Below are positions 1 to 64,000 of a stretch of 64,000 nt of DNA, one piece after another. The notes beneath the pieces were generated by a model that did not search any database, was not told the DNA's origin, and worked only from the letters and a program-made list of their open reading frames with translations. Made by a program: the position numbers and the translations under genes. The stretch spans positions 806,001 through 870,000 of the forward strand of contig NZ_CP092713.1 of assembly GCF_023983475.1 (NCBI RefSeq), in the 5' to 3' direction. The stretch is from Aliivibrio fischeri ATCC 7744 = JCM 18803 = DSM 507. Lineage in GTDB: Bacteria > Pseudomonadota > Gammaproteobacteria > Enterobacterales > Vibrionaceae. How positions within the stretch are numbered: the first letter of the stretch is position 1; every line of letters starts with the position of its first letter.

Positions 1-1
1 C

Positions 2-73
2 GTTATGCTAAAACAAGATAACACTCACCCAGAAACCCTTAACGCTCAATCGCTTATTAGCGCAAGTAATTAG
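2..73 (+). CDS. 3' end of an upstream gene (partial)
   Basis: A reading frame is open from the window edge to a TAG stop at 71-73, seven bases before the ATG of the ABC ATPase. Only about 23 residues are visible, ending in LISASN, so no family can be named. The spacing, and the fact that the stop overlaps the ribosome binding site of the next gene, suggest it is the preceding gene of the same operon, possibly the membrane-fusion subunit that often precedes MacB-type ABC genes. That assignment is a guess. The stretch could also be non-coding. Confidence 0.4.
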   Translation, partial: VMLKQDNTHPETLNAQSLISASN

Positions 74-79
74 GAGATA

Positions 80-766
80 ATGATGATCAGTTTTAAAGGT
101 ATAGAAAAAACGTATCAGCTTGGCTCTCAGAGAGTGGAGGCTCTGAAAAAAGTAGATGGTTTTATCATAAAAGGCAGCATGGTGGCGTTATGCGGACCAT
201 CGGGATCAGGTAAAAGTACCTTATTAAACATCTTAGGCTTACTTGATATGGATTATCAGGGAGAAATAAAAATGGACGGTGAGTTTTACCCTAAAGACCC
301 TATTGAAGCCGCTAAGTTACGACGTCACCAACTGGGCTTTGTGTTTCAGCGTTTTAATTTAGTTCCCGTGATGACCGCATTAGAGAACGTAGCATACCCA
401 TTAGTATTAAATGGATACAGCAGTAAAGATCAAACGCTCTTAGCCATTGAGATGTTAGAAAAAGTGGGACTAGGTGATTTTATTCACCATCGACCAGATA
501 ATCTTTCTGGTGGACAACAGCAACGTGTCGCCATTGCTCGTGCCTTAGTTCATAAACCAAGTTTGGTTATTGCGGATGAGCCAACAGCCAGTTTAGATAG
601 CCAAACCGCAGAGACCGTGATTGATATTATGAAAGCGCTCGGGAAGGAAATTGGCACCACCTTTATTGTTGCAACGCATGATTATCGAATGGCGCAACAT
701 TGCGATACGTGCATCAACTTACTGGATGGAACCATCAGCAAGGAGGCCGTGTCATGGGCAAGTTAA
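80..766 (+). CDS. ABC transporter ATP-binding protein (MacB/LolD type)
   Basis: This is the cytoplasmic ATPase of an ABC transporter of the MacB/LolD group, which powers a FtsX-like permease. Visible motifs are Walker A GPSGSGKST (residues 39-47), a Q-loop at Q90, the signature LSGGQQQR (142-149), Walker B LVIADE with the D-loop SLD just after, and the H-loop ATHD near the end. The length of 228 aa is normal for the family. The start has tandem ATGs at 80 and 83 behind TAGGAG. It overlaps the permease gene by 13 bp, which implies translational coupling. With the LolA-like and barrel genes downstream it probably serves envelope export or lipid/lipoprotein handling. The substrate cannot be read from sequence. 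Confidence 0.93.
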   Translation: MMISFKGIEKTYQLGSQRVEALKKVDGFIIKGSMVALCGPSGSGKSTLLNILGLLDMDYQGEIKMDGEFYPKDPIEAAKLRRHQLGFVFQRFNLVPVMTALENVAYPLVLNGYSSKDQTLLAIEMLEKVGLGDFIHHRPDNLSGGQQQRVAIARALVHKPSLVIADEPTASLDSQTAETVIDIMKALGKEIGTTFIVATHDYRMAQHCDTCINLLDGTISKEAVSWAS

Positions 767-2022
767 TTTCACTATTACCTTATTCTCTGCGTTTAGCGTG
801 GTTGAATTTATTGCGAAACGGCCGTCGTAGCGCACTTTCTATCTTAATTATTACGATTGCCGTATTTGCATTAACCAGTGCGGGTGGGTTTGGTTTATAT
901 ACTTATGACTCATTGAAAGAATCGACAGCAAGAGATACGGGCCATCTTACATTAAGCCAACCGGGTTACTTTGAAAGCGATGAAGAGATGCCATTAAGTA
1001 ATGGATTATCTGATACATCAGAATTAATTCGCACGATTATGAAATACGATGAAGTAAGAGGCGTACAACCTCGAATTGATTTTACTGGGCTAATTTCTAA
1101 TGGCGTAAAATCGACGATTTTCATGGGAACTGGGGTGAACGATCGAGAGTTCGATATGAAAGGCCCATTTTTAGACATGAGATCAGGAAAAACGTTAACC
1201 GACATTACCTCAAGTCGATACGATGTCATGGAGCCTGAAATCATGCTTGGGGTCGATTTAGCGAGAAACCTCAACGTCAGTGTGGGTGATTGGGTAACTT
1301 TACTGGCAACCACCAGCGAAGGGGCACTTAATGCGTTTGATTTTAAAGTGCATGGCACCTATTCAACGGGGGTTCCCGAGTTAGATAAACGTCAGCTTTA
1401 TATTCATATCGATTCTGCACAAGAGTTACTGTTATCAGAGAAAGTAAGCACCTTATCGGTCTTTTTATTTGATACTGAAAAAACTGCCGAGTTACATCAA
1501 CGATTAGCTCAAGAGTTAGAAACAATGCCACTTGATTACGACGTTGAAATCACTCCATGGCAAGAGCGCGCATTTTTCTACAACAAAGTGAAAGATTTAT
1601 ATGATCTTATCTTTGGTGTGATGGGCTTTGTGATGGGGCTAGTGGTATTTGTGGCGTTATTTAATACCATGACGATGTCCGTAACAGAAAGAACACGTGA
1701 AATCGGCACTTTATCCGCATTAGGCAGCTATCCTAACGAGATCATTCACTCATTCTTACGAGAAGCGGGCTTACTTGCAGTGATAGGTGTGGTTCTTGGT
1801 GCAGTAATAACAGCCTTAACGACAATACTGCTGTTGGTGGTTGATGTGCAGATGCCACCACCACCGGGAAGAACGGATGGGTACCCACTGAATATTTATT
1901 TCTCATTTGAATTAGTGGCTTATGCAGGCGTTGGTGTTGTGTGTATTTGTTTACTGGCAGCGTACTTATCTGCCAAAAAAGGCGTAAAAAAACCCATTAC
2001 GGAGGCGCTTATTTATGTCTAA
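754..2022 (+). CDS. ABC transporter permease (FtsX/MacB-like)
   Basis: This is the inner-membrane permease partner of the preceding ATPase. Starting at ATG 754 it is 422 aa; an AAGGAGG ribosome binding site lies at 740-746, so the longer open frame from 700 is not the real start. The topology is MacB/LolE-like: one N-terminal membrane helix after LAWLNLLRNGRR, a large periplasmic domain of about 230 residues, then three C-terminal helices, the first near LIFGVMGFVMGLVVFVALF. The ERTREIGTLSALG stretch after that helix is the usual FtsX coupling region. The stop overlaps the next gene's ATG. The family is mechanotransmissive rather than a classical importer, so an export or envelope role is expected. 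Confidence 0.9.
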   Translation: MGKLISLLPYSLRLAWLNLLRNGRRSALSILIITIAVFALTSAGGFGLYTYDSLKESTARDTGHLTLSQPGYFESDEEMPLSNGLSDTSELIRTIMKYDEVRGVQPRIDFTGLISNGVKSTIFMGTGVNDREFDMKGPFLDMRSGKTLTDITSSRYDVMEPEIMLGVDLARNLNVSVGDWVTLLATTSEGALNAFDFKVHGTYSTGVPELDKRQLYIHIDSAQELLLSEKVSTLSVFLFDTEKTAELHQRLAQELETMPLDYDVEITPWQERAFFYNKVKDLYDLIFGVMGFVMGLVVFVALFNTMTMSVTERTREIGTLSALGSYPNEIIHSFLREAGLLAVIGVVLGAVITALTTILLLVVDVQMPPPPGRTDGYPLNIYFSFELVAYAGVGVVCICLLAAYLSAKKGVKKPITEALIYV

Positions 2023-2812
2023 ATTATCTCACTTATTTATTCTGTTTGTGCTTATTGGTTTTCAATCTACTGCAATCGCAACAACGCAAAATATTGATAA
2101 CACGCACAGCCTAACTGAGGCTCGAGTGAAACAATTGGTGAAAAAGGCCGATGATTTTCGCTTAGGTGAAAGTTCAGCAAAAGTGGTTTCTGAGGTTAAG
2201 CTATACAAAAATGAGGAGCTAGATAAAACACGCCAATACACGGTATACACACGAGAAGATCGAGAATCTTTGGTGTTGTTTAATTCTCAAGTGGAAGCCG
2301 GACAAAAGATGCTGATGCTAGGGGATAACTATTGGTTACTCATGCCCAAAAGCCGCCGCCCAATCCGCATTACACCGATGCAAAAATTACTCGGTGAAGC
2401 CTCAGTGGGTGACATTTCAACGTTAACGTGGAGTGAAGATTATCAAGGTGAGTGGGTCGAATCGACAACAGTCGAACTAACCGATGGTCAAACGGTTCAA
2501 ACTGAAAAGATTAAACTAAAAGCGACAACAAAAGGCGCGAGTTATTTCACTATCGATTTATGGTTAGAGCAAGGAACGGGTTTTCCGATTAAAGCTGATC
2601 TCTATTTACGTTCAGGAAAAATGGCTAAAGAAGCGTGGTTTATTAAAGGGATAAGAGAAGGCGAAACCAAAGTGATCTCAATGGTGTTAAATGATCAAAT
2701 TCAAACCAATCAAAAAACGGTGATTGAATATAAAGAAATTACACCAACAGAGATTGCCGATAAATATTATAACCCTGCTTATCTGTCACGCACCAAACAG
2801 TTGGATTTGTGA
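2015..2812 (+). CDS. LolA-like outer-membrane lipoprotein-sorting family protein
   Basis: A 265-aa secreted protein with a signal peptide at residues 1-22 (hydrophobic core LFILFVLIGF, cleavage after AIA). The mature part has the pattern of the LolA-like family annotated as outer membrane lipoprotein-sorting protein: VKLYKNEELDKTRQY strands, then NYWLLMPKSRRPIRITPMQKLLGEAS, then repeated amphipathic strands. These proteins are expected to be periplasmic and carry or sense lipid. The start overlaps the permease stop by 8 bp and the stop overlaps the next gene, so the four envelope genes are likely made together. It is not the housekeeping LolA; the link to ABC permeases is known for this family but its cargo is not. 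Confidence 0.78.
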   Translation: MSKLSHLFILFVLIGFQSTAIATTQNIDNTHSLTEARVKQLVKKADDFRLGESSAKVVSEVKLYKNEELDKTRQYTVYTREDRESLVLFNSQVEAGQKMLMLGDNYWLLMPKSRRPIRITPMQKLLGEASVGDISTLTWSEDYQGEWVESTTVELTDGQTVQTEKIKLKATTKGASYFTIDLWLEQGTGFPIKADLYLRSGKMAKEAWFIKGIREGETKVISMVLNDQIQTNQKTVIEYKEITPTEIADKYYNPAYLSRTKQLDL

Positions 2813-2814
2813 TC

Positions 2815-4071
2815 ATGAAACCTTGGCTAGAACGGCTAGTATATTGTAGTGCTTGGGTGGCTTCTTTAAGCGCTCAAGCTTCTGAGATGACTTTCGAGTG
2901 GGATTGGATGCTGAGTGCCGAAACGGTTCAACAGCGAGAGACGGTTTTTTCTCCAATGACAGACAATGAACACCAAGAGTCGTTTAATGGGCTATTGGAT
3001 GTTCAAATCGGTTATCAGAACTGGAATGCGGTGGTGGCTCTTAAAGGCAATGATCTTTATTCCCAATCTAGCATTCAATCAGAAGATAAAAGTGCAGAAG
3101 CTGAGTTAATTGTCAGTGAATTATTTTGGCAAAGCAGCATTGATATTGCCGATATTCCATTGGATTTACAACTAGGTAAAGTAAGAGTCGATTGGGGTGT
3201 TGGTTATGGTTATCGCCCGCTGGATATTTTTACGCCTTATCGTCGAAACCCTGTTGGTATACAGGTAGAGGAAGGGGCCGGTGTCGCTTCGGTCTCTTAT
3301 TTTGATGATCAAGGTGAATGGTCGTTAATTTATACCGACTCATCATGGACGCAGCAAAAAGGAAGTGAGTTAGAAGAGCAAAGTGAACAGCAAGGGATTG
3401 GCATAAGACGCTATGCGTTAGTGGGAGATACAGAATACCAATGGGTCGCTTATTATGATGATGTTCGACAAGGGTTATTGGGCGCAAGTGTTGTTACAGT
3501 GCTAGATACCGCGTGGGAGTTTCATGGATCGGCAGTGTATCAATCCAAGTATCTTTCTTATCAGCAGCCAAGTATCACACGTTATCCTGTCACGTTAGAA
3601 AAAGAAGAAAATGCCTATCAAGCGCTAGTAGGGTTAACTTGGGCAAATGAAATCGGAAGCAGTGTCGTTGTAGAGTATTGGTATGACAGTCGAGCATGGA
3701 GTAAAAACGAGTGGAATAATGCGCTTACTGTAGCAACACCGTCATATCAACAAGGCTTTAATCATGTCAATATGGTTCAACATAACATGATGTTTCATTG
3801 GAGTTTGGATCCTAACGCATGGACAGCGTGGCAGTGGAGTAAAGACATCTCATGGTTAAGTCAGTTTACCCCAACATTTGATGTCTTGTATTCACCAGAA
3901 GATAACGGAGTGATAGCAACGCAATGGCTAAATTATTTGCTTCATGATTCAGGTGATTCAAGTGTGGAAATGGAACTTGCCGCGCGTTTTTTGACAGGAA
4001 AAAGCGACTCAGCGTATGCAAATTTATCCGATAAGCATATGCTGTTACTGAATATAAAAGGACGATTCTAA
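2815..4071 (+). CDS. Predicted outer-membrane beta-barrel protein
   Basis: A protein of about 418 aa with a signal peptide ending near LSAQASE. The mature chain has many alternating amphipathic strands rich in W and Y and ends in LNIKGRF, the C-terminal aromatic typical of proteins inserted by the BAM complex. No family is recognised with certainty; the QLGKVRVDWGVGYGYRPLDIF segment recalls DUF1302-like barrels. ATG 2815 is preferred; GTG 2809 in the same frame overlaps the previous stop. It lies between the LolA-like gene and the sensor kinase in a run of overlapping genes. It probably forms the outer-membrane part of the ABC/LolA-like system, which is an inference from context. Confidence 0.72.
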   Translation: MKPWLERLVYCSAWVASLSAQASEMTFEWDWMLSAETVQQRETVFSPMTDNEHQESFNGLLDVQIGYQNWNAVVALKGNDLYSQSSIQSEDKSAEAELIVSELFWQSSIDIADIPLDLQLGKVRVDWGVGYGYRPLDIFTPYRRNPVGIQVEEGAGVASVSYFDDQGEWSLIYTDSSWTQQKGSELEEQSEQQGIGIRRYALVGDTEYQWVAYYDDVRQGLLGASVVTVLDTAWEFHGSAVYQSKYLSYQQPSITRYPVTLEKEENAYQALVGLTWANEIGSSVVVEYWYDSRAWSKNEWNNALTVATPSYQQGFNHVNMVQHNMMFHWSLDPNAWTAWQWSKDISWLSQFTPTFDVLYSPEDNGVIATQWLNYLLHDSGDSSVEMELAARFLTGKSDSAYANLSDKHMLLLNIKGRF

Positions 4072-5123
4072 TGAGTGAGCGAAAAGAAACGATAATGCAA
4101 TTAGTGAAAAGTTTACTTATCACAACGGTATTCTGTGTGGTTATCGCCATGATGACGAGCAATATTTGGCCATCACCATTTTATGAGCACATCATTATTA
4201 GTTTGGGTTATGGCTATAGTGCCGTTTTATGCTCATTTGTCTTAGAGAATAACTTTCCCACTTTAAAAAAAGCGTATTCCACCGTATTAGCTATGGTGCT
4301 TTCTATCACATTGGGTACATTTCACGCATCATTATGGCTAAATAAATATGACGATTTCGCCACCTTAGAAGCACTTCAGCCCATTGTATTATTAGGGTTA
4401 ATCTTTACTGCTATTTGTTTCTATTACTTTCACGCAACTGAGAAAACCATGATAGCAGAGCAAGCGTTGGCACTCTCTAAACGTAAACAGCTAGAGCAAG
4501 AAAAGGCGCTAGTATTAAGCCAATTAAGTCAGCTTCAAAGTCAAATTGAGCCACATTTTTTATTTAATACATTGGCGAATATCAGTGCGTTAATTGAGTT
4601 AGACAGCAATAAAGCAAAATTGATGCTAGAAAAGCTGACGGATTTACTCCGAGGATCGCTAAAAACAAACCGGAATCCATTAATTACCGTTGAGCAAGAA
4701 ATTGAGTTATTAAATGCTTATTTATCGATTCAACAGATCCGCTTAGGGGATCGTTTAACGTATGAGATTGATAATCAGATAATTGAGCCTATTTCTCTGC
4801 CACCTCTGTTAATTCAGCCTCTGGTTGAAAATGCCATTACTCACGGTATAGAGCCGAGTGCGCAGGGAGGGCAGCTTATGGTTCAGTTTAAGCAAGAGAA
4901 TAATCAGTTTATTGTTGTTATCTCTGATAATGGAGTTGGATTGGAGTTAGTGTCACCAAGTAAAGGACATGGGATGAGCTTAAATAATATCAAACAGCGA
5001 TTGCATGATTTGTTCGATGGCAGTGCTTCCGTTCGTATCACTGAAAATAAAGACGGTGGTGTAAATGCAGAGCTGACAATTCCATCGGATAAATTACTTC
5101 AACTAAATAGGGAGTATTCATGA
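4071..5123 (+). CDS. LytS/YehU-type sensor histidine kinase
   Basis: A 350-aa membrane sensor kinase of the His_kinase (LytS/AlgZ) class. About four hydrophobic segments lie at residues 11-30, 40-60, 70-90 and 104-122, followed by a coiled linker rich in Q, E and L. The phospho-acceptor box QIEPHFLFNTLANI places the histidine at H162. The ATPase part shows LPPLLIQPLVENAITHGIEP (N-box) and ISDNGVG (G-box). There is no large extracytoplasmic domain, so the signal is probably sensed in or at the membrane. The ATG overlaps the barrel stop (TAATGAG), and the gene overlaps the response regulator by 4 bp. It likely responds to the state of the co-encoded envelope system. Confidence 0.9.
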   Translation: MSERKETIMQLVKSLLITTVFCVVIAMMTSNIWPSPFYEHIIISLGYGYSAVLCSFVLENNFPTLKKAYSTVLAMVLSITLGTFHASLWLNKYDDFATLEALQPIVLLGLIFTAICFYYFHATEKTMIAEQALALSKRKQLEQEKALVLSQLSQLQSQIEPHFLFNTLANISALIELDSNKAKLMLEKLTDLLRGSLKTNRNPLITVEQEIELLNAYLSIQQIRLGDRLTYEIDNQIIEPISLPPLLIQPLVENAITHGIEPSAQGGQLMVQFKQENNQFIVVISDNGVGLELVSPSKGHGMSLNNIKQRLHDLFDGSASVRITENKDGGVNAELTIPSDKLLQLNREYS

Positions 5124-5923
5124 GTCAATCCATTACCGCCGTTATTGCCGATGATGAGCCATTATTACGCTTTCATTTAGAAAAAATGTTATCCGATCTT
5201 TGGCTTGATTTAGATATTGTAGCGGTATGTGCTAACGGTAAAGAAGCGCTTGATGCAATAGAGCAACACCAACCGGATATCGCCTTTTTAGATATAAAAA
5301 TGCCAGAATTAGATGGTATGGCATTGGCAGCAAAATTACAAAAAAGTACCGTAGCGCCGTTAATTGTGTTCATTACCGCTTACGACGAATTTGCGGTAAA
5401 AGCGTTTGAAAATAATGCGATTGATTATGTGTTAAAACCCATCTCTGAAACCAGACTTGAAGCTACCTGTGAAAAACTAAAACAAAGGTTAACTCAGCAA
5501 AATAAACATTCAGAGCCTAAACAAAATCAAAATGTATTGAGTGAGCTTTTTGCTCAGATACAACAGTTATCTGCACAGCAACAACCAGAATATTTAAGCT
5601 GGATTAAAGCGTACAAAGGTGAGGATCTGCATTTAATTTCTGTTTCAGATGTCTTGTATTTTAAAGCAGAAGATAAATACGTTTCGGTTTATGCCAAGCA
5701 AAATGATATCAACATAACGGAATACCTTATTCGCAGTTCGCTAAAAGAGTTACAGCAAAAGATCAATCCTGATCATTTTTGGCAAATTCACCGTTCAAGT
5801 ATCGTTAATGTTGCTCAAATAGAAAAAGTGAAAAAGGATTTACTGGGGCATTTGTGTGTTCACATTGGTGGTGTGAAATTACCCGTAAGCAGAAGTGCTC
5901 AAAGTTTGTTTAAAGGGATGTAA
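5120..5923 (+). CDS. LytTR-family response regulator
   Basis: A 267-aa response regulator. The N-terminal receiver has the acidic pair D11/D12, the phospho-acceptor D58 in AFLDIKMPELDGM, the conserved T in FITAYDEF and the K in VLKPIS. A Q-rich linker follows. The C-terminal half is a LytTR DNA-binding domain (DVLYFKAEDKYVSVY ... FWQIHRSSIVNVAQIEKV ... VKLPVSRS). It is the cognate partner of the upstream kinase by 4-bp overlap. LytTR regulators bind paired repeats with roughly 21-bp spacing; no such pair could be placed, because the operon promoter lies upstream of this window. It probably autoregulates the operon. Confidence 0.92.
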   Translation: MSQSITAVIADDEPLLRFHLEKMLSDLWLDLDIVAVCANGKEALDAIEQHQPDIAFLDIKMPELDGMALAAKLQKSTVAPLIVFITAYDEFAVKAFENNAIDYVLKPISETRLEATCEKLKQRLTQQNKHSEPKQNQNVLSELFAQIQQLSAQQQPEYLSWIKAYKGEDLHLISVSDVLYFKAEDKYVSVYAKQNDINITEYLIRSSLKELQQKINPDHFWQIHRSSIVNVAQIEKVKKDLLGHLCVHIGGVKLPVSRSAQSLFKGM

Positions 5924-5952
5924 AAATTCACATTGAATAAATATAAGAAAAT

Positions 5953-5984
5953 AAAACCGTCCACGCACAGTGAACGGTTTATTG
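5953..5984. terminator. Bidirectional rho-independent terminator
   Basis: The stem AAACCGT / ACGGTTT, extended inward by CAC/GTG, lies between the convergent response-regulator and choloylglycine-hydrolase genes. A-rich sequence on the left and TTTATT on the right give a U-tract on both strands, so it can end transcription from either side. Confidence 0.75.
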
Positions 5985-6000
5985 ATATTAATGACTACTA

Positions 6001-6957
6001 TTATTTATATAGCGGTAGCGGTTTAAAATCTGTATTTTCAATAATTGATTTATAGTTCCACTCTAAATTATTCCATGTGTCATTGAAGTGATAAGAAAAA
6101 ATAGTTTCACCAGTAGTTAGGTTTGTTGTCATTTGCCATTCCGTAGCATATGTGGATTTTTTACCATTTAAAATATTAGCAGCATCTTGTGGAATAGTAG
6201 GTGCAACACTAAATACTTTTAGCATTGCATTACGTGAAGATGTAGCACCTTTAAGTTGAGATCTAAAATAAGTTGCTTCTTTAAATCTATCTTCGGGATT
6301 AGTATTTCCTTTTGAACCAAAATTAACGCCAGGACCAAACTTTTTGATTGTTTTAACATTATCTAAATGAATTTGCTGAGAAGGTTGATTTGTCATTACC
6401 ATTGCATCTTCACCTCGATAGATTTTTAAACCATCAGCGTCATATTCAATAACTGCACGGTCTCCAGTTTTATCAGTTATAGCCCAATGGAGAAGGATTG
6501 GAGCTGGAGCCCCTGGCATAGAAACCGAACCAACTTTTAACGTTTTAAGATGAGTTACCGCTTCCTCTACACTCGAATACATTGCTAAAATATACCCGCC
6601 AAGTTCTAATTGGCTAACAGAGTCTTTTTCAGCTTTTGGTAGAGTCATTGGTTTGTAATAAAGCCCATTCATCTGCAAGCCTTTTTCATTTACAGCATCA
6701 TGTATAAGACCGCTATAAGCTAAAATGCCAGCAATTGTATATTTAGTTTTATAAGTATCGCCAGTTGGTGTTCCATGTAAATTGCGAACTGTGCCTGCTT
6801 CGATACGAGTGAGTGTTGGGAAAGAGTTTTCGGACCAGTCTTGAGTTCGGCTAATAATCATACCATAGTCGGATAACCACCCTACAGTTGTACAAGCAAA
6901 ACTAATGCTACTGAATAATGCGGCAATACACATTGTTGTTTTGATGAATTTATTCAT
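6001..6957 (-). CDS. Choloylglycine hydrolase / linear amide C-N hydrolase (copy 1)
   Basis: A secreted N-terminal nucleophile hydrolase of 318 aa, of the family that includes bile salt hydrolases, penicillin V acylases and Gram-negative AHL acylases. The signal peptide is cut so that Cys22 (SFA|CTTVGW) becomes the catalytic N-terminus. Family residues are visible: the Arg and Asp in SRTQDWS, Asn in QMNGLYY, Asn in VMTNQPS and Arg in NPEDRFKEA. The likely reaction is hydrolysis of the amide of an N-acylated small molecule in the periplasm. Substrate cannot be chosen from sequence. Its neighbour at 7044 is a diverged paralogue and a third lies at 23980. Transcription probably starts in the short AT-rich gap upstream. 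Confidence 0.9.
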   Translation of the reverse strand: MNKFIKTTMCIAALFSSISFACTTVGWLSDYGMIISRTQDWSENSFPTLTRIEAGTVRNLHGTPTGDTYKTKYTIAGILAYSGLIHDAVNEKGLQMNGLYYKPMTLPKAEKDSVSQLELGGYILAMYSSVEEAVTHLKTLKVGSVSMPGAPAPILLHWAITDKTGDRAVIEYDADGLKIYRGEDAMVMTNQPSQQIHLDNVKTIKKFGPGVNFGSKGNTNPEDRFKEATYFRSQLKGATSSRNAMLKVFSVAPTIPQDAANILNGKKSTYATEWQMTTNLTTGETIFSYHFNDTWNNLEWNYKSIIENTDFKPLPLYK

Positions 6958-7043
6958 TTTTGCTCCATATATATTATTTTTTATTAAATACTTATTAGTT
7001 GGTTTATGAGATAATTAAATTAAATTAAATTTATTTAATGGTA

Positions 7044-8150
7044 TTAGTTAGAGTTAATTTTTATTTTATCAAACTCGAAGCTCATTGGTATTTCAAATGT
7101 TTTTACTTTCCCATCTTTAAAATTAATTTCATTTAAATCAATCAACTTTACACTAGGGCTATAAAAAGAACGGATATACATTTTTTTATTTCTTAAATCA
7201 CTAACTGTTGTCCATTGAGAATACATTGAATATTCTTTTCCATCAGAGTGGCGATAACGTTTAAACCCTTTAGGAATATCAAAGTTATTTAAGATATTAA
7301 ATGCGGCATGAACGCCTTCTAATGCTGTATCAAAGGGTTCTGCTGTTTGGCTATACATAGCAGCTCTTATAAATCTAGATTCAGATGTTATTTCGCCAGA
7401 TATACTTTCTAGTCTATCAATATCGAGACCTGTCCTCATTACTTCTTTTGATTTATTCTGAAAAGGTACGGGCTGGTCAATTGGCAAGTTGGTGAATTGT
7501 TTTAAATTTTGTTGATGCCAATCAAATCTTGGTTTATTGGTTATCGCTCCTAATGGGTTATCAAAAATATGTAACTCACCATTTAAATACTCAATGACAA
7601 CAGAATTACCTTGTGCATCATTGACAGCAAGGTGGATCTTAGGGGAAACGTTCCAGTCTTTATAATAAGGATAAGGTATTGCATCAACCACATTTACTTT
7701 ACTAAGTAGCCACCTTACTTCATCAACATTTTTTGCTTGAGATATTATATAAGTAGGAAGTTGCCAGCCACCGATTGAATTTTTGGCTTTTGAGGGGATA
7801 TACTTTTGATATATTGCTTGCTCATATGGTTGAAAATAGAATACACCAACTTGAAGGCCATGCTCATTAAGCCCTTCAACTGCTTGTTCAACTTCAAATG
7901 GAGTAGCTGCTACAAAACCATATTTACTTTTCCACTGTTTTCCATTGCTACCATCTGGCGTATAACCTTGAAATGTGTAATCTCGCGGGAAAATTTTCCA
8001 GTTAACTTCGAATACATCATCTCCAAATTCTTCGGTTCTACCAAATATTGGTGAACCATCGTTAGCAACTAGTCTTATTCCAGTACATGCTTGTGCAATA
8101 CCAGTTAGGAATACGCTAGTGAAGATTAAAAATATCATTATATTTTTCAT
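7044..8150 (-). CDS. Choloylglycine hydrolase / linear amide C-N hydrolase (copy 2)
   Basis: A 368-aa secreted Ntn hydrolase, longer than copies 1 and 3. The signal peptide ends GIAQA|CTGIRL, giving catalytic Cys22. The motif after the nucleophile is GRTEEFG, with Glu where copies 1 and 3 have Asp (RTQDWS, RTMDWS); Glu at this place is known in part of the family, so this is a subgroup sign rather than a defect. Other family features are GLNEHGLQVGVFYF, AITNKPRFDWH and ESRFIRAAMYS, and a C-terminal IDLNEINFKDGK tail resembling Gram-negative penicillin V acylases. It lies 86 bp downstream of nothing on its own strand except the AraC gene and may be co-transcribed with copy 1. Substrate unknown. 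Confidence 0.88.
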   Translation of the reverse strand: MKNIMIFLIFTSVFLTGIAQACTGIRLVANDGSPIFGRTEEFGDDVFEVNWKIFPRDYTFQGYTPDGSNGKQWKSKYGFVAATPFEVEQAVEGLNEHGLQVGVFYFQPYEQAIYQKYIPSKAKNSIGGWQLPTYIISQAKNVDEVRWLLSKVNVVDAIPYPYYKDWNVSPKIHLAVNDAQGNSVVIEYLNGELHIFDNPLGAITNKPRFDWHQQNLKQFTNLPIDQPVPFQNKSKEVMRTGLDIDRLESISGEITSESRFIRAAMYSQTAEPFDTALEGVHAAFNILNNFDIPKGFKRYRHSDGKEYSMYSQWTTVSDLRNKKMYIRSFYSPSVKLIDLNEINFKDGKVKTFEIPMSFEFDKIKINSN

Positions 8151-8288
8151 CGTAGTACCTTATTATTTAAAATAAATTAATTTACTGTAATAACCGATTT
8201 TTATTCTAAATAAAATTTCAATAATATTTGTGATGCAAGTCTTCTGATGAAAAAATGGCACGAGCTGCTAAATCATTGTCTGATTTAG

Positions 8289-9320
8289 TTAATTATTAAT
8301 AATTGATGAAGTATGTAATTTAGTAGGGCAATCTCCAGTCCAACGTTTAAATGCTCGAGAAAAACTACTTAATTCAGAAAATCCTAATTGGTAAGTAATT
8401 TCAGTCATGCTTATTTCAGGATTTTTTAATAATCGAATTGCTTTATCTAAGCGATAGCAATTGAGAGTATTAGTAAAATTAGTATCAACACTCGCAAGGC
8501 GTCGATTTAAGGTTCGAGTACTTGTATGTAATTGTTCAGCAACGGAATTGATATTAATATCTTTTAGAGATTCATATTTTTCGAAAATATCACATATTTG
8601 TAAGCAAATATCACTTTTATTTAGTTTTTCAACACGTTGATGAACAAATGATAAGTTATGTTGGTGTATTTCTGGATGATAGTTTTTTACGGTATGAATA
8701 AGATCTTTTTCTTTGAATTTTAATTTAATAATTGCTTTATTAATTAGTTTTGTACAGTTATACCTTTGCTCTAAGTATTTTTTTTCATCATTTTCATAGT
8801 TTAAATCTGGAGCATATAACTGAAATGGAATAGATTCTTTATTGTTTAGATTACGCATCATTTCTAATAATGTACAAATAATGATCACATAACCAGATTT
8901 AGTGACTCTCGAATCTTTTGGGGAATGGTTTTGAATGAGTATAAGATCAATATCACCATTACTCTGGCTTAGGGATAAACGAATTTGAGGGGCGATATAA
9001 ATGAAGTTTTCACATGCTATCTTGAGAAAGTCATAGAGCGAACGACATGTAGAAAGAGCGATTGAATAACATCCAAAAGTAAAAGGGGTTACATGTTTTG
9101 CCGCTTGAATTGATATTTTAAAGTTTTGATAATCGTTAATAATTTCACTATGGAGAGTTCGCAATGAACGAATGTCATATTCACCATCATTATTAGCTGT
9201 AATATCTTTGTATGTATTATATTTTGTTATATCAACATTGGATTCTTTTATCTGGGTTGCAAGTAGTTTGTACCAACCAGCATGCAAAAAATAGTGATTA
9301 GTGTTTGTTTGGTTGAGCAT
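8289..9320 (-). CDS. AraC-family transcriptional regulator
   Basis: A 343-aa regulator with a long N-terminal effector-type domain (Arabinose_bd-like, as in OruR/ArgR-type AraC members) and a C-terminal double helix-turn-helix of about 85 residues: SVAEQLHTSTRTLNRRLA for the first helix pair, and EITYQLGFSELSSFSRAFKRWTG, the AraC signature, for the second. The gene is divergent from the outer-membrane protein gene at 9711 that leads the butyrate-type operon. It also lies upstream, on the same strand, of two choloylglycine hydrolases. A perfect 9-bp direct repeat with 21-bp spacing stands in the divergent gap and is the natural operator candidate. The effector is unknown; a fatty acid or acyl compound would fit the neighbours. 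Confidence 0.9.
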   Translation of the reverse strand: MLNQTNTNHYFLHAGWYKLLATQIKESNVDITKYNTYKDITANNDGEYDIRSLRTLHSEIINDYQNFKISIQAAKHVTPFTFGCYSIALSTCRSLYDFLKIACENFIYIAPQIRLSLSQSNGDIDLILIQNHSPKDSRVTKSGYVIIICTLLEMMRNLNNKESIPFQLYAPDLNYENDEKKYLEQRYNCTKLINKAIIKLKFKEKDLIHTVKNYHPEIHQHNLSFVHQRVEKLNKSDICLQICDIFEKYESLKDININSVAEQLHTSTRTLNRRLASVDTNFTNTLNCYRLDKAIRLLKNPEISMTEITYQLGFSELSSFSRAFKRWTGDCPTKLHTSSIINN

Positions 9321-9710
9321 CTTTTCACCTTAACCTACTGATAATAATTATAAAGTTAGTATGAGCTACATATGGTGGCATTTTAATAAAATTGTCAATT
9401 GTTGTCGGTGAACTAAATCACATCTATGCTCTATGGCGCAGTAGGTCAATTGTATGGCGCATTTAGTTAATATTATTTGATAATTGAATTTTTTAATTGG
9501 TTTATGTGATCAAAGTCAGAAACAATATCATTGGCAAATTTAATCAAATTATTGGCTTAAATTGGCAAGAATATAAAAAGTTAAATTAATATTATATTAA
9601 TCCTCGTAGTGGCATGAAAAAATATATTAGCTTTTATTACTTTTTTATTTGCTTTTGAAATGAGTTAAATTTTTTCGTGTTAAATTTATAATATTAATTA
9701 AGGTTTAATT
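9321..9710. other. Divergent intergenic region (390 bp)
   Basis: AT-rich spacer between the AraC gene and the outer-membrane protein gene with no credible ORF. It contains the TATGGCGCA direct repeat described separately, a degenerate related site TATGGTGGCATTT near 9370, and two copies of GTCAATTGT or near-identical sequence (near 9402 and 9445). No clear -35/-10 pair could be assigned on either strand. Confidence 0.6.
9432..9461 (+). promoter_or_regulatory. Candidate AraC-type operator (direct repeat, 21-bp period)
   Basis: TATGGCGCA occurs at 9432-9440 and again at 9453-9461, in the same orientation with start-to-start spacing of 21 bp, that is two helical turns. AraC-family dimers bind direct half-sites at this spacing. 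It is about 250 bp upstream of the outer-membrane protein gene and 110 bp upstream of the araC-like gene. Function is inferred. Confidence 0.55.
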
Positions 9711-10517
9711 ATGAACAAATTAATTCCATTAAGTTTACTTCTTACATTCTCAAATGCAGCGTTTTCTGAAGATGCACCAGATCCTGCTGATGTTACTCGT
9801 CTTATGTCTTCACTTCAGGTCTATGTAGGCACAAATAGCAATGATAATGATTTTGCTGTGCAATCAATATTTAATGTAGGTGGTTCATTTAATAAAGACA
9901 ATCAGTTTTTAACAATGTTATCAGCGACAGTAGCTGAAAAAGAAAGCGCAGAGCAATCTGGTTATGAAAACGGTATGGATTTACGTGAGTTCCGAGCGCG
10001 TTGGTATCAAGTGTTTGGGACAGGTTATGAATGGCTACCAAAAGCAGGTTATTCCTTAGATTATCTTGACCAATCAAATGATGATTCGACGTCAATAGAC
10101 AATATAGTAGCCGTTGGTGCTATTTCAAAAATTCCAGTGTTAAGTAATTGGTCTCTTTTCCCAAATGTGGCTGTAGTTAAGGCCGACGTAAATAATAGCG
10201 CAAAAAGAATCGGTATGGATGATGGTACTGGTATGCAATTAAATTTGTTTAATTCCATCTATCTAGGTAAGAAAGGGACATATATGATGATAAACCCTCA
10301 ATACTCATACCTCGATTTTGATAATGTAGTTACACAAGATCTATTAATTGAAACAATGATCGGAACACCTTTAACTGATAATAAAAAATGGTGGCTAATG
10401 GGAGTTTATAAAGAAACATTTAGTCATGTTAATAATAAAGGGTCTCACTCAAGTAGCTCGTTTAAAGTAGCAGATGATAAACGACAATTCCGTATCGGTG
10501 TAACGTATTATTTTTAG
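9711..10517 (+). CDS. Predicted outer-membrane channel/barrel protein
   Basis: A 268-aa protein with a signal peptide (MNKLIPLSLLLTFSNAAFS|E). The rest alternates short amphipathic strands with polar turns and ends RIGVTYYF, a typical BAM recognition terminus, so it is probably a barrel of 10-12 strands. No family is recognised with confidence. It stands first in the plus-strand run leading to the FabV-like, CoA-transferase, FadB-like and thiolase genes and is divergent from the AraC regulator. A plausible role is passage of a short or medium acyl substrate or product across the outer membrane, inferred only from position. The ribosome binding site TTAAGG lies just before the ATG. Confidence 0.7.
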   Translation: MNKLIPLSLLLTFSNAAFSEDAPDPADVTRLMSSLQVYVGTNSNDNDFAVQSIFNVGGSFNKDNQFLTMLSATVAEKESAEQSGYENGMDLREFRARWYQVFGTGYEWLPKAGYSLDYLDQSNDDSTSIDNIVAVGAISKIPVLSNWSLFPNVAVVKADVNNSAKRIGMDDGTGMQLNLFNSIYLGKKGTYMMINPQYSYLDFDNVVTQDLLIETMIGTPLTDNKKWWLMGVYKETFSHVNNKGSHSSSSFKVADDKRQFRIGVTYYF

Positions 10518-10543
10518 TTATCTATCTAAATATGGAGAATAAT

Positions 10544-10849
10544 ATGAATAATTTTGACTTTGATAATCAATGGCATGAGGATTATTTAAGAAAAAAAATA
10601 TCGTTATCTCAAGCTATGCAGGTTATTGATGAACCAAATGATAATAAATATATTATTAATATAACTAAACCAAATAAGAATGGTTATGTATGTATATTAG
10701 ACCATGAAAAAGTTGATGTTAGTAAATTAAACAATAGTAAATTAATTGTCGGTGTTATAAATGAAGAAAAAGAATTTACTTTTGATAAAGATGAAATTTT
10801 ACATGTAAAGCAAATTGATTATTTCTTTGAGGATATTCAATTTATCTAG
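10544..10849 (+). CDS. Small acidic protein of unknown function
   Basis: A hydrophilic 101-aa protein, rich in D, E, N and K, with no signal peptide or membrane segment, so it is probably cytoplasmic. ATG 10544 is preferred because GGAG lies six bases before it; ATG 10532 would contain that site. It follows the barrel gene by 26 bp and is likely co-transcribed with it. No family is recognised. The sequence has short beta-like segments (KYIINITKPNKNGYVCIL, NSKLIVGVINEEKEF). Confidence 0.65.
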   Translation: MNNFDFDNQWHEDYLRKKISLSQAMQVIDEPNDNKYIINITKPNKNGYVCILDHEKVDVSKLNNSKLIVGVINEEKEFTFDKDEILHVKQIDYFFEDIQFI

Positions 10850-10851
10850 AT

Positions 10852-10918
10852 TTTTAATGGTTGTTTAGTTACTGGTTGACATTCTAAGCCACTTATTTAT
10901 CTATGACAGCCATTAAAA
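10852..10918 (+). other. Long-range hairpin between the small gene and fabV
   Basis: TTTTAATGGTTGT (10852-10864) pairs with ACAGCCATTAAAA (10906-10918), 13 pairs with one G-U, enclosing 41 nt. There is no U-run after it, so it is not a standard terminator. It could be a processing or stability element in the operon mRNA or a leader structure for the following gene. Confidence 0.4.
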
Positions 10919-11006
10919 TTCAAATGAGATATAAGTCATATTTAAGTGTTGTGTAATATGTTTTTATAATTGTAGTTATGAAATTTAATTTTATATTGGA
11001 GTTATT

Positions 11007-12167
11007 ATGAGTGATATTAAAATAATCAAAGGTGTCGTTGCTGCTAATTGTCATCCGTTAGGGTGTAAAGAGCAAGTTAGACAGCAAATTAAAGATGTGA
11101 AAAATTTGCCTCAAATAAATAATGCACCTAAAAACGTTCTGGTTCTTGGTGGTTCTTCAGGATTAGGGCTTGCCTCAAGAATTTCATTAGCTTTTGGTGG
11201 AAGAGCGAATACTTTAAATGTTTCTTATGAACGCCCGCCTACAGAAAGTGATACGGGTACCGCTGGTTATCATAATAATTTAGCTTTTCAACATTTCGCA
11301 AAAGAAGAGGGATTAATTGCTGAAGATTTTATAGGTGATGCTTTTAGTTTAGAAATGCGAACTAAGGTAATTAATTATATTCGACAAAACTTTGGGAAAA
11401 TTGATTGTTTAGTATATAGCTTAGCTACAGGGATCCGTCCTAAGCCAAATGGGGAAGGTAAGTGGAAATCTGAACTAAAAGCTATTGATTCTCCATTCAC
11501 AGGTAATTTTATTAGTTTTGAGCCTGAAATGATGATTCCAGTGACTTTAGAGCCTGCAAATAACGATGAGATAGAGGCTACTGTTAAAGTGATGGGTGGA
11601 GAAGATTGGCAAGAATGGGTAGAAGTATTAAAAGAAGCAGATGTTTTAGATACGGATTTTAAAACTATTGCATACTCTTATATAGGGTCAGAAGTTACTT
11701 ATCCTGTTTACTTTGGCGGAACGTTAGGTAAAGCCAAAGAACACTTACATCAAACTGCTGATTTATTAGATACCAAATTATCAGATATTAATGGCCATGC
11801 TTATGTTGCTGTTTGTAAGGCTATTGTGTCTAAGGCTTCTGTATTTATTCCAGGTCTATCGACTTATGTTTTGGCTTTAATGAAAGAGCTAAAAGAGCGT
11901 GGTGAAGATGAAACTGCAATTCAGCATATGCATCGTATTATGCAAGGTTATTTATATAACCCAAATGGAACGCCTACTGACGATCAGAGATTAATTCGTG
12001 CAGATAACTTCGAACTTAATCCTGAAGTTCAAAATAAAATAAAAGAAATGATTAAGAATATTAATTCATCTAACTATAAAGATCCAAGCGTAGGTGATTA
12101 TGAAGGATATAGAAAAGAATTTTCTCAAATAAATGGATTTGAAATTGAAGGAGTGGATTACAAATAA
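11007..12167 (+). CDS. fabV: FabV-type trans-2-enoyl-CoA/ACP reductase
   Basis: An NAD(P)H-dependent enoyl reductase of the FabV/TER family, 386 aa (family about 390-400). Evidence is the dinucleotide loop GGSSGLGLASRISLAFG, the DTGTAGYHN segment, CLVYSLAT, and the catalytic Y-X8-K motif in VYFGGTLGKAKEHL, which places Tyr at 235 and Lys at 244, the positions expected for FabV. The C-terminus has the family's RADNFELNPEVQ element. The loop reads GGSSGLG where typical FabV has GASTGYG, so it is a diverged member. Beside thiolase, FadB-like and CoA-transferase genes it more likely reduces crotonyl-CoA to butyryl-CoA than serves fatty acid synthesis. FabV enzymes are also triclosan-insensitive. 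Confidence 0.9.
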   Translation: MSDIKIIKGVVAANCHPLGCKEQVRQQIKDVKNLPQINNAPKNVLVLGGSSGLGLASRISLAFGGRANTLNVSYERPPTESDTGTAGYHNNLAFQHFAKEEGLIAEDFIGDAFSLEMRTKVINYIRQNFGKIDCLVYSLATGIRPKPNGEGKWKSELKAIDSPFTGNFISFEPEMMIPVTLEPANNDEIEATVKVMGGEDWQEWVEVLKEADVLDTDFKTIAYSYIGSEVTYPVYFGGTLGKAKEHLHQTADLLDTKLSDINGHAYVAVCKAIVSKASVFIPGLSTYVLALMKELKERGEDETAIQHMHRIMQGYLYNPNGTPTDDQRLIRADNFELNPEVQNKIKEMIKNINSSNYKDPSVGDYEGYRKEFSQINGFEIEGVDYK

Positions 12168-12210
12168 CGATTAACGCTATTCATCAATAAAATTAGTAAA
12201 AGAGTATGCT

Positions 12211-13488
12211 ATGAATAAATTAAATTTTGTATCGATGTCAGAGGCTGTATCTGAAATAACATCAGGTGATCGTCTATGGGTTAGTGGTGCTATTGGTGTT
12301 TCTTATGAGTTTTTGACGACTCTCGAAAAAATGAGCTCAAAACTTAAAGATGTTGAAATAATCAGTGGAATGATTTTAAACCCTAAACAAGAATTCATGT
12401 TACCAGAATATAAAGGACGTATTTATTATCGAAGTCTTTTTTTAGGTCCATTAGAGCGTGCTATGCGTTCATTAGGAAATATGGAATTAAATACAACACA
12501 TTACAGTAGTATGAAAGACTTATTCCTAGAACTAAAACCAAATGTTGTAGCATTAGAAGTATCACCACCGGATGACGAGGGGTTTTGTAGTTTAGGTCCC
12601 ATTGGTGGGCTAGGTTCCCAATTGATGGCAAGTTATGCAGAAAAAGTGATCTTAATTGTTAATGAAAACGTGCCTCATTGTGGTGGTTATCGTAACTGTA
12701 TTCACCTTGATGAAGCGACAACTGTTACAACGTCAAACCTTCCATTAATTGCAATTCCAAGTGAGAAGGTCAGTGATACTGATATTCAAATTGGTGAAAT
12801 TGTTGCTGATATTGTCGATGATGGATGTACGCTACAAATTGGAATTGGTTCAATTTCTAATGCTGTCGGGTATGCCCTTAAAAACAAGAAAAACATAAAG
12901 ATTCATACTGAAATGCTTACCAGTTCAATGGTTGAATTAATTCAAGCTGGTGCTGTAGATCCGAGTGCCAATGTTACTTGTACATTAGCTATGGGTGATC
13001 AGAATTTATTAGATTACTTAAAAACAGCGGATAATTTAGTCATAGAGCCATGTTACGAAGTGACTGACCCATATCTTGTTTCTAAACATGATTGTTTTAC
13101 CTCTGTTAATACATGTATTGCAGTAGATTTAACAGGACAGGTGACGGCTGAAGGAATGGGATATCGACAAATTTCTGGTACTGGTGGAGCATATGATTTT
13201 GCTCGTGCAGCTAAAATGTCCAAAGGTGGTAAATCTATTATTGCGCTTAAATCAGCGTATACCAATAAAGAAGGCGACCTAATTTCAAATATTATGGTGG
13301 GTTTTCCTGAAGGAACGCCGGTTACCTATTTACGTTCAGATGTTGATTATATAGCGACGGAATATGGCGTTGTACGTTTGATGAATAAGTCATATGAAGA
13401 ACGAACTGAATTATTAATTAGTATTGCTCATCCAGACTTACGTGAACACTTAAAAACGGAAGCAATTAAAAGCGGTTTAATTCACTAG
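12211..13488 (+). CDS. Acetyl-CoA hydrolase/CoA-transferase family protein
   Basis: A 425-aa member of the family that includes butyryl-CoA:acetate CoA-transferase, 4-hydroxybutyrate CoA-transferase and succinyl-CoA:acetate transferase. The glutamate expected to form the CoA thioester is E234 in KIHTEMLTSSM. Other marks are QIGIGSISNAVGYAL before it and the CoA-binding GTGGAYDFARAAKMSKGG stretch near residue 325. The length suits the butyryl/4-hydroxybutyrate subgroup. In the pathway encoded here it would release butyrate by passing CoA to acetate, saving the thioester energy, or in reverse activate a short fatty acid. It follows fabV by 43 bp. Specificity is not provable from sequence. Confidence 0.88.
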   Translation: MNKLNFVSMSEAVSEITSGDRLWVSGAIGVSYEFLTTLEKMSSKLKDVEIISGMILNPKQEFMLPEYKGRIYYRSLFLGPLERAMRSLGNMELNTTHYSSMKDLFLELKPNVVALEVSPPDDEGFCSLGPIGGLGSQLMASYAEKVILIVNENVPHCGGYRNCIHLDEATTVTTSNLPLIAIPSEKVSDTDIQIGEIVADIVDDGCTLQIGIGSISNAVGYALKNKKNIKIHTEMLTSSMVELIQAGAVDPSANVTCTLAMGDQNLLDYLKTADNLVIEPCYEVTDPYLVSKHDCFTSVNTCIAVDLTGQVTAEGMGYRQISGTGGAYDFARAAKMSKGGKSIIALKSAYTNKEGDLISNIMVGFPEGTPVTYLRSDVDYIATEYGVVRLMNKSYEERTELLISIAHPDLREHLKTEAIKSGLIH

Positions 13489-13494
13489 AATTTT

Positions 13495-13528
13495 AAATAG
13501 GAAGTCATGATGAATTGACTTCCTATTT
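13495..13528 (+). other. Perfect 13-bp hairpin between CoA-transferase and FadB-like genes
   Basis: AAATAGGAAGTCA (13495-13507) and its exact complement at 13516-13528 enclose an 8-nt loop. It is followed by CATATC rather than a T-run, so a full terminator is doubtful. It may set unequal expression or stability of the two halves of the operon. Confidence 0.5.
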
Positions 13529-13551
13529 CATATCATAAAAAGGATATCATT

Positions 13552-15645
13552 ATGTTGTTTAACGGTGCTCATTTTAATCTTACTCTTGGTGAGAAAGACA
13601 TCGCTGTTTTAGATTTTTTTTCACCGGCTCGTTTAATGTCAAAAGCCGTCATCGAAGAGTTAAGTACTTTACTTGATCAACTACTGCTTACTACAAAAGT
13701 TAATGGGTTAATCATTACCACCTCAACAGACAATTTTGCTTTTGGTGCTGATATTAATGAGTTTTTACCTTTATTTAAAGGCGGTGCTAGAGAGCATCTA
13801 GCCTATACGCATTCTGTTTATAATAAACTTGAAGATCTTCCATTTCCGACGGTAAGCCTTATTAAGGGCCATTGTTATGGTGGGGGCGCTGAGTTTGCTC
13901 TTTCAAGTGATTTTCGTTTAGGTACGCCTAATATTTCTGTTGGTTTTCCTGAAGTTAAGATTGGTATTTTCCCAGCAATGGGAGGGGTAACGCGTATGCC
14001 TCGTCTTGTTGGTCTTGATACGTCATTGACTTGGTTAACTTCGGGTCGAAATTTTAAAGCAGAAAAAGCATTAAAAGATGGTTTTATCAATGGCATTGTT
14101 GAATCTGAGGATATGATAGCCTCGGCAGTTAATTTAATTACTGAGTGCATAGATGGTAAACGAAATTATAAAGTTATTCGTGAAATGAAAAAAGGAAAAA
14201 TCCCTTTATCTACTTATGAATTAAAAATGTCCATTGGTATTGCCAAAGGAATGATAGCGAAAGCTGCTGGCCCTAATTACCCTGCTCCAATGACGATTGT
14301 CAATGTGATTGAACAATCAGCAAACGAGAGCCGTGATGAGTCTTTGAAGAATGAAATTACAGGTGTCGTTGAGCGCTTAATTAATACTGGTCATTCAGCA
14401 GCAATGTGTCATGTGTATCTAGCTGATTTAGCCGTAAAAAGTAAGGCAAAAAAATTAGCTGGAGAAAAAACGGTTGAATGTGCAGTGATTGGTGCTGGGA
14501 TTATGGGGGGAGGCATCGCTCATACTAATGCAATTAAAGGCATTCGTTCACCATTAAAAGATGTTAATCAAGCTGGTTTAGATCTTGGCTTAAGTACAGC
14601 GGTTAACTTACTTGAGAAGCCAGTTAAGCGTGGAAAAATTAACTTTAAAAAAGCAGCAACGGCATTAAATAATATTATACCAACATTAACATACGACTCT
14701 TTGAAGCAAGCAGATATGGTGGTAGAAGCTGTAGTAGAGAACCCAAAAGTGAAGAGTATTGTTTTAAAAGAGTGTGAGGATGCAACAAAAGAAAATACCG
14801 TTATTGCTTCTAATACCTCGACAATCAGTATTACACAGTTGGCTTCTTCTTTAGGTTATCCTGAGAACTTCATTGGCATTCATTTCTTTAATCCAGTTAA
14901 TAAGATGCCTCTTGTTGAGGTTATTCGTGGAGAGAAAACTAGCGAAGAAACAGTGAAAAAAGCAGTTACATATGTAAATCAAATTGGGAAAACACCAATA
15001 GTTATTAATAACTGTGCTGGTTTTTTTGTAAACCGTATATTAACACCATATATGCGAGCTTATTCTAATTTATTGGCGAAAGGTGCTGATTTTAGCTTTA
15101 TTGAAAAAACAATGAAGAAATATGGTATGCCAATGGGACCTGCTGAATTGATTGATGTTGTGGGAATGGATACCTCTGCTCATGTGCTTGAACTGATGTC
15201 TCAAAACTACTCACATATGCCTCTGCCTGAGAATAATATTGTACAAAGGTTGTTTGATAATAATTTGCTAGGTCAAAAAAATGGTAGTGGATTTTATAAT
15301 TGGTCAACAGATAAACGCGGTCGTCCAGTTAAAGAATTTAATGAGAAAGCTTCCACATTATTTAATAGTGTAGGGACCTTAGAGTTAACAGAAGAGCAAA
15401 TTATTAATGCATTAATTTTACCTATGATGTTTGAAGCCAAACGTGCACTTAATGAAGATATCATCGCCTCTAAAGAGGAAGCGGACTTAGCTATGATTTA
15501 TGGTACTGGTTTCCCACCATTCCGCGGTGGTTTGGTTTACCAAATGGATATGAAAACACCAGAAGAAATTCAACAATCTGCGGCAGAAATGTCAGAAGTT
15601 CTTGCTGATAACATTACTTACACCGTCCCTAACATGCACGCTTAA
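13552..15645 (+). CDS. FadB/FadJ-like enoyl-CoA hydratase / 3-hydroxyacyl-CoA dehydrogenase
   Basis: A bifunctional 697-aa enzyme. Residues 1-190 are a crotonase domain with the oxyanion-hole stretch FGADINEF and two catalytic Glu in GGGAEFAL (near 112) and FPEVKIGI (near 132). From about 305 a Rossmann domain opens with GAGIMGGGIA, and the dehydrogenase His is in IHFFNPVNKMPLVEV. Two C-terminal HCDH domains follow (INNCAGFFVNRIL; GTGFPPFRGG). It converts 3-ketoacyl-CoA to 3-hydroxyacyl-CoA to enoyl-CoA or the reverse. It follows a hairpin and precedes the thiolase by 14 bp, the usual fadBA order. Beside an enoyl-CoA reductase in place of an acyl-CoA dehydrogenase the reductive direction is likely. 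Confidence 0.93.
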   Translation: MLFNGAHFNLTLGEKDIAVLDFFSPARLMSKAVIEELSTLLDQLLLTTKVNGLIITTSTDNFAFGADINEFLPLFKGGAREHLAYTHSVYNKLEDLPFPTVSLIKGHCYGGGAEFALSSDFRLGTPNISVGFPEVKIGIFPAMGGVTRMPRLVGLDTSLTWLTSGRNFKAEKALKDGFINGIVESEDMIASAVNLITECIDGKRNYKVIREMKKGKIPLSTYELKMSIGIAKGMIAKAAGPNYPAPMTIVNVIEQSANESRDESLKNEITGVVERLINTGHSAAMCHVYLADLAVKSKAKKLAGEKTVECAVIGAGIMGGGIAHTNAIKGIRSPLKDVNQAGLDLGLSTAVNLLEKPVKRGKINFKKAATALNNIIPTLTYDSLKQADMVVEAVVENPKVKSIVLKECEDATKENTVIASNTSTISITQLASSLGYPENFIGIHFFNPVNKMPLVEVIRGEKTSEETVKKAVTYVNQIGKTPIVINNCAGFFVNRILTPYMRAYSNLLAKGADFSFIEKTMKKYGMPMGPAELIDVVGMDTSAHVLELMSQNYSHMPLPENNIVQRLFDNNLLGQKNGSGFYNWSTDKRGRPVKEFNEKASTLFNSVGTLELTEEQIINALILPMMFEAKRALNEDIIASKEEADLAMIYGTGFPPFRGGLVYQMDMKTPEEIQQSAAEMSEVLADNITYTVPNMHA

Positions 15646-15659
15646 TTGGAGAATAGATC

Positions 15660-16829
15660 ATGACTAAAGCAGTAATTATAGATTTTGTACGTACCCCAAT
15701 GGGTAAATCAAAAAATGGTGTTTTCCGTAACATTCGTGCGGATAAATTAAGTGCTCATTTGATCAAAGCTCTTATGGAGAGAAACCCAGAGGTTGATTCA
15801 TTAGATGTAGAAGATGTTGTGTGGGGCTGTGTGCAGCAGACTTTAGAGCAAGGCGCTAATTTAGCTAAAATAGTTGCACTTCAAGCCGGGTTGCCTGTTG
15901 AAGTAACAGGAACAACGGTGAACCGTTTATGTGGTTCGTCAATGGATGCTCTACATATCGCAGCTCGTCAAATTAAGGCGGGTGAAGGTGATGTCTTTAT
16001 TGTTGGGGGTGTTGAACACATGGGACATGTTCCTATGACACATGGTGTTGATTTATCGGGACCATCCGATTTTGTCATGGCGCAAGCATCGGCAGCTATG
16101 GGACTAACGGCAGAAGCATTAGCAAAATTGAATCATATTTCACGTCAAGAACAAGATGAACTTGGTGTGCGTTCACATAAGTTGAGTCTTGAAGCTCAAA
16201 ATAAAGGTTACTTTAAAGATCAAATTGTTCCTACACCTGGTCATGATGAAATGGGAGCACCTATTATAGTAGATAAAGACGAAGTGATTCGTGAAGATGC
16301 AACCATTGAATCATTTAGTAAATTGCGTCCATGTTTTGACCCTTCACCTGCTGGTACGGTTACACCAGCAACGTCATCAGCACTATCGGATGGCGCTTCT
16401 GCATTGTTGGTAATGAGTGAAGAAAAAGCAAAATCATTAGGTTTAACTATTCGAGCAGAAATTGTTTCAATGGCGACTGCTGGTGTACCCGCTGCAATTA
16501 TGGGGATTGGCCCAGTACCTGCTTCAAATAAAGCGTTAAAACGTGCAGGATTAACGTTAAATGACATTGATAAATTTGAACTAAATGAAGCCTTTGGCGC
16601 TCAAGCAATCAGCTGTATTCGAAAAATGGAATTAACGAACCGAATGGATGATATTAATATGCATGGAGGGGCAATTGCACTAGGGCACCCACTTGGTTGT
16701 TCAGGTTCTCGTATTGTAGGTAGTGTTATTAATGTACTAGAAACTCATGGAGGAGAATACGGTTTAGCAACAATGTGTATAGGGTTTGGTCAGGGAATAG
16801 CTACAGTGGTTAAGAAATATAAAAATTAG
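15660..16829 (+). CDS. FadA-like acetyl-CoA acyltransferase (thiolase)
   Basis: A thiolase of 389 aa. The nucleophile is Cys91 in [11 protein letters not shown]. The His of [22 protein letters not shown] and the second Cys in TMCIGFGQG complete the active site. The last motif resembles FadA more than AtoB. It condenses two acetyl-CoA to acetoacetyl-CoA, or cleaves 3-ketoacyl-CoA. It is the last gene of the operon and is followed by a terminator. Together with the three enzymes upstream it provides all activities for acetyl-CoA to butyrate. Confidence 0.93.
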
Positions 16830-16844
16830 CATGATATAAATCAA

Positions 16845-16906
16845 GAGCCACCTTACTTTCTGGACTAGTTAATAGTAAAAGAAGGTCAGGTGGCTTTTTT
16901 GTTTTT
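16845..16906 (+). terminator. Terminator after the thiolase gene
   Basis: AGCCACCT (16846-16853) pairs with AGGTGGCT (16888-16895), followed by TTTTTGTTTTT. The loop is long (about 34 nt) but contains further short pairing (CTTTCT with AGAAGG). It ends the butyrate-type operon ahead of the convergent GH13 gene. Confidence 0.7.
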
Positions 16907-16914
16907 AATAATCT

Positions 16915-17716
16915 TTAAAGCGCTAAAACCAAGCTTTGATAAGGTGCTAATATCAACTCAGAGCCTAATTGTGTTGTTGGCTCAAGATTACTGATCAAGC
17001 ACTCTACAGAGCGGTTAGCAATATGCTCAGGCAATGCTAATGTTTGTGGCTCTGCACTGAAGTTATTTAGCACGACTAAGTGTTGGTCTGCATCTCTACG
17101 CTCATAAGCAAACACGGCAGAGTGCGTTTCAAACAGAGGAATAAAATCACCATAGACAATCACTGGGTTCTGTTTTCTTAGAGCGATCAGTTTTTGATAG
17201 TGATAGAAAATCGAGTTTTTATCTTCTAGCGCTGCGGCAACGTTGATCTCAGGGTAATTCGGGTTCAGTTTGATCCAAGGTGTACCTTGAGTAAATCCTG
17301 CATTATCAGAGTTATCCCAGTGCATTGGTGTGCGCGCATTATCACGGCTATTGGCATGGATCCCTTTCATCATGCTTTCATGGCTAACCCCAGATTCGGT
17401 TTTTACTTGATAGAAGTTCAACGTTTCAATGTCTTTGTACTCTTCTAACGTATCGAATGCGACGTTCGTCATGCCGATCTCTTCACCTTGGAAAATATAA
17501 GGCGTGCCTTTCATCATATGCAGAGTGGTTGCCAGCATTTTTGCCGACTCAACACGATATTGGCCATCACAACCGTATTTAGAGACAACACGAGGTAAAT
17601 CGTGGTTATTCCAAAATAGCGAGTTCCAACCCTTATTGTTTAGCTCTACTTGCCATTTGGTCATCACTTGTTTAAATAGGGCGAGATCAAGTGGTTTAGG
17701 CTTCCATTTATCACCA
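16915..17716 (-). pseudogene. GH13 glucan 1,6-alpha-glucosidase, C-terminal fragment (IS-interrupted)
   Basis: The C-terminal part of a dextran glucosidase-like GH13 enzyme. It carries the third catalytic-site Asp in WNNHDLPR, the GTPYIFQGEEIGMTN stretch and the C-terminal beta domain. The coding frame runs back to 17716, where the IS begins; the first internal ATG is near 17667. Removing the element and one CCA target repeat joins this part in frame to the N-terminal part at 19030 (WEDG-DKWKPKPLD), giving 1,632 nt or 543 aa, the normal length for DexB/MalL-type enzymes. The nucleophile Asp and acid Glu are on the other fragment, so neither piece can be active. Confidence 0.9.
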
Positions 17717-17757
17717 TGTCTCGTCCTGAAATGTGTTTACACATTTAGGACTTTTAT

Positions 17758-18156
17758 ATGACAAATCAAGAAAAAACAAAGAATAAGCGAACTCAACGCG
17801 ATTATTCATTAGGCTTTAAATTGCAGCTTGTTGCCGCTATAGAAAAAGGCGATATGACCTATAAGCAAGCTCAAAACATTTATGGCATTCAAGGTCGATC
17901 TACCGTACTTACTTGGTTAAGAAAACACGGTAAGATGGACTGGTCTCAATCACCTAAGATTATTATGCCTAAATCCCCGAAAGCGAAAGAATCGCCTGCA
18001 CAAAAAATTAAACGTTTAGAGCGAGAGCTTGATGATGAAAGAATGCGTAATTTATTACTTAATGAAGTAGTGAATATCATGGACGCAGAACATGGTGCAG
18101 GCCTTAGAAAAAAGTATATTGCCAAGGAGCAAGAAGTCTTCAAAAGCAGAAAATGA
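17758..18156 (+). CDS. IS3-family transposase OrfA (DNA-binding subunit)
   Basis: A basic 132-aa protein with an N-terminal helix-turn-helix (YSLGFKLQLVAAIEKGDMTY ... GRSTVLTWLRKHG), which binds the element ends, and a C-terminal leucine-zipper-like helix (QKIKRLERELDDERMRNLLL). Its stop overlaps the orfB start as ATGA at 18153-18156, with orfB in the -1 frame. No canonical A6G slippery heptamer is visible there, so translational coupling is as likely as frameshifting. Confidence 0.92.
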   Translation: MTNQEKTKNKRTQRDYSLGFKLQLVAAIEKGDMTYKQAQNIYGIQGRSTVLTWLRKHGKMDWSQSPKIIMPKSPKAKESPAQKIKRLERELDDERMRNLLLNEVVNIMDAEHGAGLRKKYIAKEQEVFKSRK

Positions 18157-18986
18157 TCAGCTTAGAGCGAGCTAGTCAGCTACTTGGCATTACAAGACAA
18201 TGTATATACCAACAAGAACGTAGAGCTCTGAAACGTGCCGTTGAACTTTCACCGGTTAAAAATATGGTGCAAGAAATTCGTCGATATATGCCTCGTATTG
18301 GAGGTAAAAAATTATATTTTTTACTTAAGCCCAAATTCATCACTCATGGCATAAAGTTAGGCAGAGATAACTTTTTTTCCTATTTAAGAAATGAGTGCTT
18401 ATTAGTAAAACCTAAACGAAGTTATACAAAAACTACCTATAGTAAGCATTGGATGAAAAAACATCCTAATTTACTTAAAGAAGTAACACCTCAAGCATCT
18501 GAAGAGGTTTTTGTTAGTGATATCACTTACGTTCAATCACAAAAAGGTATTCATTATTTATCTTTAGTAACAGATGCTTATAGTCGAAAGATAATGGGAT
18601 ATGAATTAAGTGATGAAATGAAAGCTACTGATGTAGTCAAAGCTCTTGATATGGCGATAGATAGCCGTCAATATCAAAGGAGTACGATTCATCATTCAGA
18701 CCGAGGATTACAGTATTGTTCAAAGGTTTATCAGGAAAAATTGAATAAAAATGATATTAAGCCATCAATGACGGATGGTTATGATTGCTATCAAAATGCA
18801 TTAGCAGAGCGAATAAATGGGATACTTAAACAAGAGTTTCTTTTGTATGACTGTAAAGATTTAGAGGAGTTAAGGCATTTAGTTGAAGAATCTATTTTTA
18901 TTTATAATGAAATGCGGCCACATTTAAGCTTGGGAATGAGTACACCAAATCAAGTACACAAAAAAGCCAAGTGCGTACGCACTTAG
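18153..18986 (+). CDS. IS3-family transposase OrfB (DDE catalytic subunit)
   Basis: The 277-aa integrase-fold transposase. The DDE triad is visible: D in VSDITYVQS, D in HHSDRGLQY, and E in ALAERINGILKQE. The N-terminal part has the HTH_21-like region (YMPRIGGKKLYFLLKP). The start ATG overlaps the orfA stop. The stop lies inside the 16-bp palindrome near the right end. The protein is identical to the copy at 44701-45534, so both copies should be active and recent. Confidence 0.94.
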   Translation: MISLERASQLLGITRQCIYQQERRALKRAVELSPVKNMVQEIRRYMPRIGGKKLYFLLKPKFITHGIKLGRDNFFSYLRNECLLVKPKRSYTKTTYSKHWMKKHPNLLKEVTPQASEEVFVSDITYVQSQKGIHYLSLVTDAYSRKIMGYELSDEMKATDVVKALDMAIDSRQYQRSTIHHSDRGLQYCSKVYQEKLNKNDIKPSMTDGYDCYQNALAERINGILKQEFLLYDCKDLEELRHLVEESIFIYNEMRPHLSLGMSTPNQVHKKAKCVRT

Positions 18987-19013
18987 CTTTCAATTAAAAA
19001 TCGTCAACGTATT

Positions 19014-19886
<873 letters not shown>

Positions 19887-19940
19887 TTAAACGCAATATA
19901 GCGAAAAAAAACGCTGATGAATAATTGATAATTTGAACTC

Positions 19941-19963
19941 TGATATAGAAAAAATTTATATCA
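19941..19963. promoter_or_regulatory. Inverted repeat between GH13 and LysR genes
   Basis: TGATATA (19941-19947) and TATATCA (19957-19963) form an inverted repeat with a 9-bp A/T spacer in the 140-bp divergent gap, 40 bp before the LysR start. It is a plausible LysR operator, though AT-rich repeats of this size can arise by chance. Confidence 0.35.
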
Positions 19964-20002
19964 TGGGTATTGTGAAGTCAGAATAATTACTGAGTGTTTA
20001 TT

Positions 20003-20890
20003 ATGGATAAATCATCACGCTATTTTTATGAAGTGGCTCGTCAAGGCAGCATTAAAGGCGCGTCTGAAAAACTGTTTATTAGTCAGCCGACATTAACGAC
20101 AGCAATTAAGAAACTAGAAGAAAGCTTGGATGTGATTTTGTTTCATCGAAAATCTAAAGGGGTTGAACTGACAAGCTCTGGCTGGCTCTATTATCGTTAT
20201 GTACAGGATTTATTTGAAAAACACAGTCAAATGATGCATCAACTGACCGACATGAAAGCCAGAAGTCAGGGTAAGATAAAGTTAGGTATTGGTGAGGCGT
20301 GGTGGGAGTGCTTTGCTTCTGAAGTAATTAAACAATTTGTAGAGCAGCATCCAAATAACTCAATGTATATCGAGTTTGGTAATGGGCTCTCTATGTTAAA
20401 TCAATTACTCAATGGTGATATTGATCTTTTTATCGGTCATGAAATCGAAAATATCGATCCAAGACATCGTGTATTGTTTATGCCTTTATTTATCGAACAA
20501 GAAGCGTGGTTTGTAAGGGAAGGGCATCCATTGTTATCAAATGATCTAACATCAAATGAGTTGGATAATTACCCTTTAATAAAAGTCACCCCTGATCACA
20601 TCAGACACACGAAGATTTTGAATGATGAAGGTATGGAAGCGTTCAATCTTAAACAGCAAAAAACAGGAGTTGTGTATGAACTTAACTCCTTAAAAGCCAG
20701 TATTGATATGCTAAAAACCAGTGATGCGATCATGCCTTATACCGATCAAGTTAAAGAAAAAATGGCGGAGTTGGGAATTGTGACGCTTCCACAAGGATCA
20801 GAAAAATCAGGCAGTGTTGGGATTTATACCAAAACAGAACAAGTATCAGAAAGTATTCAGTACTTAGTCTCATTATTAAAAGGTAAATAA
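20003..20890 (+). CDS. LysR-family transcriptional regulator
   Basis: A LysR-type regulator of about 295 aa. The N-terminal winged helix is clear (YFYEVARQGSIKGASEKLFISQPTLTTAIKKLEESLDVILFHR), followed by a linker helix and a periplasmic-binding-like effector domain (IKLGIGEAWWECF ... IDLFIGHEIENI). ATG 20003 is preferred; GTG 19994 is in the same frame. It is divergent from the disrupted GH13 gene and 84 bp upstream of an MFS transporter on the same strand, so it may control one or both. Confidence 0.88.
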   Translation: MDKSSRYFYEVARQGSIKGASEKLFISQPTLTTAIKKLEESLDVILFHRKSKGVELTSSGWLYYRYVQDLFEKHSQMMHQLTDMKARSQGKIKLGIGEAWWECFASEVIKQFVEQHPNNSMYIEFGNGLSMLNQLLNGDIDLFIGHEIENIDPRHRVLFMPLFIEQEAWFVREGHPLLSNDLTSNELDNYPLIKVTPDHIRHTKILNDEGMEAFNLKQQKTGVVYELNSLKASIDMLKTSDAIMPYTDQVKEKMAELGIVTLPQGSEKSGSVGIYTKTEQVSESIQYLVSLLKGK

Positions 20891-20974
20891 AGTAAAGATC
20901 GCCATGGGCTAAGACGATGTTTCAACGAAATATGTTACAGTGTGTAAATCTAAATATTAATAAGAGTCACTATC

Positions 20975-22153
20975 ATGTCGAGCTTAGCTCAGTGGAGAAA
21001 TCCCAAAACGTTTTTGATTTTAATATCTATTGTTGTTCCTATTGCTTTCTCTACATGGAATGCACTTTTAAATAACTTTGTTATCGAAAAAGCGGCTTTT
21101 ACTGGTGCAGATATTGGTTTATTGCAAAGTGTGCGCGAGATCCCTGGTTTTCTAGCCTTTACTGCTGTTTTCGTCCTTCTTTTTATTCGTGAGCAGAAGT
21201 TCATGATCCTCTCTTTGGTGATGTTAGCGGTAGGTGTTGCGATTACTGGCTTCTTCCCAAGTGTATATGGCTTATTATGCACAACATTATTGATGTCGGT
21301 GGGTTTCCACTATTTTGAAACCTTAAAACAGTCTCTATCGCTGCAATGGTTAACCAAAGAAGAAGCCCCAGAGATGCTCGGTAAACTTATCTCTATTGGT
21401 GCGCTTGCTTCTTTGTGTACTTATGGCGTGTTATGGGTATTGCTTGAATTAGTGCAATTAGAATTTAAATGGATTTACTTCATTGCAGGTTCAATTGCAT
21501 TAATCGTGACGATCTTTATGTGGTTATCGTTTCCAAATTTTGAAACCGAAACACAACAAACCAAGAAATTGGTACTACGTAAGCGTTATTGGTTGTATTA
21601 CGCATTAACCTTCATGAGTGGTGCTCGTCGTCAGATCTTTATGGTGTTTGCTGGCTTCTTAATGGTTGAGAAGTTCGGGTATTCGGCTTCTGAAATCACG
21701 TTATTGTTCTTAGCCAACTACGTATTTAACTGGTTATTTGCTAAAAAGATTGGACGTTGGATTGGTGTTGTTGGTGAGCGCAAAGCTCTTATGTTTGAAT
21801 ACATCGGTTTAATTTTTGTTTTTGTTGGTTATGCATTGGTACAAACCTCAGAAATGGCGGCAGCACTGTACATTATCGACCATCTGTTTTTTGCTTTAGC
21901 ATTAGCGATTAAAACGTATTTCCAAAAAATTGCCGATCCGGCTGATATGGCATCAACGGCGGGTGTGGCCTTTACTATCAACCATATTGCAGCAGTGGTT
22001 ATCCCTGTGAGCTTTGGCTTGATATGGCTTGTGTCACCAGCGGCTGTGTTTTACGTAGGTGCTGGAATGGCCTTTATTTCATTCTTATTGTCGTTAAATA
22101 TCCCAGAAGCGCCACAAGAAGGAAACGAAACTCGCATTTTTAAGTGGAACTGA
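20975..22153 (+). CDS. MFS transporter
   Basis: A hydrophobic 392-aa protein with about 11-12 membrane helices in two halves separated by a polar loop near residues 190-205 (NFETETQQTKKLVLRKRYW). It begins with a short cytoplasmic N-terminus (SSLAQWRNPKTF) and shows weak major-facilitator repeats. No substrate signature is recognised. It lies downstream of the LysR gene, without a terminator between them. Confidence 0.8.
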   Translation: MSSLAQWRNPKTFLILISIVVPIAFSTWNALLNNFVIEKAAFTGADIGLLQSVREIPGFLAFTAVFVLLFIREQKFMILSLVMLAVGVAITGFFPSVYGLLCTTLLMSVGFHYFETLKQSLSLQWLTKEEAPEMLGKLISIGALASLCTYGVLWVLLELVQLEFKWIYFIAGSIALIVTIFMWLSFPNFETETQQTKKLVLRKRYWLYYALTFMSGARRQIFMVFAGFLMVEKFGYSASEITLLFLANYVFNWLFAKKIGRWIGVVGERKALMFEYIGLIFVFVGYALVQTSEMAAALYIIDHLFFALALAIKTYFQKIADPADMASTAGVAFTINHIAAVVIPVSFGLIWLVSPAAVFYVGAGMAFISFLLSLNIPEAPQEGNETRIFKWN

Positions 22154-22193
22154 TTAAAGTAGATGTACTTTAAAAGAATAGGGAAATGTAGGC

Positions 22194-22472
22194 ATGAATA
22201 TGATAACTCATGATCCTGATAATAAATGTTACTTAATTGCTCTGGAAGGCGATGCAGTTGCCAAAGTTTACTACGAAAAGAAAGGTAATATTCTTGATGT
22301 AATAAGCACTCGGATCCCTGATGAGCTACAAGGAAAAGGCTACGGTAAAGTGATGATGGAGTCGTTCTTACATGAGATGAGAGCATCTAATTTATTGATC
22401 GTGCCTGTCTGCTCTTATGTGGTTCATTACATGAATAAAAACCCACAGTGGCAAGATGTATTAGCGAAATAA
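22194..22472 (+). CDS. Small GNAT-type N-acetyltransferase (YjdJ-like)
   Basis: A 92-aa protein of the short GNAT group (COG2388-like). The acetyl-CoA-binding loop RIPDELQGKGYGKVMM is clear, and the C-terminal PVCSYVVHYMNKNPQWQDVL is diagnostic for this subgroup. Such proteins are thought to acetylate small amines or proteins; the target is unknown. ATG codons at 22194 and 22200 are both possible starts. A strong terminator follows. Confidence 0.85.
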   Translation: MNMITHDPDNKCYLIALEGDAVAKVYYEKKGNILDVISTRIPDELQGKGYGKVMMESFLHEMRASNLLIVPVCSYVVHYMNKNPQWQDVLAK

Positions 22473-22475
22473 TTG

Positions 22476-22509
22476 AAACCTAGGTAGAACGTCTATCTAG
22501 GTTTTTTTG
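22476..22509 (+). terminator. Terminator after the GNAT gene
   Basis: AACCTAGGTAGA pairs with TCTATCTAGGTT around an ACG loop, with one bulge, followed by TTTTTTT. A good rho-independent terminator. Confidence 0.85.
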
Positions 22510-22547
22510 TATTGGATCAGATAGAAACAAGTTGATAAAAGGAAGTC

Positions 22548-22895
22548 ATGATGACGTTAAACGCATTTATTGAAAAACTAAGCACACAGCCTGAATTGAT
22601 TGAATTTACCGAAACCATGGCCGTGATTGAGTCTCACTATGACTTTACACCAACCGAATTTGCGAATGGTAATACGGTTAATTTGGCTGATCAAAATAAT
22701 GGTTCATGTAAGATTTTTGCTTTCGCTTTATTAAATCAACTCAGTGTAGATCAAACATTAGCGTGTTTTGGGCAATATTATCGTCATGACGTATTAGAGA
22801 ATCCACAAGGGGATGACCATCAAAATATTCGTAATTTTATGGTAACCGGTTGGGCGGGTGTACAGTTTAAAACTCAAGCACTTCAAGCGAAATAA
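22548..22895 (+). CDS. HopJ-like protein
   Basis: A 115-aa protein matching the HopJ family, named after a Pseudomonas type III effector but widespread in marine Gammaproteobacteria without such systems. Visible features are FNGNTVNL-like FANGNTVNLADQNNGSCKIFAFA, LACFGQYYRHDVLENPQGDDHQNIRNFM and GWAGVQF. No secretion signal or type III genes are near, so the effector name should not be taken as function. ATG codons at 22548 and 22551 follow a GGAAG site. Confidence 0.8.
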   Translation: MMTLNAFIEKLSTQPELIEFTETMAVIESHYDFTPTEFANGNTVNLADQNNGSCKIFAFALLNQLSVDQTLACFGQYYRHDVLENPQGDDHQNIRNFMVTGWAGVQFKTQALQAK

Positions 22896-22925
22896 ACAAC
22901 AGAAAACCAATAAAGAGATTGAATC

Positions 22926-23903
22926 ATGATAAAACTTGCTGTTATTGGAACCAATTGGATCACCGAACGATTTTTAGCGGCTGCACTAGAGAGTGGCAAA
23001 TATCAACTATCTGCAGTGTATTCACGCTCACTTGAACAAGCTAAAGCATTTGCTGATAAGTTTAGCGTCAATTTAACCTTTGATTGTTTAGATAAATTAG
23101 CGGCGTGTGATGACGTGGATGCGGTGTATATTGCAAGCCCTAATTCATTTCATGCTCCACAATCTATTAAGATGATGAAGCAGGGTAAACACGTCATTTG
23201 TGAAAAACCAGTCGCCTCAAATTACCAAGAGGCACAACTCGCTTATCAAACCGCACAAGAGAATAATGTGGTGCTGTTTGAAGCCTTTATGTCGCCATAT
23301 TTACCAAACTTTCAGCAAATTAAATCACACTTGCCAAGTTTAGGGGCGATTAGAAAAGCGCACATCACTTATTGTCAGTACTCTTCTCGTTACCCTAAAT
23401 ACCTTAATGGTGAAAACCCAAATACTTTTAATCCTGAGTTTTCAAATGGCTCGATTATGGACATCGGTTTTTATTGTGTAGGTTCTATGGTTGAGTTATT
23501 TGGTGAGCCAACATCAATTCAAGCACAGGCGCATCTGCTAGATTCAGGCGTTGATGGTAACGGCAGTATCATTTGTGGTTACGATGGCTTTGATGTTGTT
23601 GTTATGCACTCTAAGACCAGTGATTCTTATGTACCTAGTGAGATCCAAGGTGAAGAGGGGGCGATCTTAGCTGAGATGATCTCTATTGGCCAAAAAGTAA
23701 CGAAAGTGAATCGTGGTGGAGAAACAGAAGACTTGACCCTTGAACAAAACGCCAACCCAATGTTTTATGAAGCGTTTAAATTTGCCGAGCAAGTTCAATC
23801 GAATCAAATGGATATGCAAGCGGTTGAGCGTTCATTGCTTATATCAAAAGTAACCACTGAAATCCGCAAACAAACTGGCGTCGTTTTTCCTGCTGATAGT
23901 TAA
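22926..23903 (+). CDS. Gfo/Idh/MocA-family oxidoreductase
   Basis: A 325-aa NAD(P)-dependent oxidoreductase. The N-terminal Rossmann fold begins KLAVIGTNWITERFL (a shortened GxGxxG-like loop), followed by VYIASPNSFHAPQS and the family motif CEKPVASN, which positions the catalytic Lys. The C-terminal domain contains FNPEFSNGSIMDIGFYCV. Substrates in this family are usually sugars or inositols; none can be assigned. It follows the HopJ-like gene by 30 bp and ends before a strong terminator. Confidence 0.88.
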   Translation: MIKLAVIGTNWITERFLAAALESGKYQLSAVYSRSLEQAKAFADKFSVNLTFDCLDKLAACDDVDAVYIASPNSFHAPQSIKMMKQGKHVICEKPVASNYQEAQLAYQTAQENNVVLFEAFMSPYLPNFQQIKSHLPSLGAIRKAHITYCQYSSRYPKYLNGENPNTFNPEFSNGSIMDIGFYCVGSMVELFGEPTSIQAQAHLLDSGVDGNGSIICGYDGFDVVVMHSKTSDSYVPSEIQGEEGAILAEMISIGQKVTKVNRGGETEDLTLEQNANPMFYEAFKFAEQVQSNQMDMQAVERSLLISKVTTEIRKQTGVVFPADS

Positions 23904-23924
23904 TTTTTACTTTATAGTAGTAAC

Positions 23925-23957
23925 AAAGCCGAATGTATTATGCATTCGGCTTTTTTC
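23925..23957 (+). terminator. Rho-independent terminator
   Basis: AAAGCCGAATG pairs with CATTCGGCTTT around TATTATG-type loop, followed by a T-run. The A-tract on the left lets it also serve the convergent choloylglycine hydrolase gene. Confidence 0.88.
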
Positions 23958-23979
23958 TTATGTATGGTATTAGCTAAAA

Positions 23980-25020
23980 CTATTTTGCTGAATGAATCGC
24001 TTTTTCCGTAATATCTCCAGCTAAGTTTGGCGTTGAAATATTAAAGTTAACAAATTTTCCTGACTGCTGGATTTCTTTAACGTTGTATTGCACTTGATTA
24101 AATGCATCGCCCCACTGATAGCGGACTACTGTTTCACCAGAATCAAGGTGGCGATTTACAGAGTACTCCGTCGCATAACCCGCCATTTTTCCATTGATCA
24201 TTTTATTTGGTGCATCGTGAGGTATTTTAAAACTTGTTGAATCTAACTTTAAAATACCGTTAATTACGCTTGTTGGTTCATTTAAGTGACCAGAAAAGTA
24301 AGTTGCATGAATAAAACGGTCTTCTGGATTGGTATTGCCGCCAGTCCCAAGGTTCGTTTGACTCCATTGTTGTTCTTGTTCACCCCAACCACGTTTTGAA
24401 CGCTCTACATTAGCAAGATGCTGCGCGTAACCTGGTTGGTTTGTCATTACAGTGTATTGTTTACCATGCCATACTTGAGGTTTTCCATTTCTCCATTCAA
24501 CAATGGCGCTATCACCTGTGGTATCTTGAAATGAGATGTGAAGAGCAATACGAATCGGCACACCTTCAACAAATTCAATAGAAGGTGCTTCTTCATTGAT
24601 AGCGGCAACCACTTCATTAACGGATTTATACTGAGATAACATATTACGTAAGTAAGTTAATGAACCATTTTTACTAGATGATTTAACCGCTAAGTCCATT
24701 TCACCGTCGTACAAAACATTACCGCTTAAGCCTTTTGAGTTAACGCCATCAGTAATAAAACCATAGGTAGTTAAGCCTGTTACATCGTATTTAGATGTCA
24801 CTTTATTTGATTTTTCACTGTGAGTTAAATAAGAGCTGCCTGCAGGGAAATTCATTAAATGTGGATGTGTTTGTTCTGACCAATCCATTGTTCTAGTGAC
24901 AAACGTACCGTGATCTTGTGTCTTCCAGAGTATACGAGTACATGCTTGTGCGGCTGGAGCAATGGTCGATAAAGTAAGTGCACCAATTAAAGCAGTCGAA
25001 ATAAAAGAACGTTTCATCAT
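23980..25020 (-). CDS. Choloylglycine hydrolase / linear amide C-N hydrolase (copy 3)
   Basis: A 346-aa secreted Ntn hydrolase. The signal peptide ends APAAQA|CTRILW, exposing Cys27 as nucleophile. Family residues are visible: R and D in TRTMDWSEQT, N in GLSGNVLYDG, N in VMTNQPGYAQ and R in NPEDRFIHATYF. It is closer in these motifs to copy 1 than to copy 2. The gene is divergent from a LysR regulator with a perfect inverted repeat between them, so it appears to be under its own control. Candidate substrates are conjugated bile salts, penicillin V-type amides or acyl-homoserine lactones. Confidence 0.9.
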   Translation of the reverse strand: MMKRSFISTALIGALTLSTIAPAAQACTRILWKTQDHGTFVTRTMDWSEQTHPHLMNFPAGSSYLTHSEKSNKVTSKYDVTGLTTYGFITDGVNSKGLSGNVLYDGEMDLAVKSSSKNGSLTYLRNMLSQYKSVNEVVAAINEEAPSIEFVEGVPIRIALHISFQDTTGDSAIVEWRNGKPQVWHGKQYTVMTNQPGYAQHLANVERSKRGWGEQEQQWSQTNLGTGGNTNPEDRFIHATYFSGHLNEPTSVINGILKLDSTSFKIPHDAPNKMINGKMAGYATEYSVNRHLDSGETVVRYQWGDAFNQVQYNVKEIQQSGKFVNFNISTPNLAGDITEKAIHSAK

Positions 25021-25100
25021 TGTTTCTCCTTAATGGAAGAGGATGTGTTTCATCAATATGGTTATTATTGCGTGCTTTATCGCACATGTAATCTCTGGTA

Positions 25101-25119
25101 TGTTGGGATTAACCCAACA
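25101..25119. promoter_or_regulatory. Perfect inverted repeat, candidate LysR operator
   Basis: TGTTGGG-ATTAA-CCCAACA is an exact 7+5+7 palindrome that also fits the T-N11-A LysR box. It lies 14 bp before the LysR start codon and 80 bp from the divergent choloylglycine hydrolase start, where an autoregulatory site is expected. Confidence 0.6.
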
Positions 25120-25133
25120 AAAGGTGAAGAATT

Positions 25134-26042
25134 ATGGCGACATTTACGTTTGATCAATTAGAAGCATTTGCAACGGTGGTAGAGCAAGGATCTTTTAGTG
25201 CTGCAGCAAGAAAGCTTAAAAAAGACAGATCAACGGTTCATCAATTGGTTGCATTTCTTGAGATTGATTGGGGTGTTGAGCTATTTAATCGAGAAGGAAA
25301 AACGCCAAAGCTATCCCCAGATGCTACCCGTTTATATAAGTACGCTACCTTACTGCTTGAACAACGTTTAGAAGTTCAAAATATTGCAAATAATATAGGT
25401 AGCGATATAGAAGACAGCTTGACCATCAGTTATGACGAAACAATGCCGGTATCAGTATTGTTTAAAACAGAACAAGAGCTATCAAGTGCATTTCCATATA
25501 CGAGAGTGAATTACTTATCGCAACAAAAGGATCTCGCTATCCAATCAATTCAAGAAGGGAGAGTTGATCTAACGTTGCAGTTAATATCTTATCGCAGTAA
25601 GCCTCATAAAGGTCTGGCAGGGATTAATATTGGTTCAATACATTTTGGTGTATATGTAAGTGCTGATTCTGAATTACTTGATCATGAGCCATGTTCACTT
25701 CAATTAATGCAAACAAAGAAACAGCTAATATTGCAAAGTTTACTCTCCGCTGAACTTGATAACGTGGCGATATTCAGCGCTAATTATCAGGTCTTAACAC
25801 GCATTGATTTTCTTGTATCGTGTTTGGAAAAGTCACCGTTTACTTGGAGTATTTTACCAACACACCTTGCGGAACCGTATGTAAAGTCCAAACAAATAAA
25901 GCGATGTGATGTTGCATTTTTTGATGGTGATATCTCATGGGGATGCGGGCTAATCAGTAGCCAAAATTCAGATAAAGGCCCTGTTTTTCTAAAAGCCGCT
26001 GAATGTCTAAAGAAAGCAATGAAAGAATCCCATCATTATTAG
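25134..26042 (+). CDS. LysR-family transcriptional regulator
   Basis: A 302-aa LysR-type protein with a typical N-terminal winged helix (FDQLEAFATVVEQGSFSAAARKLKKDRSTVHQLVAFLEIDWGVELFNREG); the usual SQPAVS is replaced by DRSTVH, a recognised variant. The effector domain follows (SLTISYDETMPV ... GRVDLTLQL). It is divergent from choloylglycine hydrolase copy 3 and probably controls it through the palindrome at 25101. Its stop abuts the stop of the convergent small secreted protein gene with no gap. Confidence 0.88.
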   Translation: MATFTFDQLEAFATVVEQGSFSAAARKLKKDRSTVHQLVAFLEIDWGVELFNREGKTPKLSPDATRLYKYATLLLEQRLEVQNIANNIGSDIEDSLTISYDETMPVSVLFKTEQELSSAFPYTRVNYLSQQKDLAIQSIQEGRVDLTLQLISYRSKPHKGLAGINIGSIHFGVYVSADSELLDHEPCSLQLMQTKKQLILQSLLSAELDNVAIFSANYQVLTRIDFLVSCLEKSPFTWSILPTHLAEPYVKSKQIKRCDVAFFDGDISWGCGLISSQNSDKGPVFLKAAECLKKAMKESHHY

Positions 26043-26513
26043 TTAGCTATTATCTTGCAGCGAATACTTTTCTCGATTTTTTAAGCATGTTGTGAGTCTA
26101 TGCTTCATTGCTTGAGAGTAATATTGAGTCGTGAAATAGTAGCTATCACCAAGAGTATCCGTTAAATGAATCGACTCTTCTTGTCTAAACTGATCCAATA
26201 ACAGTTCTTCTGCTGTTTCATTTTGTGGTTTGTATACAGCATACCCATAATAATTCACACCAAATTTATTGAGCTTAATTTTTTTGTCATTAATCACAGC
26301 CGTTAAAGAGGATTGAGGTGCTTCATTAAACCCCACTGAAATCTCGATCTTCTTACAATCATAAGTTACTACGGATTGAATAAAAGCATCATCAGAATTT
26401 TGAGCGTAGATTAGTGAATTGAAGTGAACATTATCGTTAGTCCAAATGGTTTCTTTTGCATAACTATTAAATGTAAGACACAGGATTATTAATAATGTAA
26501 TGATTCTTGGCAT
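26043..26513 (-). CDS. Small secreted protein of unknown function
   Basis: A 156-aa protein with a signal peptide (MPRIITLLIILCLTFNSYA|K) and two cysteines in the mature part (VTYDCKKIE and LTTCLKN) that could form a disulphide. It is expected in the periplasm. No family is recognised. It is convergent with the LysR gene and has no terminator of its own in the sequence. Confidence 0.65.
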   Translation of the reverse strand: MPRIITLLIILCLTFNSYAKETIWTNDNVHFNSLIYAQNSDDAFIQSVVTYDCKKIEISVGFNEAPQSSLTAVINDKKIKLNKFGVNYYGYAVYKPQNETAEELLLDQFRQEESIHLTDTLGDSYYFTTQYYSQAMKHRLTTCLKNREKYSLQDNS

Positions 26514-26581
26514 ACCTTTGCTCTCTCATTAACAGGTTTGTATATGATTGAAGAGTGTTTTGAATGAATAAAAAAGAGAGT

Positions 26582-26621
26582 AAAGATTAAATGTGCTGTT
26601 AATTAAGCACTTTTAATCTTT
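26582..26621. other. Long hairpin in the 340-bp gap before the NhaC-type gene
   Basis: AAAGATTAAATGTGCT (26582-26597) pairs with AGCACTTTTAATCTTT (26606-26621) with one mismatch around an 8-nt loop. The gap (26514-26854) contains no credible ORF. It also holds a smaller perfect repeat ATTCAC-aaaaa-GTGAAT at 26749-26765, about 90 bp before the antiporter start. The large hairpin could be a divergent operator or the 3' end of a small RNA. Confidence 0.45.
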
Positions 26622-26854
26622 AGTTTATAAAATTAGTAGATTTCCATCTTAATTTATCGATTTTTGTTATGAGAGGGTGTGTTGAAATTCCTCTGTTGAA
26701 TTCATCTGCGTTTTTAAAATGAGACTTTAGAATCTTGGGTGATTTTAAATTCACAAAAAGTGAATAAAAAACTATACATTTTCCCTTGTGAAATATATAG
26801 TCACTTTAATTGAATAACTATTTACTCTTTTGCAGTATAAAAAGGAACGCAACT

Positions 26855-28396
26855 ATGGAGCAGACAGACATTACCTCCCTCATTCCCATTGTTATAACGC
26901 TGATTATCTCGTTAACGACACGTAATGTGGTCGTTGGTCTTTTTGCGGGAGTATTGAGTGGAGTAGCAATGCTAAACGGTTTGTTTACCACGCTTGATCC
27001 GTTTGAAACATTTGGTGTCATGGTTAAAAGTTATATCTCACCTCAACTAACAGATAGCTATAATGCCGGAGTGATTGTATTGCTGGTTTTCATTGGTGGG
27101 TTTGTTGCACTAATGGAAAAGTCGGGTGGTGGCCTTGCATTTGCAGAAAAAGTAACGCTTTGGGTCAAAAGTAAATTTCAGGCCCAAACCTCGGCATGGC
27201 TAGGGGGAATCATCATTTTCTTCTCTGATTTAGGTACGCCATTAATTGTTGGTCCAGTTTTTCGTCCTCTTTTCGATAAATTAAAAATCTCTCGTCAAAA
27301 ACTGGCCTTCATTATTGATTCAACCTCATCACCTGTGGCTATTTTAATTCCATTCATTGGTTGGGGTGTGTATATCATGGGGTTAATACAGAAAGAATTT
27401 ACTGCATTAAATGTCACTGATATTACAGATTGGGATGCATTTTTAGGCGCTATTCCATATCAATTCTACGCAATTTTAGCGATAGCGATTGTTCCACTTG
27501 TCGCATTAAAGAAATTGGATTTTGGCCCAATGGCAAAAGCTGAAGCGATAGCAAGTAAGGGCGAACTTCATGCGTCGTCTGATATTTCAAAAGAAATATT
27601 CACGCATAAAAATGCAAAAGCCTCGTTTGTATGGGCACCGCTATTGGTGATGGGAGCTGTTTTGGTATTTATGCTTGCACCTCTAGGTTTCCCATTTGAA
27701 AAAGTATCTGGTTCAGTGTTTCGTTCTGCTTTGTCTACCGCTTACTTCTTTGCCGCATTTACACTAATTATTTTAATGGCAATGAATAAAGTAAGAAGTC
27801 TATCGGATGGTATTTCTGTGTACATGAAAGGGATGGGTAATATGATGCAAGTTGCAATCATCCTTATTCTTGCATGGACTCTGAGTTCAGTTGGTAAAGA
27901 GTTAGGTGCGGCAGCTTATATTGCAGAGCAAGCTCAAAACGGCTTTCCATATTGGTTAGTGCCAGCGGTATCTTTTTTACTGGCAGCGATCATTTCATTT
28001 GCTACGGGATCGTCATGGGGAACATTTGCAATTATGATGCACTTGGTTATCCCGACAGCTATCGCAATTGATGCGCCGATGTTTGTATGTATTGGTGCTG
28101 TACTTTCTGGTGGTTTGTTTGGCGATCACTGTTCACCAATTTCTGAAACAACGATCTTGTCTTCAACAGGAGCAGGATGTGATCAGTTCGAACACTTTAA
28201 GACACAGCTTCCTTATGCATTATTAAATGGTGGAATCGCACTTGTCAGTTTTCTAATTGCAGGCATTTTTGATAACCCACTTATTTTCATATTAGCGTTA
28301 ATAGCGCAGGTTACATTGGTAGTAACACTCGCTAAATTAACTCCAGAGAATATGTTTAATAAAAGCAAATTGGTGGCTGGAAATCAGTTAGGCTAG
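26855..28396 (+). CDS. NhaC-type Na+/H+ antiporter family protein
   Basis: A membrane protein of 513 aa from ATG 26855, which has an AAAGGAA site before it; the open frame extends 15 codons upstream but without a ribosome binding site. There are about 11-13 hydrophobic segments. The GIIIFFSDLGTPLIVGPVFRPLFDKLKISRQKLAFIIDSTSSPVAILIPFIGWG stretch and ATGSSWGTFAIMMH plus GDHCSPISETTILSSTGAGCDQFEH are typical of the NhaC family (COG1757). Members exchange sodium or amino acids for protons; the marine habitat fits, but the substrate is not certain. Confidence 0.88.
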   Translation: MEQTDITSLIPIVITLIISLTTRNVVVGLFAGVLSGVAMLNGLFTTLDPFETFGVMVKSYISPQLTDSYNAGVIVLLVFIGGFVALMEKSGGGLAFAEKVTLWVKSKFQAQTSAWLGGIIIFFSDLGTPLIVGPVFRPLFDKLKISRQKLAFIIDSTSSPVAILIPFIGWGVYIMGLIQKEFTALNVTDITDWDAFLGAIPYQFYAILAIAIVPLVALKKLDFGPMAKAEAIASKGELHASSDISKEIFTHKNAKASFVWAPLLVMGAVLVFMLAPLGFPFEKVSGSVFRSALSTAYFFAAFTLIILMAMNKVRSLSDGISVYMKGMGNMMQVAIILILAWTLSSVGKELGAAAYIAEQAQNGFPYWLVPAVSFLLAAIISFATGSSWGTFAIMMHLVIPTAIAIDAPMFVCIGAVLSGGLFGDHCSPISETTILSSTGAGCDQFEHFKTQLPYALLNGGIALVSFLIAGIFDNPLIFILALIAQVTLVVTLAKLTPENMFNKSKLVAGNQLG

Positions 28397-28421
28397 GCGT
28401 TTACCTAAAGATTACAGCAAT

Positions 28422-28449
28422 GAAACGGTCCTTAATTGGGCCGTTTTTG
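28422..28449 (+). terminator. Terminator after the antiporter gene
   Basis: AAACGGTCC pairs with GGGCCGTTT (one G-U) around TTAATT, followed by TTTGG. It separates the antiporter from the module that follows. Confidence 0.8.
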
Positions 28450-28646
28450 GTTTCTCGTCCGTACAGGAGAATTAAGTACAAAACTAAGAATGTAACTAAG
28501 AGGTTGGATATTTACAAAAACAAGAGATGTCGACCTAGGAAGATAAGTGTGAAGGGCAATAGGGTTTGACTGAGTTCTCTGTTCATATTTATATAGCAGG
28601 CAATTTATTTTTAGATACTTTCAATACACTGAATGTGGAGATGCAG

Positions 28647-30371
28647 ATGCTCTGCCAATTTAAACTTATCCCCGGTCGCCTACTGACCCAAAAAGACTTA
28701 CCGTATATACTCACTCCCAATGAATTACTGAATCACCTTAATCGTTTTACCGATCTGTCTTCATTAAAAGCGTCGTTACCTATTAATTTACAGCGTCATT
28801 CTGCAATCAGTGATTCACAAGGGGTATTTCAAACCGTCAGTCGTATTCGTCAATTGGTCGAACAGGGAGAGTGGGCAGCATTATCGTTAATGAACCAACA
28901 TAGAAGTATCGATACTCTGCATTTAGCTCAAGGAAGTGGTCTAAAAAAACGTATTGATAAGGTGGTTAACCCCTCGGTTACTCGTTCTCGTTTAAAAGTA
29001 AAACCGACCTTACTTCGTTCAAGTTCAAACGCCTCATCCATTACTCCTATTTCTGAAAAAAAGAATGATAATAAAATCGTTATCGAGTTTGCGGGGCAAT
29101 GGCCTAATAACGCCGCATCCATCTCGATTTCAAAATTAAAAAACATCAATGAAAAGACAGTAAAGCCGAAAAAAGACAGCAAAAACGGACACAGGAGTCT
29201 CGTCGAATTTACGTATTTGGATGATAGAAATCGATCACTGTATTTGACGTTACCAAGTATGAACTCAGCCAAAGAGATAAACCTGTTACTGAGCGAATCA
29301 TTATCTCCTGTAATCAAAGAAACAGAAATGGCAGAGTGGGATAATGTGTTAGTGCCTGTGGTGCCTTTTAAAGCAAAAGATAATAATTTTCTTCCACAAG
29401 AAGCTTCTCTTTACCCATCCGGTTATATTTATATAGTGTGGAATAATAACGTTTGGCGAGAACTAAAAATCACTAAAGATTACCAGTTTATGGATATCGA
29501 TTTAAAGAGTGAGAACAAAGCCAATTCTGGTGAAAAAGTCGCTAATCGATATGTAGATATTGCCTTAACACATCCAGAGTATGGCTGTTATTTTTCAGAT
29601 GAACCTTTTGATGTAAAACAAAATGGAAAAACGGTTTTTAGTGGCGTGCTTGATGTTTATGGGCAGGCAAGAGTTTTTGATTTAACGGAAGATAAAGTAA
29701 TTATTGAGTTGCCTCAAACTCCAACTCATTATTCAATCGAGTTAGAAACAACAGAAAGTTTATTTGGCTCAAAAAAGAGTGATATACGCCCCGTTTCTGG
29801 GCACGCATTACCACATATTTGGGTGCCTTATAAAATCGCAGGTCAACCTCAAACTCTTTTTGCATATCATAGTTTATCGCAACTGACTGATGATCAATTA
29901 TCTGAGTTAACCAGCAATCCAGAGACCATGGCACAGCGTATAGAAGGGCTTGATAGCTATACTGAATTACAACAATTTAGTGATGATGGAGCGTCTGTTA
30001 TTGCACTTCAATCGCCACTTTCAAGTCAGGCTTTACCAACTTCAATTGAAAAACAAAGCGAGCAAGGCATTGCAGTTTTATTTATATCATCACCACAAGA
30101 TGAGATTGTTTTTGCTTATTGCCAACATCCTACAGTCGATGAACCTGATGACTACTTTGAGTTATTTAATACAGAGCACAAATGGTCACAAAAGGTGTAT
30201 TTAGGTCAAGCCTTAGCACTGGATGACGGTTATCAATCTATTCGATTTACGGGGTGGCCAAGTGAGGTTAAAACCGTCACGTTAAAACGAGTAAACAAAG
30301 GGAATGAGTATCACCCTGAGCAACCGCCAATCATCATTTACCAAGACATTGCAATCAGTGAATTAGTGTAG
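28647..30371 (+). CDS. Module 1 protein A: uncharacterised, T6SS-linked
   Basis: A protein of about 574 aa with no signal peptide and no recognised domain. ATG 28647 is chosen because GGAG lies six bases upstream and because the paralogue at 41092 begins at the same place (MLCQFKLIPG against MHFNCKLIPS); the frame is open further upstream. Blocks shared with the paralogue are an N-terminal LPYILTPNELLNHL, a central VIEFAGQWPNNAASIS, ETEMAEWDNVLVPVVP, and HIWVPYKIAGQ near residue 420. The middle is predicted to be mostly beta strands. It is followed by the lipoprotein gene after 7 bp, and the three genes form a unit repeated at 41-50 kb. A role as an adaptor or structural partner for protein C is a guess. 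Confidence 0.75.
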   Translation: MLCQFKLIPGRLLTQKDLPYILTPNELLNHLNRFTDLSSLKASLPINLQRHSAISDSQGVFQTVSRIRQLVEQGEWAALSLMNQHRSIDTLHLAQGSGLKKRIDKVVNPSVTRSRLKVKPTLLRSSSNASSITPISEKKNDNKIVIEFAGQWPNNAASISISKLKNINEKTVKPKKDSKNGHRSLVEFTYLDDRNRSLYLTLPSMNSAKEINLLLSESLSPVIKETEMAEWDNVLVPVVPFKAKDNNFLPQEASLYPSGYIYIVWNNNVWRELKITKDYQFMDIDLKSENKANSGEKVANRYVDIALTHPEYGCYFSDEPFDVKQNGKTVFSGVLDVYGQARVFDLTEDKVIIELPQTPTHYSIELETTESLFGSKKSDIRPVSGHALPHIWVPYKIAGQPQTLFAYHSLSQLTDDQLSELTSNPETMAQRIEGLDSYTELQQFSDDGASVIALQSPLSSQALPTSIEKQSEQGIAVLFISSPQDEIVFAYCQHPTVDEPDDYFELFNTEHKWSQKVYLGQALALDDGYQSIRFTGWPSEVKTVTLKRVNKGNEYHPEQPPIIIYQDIAISELV

Positions 30372-30378
30372 GGACACC

Positions 30379-31596
30379 ATGAATTTAAAATACCTATGGA
30401 CAGCATTAGCTGCGCTTATTTTCCTAAACGGATGCAACCAAGACGACTCTTCAACGCCAAGGACAGCCGTCGAACCACCAAAAACTGACGTCGAATTACT
30501 TAACGAGCAAGAGTGGGATGATAACCGTGTTTATGTCACTAAAGATAACTACATCTTAACGAAAGAAGCCAATGGCACGATACCGGGAATAATGAAGCCC
30601 TGCTTTGTAGTGAACAGCGCTAAAGAGTGGCCAAGAGAAGATTTATCAAATGCGGATTCTTACGACTTACCGAGAGTGGATTTCAGGTGGAATAACGGGA
30701 AACACGATGCGTATTCCGTAATGACTGAAAAACAGATTTATGAAGCGAGAGATAAGATTTGGAGCATAAAAACAGATGGTACGGATTTACGGTTAGTTAC
30801 TGACTTTTTAGACGTTGTTCCGATGAATAAGCAGAATGAAGCCGTTCCAATACGAATGATGCGTCGGTCACCAAATAATCGTTATTTAGCTTGGAGTGAC
30901 AGCGTCAATAAAGTCATTTTTGATTTAAAAACCCAAGAGTCGATAGTTTTAGGCTCTGATCTTGGTCATTCTCAATTTCTCTGGGCGGAAGACAGTAGCT
31001 ATTTGTATTTTGAAGACAGAGCTAAATATTGGAAATACGATATTGTCTCAGGAAAAACTACCCAAATGGACGATGATTTTCATTTTTCAGAAGTGGGGGT
31101 GATATACGGTGGGAAGCGGTATGTAGTTTCTGATTATGGGATTGTTGTTTTTAACGAGAGTAATAACAAACGACTTTATTCAATAGGCTTATCTACAGCT
31201 GAAGAGGATAAATTAGCGGCTAAGAACATTTCACTTTCGTATGATCGAAAATATTTTTTGAAAAGCAGGTCAATCAGCCCTAATGGAAAGTATGCATGGG
31301 GTGAATCAGCACAATATCGTTATTTTATTAATTTAGAAACCAAAGAGGTTAAAAATGAGAAAATTGTTCGTTCAGAAGTAGGTGATTATCAATACTTTGA
31401 GCAGTTAGGGTTGAATGCTAATTATGTCAGAGATGGTGCTGGAGGTGTAATATTTCTGAAATTAAATGAAGATAAAACCGTCCCTAAGGATAAATGGATG
31501 AACTGGCCGCAAGTATGCTCAGGCCATTCAGCAACACTGTCATGGTTATACAACGGTTTTGCGAATAATGGCGCTTTTATCAAGGAGGATAAATGA
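30379..31596 (+). CDS. Module 1 protein B: lipoprotein with propeller-like repeats
   Basis: A 405-aa lipoprotein: a short signal sequence ends in the lipobox LNGC, with Asn at +2. The mature chain contains TolB/WD40-like strands: KIWSIKTDGTDLRLVTD, RSPNNRYLAWSD, LWAEDSSYLYFEDRAKYWKYD and SISPNGKYAWGES, which suggests a beta-propeller of several blades. It ends NGFANNGAFIKEDK. The stop overlaps the ATG of protein C by 4 bp. The paralogue at 42794 shares these blocks. A surface or periplasmic lipoprotein coupled to a giant protein beside a T6SS could be an immunity protein or a contact factor. TasL, a T6SS lipoprotein for target adhesion reported in Vibrio fischeri, is a possible relation that needs testing. 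Confidence 0.82.
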   Translation: MNLKYLWTALAALIFLNGCNQDDSSTPRTAVEPPKTDVELLNEQEWDDNRVYVTKDNYILTKEANGTIPGIMKPCFVVNSAKEWPREDLSNADSYDLPRVDFRWNNGKHDAYSVMTEKQIYEARDKIWSIKTDGTDLRLVTDFLDVVPMNKQNEAVPIRMMRRSPNNRYLAWSDSVNKVIFDLKTQESIVLGSDLGHSQFLWAEDSSYLYFEDRAKYWKYDIVSGKTTQMDDDFHFSEVGVIYGGKRYVVSDYGIVVFNESNNKRLYSIGLSTAEEDKLAAKNISLSYDRKYFLKSRSISPNGKYAWGESAQYRYFINLETKEVKNEKIVRSEVGDYQYFEQLGLNANYVRDGAGGVIFLKLNEDKTVPKDKWMNWPQVCSGHSATLSWLYNGFANNGAFIKEDK

Positions 31597-34500
31597 TGAG
31601 TAATAACAAAATGTTAGCCAAAGGAGTTTATTTGTTTTCAACACAATTTGGATTTAATTTTGATAGTAATAAAAAAAGAATATATAAAAATTGGCATTCA
31701 AATCCCAAAATTGTAACCCTTGGAAGTGATAGAAAGAATAATGGTGTAGATAACATTCGCCCTGTTCCACTTACCCCCTTAATAGCCAATATAAAAGAGT
31801 TAAGTGAACGAGTAGAAGAGCGAGAAACCAATGGCATTTGGGGAACAGATAAACATGGACTGATCCATGCACTTGATACTGGTGTACAAGCGATTGCTGA
31901 AAGTGGTGATTTTGAATACCTTCAGCATAAAAGTGTGGTCAACCATTTAGATGATGGCGAGTATTCATTGTGTTTTCCGCCGTTAGCCATTTTAAGTCGT
32001 TTGGCGATTAGTAAAACCTCGGCAATAGAGATAGCAAAAGAGTTATACCGTTATTCTTCTATGATAGACAAAGATAAAGACAATGAAGTGACATTTTCTT
32101 TAACTGAGATAGGGATAGAGCAACTAGCCAAGCCATTTGAGCCATCATCAAATGGGGCGTTATCTCAGGAACAGAAAGAGTATAACCAATGGCATGAAGA
32201 GATATCTAAAAAAGGAGAGTCTTTAAAAGGGTTTTTATTACCATCACAAGCGATTTGTAGTGTTGTTTTTTCAAGCGATGTGTATACAAATGCACGAGTT
32301 ACTATTTCTAGATTTATTCGAGAAGATAATCAAAGTATTTGGAAACCTATTGCGGAAGATATACCTGTTTTAGCACCTAAAAAGGGTGTTGTTACACTTC
32401 CAAGTGCACTTATCAATGTTAACCCTGAATCCTTCGAAGAAGGGTATTACAGTATTAAAGTAACTTTTGACCCTCGTAACTTTGAAAACCAAATAATTCC
32501 AGAGTACATCCAAAATAGTAATATCGACAAAATTAAATTTGGTTTCTTAGATGGCTACCAATACGAACTCCGAGAATACATACGTTTTGATAATTACATA
32601 CCATTAGGAAAAATGGCCATTGTGTGTGGGGATATGATCTCCCTTGAAGAATCTTTAATCTGCCAATTTCCACAATATCTTTCGCATCTTACTGCGCATT
32701 TAAAAGGAAAAGCAACTAATACAAAAGCCCTTGAAAGCCCTGCTTTAACTAGCCTCGCGGTATTAACCGGAGCTAACAAAGTAAGCATGATGCTTGGTAT
32801 GGATTTGTTGGCGGATGGCTTAACGCCACAACTAGATAATGGCCCAACAGCAATGGTAAATAATATTGCCAAGCTGTATTGGGAAGAAATAAAAAATAAG
32901 AATTTACCAACAGCAATGCAAGCCACGGGAGAAATTTTATTTGGTTTGCAATCAATGGGGGAAGGGCTTGGTAAATTAAAAGAGCTAACCGCATTACAAG
33001 CAGGTAGTGCTACTTATCGTGCTGAATTTGGTGCATCTGCATTATTTAAATCCACCATTTTTGATAAAGAGAAGTACGGTAAATTTACCGAATACCTCGC
33101 TAAAGCCAACCAAGAATTTAAAGATGGAAAATACAAAGCCGCAGTTGGACGATTATCAAAAACATGGTTGCAAGGTGCCGATTTGGCAGGGCGAGGGTTA
33201 GTTGCTGTTGACACATTAAATAATATTGCTGCGCTTTTTAATCACGGAAAAGAAATTGCTGAGCAAAAGAAAAAAGCAGAAAAAGCGCGTGGCAATATGG
33301 CTGAGGTTGCGAGTGAATATTTGAAACATATTCCAGTCTGGACGGAAACGCAATTAGAGATAAATAAAGAAAATAAACAGGCTTTTGAGCAATTAACAAT
33401 TAAAAATAAGACCTTGTTCAATGACGACTACGGCTCTGGGATTGAAGTGGTTTTTGAGTTTGATAAGAAAACCGCAGATACATCGATGGTTCGTCAAGGC
33501 ATTGCAGAAATTGTTTCTTTCTTAGAGAAACAACCTGATGTTCATATCGTTATTGAAGGCCACACCTGTCAGGTCGGCACCAATCAATATAATATGAACT
33601 TATCGCAGCAACGGGCACAAAATGTTGCTGATCTATTCCCTAAAACACTTCAAGAAAAAATAACGGTGATTGCTTTTGGTGAAACTCAGCCATTAGTAGA
33701 GGCCACAGGGCGAGAAGTTTCATCAGATAATCTTAAATTAAAAGTAAACCGTAGAGTAAAGATAAAAGCTTACTTAAAGGTTCTTGATATTGTGTATGCA
33801 CCAAGTAGAAGTGGAATGGGGGTGCTAGAACGTTCTCGTCTAATTACGCTAAATACAATGCAAAAAAAGGATGATGCAATATTAGCTGCCCAACTTGCGT
33901 TGTTAGAATCACTCGTAGGGGTTGCTTGTTTTATTCCTGTTATAGGGCCTGCAGCAAGAGGCATGTTATTAATAAAGGAAGGTTCTAATATTGTTCAATC
34001 TGGTTTAGGTTTCTTAGATGAAATGCTTTTTGATTATGCTTATGAAACCATTGTCAAAACAGAAGGGGCGAAAGACGATCTTGCTGATTTAGCCAAAATA
34101 CAAATGGAATTATTAAGTCAGTTAAGACAGTGGGACAGTAAGTTAGAAACCAAGCTCACGAGTTATGAGAGCTTAACTGCGTATTTATCTAAAGATGAAA
34201 CTAAAAATGAAATACTAAAGCGTTATCAATTACGAGCACTGGCTTTTAACGGATTGATGATGGTTTTGCTGTATGCTCATAGTGAAAACCAGAAGATGCA
34301 ATCAGGTAAAAATTTAAATTTAACGTTAGATAAATACGATATTAAGGGCTATATCGAAAAGTATCTGCAAAATGATTCATGGTCAGTCAATACGATTAAA
34401 AGTACTGATTTAGGGTTCGATTGGATCAATCAGTGCAAACAGAAGCAGAAGCAAGATATCCCCCTATATTATCAAACCTTACCTACACCGGTTCCTGCAT

Positions 34501-36329
34501 CCAATTATCTGCAATATCAAGCGCCACAAGATAAAGGAACAGTGAGCGGAAAGTTTAGTCGTGCATTTCCTGTTCAGGGATTATTGTATGAACTACCAAG
34601 TGAAAACAAAACGGCAATGAATTTATTTGAAGAATTTTCAACGAATTTTTCTCCTTTACAAGAAGGTATTGAGCTGGATGAGATTGCACTTCAACGAATT
34701 TTAGTCTCAGACCAAGATGGTAAAGAGTGGGATGAGTATTCAAAATGGAAGAAAGAAAATCAAAGAGTTAAGATTAATCGCTTATCACCATTCCATCGCT
34801 TAAAAATACAAGTTGTCTTAAATGATGAGAGTAAATCTGTTTTCCCATATGAAGTCGGTTATCAACGAGTTGATGGCGTAAATATAGATGGGCCAAAATT
34901 CAGTGTGTTATTTAAACCAATGACATTATCTGATTTTACCTATCAAGATGAGAAATTAAAGGCTGTATTTGGTCAAGAAAAAGCGTTAACTGCGATTGAA
35001 TTTGAGCCTTTCTATTATTTTGGTAGCCAACGTATTTATGGTTTGAAACCGATAGTAAGTAAACAGCGAGTTGACTCATTATATACATTGCATTGGCTTG
35101 GGCTTCATAAAGTAATAAAGATGAAAGAGAGCGCCTTTGAAGAATATGTATCTAGTGGTGGTTTTAGATATATGCGTTACGAACTGCAATTGCAAAAACC
35201 GAACAGTAAGCATCATCAAGCCATATTATTTGATGAGAATAATCATGATGAAATTCATATTGGTGTGCACAGCGAAAATAGCCATAAAGTCATACTGGAA
35301 GACAGCAGTAGTGGTTCGACACAAACCCTTAATTTTATTTCTGAAGGACGTTTATTAGAGATTGAAGAGTTTACTTATTCACAGACTGTTGGTGAAAGCG
35401 TTTCTATAAATGTCATTGATAAAGTACTTTATCAAGCGGTAGGTGTTGATTACAAAAACAAATGCTATTTAGCTAAACCCAAGAATGAAAAGCAGACAAT
35501 AAGTGGTTTTTCATGGGATAAAGCGGATGAATTAGAGACATTACATATATTGGTTTGCGGTGAGAGCCATAAAGACGAATATGAAACCTTAAAGGTGGAT
35601 TGGAAAAGAGTAGACGCCATGGTGCAATTACAAACAGCAGGTTATGTGTCAGAGGAAGAAAAAACATCGTACCATTATCACCAAGCGAGTAACCATACTG
35701 AAAATTCGTCCTCTTATACTGAAAGTTATTTGAATAAAAACGCAAATGTCAAAAAAGTAGGTGGGCCAATTTATCAATCAACACTCAATTATGTTGGGGA
35801 GATTTGTCATAATGGTGCTTGGAATCTTTCAATAGATAAAGAAAGTAAAGAGGCATTAACCGATAAACTTAGTACCTTTTTAAATCTGTCTATTCATGAA
35901 TTAAATAATAGCTTTTCTTCATTGGATAAGAAGAAAGCATATGCTGTTCATGTGATCAGCTTTAACCTTAAGTATATGACGCCAACAGGAATTAATGCGT
36001 CGGGGTTACGTCCATTTGGTGACATTGTACAAAGTAAGGATCATTTGTTTAATTTAAACGTAACTGAGCTTAAGCAGCTTAATACAGAATCTGGCGTGTC
36101 TTTAGATGGTAAAACATTAAAGTTAGCCATGCCGACATTGAATCATAGTCAGTTAAATGATCAAACCATGCCATGGATGAAACCTGGAGCTAAGGGTAAA
36201 CAGGGAGTCAGTGGAGATATTGCTAATGAGTGGGATGGGTTAGATGAAAAACAACGCATACTGCGAATAAAAAAATGGATAGAGAAACAACCGACCGCCA
36301 TTGAATTAAAGTCTAAGCAATTTTTGTAA
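31593..36329 (+). CDS. Module 1 protein C: giant protein with central OmpA-like domain
   Basis: A 1,578-aa protein without a signal peptide. The N-terminal 600 residues are unique to the pair (NGIWGTDKHGLI, VCGDMISLEESLICQFP). Residues about 608-729 form an OmpA-like domain (VVFEFDKK ... IVIEGHTCQVGTNQYNMNLSQQRAQNV ... FGETQPL ... NRRVKI), but the usual GHTD has Cys for the Asp that binds peptidoglycan. Shortly after, at 765-800, is a hydrophobic stretch rich in G, A and V (SLVGVACFIPVIGPAARGMLL). The C-terminal half has many beta strands and ends with TPTGINASGLRPFGD and WMKPGAKG. AAGGAGG precedes tandem ATGs at 31593. No enzyme motif is visible. It could be a T6SS cargo, a contact protein or a pore-former. 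Confidence 0.82.
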   Translation: MMSNNKMLAKGVYLFSTQFGFNFDSNKKRIYKNWHSNPKIVTLGSDRKNNGVDNIRPVPLTPLIANIKELSERVEERETNGIWGTDKHGLIHALDTGVQAIAESGDFEYLQHKSVVNHLDDGEYSLCFPPLAILSRLAISKTSAIEIAKELYRYSSMIDKDKDNEVTFSLTEIGIEQLAKPFEPSSNGALSQEQKEYNQWHEEISKKGESLKGFLLPSQAICSVVFSSDVYTNARVTISRFIREDNQSIWKPIAEDIPVLAPKKGVVTLPSALINVNPESFEEGYYSIKVTFDPRNFENQIIPEYIQNSNIDKIKFGFLDGYQYELREYIRFDNYIPLGKMAIVCGDMISLEESLICQFPQYLSHLTAHLKGKATNTKALESPALTSLAVLTGANKVSMMLGMDLLADGLTPQLDNGPTAMVNNIAKLYWEEIKNKNLPTAMQATGEILFGLQSMGEGLGKLKELTALQAGSATYRAEFGASALFKSTIFDKEKYGKFTEYLAKANQEFKDGKYKAAVGRLSKTWLQGADLAGRGLVAVDTLNNIAALFNHGKEIAEQKKKAEKARGNMAEVASEYLKHIPVWTETQLEINKENKQAFEQLTIKNKTLFNDDYGSGIEVVFEFDKKTADTSMVRQGIAEIVSFLEKQPDVHIVIEGHTCQVGTNQYNMNLSQQRAQNVADLFPKTLQEKITVIAFGETQPLVEATGREVSSDNLKLKVNRRVKIKAYLKVLDIVYAPSRSGMGVLERSRLITLNTMQKKDDAILAAQLALLESLVGVACFIPVIGPAARGMLLIKEGSNIVQSGLGFLDEMLFDYAYETIVKTEGAKDDLADLAKIQMELLSQLRQWDSKLETKLTSYESLTAYLSKDETKNEILKRYQLRALAFNGLMMVLLYAHSENQKMQSGKNLNLTLDKYDIKGYIEKYLQNDSWSVNTIKSTDLGFDWINQCKQKQKQDIPLYYQTLPTPVPASNYLQYQAPQDKGTVSGKFSRAFPVQGLLYELPSENKTAMNLFEEFSTNFSPLQEGIELDEIALQRILVSDQDGKEWDEYSKWKKENQRVKINRLSPFHRLKIQVVLNDESKSVFPYEVGYQRVDGVNIDGPKFSVLFKPMTLSDFTYQDEKLKAVFGQEKALTAIEFEPFYYFGSQRIYGLKPIVSKQRVDSLYTLHWLGLHKVIKMKESAFEEYVSSGGFRYMRYELQLQKPNSKHHQAILFDENNHDEIHIGVHSENSHKVILEDSSSGSTQTLNFISEGRLLEIEEFTYSQTVGESVSINVIDKVLYQAVGVDYKNKCYLAKPKNEKQTISGFSWDKADELETLHILVCGESHKDEYETLKVDWKRVDAMVQLQTAGYVSEEEKTSYHYHQASNHTENSSSYTESYLNKNANVKKVGGPIYQSTLNYVGEICHNGAWNLSIDKESKEALTDKLSTFLNLSIHELNNSFSSLDKKKAYAVHVISFNLKYMTPTGINASGLRPFGDIVQSKDHLFNLNVTELKQLNTESGVSLDGKTLKLAMPTLNHSQLNDQTMPWMKPGAKGKQGVSGDIANEWDGLDEKQRILRIKKWIEKQPTAIELKSKQFL

Positions 36330-36526
36330 TATAAAAAAGTAAGTATCGTTCGGGTAACTTGGTAACAAATAGGCTGACGGTGCTTACTATTTATACTTTC
36401 CGTATGGTGTGAAGAGATTAAAATTTGCATATTATGCTTAAATATCATGCAATCAATTAGTTAAGTGTAAAAAAGTGCTTTACCTCTGCGCTCAGTATGG
36501 CATTATCTATCTCGTTCCAACGATGT
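36330..36526 (+). other. Intergenic stretch before tRNA-Gly
   Basis: About 200 bp without a credible gene. A weak sigma-70-like pair, TTTACC (about 36479) and ATTATC 17 bp later, could drive the tRNA. No terminator for protein C is clear here. Confidence 0.35.
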
Positions 36527-36601
<75 letters not shown>

Positions 36602-36750
36602 ATCTCTTGCTTCTCCTCTTTAGAGATTGTTCTAGTTTCAAACTCCCAATTATTATTTAAAACTAAACGCTTTATTGCGTGTTTTTTGTATCTGTCATTT
36701 TTATAAAACCACTTCTGATTTGTCCACTTCATTCTTACTTTGTTTATTAC

Positions 36751-36787
36751 AAAAAAAGAACCCCACTTCGAAAAGTAGGGTTCTTAT
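36751..36787 (-). terminator. Terminator of the chitinase gene
   Basis: AGAACCC-CACTT / AAGT-AGGGTTCT around a CGAA-type loop. On the minus strand the stem is followed by TTTTTTT, so it ends the chitinase transcript. Confidence 0.85.
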
Positions 36788-36834
36788 TCATTTAACTGTA
36801 CTAGATAATTAATTACCTAGTTAGCTTAACCAAA

Positions 36835-39800
36835 TTATTGTGGGTTAAGGCCTAGTTGCTCTAGTACCAGTTTAAAGTTAGCACGACGTTCTTTAACGTT
36901 ATGAACTTCACCAGTAGAACATACTAAATCAGGACAACCACGGTTTACGATACCAGATACATCATCGATAAACTCAGTACCTTTCATTCCACCATCAACA
37001 TACTTCTTAAGCTCGTTGTGGTAGTTCCAGTTACCGTATTGACCAGACTCATCAGGGTACGCTTGTACTGATGTAACCCAGTAGAATAGACCAGCAATCC
37101 ACTTGATTTCTTTGTTCTCTTCAGAGCTACAAATTAAGCCTGGGTTTGAACAGAAATCCAGTTCAGCGTATAGCGGGTTCTCTGGTGGCGCTTCAACAAC
37201 AACACCATCAATTGTTTTACCAATTGTCTCAGGGTCAACGTGTGAACGGCCTAAGTAGTGGTTAAGTGTACCGAAGTTTTGACGACCTGTAGTTTGAATT
37301 ACACCACGGCCCCACCAGCCACAACCTTGAACGCTTTCTTGGCTGCTGCCATCCCAAATAAAGCTACCTGCTTTTTGATCAACGTAAGTTTTACATGTAT
37401 CACGTTCCCATACTTGTTTAGAGGTATCTACAGCCGTTGGTACATCATTACAGTGACCATTGTTTGTCCAACGACCCACACTTCCGTTTACAAGTAAACC
37501 ACGCTCTTCAAGAACAGCATCAGGTGCAGCAAATACAGGAGCTGGAGCACCGTACCATTTCGCATGGGTTAGGGCACTTACTTCCATTTTGTCATCACGA
37601 GGACAAGAGTAAGCGTGATCTAAACCTGAAATAGGGTTAACACCGTAATCTGCGTATTTTTGACCAAGTTGACCACAGCTTGCAGACATTGGGTAATCAG
37701 CAGGTGCACCGTATTTGATTTCAGACCAGTTGTTCTCATCACACGCATTGTAACGAATGGTTTCTTGCATACTTTGAGCTAGGAACGCAGCAATCGCTAC
37801 TTTTGCATATTTGATGTTTGTAGCATCATCTACATTTTCATCTAATAACCAGAACTTGTTACCTGCAACACCAATGTTATGCATTGCATTCAAGCCTTCC
37901 ATGAAGTCAGCCCACTTGTAAACCGTAGACGGAATCCATTGTGATTGAGGCGTTTCATACAAGAATGCAGTGTTGTTCATTGCATCTTCAGCATTTGCTA
38001 ATTGGTTATTTAGTTCATCAATAACCGTTAGTTTGCCGTTTTCTGTTGTTTTACCAACGTAGTACAGTGGCATTTTAGCATCTTGGTAGCGTTCAATTTT
38101 AGCTGTTAGTTCTGCCGTGTTTTTATCAAACAGAATGGCGAACACGTTGCTGAATGCCGCTTTACGGATTTGTGGCTTGCTAGTCTTGTCACCCATGAAG
38201 TAAGCAGAAGCTTGATCTGTTGGAATGTTGTTTAGCATTACCGGTGTTTTCACGTAATCAGAAACTTGCTTAACGTATTCCAAAGCATTGTGCCATTGGT
38301 CACTTGATAACGCTTCAGTCGTGTTTGATTTTGTGAACGCAATAAAGTCAGCTTTTGTTGCTAGTTCAGCTTTATAAAGCTCTAATTTATTCAGTAAATC
38401 CGCAGAGAAACTAGACGCCTCATCCCAAACAGATTGTCTACCTGAGTGCGTATCAAAAGCAAAGTCACCAATGCTTAGAGACCAACCGTAACTTGCTTCT
38501 GGCGCAAGAGTAGAGATGATTAGGTGATGAGCGTTTGCCCAACCTTTTAAATCATTACTTAGAGCGTTGATGTCATCAATATCAATCTTATTGCCAGTGA
38601 TATCCATCGCTTGTGTTAGTGCTTCTTTAACAGAAATACTGCTTGAAGATAACGCATTATCACGAGTCGCTTTATCAAGAACATCAGAGTTGATGATAAT
38701 AGATGCTGAACCCGCTTGTGCAGCTGCATTAATGATAGATACAAACGTGCTTGTTAGTTTATCGAAATCAGTTAAATCAGCGCTGTTACTTGCTTGGATC
38801 GTTAATGTCGTTGGTGCTGAAGTAGCAGGGCTTGCAACAACTAATGTATTTGGCCAGCCAGCTACTTCTAGACGTACTGGATCCATTGGGTTTGGTAGAG
38901 AAAGAAGCGGAGCCGTGCCCGGTTCAGTACCATCACAATTTAGGTGAAGAGCCCATGAGTCATCACTACCTGGAATGGTTTTAGTCCAGTAGATTGCTGA
39001 GTAAGCGATGTTATCATGAACCATAATGTCACCACCTGTTGCGTGATCACCACGAGTCCAATCAGGATAAACATTAAAGTCTTTACATAAGTCACCTGGA
39101 GTTACAGGCGGCTCAACCGGTGGCTCTACCACATCTTCTTCAACGGTGATTCTTACTGTTGCTGTAGAAGAAAGATCTTGTGCATCAGTAGCGATAGCAT
39201 TCAGAGTTACATTACCAGCTTGAGTTGGCTGCCAGTCACACGCAAATGTGTCTGTATTCGCTGCGTCAAATGAACAGATTTCTTTGTTGTTTGCTTTAAC
39301 AATCAGTGTCGCTAAATCGTTATCAGCATCTGTTGCATTAACAGAAATAGAAAGGCTCTCAGCAACGTTCATTGTTGAACCATTAGCTGGAGTAACAAAT
39401 TTAACTACAGGTGCAACGAAATCTTCAGTTACTTCTGCTTTTACAGTAACTGATACTGACTTTTGCTCGATCTTTTGGTTATTTTTATCGAAAACAAATA
39501 CGTTAATCGTCGCATTACCTTCTTCACTTGGCGTCCAAGTTTGAGAGTATTGAGTGTTGTTTTGGTTTACTGTTTTTTCAGCAAGCTTGGTATTGTTCGC
39601 CCAAAATTCAATTTTAGCAGCTAAGTTACCATCAACATGTGCATTGATTGAGATAGCTTCGTTAGCGGTTAACACTTGTCCAGCAGTAGGAGCAAGGATC
39701 GACAACTCAGTCACTTCTGGTTCAGGATTTACAGGTTCGTCAGAACATTCTGTTAGCGTCCAGAACCAAGAACTTGCGCTTGGCGTTTCCCAAACACCTG

Positions 39801-40194
39801 GGTTGTTTTGAGCAATGAAACATTGGTTTTCGTATGAAACCACATCGCCATTCTCAACTTGAGTTTTACCTGGAATAAACGGAATAATATCGCCTAAATC
39901 AGGATCTGGAGTCGGGTTTGGTCCTGGATTTGGACCCGGACCTGGGTTTGGTTCACCTGAACATTCAGCAACATCCCAGAACCATGAATCAGCGGTAGGA
40001 GATTCCCAAACACCTGGATTATTTTTAGCAACAAAACAGTCGCCATTGAAAGAAACCATATCTCCATTTTGAACTTTTGTTTCACCAGGAACAAAAGTAA
40101 CAACGTTAGAAGTTGCACTTGCATCAGCGGCGTATAAATATCCGCTGAACATGACGCTAGTAATAGCGGCTGTTATTTTATTTAATTTTATCAC
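36835..40194 (-). CDS. Multidomain GH19 chitinase
   Basis: A secreted 1,119-aa chitinase. The start is GTG at 40192-40194 behind an A/G-rich site. Order of parts: signal peptide ending near LYAADASA; two chitin-binding CBM5/12 domains with the shared pattern GDxxSxxxxCFxAxNNPGVWExPxAxSWFW (about 33-80 and 104-152); a P/G/N linker between them; two Ig-like domains (about 158-352); a third CBM5/12-like piece (DFNVYPDWTRG ... SAIYWTKTIPGS, about 370-425); a long middle region; and the C-terminal GH19 catalytic domain with the acid Glu in FLAQSMQETIRYNACDE and the substrate strip GRGVIQTTGRQNFG. It cuts chitin outside the cell by inverting hydrolysis. It lies alone between the two A-B-C modules. 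A 12-bp palindrome TTATCTAGATAA is at 40220-40231, just before the start. Confidence 0.93.
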   Translation of the reverse strand: MIKLNKITAAITSVMFSGYLYAADASATSNVVTFVPGETKVQNGDMVSFNGDCFVAKNNPGVWESPTADSWFWDVAECSGEPNPGPGPNPGPNPTPDPDLGDIIPFIPGKTQVENGDVVSYENQCFIAQNNPGVWETPSASSWFWTLTECSDEPVNPEPEVTELSILAPTAGQVLTANEAISINAHVDGNLAAKIEFWANNTKLAEKTVNQNNTQYSQTWTPSEEGNATINVFVFDKNNQKIEQKSVSVTVKAEVTEDFVAPVVKFVTPANGSTMNVAESLSISVNATDADNDLATLIVKANNKEICSFDAANTDTFACDWQPTQAGNVTLNAIATDAQDLSSTATVRITVEEDVVEPPVEPPVTPGDLCKDFNVYPDWTRGDHATGGDIMVHDNIAYSAIYWTKTIPGSDDSWALHLNCDGTEPGTAPLLSLPNPMDPVRLEVAGWPNTLVVASPATSAPTTLTIQASNSADLTDFDKLTSTFVSIINAAAQAGSASIIINSDVLDKATRDNALSSSSISVKEALTQAMDITGNKIDIDDINALSNDLKGWANAHHLIISTLAPEASYGWSLSIGDFAFDTHSGRQSVWDEASSFSADLLNKLELYKAELATKADFIAFTKSNTTEALSSDQWHNALEYVKQVSDYVKTPVMLNNIPTDQASAYFMGDKTSKPQIRKAAFSNVFAILFDKNTAELTAKIERYQDAKMPLYYVGKTTENGKLTVIDELNNQLANAEDAMNNTAFLYETPQSQWIPSTVYKWADFMEGLNAMHNIGVAGNKFWLLDENVDDATNIKYAKVAIAAFLAQSMQETIRYNACDENNWSEIKYGAPADYPMSASCGQLGQKYADYGVNPISGLDHAYSCPRDDKMEVSALTHAKWYGAPAPVFAAPDAVLEERGLLVNGSVGRWTNNGHCNDVPTAVDTSKQVWERDTCKTYVDQKAGSFIWDGSSQESVQGCGWWGRGVIQTTGRQNFGTLNHYLGRSHVDPETIGKTIDGVVVEAPPENPLYAELDFCSNPGLICSSEENKEIKWIAGLFYWVTSVQAYPDESGQYGNWNYHNELKKYVDGGMKGTEFIDDVSGIVNRGCPDLVCSTGEVHNVKERRANFKLVLEQLGLNPQ

Positions 40195-41091
40195 TGCTTT
40201 TTCTTCTTTTTTATTTATCTTATCTAGATAAATTTATTAATTATAAAGGTGTGCGATGGATAGATTTCATCATCATTCGCTTCCTTGCCTATGATTGAAT
40301 GAACCGTTTAAAAGGAGTTCATTCTGTTACGAAAAGGTTAATTCCTAAACCACTATAATTAGGCAAAAACCTCGAATCGAACCACGCAAAATTCATTTAT
40401 TAATATCAAATTAATAGCTGAATTAAATTTTCGAGCATTCTAACCAGAAGAATTTTTAAGGATATCAAGAGTTTTTCAAACTGTGATCTTGCTTCTAAAG
40501 TAATTCTTGGAATTGCGACTGCAATATGTTAGATGTCTGTTTTTTTGACATAAAAGTCAGGTTTTCGTTGTTATTTTGACTTTTTAAAAGAGGTGTTTTT
40601 TCAATGTCAAATTTACAGGTAGGTTTATTTTGATTATGGTGTGAAAACTTATGTTTCAAAAATGATAAAGATAACTTATCTTTTGATTGCGTTGTAAGTG
40701 CTTCCATCAATTTTTCATATGAATCATTTGTTTTGTTTTTGTTATTGTTTGTGCTTTTTTAAACTAGGGTGTCTTGAGCTTGTTAACAAAATTCCGTTTT
40801 TTTATATGTTGGTATTAGATTTAAAAGCATAGTGTGTGAATAAACAAAACATAAAGTATTGGTACGGTCTATTGTCGTTGGCTTATATAAAATAAAAATA
40901 GATGAATACCTGACTTAAGATCACATAAATTTCATATGATTAATTGGATGTGAATTAATTCGTGTGAGTGAATTGAATGATAGAGGAAAAATAAGTAGAA
41001 TCGCCTCACCAAATCGTTATACCTAAGCCTTATCAGCTTAATTATCACTACAACCAATTACTGTATTTTGTTTATGGTTGTGGAGACCTAC
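40195..41091. other. Gene-free region of about 900 bp
   Basis: Very AT-rich spacer between the divergent chitinase and module 2 genes. No ORF with a plausible start and composition was found; the longest frame (minus strand, about 40495-40710) looks like chance. It contains the TTATCTAGATAA palindrome next to the chitinase start, and ACAACCA/TGGTTGT (41050-41056 and 41075-41081), a stem that ends directly beside the GGAG site of module 2 protein A and could hide it. No -24/-12 or clear -35/-10 promoter was found. Confidence 0.5.
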
Positions 41092-42789
41092 ATGCATTTT
41101 AACTGCAAGCTTATTCCCAGCTCTTCTTTATCACACAAAGAGCTTGAATATATCCTTACACCTGATGAATTCGTTAGGTTGCTTTCGCGCGGAAAAAATT
41201 CACAGAACATCATCAATCAATTACCTGTACAACTACGCCAATCTTTGTCTATCTCCGCAAGTAAGAGCGTACAATCACTGCTTTTTTCTTTAAACCAAAA
41301 GCTAACAAAAGCTGAGTGGATCGCTGTATCTACAACGGTAAGAAAAACGGGGTTAAGTGATACCCAACTTGCACAATATCCACAACTGAAGAAGCAAATA
41401 GATAGAGTTGAAACAACTCAACCTGCTAAGTTTGTTAAAGCAAATTTTAAACCTGTTACTGATGATGTGCCTTTGGTTCGTAATCTGTCATTTACACCCG
41501 TTAACCCATCGCCAGAACACAAGATTTCTATTGAGTTTGTAGGTCAGTGGCCAAATAATGCGGCGTCACTTTTATTGGCTAAATCAGGTGAGCAAAAAGA
41601 GAAAATAGCGAAACCAAGAGCCGATATTCATGCTTCACATCGTAGTATTGCGACATTTAAAGATTTAGAGCCAGAACCGAGAAACCTTTATCTCACTATT
41701 CCAATGAATGGCACTCCACAGCCATTAAAGCTTCTGCTTGCAGAAAATATTCAGCCTGTTGATAAAGAGACTGAAATGGATGAGTGGGATACTGTATTGG
41801 TGCCTGTTGTTCCAATGAAGAGATTAAGTGAAGAGTATTCTTTACATCAAATTGGTTATTTTTATGTAATTTGGAATGGAAAAGTATGGCGAGAAATTAC
41901 GATTGATTCCAATGGTTACTTTTGTGATCTTGATATACAGCATGAAAGACAAGAACCTCTGCCAACACGACATGTGAATATTAATGCATCTGAATTTTTC
42001 CCTGAAGCCAATATGTCCTTTGAAAGATTTGAATTATATCAAGAAGGCCAAAAAGTATTTTCAGGTGAGTTGGATGTATGTGAACAATCAAGAGTATTTA
42101 ATTTAGTTGCAGAAGAAGTTGAATTGAAATTTGTGGATTTTGAGCACGATGAAATTCTTCTTACTACTTTTGAAAGTCCGATAAAAAACAATGCTTCTAA
42201 CGAACGCCAAGCAATGAGTTATCCAATGCCTCATGTATGGTTGCCTTATAAATTGTTAGGTGAAGTTCAGGCTGATTGTTATATGTATTACAGCCAAGCT
42301 TCATTATCCGATTCAGAAATAAGTTCTCTAGAAGCTAATTATGTCAATATCGCAGTGTCTATTGATGAAATGTCGGTTTACAGTCAGCAACAAGCGTTTG
42401 AAGGAGAACGTATATATGCACTTCCTTTAGCAAAAAGTAGTTCATTTGGGTCTCATATTATTAATGAGCAGAATGATAGCAACATTGCTGCAATTACTGT
42501 TATGCCACCAAAAAATCAAATTACATTACGCTACCGAATTTGCAGAACAACAGACCAACCTGATGATTTCATGATGTTAAGAAATGAAGAGGAAGAATGG
42601 TCACAGAAAGTTTATTTCAGACAAGCAAAAGCTGATGATGAAGGTTTTTTAAATCTCCCATTCTTTGGTTGGCCAAAAGAAGTTGAAGAGGTGGATATTA
42701 TTCGCGGCGCAAGTGCTGATTTAGGGACAACAGAATACGAATTATCCGTTTTGAAAACAAAAATTAAAATTTCAGAATTAATAGGCTAG
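41092..42789 (+). CDS. Module 2 protein A: uncharacterised, T6SS-linked
   Basis: A protein of about 565 aa, the paralogue of the one at 28647. ATG 41092 follows GGAG by six bases; the open frame extends eight codons further upstream. Shared blocks in order: LEYILTPDEFVRLL, ISIEFVGQWPNNAASLL, ETEMDEWDTVLVPVVPM, FYVIWNGKVWREI, MPHVWLPYKLLGE and WSQKVYFRQAKADDEGFLNL. There is no signal peptide. Divergence from the first copy is large outside these blocks, so the duplication is old or the copies were acquired separately. The lipoprotein gene follows after 4 bp. Confidence 0.75.
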   Translation: MHFNCKLIPSSSLSHKELEYILTPDEFVRLLSRGKNSQNIINQLPVQLRQSLSISASKSVQSLLFSLNQKLTKAEWIAVSTTVRKTGLSDTQLAQYPQLKKQIDRVETTQPAKFVKANFKPVTDDVPLVRNLSFTPVNPSPEHKISIEFVGQWPNNAASLLLAKSGEQKEKIAKPRADIHASHRSIATFKDLEPEPRNLYLTIPMNGTPQPLKLLLAENIQPVDKETEMDEWDTVLVPVVPMKRLSEEYSLHQIGYFYVIWNGKVWREITIDSNGYFCDLDIQHERQEPLPTRHVNINASEFFPEANMSFERFELYQEGQKVFSGELDVCEQSRVFNLVAEEVELKFVDFEHDEILLTTFESPIKNNASNERQAMSYPMPHVWLPYKLLGEVQADCYMYYSQASLSDSEISSLEANYVNIAVSIDEMSVYSQQQAFEGERIYALPLAKSSSFGSHIINEQNDSNIAAITVMPPKNQITLRYRICRTTDQPDDFMMLRNEEEEWSQKVYFRQAKADDEGFLNLPFFGWPKEVEEVDIIRGASADLGTTEYELSVLKTKIKISELIG

Positions 42790-42793
42790 AACA

Positions 42794-43882
42794 ATGAAAA
42801 AAATACTATTACTCGCACTATTTAGCATCACTTTAATGGGGTGTAATGACCCTGAAAGCGCCGCAGCAGAAGCGGCTCAATTAAGGGCTGAACAGCATCC
42901 AGAACGTACTTATGTGGGTGAGCATAACTATTACACCATGGAAAGCAGTGGTGACATTCAATTCACGACAAAAAAAGATTTAAAAGTAATGTATCAAGAT
43001 TTTCCTCGTTACTTTGTTGAAAAAGCAAAAGAGTGGCCAAAAGAAGATCTTAATGACGCCAGCTCATACGATTTACCGCGTTTTCAATTTGCATGGGCGA
43101 ACTCAAGCTCAGAAGATGAATATGAGAGTGGGCTTAAAATTTGGAGCATGAAAACTGATGGCACTGATTTGCGTTTGGTGACAGATGCAACCATTGGTTT
43201 TGCTGCTATTCGTACTTTAACTCGTTCACCAAATAATCGTTACGTCGCTTGGGCGGGAACTGGTGGTCAGAAAGGTGTGTATGATTTAAAAACGGGTAAG
43301 GTTTCGAATATGCATAAATTCACTTCGCCACTTGATATGCTTTGGTCGGAAGACAGTCGCTATTTGTATTTTGATGATGCTATAAATAGTTATGCTCGTT
43401 GGGATTCAGAAACTGGTGAAATTAGTGAGATTGATTTTCAATTTAGTAGCTTTGCTAAAATTACAGATGATACCTTGGTTAGTCTAAATGTTTATGGGGT
43501 ATATAAACTTAATTTAATATCAAATGAAGGCGTTTTGTTAAAGTCTTCAAAATCATTACCTAGAGAACAAAGAAAATTAGACGTAAGATCGATTAGTCCA
43601 ACTGGTCGCTACGCTTGGGGATCTAATCCTTCTTATGGTTTCTTTTTTGATATAGAAAAAGGAACAGTTAAGCAAATGACTACAGATTATACGCCTGCTC
43701 AAATTTTAGGGAAAGACGCACATTTTAGTGCATTAAATAGCTTTGCTAAAGTTAGAGTTGTTGATCGTGTTGGAGATCGTGTGTGGTCATGGCGCGCATT
43801 CTATTACGGTGCGTTATCAGGAGATGCAATTTTATATAATGGTTTAGCTAATGATGGTTTGTGGTTCAGGGAGAACAAATGA
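42794..43882 (+). CDS. Module 2 protein B: lipoprotein with propeller-like repeats
   Basis: A 362-aa lipoprotein with lipobox LMGC and Asn at +2. It shares with the copy at 30379 the strings AKEWPKEDLNDASSYDLPR, LKIWSMKTDGTDLRLVTD, RSPNNRYVAWAG, LWSEDSRYLYFDDA and SISPTGRYAWGS, which alternate as in a TolB/WD40-type propeller. It ends YNGLANDGLWFRENK, like its paralogue. It overlaps the start of protein C. Unlike C, it is intact here. Confidence 0.82.
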   Translation: MKKILLLALFSITLMGCNDPESAAAEAAQLRAEQHPERTYVGEHNYYTMESSGDIQFTTKKDLKVMYQDFPRYFVEKAKEWPKEDLNDASSYDLPRFQFAWANSSSEDEYESGLKIWSMKTDGTDLRLVTDATIGFAAIRTLTRSPNNRYVAWAGTGGQKGVYDLKTGKVSNMHKFTSPLDMLWSEDSRYLYFDDAINSYARWDSETGEISEIDFQFSSFAKITDDTLVSLNVYGVYKLNLISNEGVLLKSSKSLPREQRKLDVRSISPTGRYAWGSNPSYGFFFDIEKGTVKQMTTDYTPAQILGKDAHFSALNSFAKVRVVDRVGDRVWSWRAFYYGALSGDAILYNGLANDGLWFRENK

Positions 43883-44673
43883 TGTCTGCTTTAACTACTT
43901 ATGATCATGGAATATACCTACTTGGGGTTTATTTTGATAAAACAGAAGATGAACAAGGTAACGAGTCATATAGCGCTTGGCATCAATCATCTGATGTAAC
44001 CGAGGCTGATTTACGTAATGTTCGCCCAATTTCTTTTACGCCTGTTTTGGTAGATGACGCTAAAAAGCCAGTTCTATGGGGCACGAATAAAGACGGTTTA
44101 TTATGTCAGCTGGGTTATTTTGATGAGAATACGGTACCTGAAACTGTAGCAAAAAAACAAACTTTTTTACGTCATAAGCAGCCATTAACTGTTAGTGAAT
44201 TAAATTTAGATAAACCATATTCACTAATGTTTCCGCCATTAAATGTGATTGGACAACTGGCTGAAACACACTCCAGCGTTAAAGCGTTAAATGATTCACT
44301 AAAAGATATTTATTCCAATAAATTAAAATTAAAGAATAAAAAGCCGATTGAATTTACTATCAATAAAATCAAAGTTAGTCAGTTAGCAGAGCCCTATAAA
44401 GGGCTCGATAAACCACTGACAGATGAGCAGAATGATTACAATGCTTGGTATAACAAAATTATAGCGAGTGAAGTAACAGAAATTCAAGGCATCATTACTC
44501 CAGTTTTTCACTCGCTTGGGGTGGTGTTCAGCAGTGATTTGTATGTGGGGGCAGAGATTTCTCTTATTAAAGTGAAACCTAAACAAGACAATTCAGGTGA
44601 GTCAGAGGATGTATTGGCTACGAGTTTTGTTACTAAACCTGATCCAAGTGATGATAAAACTGTCTCGTCCTAA
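43879..44673 (+). pseudogene. Module 2 protein C, N-terminal fragment (IS-interrupted)
   Basis: The first 261 native residues of the second giant protein, then VSS and a stop contributed by the IS end. Tandem ATGs at 43879 and 43882 overlap the lipoprotein stop and follow GGGAG. It matches the start of module 1 C (GIYLLGVYFDK; VLWGTNKDGLL; YSLMFPPLNVIGQLA). Native coding runs to 44660. Joining 44660 to 45974, which removes the IS and one AAC repeat, restores a 4,932-nt frame (1,643 aa) through KTNNPEDYKKITPS. Confidence 0.88.
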
Positions 44674-44700
44674 AATACGTTGACGATTTTTAATTGAAAG

Positions 44701-45534
44701 CTAAGTGCGTACGCACTTGGCTTTTTTGTGTACTTGATTTGGTGTACTCATTCCCAAGCTTAAATGTGGCCGCATTTCATTATAAATAAAAATAGATTCT
44801 TCAACTAAATGCCTTAACTCCTCTAAATCTTTACAGTCATACAAAAGAAACTCTTGTTTAAGTATCCCATTTATTCGCTCTGCTAATGCATTTTGATAGC
44901 AATCATAACCATCCGTCATTGATGGCTTAATATCATTTTTATTCAATTTTTCCTGATAAACCTTTGAACAATACTGTAATCCTCGGTCTGAATGATGAAT
45001 CGTACTCCTTTGATATTGACGGCTATCTATCGCCATATCAAGAGCTTTGACTACATCAGTAGCTTTCATTTCATCACTTAATTCATATCCCATTATCTTT
45101 CGACTATAAGCATCTGTTACTAAAGATAAATAATGAATACCTTTTTGTGATTGAACGTAAGTGATATCACTAACAAAAACCTCTTCAGATGCTTGAGGTG
45201 TTACTTCTTTAAGTAAATTAGGATGTTTTTTCATCCAATGCTTACTATAGGTAGTTTTTGTATAACTTCGTTTAGGTTTTACTAATAAGCACTCATTTCT
45301 TAAATAGGAAAAAAAGTTATCTCTGCCTAACTTTATGCCATGAGTGATGAATTTGGGCTTAAGTAAAAAATATAATTTTTTACCTCCAATACGAGGCATA
45401 TATCGACGAATTTCTTGCACCATATTTTTAACCGGTGAAAGTTCAACGGCACGTTTCAGAGCTCTACGTTCTTGTTGGTATATACATTGTCTTGTAATGC
45501 CAAGTAGCTGACTAGCTCGCTCTAAGCTGATCAT
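44701..45534 (-). CDS. IS3-family transposase OrfB (DDE catalytic subunit), copy 2
   Basis: Identical in sequence to the 277-aa OrfB of copy 1, with the DDE residues intact (SDITY, HSDRG, AERINGILK). The start overlaps the orfA stop by 4 bp. The stop lies in the 16-bp palindrome AAGTGCGTACGCACTT, here near the left end of the element. Confidence 0.94.
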   Translation of the reverse strand: MISLERASQLLGITRQCIYQQERRALKRAVELSPVKNMVQEIRRYMPRIGGKKLYFLLKPKFITHGIKLGRDNFFSYLRNECLLVKPKRSYTKTTYSKHWMKKHPNLLKEVTPQASEEVFVSDITYVQSQKGIHYLSLVTDAYSRKIMGYELSDEMKATDVVKALDMAIDSRQYQRSTIHHSDRGLQYCSKVYQEKLNKNDIKPSMTDGYDCYQNALAERINGILKQEFLLYDCKDLEELRHLVEESIFIYNEMRPHLSLGMSTPNQVHKKAKCVRT

Positions 45535-45929
45535 TTTCTGCTTTTGAAGACTTCTTGCTCCTTGGCAATATACTTTTTTCTAAGGCCTGCACCATGTTCT
45601 GCGTCCATGATATTCACTACTTCATTAAGTAATAAATTACGCATTCTTTCATCATCAAGCTCTCGCTCTAAACGTTTAATTTTTTGTGCAGGCGATTCTT
45701 TCGCTTTCGGGGATTTAGGCATAATAATCTTAGGTGATTGAGACCAGTCCATCTTACCGTGTTTTCTTAACCAAGTAAGTACGGTAGATCGACCTTGAAT
45801 GCCATAAATGTTTTGAGCTTGCTTATAGGTCATATCGCCTTTTTCTATAGCGGCAACAAGCTGCAATTTAAAGCCTAATGAATAATCGCGTTGAGTTCGC
45901 TTATTCTTTGTTTTTTCTTGATTTGTCAT
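45531..45929 (-). CDS. IS3-family transposase OrfA, copy 2
   Basis: Identical to the 132-aa OrfA of copy 1: N-terminal helix-turn-helix and C-terminal leucine-zipper-like helix. Its promoter would lie between 45930 and the right end of the element, pointing towards the interior. Confidence 0.92.
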   Translation of the reverse strand: MTNQEKTKNKRTQRDYSLGFKLQLVAAIEKGDMTYKQAQNIYGIQGRSTVLTWLRKHGKMDWSQSPKIIMPKSPKAKESPAQKIKRLERELDDERMRNLLLNEVVNIMDAEHGAGLRKKYIAKEQEVFKSRK

Positions 45930-45970
45930 ATAAAAGTCCTAAATGTGTAAACACATTTCAGGACGAGACA

Positions 45971-48900
45971 AACAAATAACCCAGAAGATTATAAAAAAAT
46001 AACACCTAGTGTCGTATTTAATTTTGATCCTACACTAATTGATGATGGTTATTTTCTGCTTCGCACGCGTTTTTGGGTTGAAGAATATTTAGAACGACAG
46101 AAAGCAATTTTAGATGAAGGAATAGACGCTATTTTTCCTGATTCAGTAAAGCAAGGGCAACTAAAATTTGAAGCTAGTATTGAGCATCCTGACAGCAAAA
46201 CGGTACAAGACGTCTATACTTATGAACTGCATGAAAATGTCACTTTTAAACCAATAAGCGGTTTTGGTAAATTGGCGATGGTATGCGGTGATTTAATCTC
46301 GCTTGAAGAGTGTTTAATTTATCAATATCCAAAGGCACTACCTAGCTATTCTGATTTTATGACACAACAAGGAAACCCCGTTGCGTTAAAAGGCACTGGT
46401 GTCGCCACGCTTGGTGTTGCATCCGCAGTGCAAAAGACAGCGCAATCTTACGCTCAAGGTTTTGCGACAAAAGGCATTGGTGTATTTGGTGATTTATCTA
46501 GCCAACAAATTGCAACCAGTGTGGCAAAAAATATTTGGGGTAAATTAACCGTTGAGGGTGTTTTACCTGAGCCGCTTACTGCAGGAGCGAGTTTCTTATT
46601 TGGGTTGCAATCGGTCAAAGAGGCGCGTGATGCGTTTACAAAAGCGGTTAAGGTAACTGAAAGAGTACAACGATTTAATTTAACTGCTCCACAAACTTTA
46701 GAAAGGACGGTGCGTAAAGTTTTTTCTAATAAGACGTTTATGCAGAACGCGCTAAAAGAAATTAAAGAAAACTTTCAAGAGCACGGGGCATCCGTTAGTA
46801 CTCGAAACCTCGCTGCAAGTTGGTTTGAAGGAAGTGCTTATACAAAATTGGCTAAAGGCTTACCTATTATAGACACTATTGGCAGTATGTATGATTTTTA
46901 TCAACTAGTAGATAAACAAGGTAAGTTGGAGAAACAGTCGGCCAAAGAACAAGATAACTTTGATAGTGCAGCTACAGACTATTTGCAAAAAATTGTGATG
47001 GTAAAAGCAGAGGCTGATTGGGCCCAACAACTTCTTGATGCAACATCGATTCTGAATAATAAAGGCAAGGAGCAAATAGCTCGTATTGTGTCAAAAAATT
47101 CGCAAGTAATTATTCATATCAATTTTAAGTTCAATTCGTGGGAACTACCGAATACAGGTACGACATTACGAAGTGATATTGATATGGTTTGTGAAAGAAT
47201 TGCTGAATTATTAAAAGCACATCCAGATTATCGAATTCAAATTGAGGGTCATGCAGGACGAATAGGCAGTAATAAGGCAAATAACCTCGTTGCATTTAAT
47301 CGTGCTGATGAAATTAAAAACGCGATAATAATTAAAGCCGATGATAAAACATTATCTGAACGTATTATTACTTTGTCACATGGCAACACTCAACCTATGA
47401 GTGCTGACAATGCCAAAGTAGATATGAGTGAAACAGGGGATGACTCAGCATTAGCTATTGATAGACGTGTTGAAATCAGTTTATTGCCACCTCTTTATTC
47501 GTTAGCTTTGCCGCCGAGTCGGACTGGTATGATTGATTTAGAAAAAATTCGTCAAGCCAAACAAGCTTTTGATTTAGGATTAGATAATAATCAAAAAGAG
47601 CAAGTATCAGCGGTATTTAATTCTTTAATGGGTGTAGCAATGTTAACACCTATTGCTCCAGTTGCAGCTGGGGTTCTATTGATAAAAGAAGGATCTAGTA
47701 TTGCTGATAGCGGATTAAGCTTTTTAGATTCAATGCTAACCGAAGGGGCTTACAAGGATTTTAAAGCTAAATATAAGAACATTAATGAGTTAAATCAGCT
47801 AGGTAAGATTCACATTGAGGTATTGCAACTGTATCGCGGCTTGCAAGAAGACATTGTAAGTAAAAGATATACTGATAAAAATAAAATAGTTGAATTTTTA
47901 AAGGCACAAAAAACATCTCGTGAGTTACAAAAACGCTTCTTGCTTCGAGCATTAGCATTAAATGGTTTAATTGAATTACTTGCCAGAATTTCATTAAGTA
48001 GCAGTTCAAATAGTGACTATAAAAAAGAACTTACAAGCGATCGAGTTCAAGACTATATAGAGACGTATATTCTTAATGACAATTGGGAAGCTCCTTTATC
48101 TTCTTATAACACCATGGCTCAGAATTGGTTGAACCAAGTGAGAAATGATAACGTGAGTAAGTCATTGTCTGGTGCTAATTATTTTTATGGGCAACAAGTG
48201 AATGAATATTCTTACCATTCAGAATATTCACGAACAAAACATCTGGCTAAGCGAGCTAAAATTCAAGGTAAGTTTACGACTGGATTCCCAGTACAGACCA
48301 GTTTGTATATGGATGATAAAGAGAATGGTTTTGTGGATTTTGCTAAGTTGTTTGACAATAAAGCTCAAGACGTGAAATCTGACGATATTGGTTTTAGTCG
48401 TTTATTGGTGCTTAACGATCGAGATGATGATAAATCATGGATGCCTTATTCAGAGTGGAAAGAAGAAGGTAAAACAAACCGTATCACACCATTCACTCGT
48501 GTTAAGTTACAAGTAGTATTAACCAAAGACGCTTCAGAAGATGCGAAGAAATTCTTTAAAGCAACATTAAGTTATGGTTGTGATCGTGGCTGGCTTGATG
48601 TTAATGGCCCTCAATATCAAGTTTTGTTATCAGCAAAAGAAGTGTCTGATTTAACTGTGTGTGGGGCTTCAGATAATGAGCTGATTTCATATTACACACA
48701 ACAATTAGGTGATAACTATGTTGCAGATAAAGAAGGAACACAAACGTTAACTGCTGTTGAGTTTGAACCCACTTATTGGTTCGGTGAGTATGAAATTCCC
48801 GGTCTTAAGCCTTTGTTTTCTGGTTATTCGCAGTGGGAAAGCTTTGATTCATGGAAAAAAGACGATAAATATAAAGCACTGTCATATTTCTTTAAGCTTA

Positions 48901-50123
48901 ATAATAATTTATTGATACTCGATACCTCAATTGTAATACCTAGTTCAAAAGGTATTGAGATGCAAACTATCGGTTCGATGGGAGAAACGCTTTCTGAAAT
49001 CAAGCAAATGAAAAATATTGCTTCACACATGAAGTATGGCATTGATGATAATAATACCTATGGGCTTCAATGTCATAGTGATGGGAGTGTTGATACATCA
49101 ACTAAACCGTTATATCTCTTTGATGGATTAGGTAATCAAAGTGCGGTAATTAATGAAGCTGATTTGCTCGTTGAAAGCTTTGTTAAAGCGAATGAAAGTA
49201 GTAAAGGTGCTGGTAAAAAGCCATATATAGAAGGGCATGTCACCCCGCTTGCTGCACTAAATATAGGAAATAAATTTGAGTGGTTTGATAAGCAAAAACC
49301 AATAAATTCGCAACAATTTAATTGGGGGAAAGAACAATCAGCATCGATTTATGTGGCCTTATTAGCAGATAAAGATAATCGTGAAGATTATAAGAGTATT
49401 GGTTTTAATCTTGATAAAATCACTATGCAGCTAAAGTTAAGTATTGAGGAACAGGATTCAATTATTGGAAAGGCTGACTCAAAGGGAAAAGGGCCAAGTT
49501 ATTTTAGTTCTGTTTTCCATGTTATGGACATTAATTATGAGCTTGAAAATATAGAGAAATATTCGAAAGGCAATACCTATAAAGATATAGACTCTAATTA
49601 TGTTGAATTTGATGCTCAAACTGAAGAGAAGCAATCCTTTGTAAATTTTGCTTCTCAAGTGCTTGAAAGAGTCAAAGGTGCACCACAATCAATGCTGCAT
49701 GTAGGGACGCGAAGTAGAAAAGTTTATATCATGAAATTCGATTTAGACTATATATCCCCAACGGGTAAAAAGGTAAAAGGACTAAGACCGTTTGGACCAA
49801 TACTCGATGACGACACTGGTGAAATTTATTCTTCTGAATTACGTCTTTTTGGCTTATATCAAGAAGGTATTGATAAGGTTGAAAGCAAATATTTATCAGG
49901 TTCTCCATTAGCGATAACATTGCCAGAAAGTAAGAGTTTTTATGAGGGGAATTTACCTTGGACTCAAGTAGGAAATAAATTAGATAAGGTCAATATATCG
50001 GCTCAAACAAAATGGGAATCTTTGCAGAAAAAAGGTAAAGAAGAACAGAAAAAATGGTTGAAAGGTTGGATAAAAGATAAAACTGAAACTCGATCTGCGC
50101 CATCTGAACAAGGTATAAGCTGA
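45971..50123 (+). pseudogene. Module 2 protein C, C-terminal fragment (IS-interrupted)
   Basis: The remaining 1,382 residues of the second giant protein. The native frame resumes at 45974; the first in-frame start-like codon is near 46272, so a truncated product is possible but not expected. Blocks shared with module 1 C: VCGDLISLEECLIYQYP; an OmpA-like domain (restored residues about 636-770) with INFKFNSWELP, IQIEGHAGRIGSN, GNTQPM and DRRVEI; a hydrophobic run FNSLMGVAMLTPIAPVAAGVLLI (about 809-850); LTAVEFEPTYWFGEYEIPGLKPL; and SPTGKKVKGLRPFGP near the end. As in copy 1, the Asp of GHTD is missing (GHAG). There is no stop or frameshift other than the IS, so the insertion is the only lesion. 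Confidence 0.85.
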
Positions 50124-50132
50124 TTTCTTAAT

Positions 50133-50159
50133 AAAAAACCGCCATCGGGCGGTTTTTTA
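50133..50159. terminator. Bidirectional terminator
   Basis: AAAACCGCC-ATC-GGGCGGTTTT with A- and T-tracts on both sides. It separates module 2 from the convergent T6SS lipoprotein/vasH/clpV operon. Confidence 0.9.
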
Positions 50160-50189
50160 TTACCTAAAAAAGCAAGCTAATTACTTATA

Positions 50190-50690
50190 TTAAGATGACT
50201 TCATCAAAATAAATGTGGCTTCTTCTAGTGTTTCACTTTCTAAGAATTGCTCTTCACTGAATTTTGCCGACGTGTATTGGGTTAGGTTATCCATTTTACG
50301 AGTGGTTGTGCTTGGTAGTAGTATATTCATACTGCCAACTCTTGCGGGGTAGCTACCATTATAAAAATTCAAATCGTAGTTGAAAATAACACCTTTGTTT
50401 TTACTTGGAAATATACTTACTGTACTTTTGCAGTTAGCAATATAGACACCTTTATCAGCACATAAATTGAACGTGCTAGTGAAAGGGATTTCGTTAAAAT
50501 AAACAATCACTTGTTTATCCGTATACCCATCGACATCTTTAGATAAGTAGTTAAATGAACCAATACTTTGTTTCTTGTTTCCTATAATGTGTACATTTTT
50601 ATAGGGAGCTAGTGGATCTGGTACTGATGTTTGATTGGAGCAACCAGCAACAACAAGCGCTGCTGGTAATAATAGTAAGTATGGTTTCAT
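50190..50690 (-). CDS. Small lipoprotein at the end of the vasH-clpV operon
   Basis: A 166-aa lipoprotein with lipobox VAGC and Ser at +2, which predicts outer-membrane sorting. The rest is beta-rich with two cysteines (NLCADKGVYIANC) that may form a disulphide. It directly follows vasH with no gap, so it belongs to the T6SS operon. TssJ would be the natural T6SS lipoprotein, but I cannot see a convincing TssJ pattern, so it is left as unknown. Confidence 0.75.
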   Translation of the reverse strand: MKPYLLLLPAALVVAGCSNQTSVPDPLAPYKNVHIIGNKKQSIGSFNYLSKDVDGYTDKQVIVYFNEIPFTSTFNLCADKGVYIANCKSTVSIFPSKNKGVIFNYDLNFYNGSYPARVGSMNILLPSTTTRKMDNLTQYTSAKFSEEQFLESETLEEATFILMKSS

Positions 50691-52301
50691 TTAAAGTATC
50701 TGTTCAGATGAAATGTTATGTTTTTTCATTTTGTGGTTAAGAGTGCTTAATGGTAGAGCAAGATGCTCAGCCACGCGTTTTGTCTGCCAATTACAAGCGT
50801 TTAAACAATCAATTAATACGTTTTTTTCGTAATTACCAACAATGTTTTTTAATGATGCCATTTCTGGTAAATCAGTTTCATTAATTGCTGGATCTATTTC
50901 TGATTGTATCTTTATTTCTTTGTTTTGAGTGACTTCATTCTCTCCAAATTCGATGGAGGCAATGGTCTCAAAATCAGATAAAAAAACGGCTCGTTCAACA
51001 ATGTTTTTGAGTTCACGCACATTACCTGGATATGAATATTCAAGTAATTGTTTACGAACTTGCTGGTTGAGTACCGGTGGTTCTATATTCATACTTGCAC
51101 TGACTAACTTAATGAAGTGCTCTGATAGAGGAATAATATCTTCTGTTCTCTCTCTTAATGGTGGAATCGTAATTGGAAATACATTTAGACGATAAAACAA
51201 ATCGGCTCTAAACTCATTTTTTTTGATTTTTTCCATTAAATTAGCGTGAGTCGCTGCTAATACTCTGACATCAACAGAAATTTCTTTATTGCCACCAATA
51301 GGTCTAAATTTACGTTCCTGTAAAACACGTAATAACTTAGCTTGTAATAAAAGAGGCATATCACCAATTTCATCTAAGAAAAGCGTACCGCCATCAGCTG
51401 CTTCAAATAAACCGATTTTATCTTTATCAGCTCCGGTAAATGCCCCTTTTTTATGACCAAATAGTTCAGACTCTAAAAGTTGCTCTGGAATAGCTGCACA
51501 GTTTTGAACAATTAAAGCTTGTTTAGATCGATTAGAGTTCTCATGAATATATTTAGCTATAACTTCTTTACCTACTCCTGTTTCTCCACGGATAAGTACG
51601 TCTACAGGTAACGATAATACTTTATCCAAACGAGCTAAGGCATTTAGCATCACTTCACTTTCGGCTATTGGGCCACTATATTGACTTTGCTTACGCTGTT
51701 TTAACTGATTATTTTCACGAGTTAAACTTGCATTATCTTCAGATAATTCTTTAATCATGTAACCATATTTTTCAAGCCATACTGCTTGGCGAATATTGGT
51801 GGCAGCCATTTGACAAAAGCAGGTTAAGCTTGCCTCATCATTAATCACATTGAGATCAAATAATACTAATAAGCCAACGGTGTTTTTTTCATTATCAATC
51901 AGTGGCCATGCGAGGAGGTTTTTACTCTTACGATTTAAAATAGATTCATTTTGGTAAATTTCATCACATTGGTAGCCGTTATATTGGTAAAGATCATTGA
52001 TAAGAACCACTTCGCCGTTTTGAATAGCAAAACTAAACGGGTCTGTTTCATCAATGCTCTCTAGGGTAAGCGGTTGCCAAGGGTGTTCTGCCAAAATATG
52101 TTCATTATGATGTACAACACTTGGAAGCAAAGCTTGCCCTGTTTGATCTAATACATAAATAATACCATGATCAGCAAACGTCAATTGACGAGCTGCGGCC
52201 AAAATAGCGTCGAGTGTCAACGCTAATTGGCTGCGATCAGCCAAAGACTGGCTGATCGCAAGTAGAGCATTATTTAGGCTGTCTGACTTAGCTAAAGACA
52301 T
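50691..52301 (-). CDS. vasH: VasH-like sigma-54-dependent activator
   Basis: A 536-aa bacterial enhancer-binding protein. The N-terminal part (about 20-170) is GAF-like. The central AAA+ domain has Walker A GETGVGKE, the sigma-54 contact loop GAFTGA and Walker B GGTLFLDEIGD. The C-terminus has a Fis-type helix-turn-helix (LNACNWQTKRVAEHLALPLSTLNHKM). The length and the position next to clpV match VasH, which activates hcp and vgrG operons in Vibrio. It overlaps clpV by 14 bp. A -24/-12 promoter stands before hcp on the far side of clpV and is the obvious target. Confidence 0.93.
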   Translation of the reverse strand: MSLAKSDSLNNALLAISQSLADRSQLALTLDAILAAARQLTFADHGIIYVLDQTGQALLPSVVHHNEHILAEHPWQPLTLESIDETDPFSFAIQNGEVVLINDLYQYNGYQCDEIYQNESILNRKSKNLLAWPLIDNEKNTVGLLVLFDLNVINDEASLTCFCQMAATNIRQAVWLEKYGYMIKELSEDNASLTRENNQLKQRKQSQYSGPIAESEVMLNALARLDKVLSLPVDVLIRGETGVGKEVIAKYIHENSNRSKQALIVQNCAAIPEQLLESELFGHKKGAFTGADKDKIGLFEAADGGTLFLDEIGDMPLLLQAKLLRVLQERKFRPIGGNKEISVDVRVLAATHANLMEKIKKNEFRADLFYRLNVFPITIPPLRERTEDIIPLSEHFIKLVSASMNIEPPVLNQQVRKQLLEYSYPGNVRELKNIVERAVFLSDFETIASIEFGENEVTQNKEIKIQSEIDPAINETDLPEMASLKNIVGNYEKNVLIDCLNACNWQTKRVAEHLALPLSTLNHKMKKHNISSEQIL

Positions 52302-54954
52302 AACCTAGTGTTCCTTGCTCATCAATTGAAATCACGATTTGAGTATGTGTATCATCTTTATCGTGTGCTAATAATTGAGTTGAAAGTTGAGGTAATAGCT
52401 GACGGTTAATTACAGCATCAATATTACGAGCACCAGTTTCCGCAAGGCGACAATTAGCAAGAATGAATGACACTAGCTCATCGTTGTAGCTTAAGGTTAA
52501 TTTATGGTGCTTCTCTAAGCGTTTAGATACTTTATTTAGCTTATGAATGATGATATCAGTCATTGCTTCATCATTTAGAGGTAAGAACGGTAATACGTTC
52601 ATACGAGCTAATAACGCTGGCTTAAAGTGGCTGTTTAACGTCGGGCGAATGGCCTCTGCAACAATATTTGCATCGATATCTTTCGATTGTTGTACTAAAG
52701 ATTCAATTTCATGAGTTGCAAGGTTACTTGTCATAATGATTAAGGTGTTCTTAAAGTCGATAGTTCGACCTTCACCGTCATTTAATGTGCCTTTATCGAA
52801 TACTTGGTAGAATAAATTCAATACTTCTGGATCTGCTTTTTCAACTTCATCCAGTAGAACAACAGAATAAGGACGTTGACGTACTGCTTCCGTTAACATA
52901 CCACCTTCGCCATAACCTACATAACCTGGAGGTGAACCAATTAAACGTGAAACCGTATGTTTTTCTTGGAATTCTGACATGTTAATGGTCGTCATGAAGC
53001 GTTCACCACCAAACATTTGATCTGCAATTGCTCGTGCGGTTTCAGTTTTACCAACACCACTTGGGCCAACAAGTAAGAATACACCGGTTGGCGCATCTGG
53101 ATTAACCAATCCAGCTTTCGCTGTTTGTAATCCTTCAGCTAAAGCTTCAATAGCATAAGGCTGACCTTTAATGCTCTCAGTTAATGACGATACTAGATTT
53201 AATGTTGTTTCTGCTTCATCTTGTAGCATTTTGCCCATAGGAATGCCTGTCCAATCTGAAATAACATGACTGATTTCATCAGGACCTACCTCAAAGTGAA
53301 CAAGAGGGCTATTACCACGTGCAGCCTCTAGTTGTTCGTTACAAGTATGAATTGCTTGACGTGTTTCTTCCTCTGTAAATTGAGAGCATGCAGGCTTGTC
53401 TTGGCTATCTTCATCATCAACTTCTTCATTAGAAGGTGTACCTAATGTCAGATCATGCAAGTGTGCACGTAACTCAATCATTTCATTAATTAGAGCTTGC
53501 TCTTTTTTCCACTGATGTTGAAGTATTGATTGCTCTTCCAACGCTTCATCCATACGAGCTTTTAATTCTGGAATTGCAGCAAGGGCATGGCGATCACCTG
53601 TTTGCTGTAACTGATCTCGCTCTAATGCTTCAAGTTCACGCTCTAGAGCTGCAATTTCTTGTTGTAACGTTTCGATTGGTGCAGGAATAGCGTTTAAACT
53701 GATGTTTACACGAGCACATGCTGTATCTAATACATCAATGGCTTTATCTGGTAGTTGGCGACCAGAAATATAACGGTCAGATAGGGTTGCCGCAGCAGTA
53801 ATTGCATCATCACGGACATAAACATTGTGTGATTTTTCATAAACGGCGCGCAGACCACGAATGATTAAAGCGGCTTGTTCAGTTGATGGCTCATCCAGTT
53901 TAACTAATTGGAATCGACGTGCTAAAGCAGGGTCTTTTTCAAAATATTTTTTATACTCTGACCAAGTTGTTGCTGCAATGGTTTTTACTTCACCGCGAGC
54001 AAGCGCTGGTTTCAATAAGTTAGCGGCATCACTACCACCAGCTTGATTACCGCCACCAACAAGCGTATGTGCTTCATCAATAAAAAGAATAATTGGGGTT
54101 GGAGAATTCTTAACTTCGTCTAGCACAGCGTTTAGGCGTTTTTCAAATTCACCTTTTACACTTGCGCCTGCTTGAAGTAATCCCATGTCTAAACCGTAAA
54201 GCTCAACACCTTTTAAGCAATCAGGAACTTCGCCTTGAACAATTTTAAGTGCTAAACCTTCAACTACGGCTGTTTTACCAACGCCTGGTTCACCAACCGC
54301 GATAGGGTTGTTTTTACGTCGACGCGCTAGGATATCAATGATTTGTCGAATTTCTTGGTCACGACAGAATACTGGGTCAATTTCACCTTTACGTGCTTTG
54401 CCAGTAAAGTCTGTTGTGAATTTACTTAATGCTGACCCGTCTTCGCGAGCATGAGTTTGTTCTGATGTAGCGACTTGAGATTCAATTGAACGTGATGTTA
54501 ATTCAGCAAAGTTACGTTTCAGTGTTTCTGGGTTGATGTTCTCCAACAGAGAAGAGTAACCATGTTGACCATATCTTAATGGATTGCTAATTAATGTAAG
54601 CAGTAATGCACCAGAGCGAATTTGGGTTTCTGATAAGTCAAGTGATGAAACTAACCATGCTTCTTGTAACCATTCAATTAGCATTGCTGAAAATACTGGT
54701 TTGCCACCATTGCTTTTATGACTGTTTTCTAGCGTTGATTTGATTGCTTGGCGCAATAAATTTTCAGAACATTCAAAATGAGCGAGTAGTTGGTCAAAAT
54801 CGCTATTTGGGCGTTCAAGCAAGCTTAATAAAAAGTGTTCGATTTGTACTTCAGATGCACGTTCAGAAACAGCTAATGCAGCTGCATCTTCAAGAGCTAC
54901 CTTTGTAATAGGGTGTAGACGTTGTATTAAAGAAGAGAGATTTATATTTATCAT
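52288..54954 (-). CDS. clpV: ClpV / TssH, T6SS sheath-recycling ATPase
   Basis: A double AAA+ unfoldase of about 888 aa which disassembles contracted TssB/TssC sheaths. It has the N-terminal Clp_N repeats ([30 protein letters not shown]), Walker A1 GEPGVGKT (about 221-228), Walker B1 [10 protein letters not shown], a middle coiled-coil ([13 protein letters not shown]), Walker A2 GPSGVGKT and Walker B2 [14 protein letters not shown] 54954 is chosen over the TTG at 54966. It shares an operon with vasH and the lipoprotein. The sheath genes are outside this window. Confidence 0.95.
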
Positions 54955-55418
54955 AGTTAGTTTCAATCATTAGCCAGAGTAAAAATTTGGCTGATTATAC
55001 TAAATATAAAATAAACTTTTTTTTGAAAGCCTATTTATAAGGCCTAGTTTTAGATGAAATATAGATAATTAAATCTATTATTAACGTTATTATTTATACA
55101 GTGTAGTTATTATGATTTTTATTGTAGTTATAATAACTAAAATACATGTCATTATGACTTTTTTCTTATTTGATATTTATATCATCTATCATTATGTTTA
55201 TTTGAAGATAGAATGTTTCTTCTATCCAATTTATTGGATAAATAAACAATAAATGGTTTCAATAAATTGTATGTAAATAGCTTTGATTTTGTAAGTTATT
55301 GATTTTAAATTACTTAAAAGTTGGCATGCCAGTTGCTATATCTTGAACACAATCGTAGTGATAAACGATTTGGTAAACTTAAACAAATTTAAATAATTAT
55401 TAATGAAAGGATAATAGC
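54955..55418. other. Divergent clpV-hcp intergenic region (464 bp)
   Basis: AT-rich and gene-free. It contains the -24/-12 element before hcp, and near clpV an imperfect inverted repeat TTAGCCA ... TTGGCTGA (about 54970-54993). The stretch 55040-55300 is the expected place for VasH enhancer sites, but no clear repeated motif could be picked out by eye. Confidence 0.6.
55322..55337 (+). promoter_or_regulatory. Sigma-54 (-24/-12) promoter of hcp
   Basis: TGGCATGCCAGTTGCT has GG at -24 and GC at -12 with exact 12-bp spacing and matches the consensus TGGCAC-N5-TTGCW in all but one position. Predicted start of transcription is about 55348, giving a leader of about 70 nt. The VasH-like activator encoded nearby explains the need for sigma-54. 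The element also contains the palindrome TGGCATGCCA. Confidence 0.85.
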
Positions 55419-55937
55419 ATGCCAACTCCAGCATATATGTCAATTAAAGGTGAAACTCAAGGCGATATTACTAAAGATGCTTATTCAGCAGATTCAGTTG
55501 GTAACGTATGGCAAGAAGCACACGTTGATGAATTCCTTGTTCAAGAACTTGACCATGTTTTAACTGTTCCACGTGATCCTCAAAGTGGTCAACCAACTGG
55601 TCAACGTGTACACCGTCCTGTAGTTGTAACTAAACAACAAGACCGTTGTTCTCCATTACTATTTAACTCATTAGTGTCTGGTGAAAAACTTCCTGAGTGT
55701 AATATTAAATTCTACCGTACGTCGACTTCAGGTAAGCAAGAGCATTACTACACAATCAAACTGATTGATGCACTACTAGTTGATATGCAAACTCGTATGG
55801 CTCACTGCCAAGATGCTGCAATGTCTGATCGTGTAACTGAAGAAGTGCTTAAGTTTACTTACCGTGCAATTGAAGTGACTCACGAAACATGTGGCACTGC
55901 TGGTAATGACGACTGGCGTACACCACGCGAAGCGTAA
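55419..55937 (+). CDS. hcp: Hcp / TssD, T6SS inner-tube protein
   Basis: A 172-aa Hcp. Typical features: MPTPAYMSIKGETQGDITKDAYSADS at the N-terminus, HRPVVVTKQQDRCSPLLFNSLVSGEKL and YYTIKLIDALLVDMQTRM. Hexameric rings stack to make the tube that is fired into target cells. AAGGA precedes the ATG. It is under the sigma-54 promoter and is followed by an attenuator-like hairpin, so it should be made in excess over VgrG. Confidence 0.97.
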   Translation: MPTPAYMSIKGETQGDITKDAYSADSVGNVWQEAHVDEFLVQELDHVLTVPRDPQSGQPTGQRVHRPVVVTKQQDRCSPLLFNSLVSGEKLPECNIKFYRTSTSGKQEHYYTIKLIDALLVDMQTRMAHCQDAAMSDRVTEEVLKFTYRAIEVTHETCGTAGNDDWRTPREA

Positions 55938-55956
55938 TCGTTTCGTAATTAATACA

Positions 55957-55983
55957 AGGGGCCACATTGTTGGCCCTATTTTG
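55957..55983 (+). terminator. Attenuating terminator between hcp and vgrG
   Basis: GGGGCCA and TGGCCC enclose CATTGT, followed by TATTTT. The stem is short (6-7 pairs) and the U-tract imperfect, so partial termination is likely, which would lower vgrG relative to hcp. Confidence 0.6.
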
Positions 55984-56006
55984 CATATTAGTATCAGGTA
56001 AAAGAT

Positions 56007-58085
56007 ATGGTTAGCGATATAGAATTTAAGTTTGAAGTTCTTGGCACAGAACACGAATTTCGTGTCGAGAGCTTTAATGTAGTAGAGGAGCTGTCTAAAC
56101 CGTTTCATGTCAGCTTATCATTACTTTCACTTGATGCAGATATTACGTTTGATGAGTTGATCAGAAAACCTGCATTATTAAGTATATTTGGTCAAGGTGT
56201 TGGAACAGCACGCCAGTTTCATGGTGTCGTTAACGAAGTTCGTTATCTAGGTGAAGGACGTCGTTTTTCACGTTATCAAATTACGTTAGTACCACAGTTG
56301 TGGTTTTTAACGCAACGTCAAGATTGTCGTATTTTCCAAGAAAAATCCGTGGTTGATATTGTTACTGAAGTATTAGATGGTGCAACAGTAACTGATTATC
56401 GATTTGATATTTCGGCTTTATATCCGACAAAAGAATACGTTTTACAATATCGCGAAAGTGATAGTCATTTTGTACAGCGTTTGTTGGCTGAGCACGGCCT
56501 GTGGTACTACTTTGAACATACAACAGCTAATCACACAATGGTTATTGTTGATAAAAACGACGCTATTGCAGAGTTGGAAAATACTCCGTTAAACTCTTCA
56601 TATGTTGGCCCTGTTATCTATCAAGCTGATGGTGGTGGTAATGCGGATAGAGAACATATCTTTGATTTAGAATCAATTAATCGAGTACGTACCGGCCATG
56701 TAACTCATACTGATTATAATTATGAACAGCCACGTATTCCTCAAAAAATGGAAAGTTCGGGACTAATTGATACTGATTTAGCTTTTTTTGATTATCCTGG
56801 ACGTTATATTGAGCCGTCTCAAGGATTAGTTCGTGCTGATGAACTGATGGCTGAAAGTGTTGTTGATAATTATCAGATTGAAGCTGCAAGTAATGTAATG
56901 CGATTAATTCCGGGTTACAGTTTTATTCTAGATAAACATCCAAGAAGAGCACTTAATCGAGATTATACAATTTTGACGGTAACGCATAGTGGTTATGATC
57001 CTCAAGTTCATGAAGATGAAGCCAACGAAATGCCAACCACATATCAAAATCAGTTTAGTTGTTTACCGCGTGATATTGAGTTTAAGGCGCCTAAAATTGC
57101 TGCTCCTGTTGTTGATGGTCCACAGACTGCTGTTGTTGTCGGACCAGCAGGCGAAGAAATTTATACTGATAAGCTTGGGCGTATCAAAGTGCAATTTCAT
57201 TGGGATCGTTATGGTCAAAGTGATGAGCATTCAAGTTGTTGGATCCGTGTTAGTCAGTCGATGGCTGCTCCGACATGGGGCGCTGTATATTTACCAAGAA
57301 TTGGTCATGAAGTAGTCGTTGCTTTTTTAGAAGGTGATCCTGATCGTCCATTAGTTACAGGTGCGGTATATAACGGGCTTCATTACCCGCCATATTCTTT
57401 ACCTGAAAATAAAACACGCACAACCTTTAGAACTCAAACTCATAAAGGAACAGGGTATAACGAGTTAAGCTTTGAAGATGAAGCTAACCAAGAAGAAGTT
57501 TATATTCACGCACAAAAAGACATGTCGACCAAAATCTTGAATAATCGCTATAGAACTATTGGTCAAGATGAGTTTTTAATTGTCGAACGTCATCAAACAA
57601 ATGAAGTGAAAGGCGATCACAAAGAAACGATTGAAGGACATAAAACAACAACGGTTAATAGTACGTTTACTGAAACGGTCGAACAAGATGTAACAGTTAA
57701 ATACAATGCAAATGAAACGCAATCAGTAACCAATAATTCAATATTAGATATTGGTGACAACCGTACAACAAGTATTGGTAAAAATGATGACTTGAGCGTA
57801 ACAGAAAATAGTAATTTGTCTGTTGGGGCATCTCGTAATAGTGATATTTCTGCCGATGATAATCAAACCGTTGGAGGAAATTTAACGGTTTCTGTCCAAG
57901 GAAATACATCTTATAAGACCGATGGCGCAACGCAAATTATTAGTGGCAGTAAAATTGTATTGCAAACAGGAAGTTCTTCTTTAGTCATGAGCAGTGACGG
58001 CACGATTAAATTAGCAGGTAATGCGATTACTATTGAAGGTTCAAGTACCGTAACAGTGAAAGGTGGTAAGGTTGCAGTTAACTAA
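56007..58085 (+). CDS. vgrG: VgrG / TssI, T6SS spike protein
   Basis: A 692-aa VgrG. The N-terminal gp27-like half has SLSLLSLDADITFDELIRKPALLSIFGQG, HGVVNEVRYLGEG and LWFLTQRQDCRIFQEKSVVDIV. The gp5-like OB-fold part has DKLGRIKVQFHWDRYGQSDEHSSCWIRVSQ and GHEVVVAFLEGDPDRPLVTGAVYNG. The C-terminus is a beta-helix of short repeats (IGDNRTTSIGKNDDLSVTENSN ...) ending in KGGKVAVN. There is no enzymatic extension, so toxins must be carried by Hcp, PAAR or adaptor-bound cargo. The gene downstream overlaps it by up to 23 bp and is probably coupled. Confidence 0.97.
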   Translation: MVSDIEFKFEVLGTEHEFRVESFNVVEELSKPFHVSLSLLSLDADITFDELIRKPALLSIFGQGVGTARQFHGVVNEVRYLGEGRRFSRYQITLVPQLWFLTQRQDCRIFQEKSVVDIVTEVLDGATVTDYRFDISALYPTKEYVLQYRESDSHFVQRLLAEHGLWYYFEHTTANHTMVIVDKNDAIAELENTPLNSSYVGPVIYQADGGGNADREHIFDLESINRVRTGHVTHTDYNYEQPRIPQKMESSGLIDTDLAFFDYPGRYIEPSQGLVRADELMAESVVDNYQIEAASNVMRLIPGYSFILDKHPRRALNRDYTILTVTHSGYDPQVHEDEANEMPTTYQNQFSCLPRDIEFKAPKIAAPVVDGPQTAVVVGPAGEEIYTDKLGRIKVQFHWDRYGQSDEHSSCWIRVSQSMAAPTWGAVYLPRIGHEVVVAFLEGDPDRPLVTGAVYNGLHYPPYSLPENKTRTTFRTQTHKGTGYNELSFEDEANQEEVYIHAQKDMSTKILNNRYRTIGQDEFLIVERHQTNEVKGDHKETIEGHKTTTVNSTFTETVEQDVTVKYNANETQSVTNNSILDIGDNRTTSIGKNDDLSVTENSNLSVGASRNSDISADDNQTVGGNLTVSVQGNTSYKTDGATQIISGSKIVLQTGSSSLVMSSDGTIKLAGNAITIEGSSTVTVKGGKVAVN

Positions 58086-58566
58086 TTCAATAGAAGTTAC
58101 TGGTGCCATAGACGAAAATTCGCAAGCTGAATCATTAGCTTGCGTTCCTCGTTTTGGGAAAGTGATATCTTTACATCCAACAATGTCTGACCGTATTTAC
58201 GTTGAATTTGATGGTTTAGCTACGGGCAGCACTGCTTTGGCTAAAATTGGTCGTTTATTTCGTAAATCGGAATTGAAATTCGCTATTGAAAGTGGCTTAA
58301 CTTGTCGTATTGAATTTTTAAATGGTGATATTACATTGCCTGTTTTAACTGATATCTTTTTCTCGTTACTCGATGATGATCAGCCTGTCATATTAAGAGC
58401 AAAATCATTGATTATTGAAGCTGAAAATGAATTGATAGTAAGAAGTGGTGCGACGCAAACCAAATATAGCGGTCGTGATGGAAGAGTGACAACTCAAGCG
58501 AAATACATTACTTCACAAGCTGAAAAAGCGCAAAAAATTCAAGGTTCGACCATTGCAGTTAATTAG
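58063..58566 (+). CDS. VgrG-associated protein (DUF6484-like)
   Basis: A protein of 164-167 aa overlapping the end of vgrG. It opens with the element TGAIDENSQAESLACVPRFGKVISLHPTMSDRIYVEFDG, as in the DUF6484 family found next to VgrG, and ends in ITSQAEKAQKIQGSTIAVN, echoing the VgrG terminus KGGKVAVN. The start is either GTG 58063 or TTG 58072; the latter has AGGTGG at a good distance. A role in spike assembly or cargo loading is inferred from position. Confidence 0.78.
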   Translation: MVRLQLTNSIEVTGAIDENSQAESLACVPRFGKVISLHPTMSDRIYVEFDGLATGSTALAKIGRLFRKSELKFAIESGLTCRIEFLNGDITLPVLTDIFFSLLDDDQPVILRAKSLIIEAENELIVRSGATQTKYSGRDGRVTTQAKYITSQAEKAQKIQGSTIAVN

Positions 58567-58574
58567 GATGATAT

Positions 58575-59900
58575 ATGAATCGATACCGCTATTTAGTTGA
58601 TGATGTAAAAAAAACGCTGACAGATGCAGATAAACAGCAAGCAATTGCTGATATCGCATTAGCGCAAGAGCAATTGAGTTCTTTTTCCGAAAATATGGTT
58701 AATTTTCTTTATACAAAAGCCATTTTAGCTGCAGAGACAGCATCGTTTTATATCAAACAACAATATCGTTTTCATCAAAATGGATATCCAGCTAAAGAGA
58801 TTGATTATCTTACACTTTTAGAAACTCAACTTAGCGAAATTGAAAAAGTATTTATTGCATTATTACGTATTCATCGTGGTTTTGTTTATGTTGTTTATAG
58901 TGAGTATCCGGAAGTTTTAGCGTGGTTGTGCTTAAGTAAGAATATCGAGAGTCAACATGATAACGATGAGCTAACTCTATTAGGGATCAGTATTATTGAT
59001 CAGCTGGATCCTGAGTTGGCTATGTCTCTAATTCTTCGTTCGAATTCTAACCATATTCATAAACTATTAGCTCGCTTTATTGAAGGTGGAGCGAGTAAGC
59101 GCGAGCTTTATTATCGTTGTTTAGTAATAAATCAAAGTGTAAGTGTTTCATTGATTAAGCATTGGCTTGAAGACAAAAAATTACCAGAAAAGATGCTTCA
59201 TTCTTATTTAGCGTTGATGAATGTAGGTAGTAGTATTGAATGGCTTCAAGAATTAACGAATGCTGATGATTTATTATTTGAAAACTTGATATTAAAAGAA
59301 GATAGAGCTACGTGGTTTAGGCAACAATATTCCGTTGATACTATTTCCTCAGAAACAGCAAATACGTATTCAAAGCTATTAACGCTTAAAGAGTTTTCAT
59401 TATTTGATATAGAAAAAGAGCAAGCGGTTATCCATTTTATTTTAAGTGGGGATACTGAACTAGTGCCGTTGATTATCGAGCATCTTATGCAACTAGATGA
59501 AGTGGATGCGCAGCTTTGGTGTGAAGGTTTATTTCTTGTTTATGGCGAAGAGTTTCCATTTTCACCTTCAAAATTAGGGAATACCATTGAATGGCAAGAT
59601 GCATTGCATGAAATTGTTGAGTGGCAAGAACAAATTGAGGTTGTTAAATCAGTTCCGCTTCGAATGGGGCAGAAATTAACGTTTGATTCTTCAATTAGAG
59701 CAATGAAAAGCTCTGAGTTGTCATCCAGTTTACGTGAATGGTTATGGCGAGAGCTATGTATTATGAGCCGAGTGCATTTTTATTGGCATCCTCAATTGTC
59801 TTTACAAGATCAGGAAGGCCTTTTTGATAATATTCAATCGATTCCATTAGTGAGAGAGCGATTTAATTTAAGAGGTAAGCATGCAGCTGTGGGATATTGA
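58575..59900 (+). CDS. T6SS accessory protein of unknown function
   Basis: A 441-aa, mostly helical cytoplasmic protein without signal or membrane segments. Repeated helical pairs such as GISIIDQLDPELAMSLILRSNSNHIHKLLARFIEGGASKRELYYRCL suggest a HEAT-like scaffold, comparable to a T6SS-associated family (TIGR02270) in size and place; I cannot confirm it. It follows the DUF6484-like gene by 8 bp and overlaps the DUF2169 gene by 20 bp, so it is part of the vgrG operon. Likely a cargo-loading or chaperone component, by context only. Confidence 0.72.
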   Translation: MNRYRYLVDDVKKTLTDADKQQAIADIALAQEQLSSFSENMVNFLYTKAILAAETASFYIKQQYRFHQNGYPAKEIDYLTLLETQLSEIEKVFIALLRIHRGFVYVVYSEYPEVLAWLCLSKNIESQHDNDELTLLGISIIDQLDPELAMSLILRSNSNHIHKLLARFIEGGASKRELYYRCLVINQSVSVSLIKHWLEDKKLPEKMLHSYLALMNVGSSIEWLQELTNADDLLFENLILKEDRATWFRQQYSVDTISSETANTYSKLLTLKEFSLFDIEKEQAVIHFILSGDTELVPLIIEHLMQLDEVDAQLWCEGLFLVYGEEFPFSPSKLGNTIEWQDALHEIVEWQEQIEVVKSVPLRMGQKLTFDSSIRAMKSSELSSSLREWLWRELCIMSRVHFYWHPQLSLQDQEGLFDNIQSIPLVRERFNLRGKHAAVGY

Positions 59901-60858
59901 TTCTGAGTCACCATTTACTCTAAAGGGGCGTTTTCAACGTGATTCAGAAGGTCATGAAGTTTGGGTTCTTAGTATGAAAAGAGCTTGGACTTTTTTAGAT
60001 GGTAGTTGGAGCGAAGAAGTCGATAATCTCGAACTAAATGATGACCCAATTTATCTTGGTGAACCTGGTTTTTCTGCAATGGTTGCTGACCATGACTTTC
60101 CTATTTATAAAAAAAACACAGATGTATTAATTTACGGAAAGGCTCGCAGTTACGCGAAGAAACCAGTACACAGTCAATTATGTCGTGTATTGATCGATGA
60201 ACATATCGATAAAACGCTTAAAGTTGTGGGTGAGAGGCATTGGGTTGATCATAGTGGCAGTATCACAGTATCTACGACTCAGTCATTTATTGAGCGTGAT
60301 ATTGATTATTCAAACGCTATTGGTGGTGATGAGCGAAACAGAATTGGTGGTGGAGCCGCAGAGACTAATGTTGAACTTTTAAAAGCAAAGGTTCCTTCTA
60401 TTTTTTATCCAGATCAAAATTGGCAGGCAAGCAGTAAAAAAGTAAAAGTTGCTGGGTTTGGTCCAATGCCTCCATTTTTTCATGACAGAGCAAAATGGGC
60501 TGGGACGTTTGATGAAAAATGGTTTGAAGAAAGACGACCAGTTTGGCCTATAGATTTTGATGCTCGTTTTTATCAATCGGCACCGCAAGATCAGCAGTGT
60601 AATGGCTATCTACAAGGTGGTGAACGGTTAATGGTGAGTGGCTTTTGTCATAATGATGCACTGTCTTTTCGGATCCCAAGTGAAAAATTTCAAGCAGTTG
60701 CGGTCTTTAATGGCAAAGAAGAAAAAATAAATATGCCGATGTATACATTATGGATTGATACTGAAAATAAACGTATTGAGGCGACATATACAGCGGCGTT
60801 TCCTTGCCAAAATAGAGAGCATTTGTTGACATCATCATATCTAGTGGAATTGTCTTAA
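59881..60858 (+). CDS. DUF2169-family T6SS accessory protein
   Basis: A 325-aa protein. It has the DUF2169 pattern: KGRFQRDSEGHEVWVLSMKRAWTF, then MVADHDFPIYKKNTDVLIYGKARSYAKKPVHSQLCRVLI and KTLKVVGERHWVD. DUF2169 proteins are found in many T6SS gene sets near VgrG and act as accessory or adaptor-like proteins, with no enzymatic role shown. GAGG lies before the ATG. It overlaps its neighbours on both sides (20 bp and 1 bp). Confidence 0.85.
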   Translation: MQLWDIDSESPFTLKGRFQRDSEGHEVWVLSMKRAWTFLDGSWSEEVDNLELNDDPIYLGEPGFSAMVADHDFPIYKKNTDVLIYGKARSYAKKPVHSQLCRVLIDEHIDKTLKVVGERHWVDHSGSITVSTTQSFIERDIDYSNAIGGDERNRIGGGAAETNVELLKAKVPSIFYPDQNWQASSKKVKVAGFGPMPPFFHDRAKWAGTFDEKWFEERRPVWPIDFDARFYQSAPQDQQCNGYLQGGERLMVSGFCHNDALSFRIPSEKFQAVAVFNGKEEKINMPMYTLWIDTENKRIEATYTAAFPCQNREHLLTSSYLVELS

Positions 60859-61799
60859 TGAGTATATATCAACATCAATATATTTTAGACTCTGATATTG
60901 TTGTTCCTACAGGAATGAATACAGAGCTAGCCATTGCGATTGCCCGAGCCGATATTGATCGTTTTGCAACTTATGAAGACGGTAACGAAAAATATACTGT
61001 AGCGTCTTTAGAATTTGTTGATCAGACTTGTCTAATGACTAAGGTACAAGAAACACTAAATGTATTAATTACACCGCTGTTAGATAGACTGCATGTTTCA
61101 TTAAAACCCTTGCCATTATTACTATCGGTTCCCCAAGAAATCTCAGAGCATGATTTGCGTAATTGGATTGATGAGAGCGATTTTTCAGATTATTTATCTA
61201 ATATAAAATTCAGTAAAAATAGCGGGAATGCTTTTTTACAAGAATGCTTAAATAGTTTAGCTGAACCAGATGCAATTATGTGTATTGCTATTGATAGTCT
61301 ATACGAAAAAAAAGAAGCATTAATGTCTTCTAGAGATGCAATGTCAGGGACTAATCCATGGGGAGTATTACCTAGTGAGGGAGGCGCTGGCATGGTGTTA
61401 ACTAAACGGAATGTACTTGATACACTAAAACTGATACCACAAAGTAAAATCGTGTATTCACAATTTGATTGGCACTCGAGTGATAGAAGAGGTTGCGCTC
61501 GATTGATTCGTGCGGCAAGTAAACATCATGATAATTTAGGACCTATTTATAGCGATATGACAAATCAACGTGCGCATACGGAAGATTATGGTTTTGCTAT
61601 TGGTGCAAGAAGTGAGGTGATCCCTTATGCTCAACAAGTAACATTAACTAATGAGTTTTGGGGAACGATTGGAGGTGGTTCAGGCATTGCTACACTAGCA
61701 ACCATGAATCATTTAAGCTCAGTAGGTATACTATCTACTGCTTTTTTATTTGATCAAAATAATACTCGTTCTTTATTTATATTAAATAGAGAAAAATAA
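60858..61799 (+). CDS. Thiolase-fold (ketosynthase-like) T6SS accessory protein
   Basis: A 313-aa protein that resembles beta-ketoacyl synthases: VVVP TG-like DIVVPTGMNTELAI at the start, a central MCIAIDSLYEKK, then NPWGVLPSEGGAGMVLTK and GPIYSDMTNQRAHTEDYGFAIGA. The nucleophile Cys and the catalytic His pair of real ketosynthases are not evident, so it is probably a non-catalytic thiolase-fold member. Such genes occur beside DUF2169 genes in T6SS loci. The ATG overlaps the previous stop (TAATG). Confidence 0.72.
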   Translation: MSIYQHQYILDSDIVVPTGMNTELAIAIARADIDRFATYEDGNEKYTVASLEFVDQTCLMTKVQETLNVLITPLLDRLHVSLKPLPLLLSVPQEISEHDLRNWIDESDFSDYLSNIKFSKNSGNAFLQECLNSLAEPDAIMCIAIDSLYEKKEALMSSRDAMSGTNPWGVLPSEGGAGMVLTKRNVLDTLKLIPQSKIVYSQFDWHSSDRRGCARLIRAASKHHDNLGPIYSDMTNQRAHTEDYGFAIGARSEVIPYAQQVTLTNEFWGTIGGGSGIATLATMNHLSSVGILSTAFLFDQNNTRSLFILNREK

Positions 61800-61952
61800 A
61801 AAGAAAAGCATGGTGTTATTTTTTCTATTTGCCTAGTCACTTTAACTAAATGTCTAGAGAAAGTGTTCGTTTTGTTTTATAGCATTGAAAAATAACACCC
61901 ATACTTATTAATATTGTGTACCAATTAAATAAGTGGCTATAAAGAGTATTCA

Positions 61953-63938
61953 GTGTCTGAATTGCAGGGATCAACTAACGACTTTATTAATCAGTTAGTT
62001 GTTAAAGCGATCGAAAAGAAAAAAAAGAATGAACAAACATTGGCGAATAAACTAAAGCCAAGGCTAGAGCATGTCTTATTTTCACAGTTTGATGTATTAG
62101 AAACTATTGAGTCCCATAATCAGAAAACAACCTTATACCGCTTAGCAAAGAAAGATGAACCTGAAAAGCAAATCTGCTGTAAGGTATTGAATTCAGAGCA
62201 ACCTGAACACGTTCTGGAGATGTTTGTAGCAGAAGCGACGCATTTAGAAGTTTCTCAACACCCAAGTATTATTGATTTCATTAAACTCGGTAATGAGTTT
62301 GAACGCCCATATTTTATGTATAAATGGGCTGAAGGGGAATCTGTAGCTGAAAAACTGACGCGCCATAAATATAAAAGTTTTCGTCATGATCACATTGCAT
62401 GGTTAATTTATCAACTAGCTGGTGCATTAGAATATATTCACACCAAAGGTATTTGTCATTTAGATATCAAACCATCGAATATAATTATTTGTGAAGATGA
62501 CAGTATTAAATTGATTGATTTTGGTGCTGCTCAGTATATTAATGATTCCAGAAAATATAATGAAGCCAGTCTTTCTTATGCTTCGCCTAAATATATAGAA
62601 TCAGGAAAAGCGGTGCCACAAGACGATGTTTATTCAATGGCATTGTTAGTTTGCGCTTTATTTACTGGCTATTCAGATAATAACGACTGGAAAGCATTAT
62701 TACAGCAGCGTAAACGTCCACATACGATTCCTAAAACGGTTTGGAATTTACTTCGTTTAGTTGTGACAAAACCAAGAACGCATGGTTTAACACCGATCTC
62801 ATTTGCTCAAGCTCTTGCTCATATTGACATGAACGTAATGCAAGGAAGTCACAATGCCCCTTTGTTTACGCAGTTAAGAAATGCAGATTTAGTCCTGAGA
62901 AAAAGTAGTAAGTATGATGTTTTTCGTTTGGGTCGATTCAAGTATTTAGAAGCGAGTTTGGCTGCGTGTTTGTGCTTGATTACATTTACCGTTTTATTAA
63001 AAAGCTTTGCTTTTACGGTAGCTGATAACAATGCTGTTTCTTTATCTGATACGTCATCTCGAATAAAACCAGCACAAGCGGCTACTTTCTTATCTCAGCC
63101 TCCATGGGAAATTGAAAACGCATTGGATAATAATTCATCTGATGTTGTATCACTAGCACCATATCGTGAAGCGGTTGATGTTCAAAACAGTCAGCTACGC
63201 ATTTGGTATGGACAAGAACAAGAAGAGTTAAAAAAAGAGCGTTTGAGCCAAGTGAATCAATTTACGGAACTAGATTCGATTCATAAAGATATGATTATCT
63301 TGCGTGATTATCTGGATCGCAATGTTGTTTTATCATCATCTGTAGATCGACGATTAACAAAATTAATGGCAAGCGTAAATAATCTTAAATTAGAACATCA
63401 AAAATACAATTATTCTTCGATGCTAGAAGATGAAGCGTTAGCTAAAAATGTGATGTTAGGAGACAGCAAAGGAGTCGAGGAATATATGCGTAAATCTTGG
63501 ATTAAAAGCCAAGCAAACTCATATTACTACGCTTATGTTTTACCTAAACAAGTATTAAATCAAGTTATTAGTTCGGTTGATGAACATGCTAAAACGCATT
63601 TTTACAGTAAAGCGATTGATGAGATTAACGAAGCCATAAAATTGTATGGTGATACCGTTGAATTGAGTTCTAAAAAAGCGGAATTGATTGTCAAACGCAG
63701 TGAATACGTTTTATTTGGTACCGTAACAGGTGAAATGGTCTTTGAGAGTGACAAGTTAACGACTGCGTTAGAAGATCTTCATGGTGTTGCTCCTGCTCGT
63801 TTTAAAGAAGTATCCGATTTACTTAAAAAAATTGCTAAAGATTCGTTGGATAAAAGCTTTCAACAAGACACGCCAGCAGAGGGTGCGTTAGCGATTGAAA
63901 AAGCATTAAACGCTTATCAAAAAAAGGTCACTATCTAA
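61953..63938 (+). CDS. ppkA: PpkA-like membrane serine/threonine kinase
   Basis: A 661-aa transmembrane Hanks-type kinase. Motifs: catalytic Lys at K77 (CCKVLN), Glu at about 94, HLDIKPSN at 169-176 with D171, K173 and N176, and DFG at 189-191. An activation segment with SYASPKYIESG follows. A single membrane helix is at about 331-352, and the remaining 300 residues would be periplasmic, helical and charged. It probably begins at GTG 61953, with AAAGAG upstream; a gap of 153 bp without a gene precedes it. PpkA controls T6SS firing by phosphorylating Fha-type proteins; the partners would lie outside the window. Confidence 0.88.
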   Translation: MSELQGSTNDFINQLVVKAIEKKKKNEQTLANKLKPRLEHVLFSQFDVLETIESHNQKTTLYRLAKKDEPEKQICCKVLNSEQPEHVLEMFVAEATHLEVSQHPSIIDFIKLGNEFERPYFMYKWAEGESVAEKLTRHKYKSFRHDHIAWLIYQLAGALEYIHTKGICHLDIKPSNIIICEDDSIKLIDFGAAQYINDSRKYNEASLSYASPKYIESGKAVPQDDVYSMALLVCALFTGYSDNNDWKALLQQRKRPHTIPKTVWNLLRLVVTKPRTHGLTPISFAQALAHIDMNVMQGSHNAPLFTQLRNADLVLRKSSKYDVFRLGRFKYLEASLAACLCLITFTVLLKSFAFTVADNNAVSLSDTSSRIKPAQAATFLSQPPWEIENALDNNSSDVVSLAPYREAVDVQNSQLRIWYGQEQEELKKERLSQVNQFTELDSIHKDMIILRDYLDRNVVLSSSVDRRLTKLMASVNNLKLEHQKYNYSSMLEDEALAKNVMLGDSKGVEEYMRKSWIKSQANSYYYAYVLPKQVLNQVISSVDEHAKTHFYSKAIDEINEAIKLYGDTVELSSKKAELIVKRSEYVLFGTVTGEMVFESDKLTTALEDLHGVAPARFKEVSDLLKKIAKDSLDKSFQQDTPAEGALAIEKALNAYQKKVTI

Positions 63939-63939
63939 T

Positions 63940-64000
63940 ATGACAAGTTTGAATGTTGAACTGTTATTGAAACCGATATCTGAAGCTTCGCCTACTGGTG
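63940..64000 (+). CDS. tssA: TssA (start only, cut by window end)
   Basis: The first 20 codons, MTSLNVELLLKPISEASPTG, follow the ppkA stop by one base. The PISEASPTG string is the conserved N-terminal start of ImpA/TssA proteins (P-I-S-x-x-x-P-x-G), which cap the growing T6SS tail. The rest lies beyond the window. Confidence 0.8.
   Translation, partial: MTSLNVELLLKPISEASPTG

Follow-up and report, generated by a model that had tools for sequence, protein, structure and literature searches.

The window, a stretch of 64,000 nucleotides analysed as a whole (G000:C2:806001-870000, from an Aliivibrio fischeri genome of 4.5 Mb on two contigs), contains two three-gene clusters, each of which is, judged by protein sequence and gene order, a predicted binary effector module of the VP1388-VP1389-VP1390 type. 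The module is of a known kind and not a new one: by analogy, protein A would be a MIX-I co-effector, the lipoprotein B an immunity protein and the giant protein C an OmpA-like periplasmic toxin. Protein A is inherited in two parts, the front (MIX) half with the secretion apparatus and the back half with B and C.

Two clusters resembling VP1388-VP1389-VP1390

Both clusters read A, B, C on a single strand (28647-36329 and 41092-50123; Table 1), as the first-pass annotation of this DNA had described. The internal methionine starts that it had chosen for A, at 28647 and 41092, are used at the same place in most homologues; an upstream TTG at 28566 would give A1 601 aa. Equally confirmed are the close spacing of A and B (7 bases in module 1, 4 bases in module 2) and the overlap of the B stop with the C start, which is ATGA in both modules (31593-31596 and 43879-43882). 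Its impression of sequences shared across diverged proteins was correct as well, since A1 and A2 are 36% identical (587 columns, E 6e-112), B1 and B2 34% (E 1e-50) and C1 and each piece of C2 28% (E 5e-26 and 2e-87, with the C2 pieces compared separately and never joined), far above chance.

Table 1. Features of the two modules and their surroundings, in positions of the window
Feature	Position	Strand	Description
A1	28647..30371	+	574 aa from internal Met; predicted MIX-I-type co-effector, class I C-half, VP1388-like
A1 joint, residues 251-265	29316..29360	+	border between apparatus-tracking front half and cassette-tracking back half
B1	30379..31596	+	lipoprotein, 405 aa; predicted immunity protein, VP1389-like; lipobox LNGC
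C1	31593..36329	+	giant OmpA_C protein, intact, 1,578 aa; predicted periplasmic toxin, VP1390-like
OmpA_C domain of C1, residues about 605-727	33405..33773	+	
tRNA-Gly (tcc)	36527..36601	+	
A2	41092..42789	+	565 aa from internal Met; predicted MIX-I-type co-effector, class I C-half
B2	42794..43882	+	lipoprotein, 362 aa; predicted immunity protein; lipobox LMGC
C2 first piece	43879..44660	+	up to IS element
IS3-family insertion inside C2	44661..45970	-	1,310 bp
IS transposase ORFs	44701-45534 and 45531-45929		rve-domain transposase
C2 remainder	45971..50123	+	behind IS element; listed ORF 46272-50123, 1,283 aa, with OmpA_C
VasH-type sigma-54 activator	50691..52301	-	GAF, AAA, Fis
ClpV-type AAA ATPase	52288..54966	-	of T6SS2 cluster
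Hcp	55419..55937	+	
VgrG	56007..58085	+	

The annotation was wrong concerning C2, which it had given as a protein of 1,643 aa. C2 is not one open reading frame but is interrupted by an IS3-type element, and the figure must be a product of reading across this insertion. The element has 10-bp terminal inverted repeats (TGTCTCGTCC/GGACGAGACA) and a 3-bp target duplication (AAC), and a second copy lies in the window at 17717-19026. The frame of C2 enters the element and continues behind it; C2 is presumably inactive.

The first-pass annotation had found no family to name for A, B or C. This still applies to A and B in Pfam and NCBIfam, where nothing above cut-off was obtained for either, and to C in part, since OmpA is above the Pfam cut-off and the NCBIfam matches of C are all below cut-off and nearly all of the OmpA type. 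It does not apply to the literature, in which the module is already described. The accessible parts of three reviews present VP1388-1390 as a binary effector module of the V. parahaemolyticus T6SS1, in which VP1388 and VP1390 interact with one another and with VgrG1, neither is secreted without the other and VP1390 lyses from the periplasm (PMC12724144, PMC12826047, PMC10433429). VP1389 is named there as the immunity protein (PMC12826047), and reviews give Dar, Jana, Bosis, Salomon 2022, EMBO Rep 23:e53981, as the original description. Of the options that the first-pass annotation had offered, the one with A as adaptor, C as toxin and B as lipoprotein immunity fits this published module.

The likeness consists in the gene order of co-effector, immunity protein and OmpA_C giant, in the MIX-I-type front half of A and in the position of module 2 at that end of its T6SS cluster where VasH, ClpV, Hcp and VgrG are encoded. 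There are also differences: the genome studied here has two diverged copies, of which copy 1 lies beyond the tRNA-Gly that bounds the T6SS2 island and copy 2 has its giant gene split by an IS, and secretion and toxicity are predictions from sequence. In the literature searched, which included few subscription papers, we found no assignment of a VP1388-1390 module in A. fischeri; the portions accessible mention 'OmpA proteins' around the A. fischeri T6SS2 genes in 2022 (PMC9515649) and further MIX effectors in A. fischeri in 2018 (PMC6267618). The closest database relatives of A2 (97%) and C1 (95%) belong to Aliivibrio fischeri.

Published secretomes containing A and C homologues also support the T6SS link proposed in the first-pass annotation. 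According to the accessible text of PMC5666596, the T6SS1 cluster of V. proteolyticus encodes a MIX I protein of 555 aa (vpr01s_06_00050) and a 'VP1390 homolog, OmpA_C-like' of 1,539 aa (vpr01s_06_00070), both found in the T6SS1-dependent secretome, and vpr01s_06_00050/_00060 are listed as an effector/immunity pair. The corresponding locus of the same strain (L090) contains, in this order, an A of 560 aa from an upstream TTG, a B of 480 aa and a C of exactly 1,539 aa. Residues 9-294 of A2, in the front half, share 52% identity with the MIX-I protein of V. proteolyticus, and by this homology A would carry a MIX-I domain. The V. proteolyticus module differs from ours in being of class II, with another C-half of A, a B without lipobox and a C that can be aligned at 24% over 770 columns. 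Class I and class II also differ in a motif of A, VPVVP vs VPVRP, with Val in place of Arg.

Another counterpart is found in the coral pathogen V. coralliilyticus BAA-450, reported in the part of PMC11371242 available to secrete a MIX co-effector (VIC_RS16360) and a VP1390-like protein (VIC_RS16350), which we assign, matching the tags by gene order, to A and C of locus L074. This A is of class I and is 42% identical to A2 (residues 7-573) and 37% to A1, nearly over the whole length, C is 32% identical to C1 over residues 13-1570 and the neighbouring B is 44% identical to B1. A second B gene lies behind C, and, in contrast to A. fischeri, the fetched stretch holds one module. As for the antidote, the lipoboxes of B1 and B2 (Table 1) predict that B reaches the periplasmic side; class II B proteins, for instance that of L090, are without lipobox. 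In V. alginolyticus, Va01560, the immunity partner of a VP1388 homologue, gave better growth of prey without the pair.

The OmpA_C domain is assigned to VP1388 in the accessible part of PMC12826047 and to VP1390 or C by other sources; in the sequences compared here it is present in C and not in A. The predicted structure of residues 605-727 (approximately) of C1 agrees with an OmpA_C fold, with good matches including the TagL domain of a T6SS. The C-terminal part of C1 has two predicted beta-sandwich regions (about residues 1023-1269 and 1272-1514), for which fold searches gave no trustworthy match, nor did these searches name an enzymatic or pore-forming part of C. In the GHTD...R motif of OmpA-type domains, Asp and Arg are the contacts of the diaminopimelate group. 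This Asp is absent in all 39 C proteins compared (Cys in 26, Gly in 13), while Arg and Asn of the motif are invariant. As a control we used 20 loci with other OmpA proteins, 19 of which span the site (Asp in 10, Ser in 9). Since Asp is missing also in 9 of these 19 ordinary OmpA domains, the motif of C just makes ordinary peptidoglycan binding uncertain.

Surroundings and distribution of the modules

Module 1 is flanked by a Na+/H+ antiporter gene on one side and by tRNA-Gly on the other, module 2 by a CBM/Ig-like gene and by the VasH-ClpV-Hcp-VgrG block. The first-pass annotation had placed both clusters directly before the T6SS genes. This is true for module 2, which is followed by a 166-aa open reading frame, by VasH and ClpV on the opposite strand and then by Hcp and VgrG, but not for module 1, which is separated from these genes by the tRNA-Gly gene and a CBM/Ig-like gene of 1,119 aa. 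A tRNA-Gly is described as a boundary of the V. fischeri T6SS2 island in the accessible text of PMC9515649.

The order A, B, C is present in 40 of the 47 loci fetched, with C split over more than one open reading frame in L079 and L082. The exceptions are two loci in which the contig ends within C (L083, L094), one in which A is not one open reading frame (L110), one with an A fragment only (L111) and three in which A stands beside another cargo (L099, L103, L104). Homologues usually found far from any T6SS had been named as evidence against a T6SS link. The picture is mixed and does not show this, as VasH, ClpV, Hcp or VgrG occur in 27 of the 47 loci; the 20 fetched stretches that lack a marker are in some cases cut by contig ends and in others apparently true orphans.

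Within Aliivibrio, A is present in eight of nine genomes with a TssM match and in none of five without (n = 14; Fisher p 0.003, not corrected for kinship). One genome (G004) has TssM matches yet no A, and another (G008) has no TssM match and carries a C relic full of stops. A T6SS2-type VasH (at least 85%) together with TssM (at least 79%) was detected in four of the eight module-bearing genomes and is absent from the other four. The A2-type front half follows this division exactly (4/4 vs 0/4, p 0.029); A1-type front halves are found both in genomes that have T6SS2 and in genomes that lack it. Another T6SS may deliver the products of module 1, and T6SS1 with an auxiliary VgrG would be the simplest candidate.

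Protein A is also combined with other cargo. In G003 (L061), G006 (L060, L104), A. sifiae NBRC 105001 (L103) and V. zhanjiangensis (L099) it precedes a protein of 1,179-1,209 aa together with up to three, but at least one, members of a single additional family, which in G006 has LRR domains. The large protein, without a Pfam match above cut-off in G006, has five relatives in the protein search. The A backs in L060 and L061 belong to class III, and class III A, the 1,200-aa protein and the LRR proteins constitute a rarer cassette, the cargo of which is unrelated to C. G018 has an Rhs protein that ends in an A-like domain; the genes behind it encode a 429-aa protein, hydrophobic over a stretch at its N-terminus, and a C-like protein in two open reading frames. 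Two VasX-type effectors with Pfam VasX_N (L063, 1,126 aa, E 1.7e-9; L064, 1,160 aa, E 9e-6) align to the front half of A, but the A-like stretch is there part of a large protein, whereas A is a separate protein without a Pfam match. Both VasX_N proteins are encoded near T6SS genes.

Split inheritance of protein A

In an alignment of 24 A proteins the front is conserved throughout and the back is of at least three types. We compared distance matrices (Mantel) over 30 complete modules, counting related loci as independent and numbering A according to the 601-aa reading frame of A1. Residues 25-255 of A are not correlated with C (rho -0.05, p 0.71) or B (rho -0.07, p 0.74) but closely with VasH of the same locus (rho 0.86, p 0.001, 18 loci). 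The opposite is true for residues 501-601, with rho 0.87 for C and 0.82 for B (p 0.001 each) and -0.15 for VasH. B and C are correlated with each other (rho 0.86) and neither with VasH (rho -0.14 for B and -0.17 for C). The coupling changes from the window of residues 241-270 onwards and is strongest after residue 480, with intermediate values for C (0.2-0.6) at residues 265-480. After removal of near-identical C proteins (24 modules), the correlation with C is -0.00 for the front of A and 0.85 for its end, and within class I alone (14 modules) it is 0.12 (p 0.19) and 0.78 (p 0.001), respectively.

Natural chimeras display the same border. The A protein of G010 agrees with A1 in the windows as far as residue 248 and with A2 from residue 505 onwards, at 91-97% identity in both parts. 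At the DNA level, this locus matches the left flank of module 1 up to position 29365 and continues with a module-2-type remainder, and the right flank of module 1 resumes at 36367, 38 bases behind the stop of C1. The same change from an A1 front to an A2 back is present in P0015 (A. fischeri), and in P0037 and P0043 an A2 front is joined to a class II back. Module 1 is absent from G006, where about 100 bases separate the DNA corresponding to window positions 28320 and 36300. The Aliivibrio chimeras show that, at a single chromosomal site, the tail of A has been exchanged as a unit with B and C, and we infer that recombination takes place at the joint of A. Because the two halves of A are inherited separately, a toxin can be exchanged together with its antidote at this joint.

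At least two B genes are present in 13 of the 47 loci, one of which (L065) consists of two modules, leaving 12 with an extra B. In G010 and G003 the extra B lies beside a stub of the C start (128 or 87 aa). The extra B copies, some of them beside C stubs, look like orphan immunity genes; an extra B with a C stub is what one would expect where a new B-C pair has displaced an earlier toxin but not its antidote. B1 is also the most variable protein of module 1 between strains, with 71%, 66% and 88% identity in G005, G013 and G002, compared to 95, 94 and 96% for A1 and 91, 88 and 94% for C1.

It was proposed in 2023 for two V. parahaemolyticus strains, according to the accessible part of PMC10734457, that VP1388 has fast-evolving C-terminal domains, which co-evolve with the toxin, and a MIX signal that remains with the machinery. 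The present analysis adds a test over many loci and the breakpoint in A. Judged by their entries, none of the papers listed in a literature search dealt with such a breakpoint, and the rule that the tail of A, B and C are exchanged together goes beyond what we found in print.

Competing explanations and implications

Taken as a whole, the observations are best explained by a binary effector module with A as the coupling, an interpretation that we consider very probable. A would load the giant C onto the T6SS spike; C, acting in the periplasm, would likely harm the envelope of a rival bacterium, and B, anchored in the membrane, would likely shield the producer. By analogy, A1/A2, B1/B2 and C1 should act like their homologues. 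A more detailed proposal is that the MIX half of the machine and the cargo half are connected at a conserved joint of approximately 15 residues, and that recombination there exchanges whole toxin-immunity cassettes between strains and T6SSs (those of a VP1390-type toxin and its lipoprotein or membrane-anchored antidote as well as those of the unrelated 1,200-aa cargo and its LRR proteins), with T6SS2-negative symbionts keeping cassettes fitted to another T6SS. The chances that this holds appear to us evenly balanced.

The polymorphic C-half of A would also be expected if A itself were the toxin, a polymorphic MIX effector with B as its immunity protein and C as an accessory secreted protein. 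Earlier work indeed took the VP1388 homologue Va01565 and Va01560 for an effector and its immunity protein, and excluded VP1390 for want of an immunity protein. In reviews of Dar et al. 2022, however, as far as these relate it, VP1388 is a co-effector that is nontoxic alone and VP1390 is the toxin. The couplings of the A tail with C and B and of B with C are those expected of one three-part set, which by itself does not identify the toxic part. We regard a toxic A as very improbable. Still less credence is due to the idea that the module is a TasL-like contact or recognition system, in which B and C serve adhesion or target choice and not killing. The two beta-sandwich regions in the better-modelled end of C1 would suit such a function, and a TasL-like giant is encoded in 11 of the 47 module loci. 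TasL, the T6SS2 lipoprotein that mediates cell contact in V. fischeri, comes from the same genus and the same T6SS2 cluster and is a lipoprotein like B, but it exceeds 380 kDa in ES401 (accessible text of PMC9040878). The comparison of B with TasL suggested by the first-pass annotation fails on size, B having 362-405 aa, and on position, since a separate gene occupies the place of TasL in the same cluster outside the window (G000:C2:883369-892230; 2,953 aa, with lipobox). A TasL-type giant lipoprotein, located beside tssA, tssM and tasR, was also rejected as an identity for A and C, the starts of which are without lipobox.

Another explanation, which we think rather unlikely though less so than these two, is that the modules here are mainly relics, module 2 being broken by the IS element and module 1 an orphan kept for protection by B1 against related attackers. 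The interrupted C2 and the persistence of modules in T6SS2-negative genomes point in this direction. Module 2 is damaged in three of four two-module genomes, by the IS element in C2 (G000), by B2 and C2 each lying in two frames (G005) or by an A2 without its front (G003), and in none of three genomes with the module-2 type only (G006, G010, G012), numbers too small for significance. On the other hand, A1, B1 and C1 are intact, C1 is well conserved in the three relatives compared above, and the front half of A is still matched to VasH, which would be needless in a pure immunity role.

The interpretation as a binary effector module identifies the genes beside the A. fischeri T6SS2 island as a known kind of toxin-delivery module, so that incompatibility between strains of the squid symbiont can be tested one gene at a time. 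A rule for predicting cargo from sequence is gained as well, by which the back half of a MIX co-effector predicts the toxin and the antidote and the front half predicts the apparatus.

Putative cargo and immunity genes associated with A

The large OmpA_C protein C is not the only protein found behind A. Class III A proteins, recognized by their back half in the alignment of A proteins, are present in L060 and L061. In these two loci, and likewise in L099 (V. zhanjiangensis), L103 (A. sifiae NBRC 105001) and L104, A is followed by a protein of 1,179-1,209 aa, which has a hydrophobic segment around residues 920-970 and is accompanied by one to three LRR-family proteins. The protein search returned five relatives of this large protein in the database. 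Together with the LRR family, it appears to make up a second kind of cargo that the common co-effector front serves. The Imm11-family gene of G021 also points to an immunity island.

Features of the window and of the compared loci
Feature	Position	Strand	Basis
Damaged-looking module 2, G005	L045 3694-9717		Reading frames
Damaged-looking module 2, G003	L053 4703-5785		A2 front missing
1,119-aa protein, Ig-like (Big_7) and CBM_5_12 domains	Window 36835-40194	(-)	Domains; adjoins tRNA-Gly
Four genes behind VgrG, without module	Window 58063-61799		Comparison with L088, L089, L105
A, large protein, LRR-family protein(s)	L060 2717-9307; L061 1-8809; also L099, L103, L104		Gene order
Imm11-family immunity gene	L054 12274-12894		G021, between A and extra B
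Rhs protein with A-like C-terminus, 429-aa protein, C-like protein	L062 1703-12662		Gene order, domains
Large VasX_N proteins with A-like N-terminal stretch	L063 2159-7632; L064 374-4700		Sequence, neighbours

Module 2 and its surroundings

Module 2 also looks damaged in strains other than that of the window: B2 and C2 of G005 are each split into two frames, and A2 of G003 lacks its front. It is possible that these defects are sequencing errors.

The Big_7/CBM_5_12 protein is likely secreted and chitin-binding; its counterpart in G002, a strain without T6SS2, is 99% identical. The genes behind VgrG encode proteins of 167 aa and 441 aa, a DUF2169 protein and a 313-aa protein, and relatives of all four occur in Photobacterium (L088, L089, L105), where a module directly follows VgrG and these genes.

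A-like stretches in Rhs and VasX_N proteins

The Rhs protein of L062 (1,641 aa; DUF6531 and RHS repeats) carries its A-like domain at the C-terminus. Behind it come the 429-aa protein and then a C-like protein in two ORFs, the first of which contains OmpA. In L063 the gene of the VasX_N protein lies behind VgrG, in L064 behind a DUF4123 adaptor. Since both proteins bear the A-like stretch N-terminally, there is a hint that the MIX-I front is akin to the N-terminal region of VasX.
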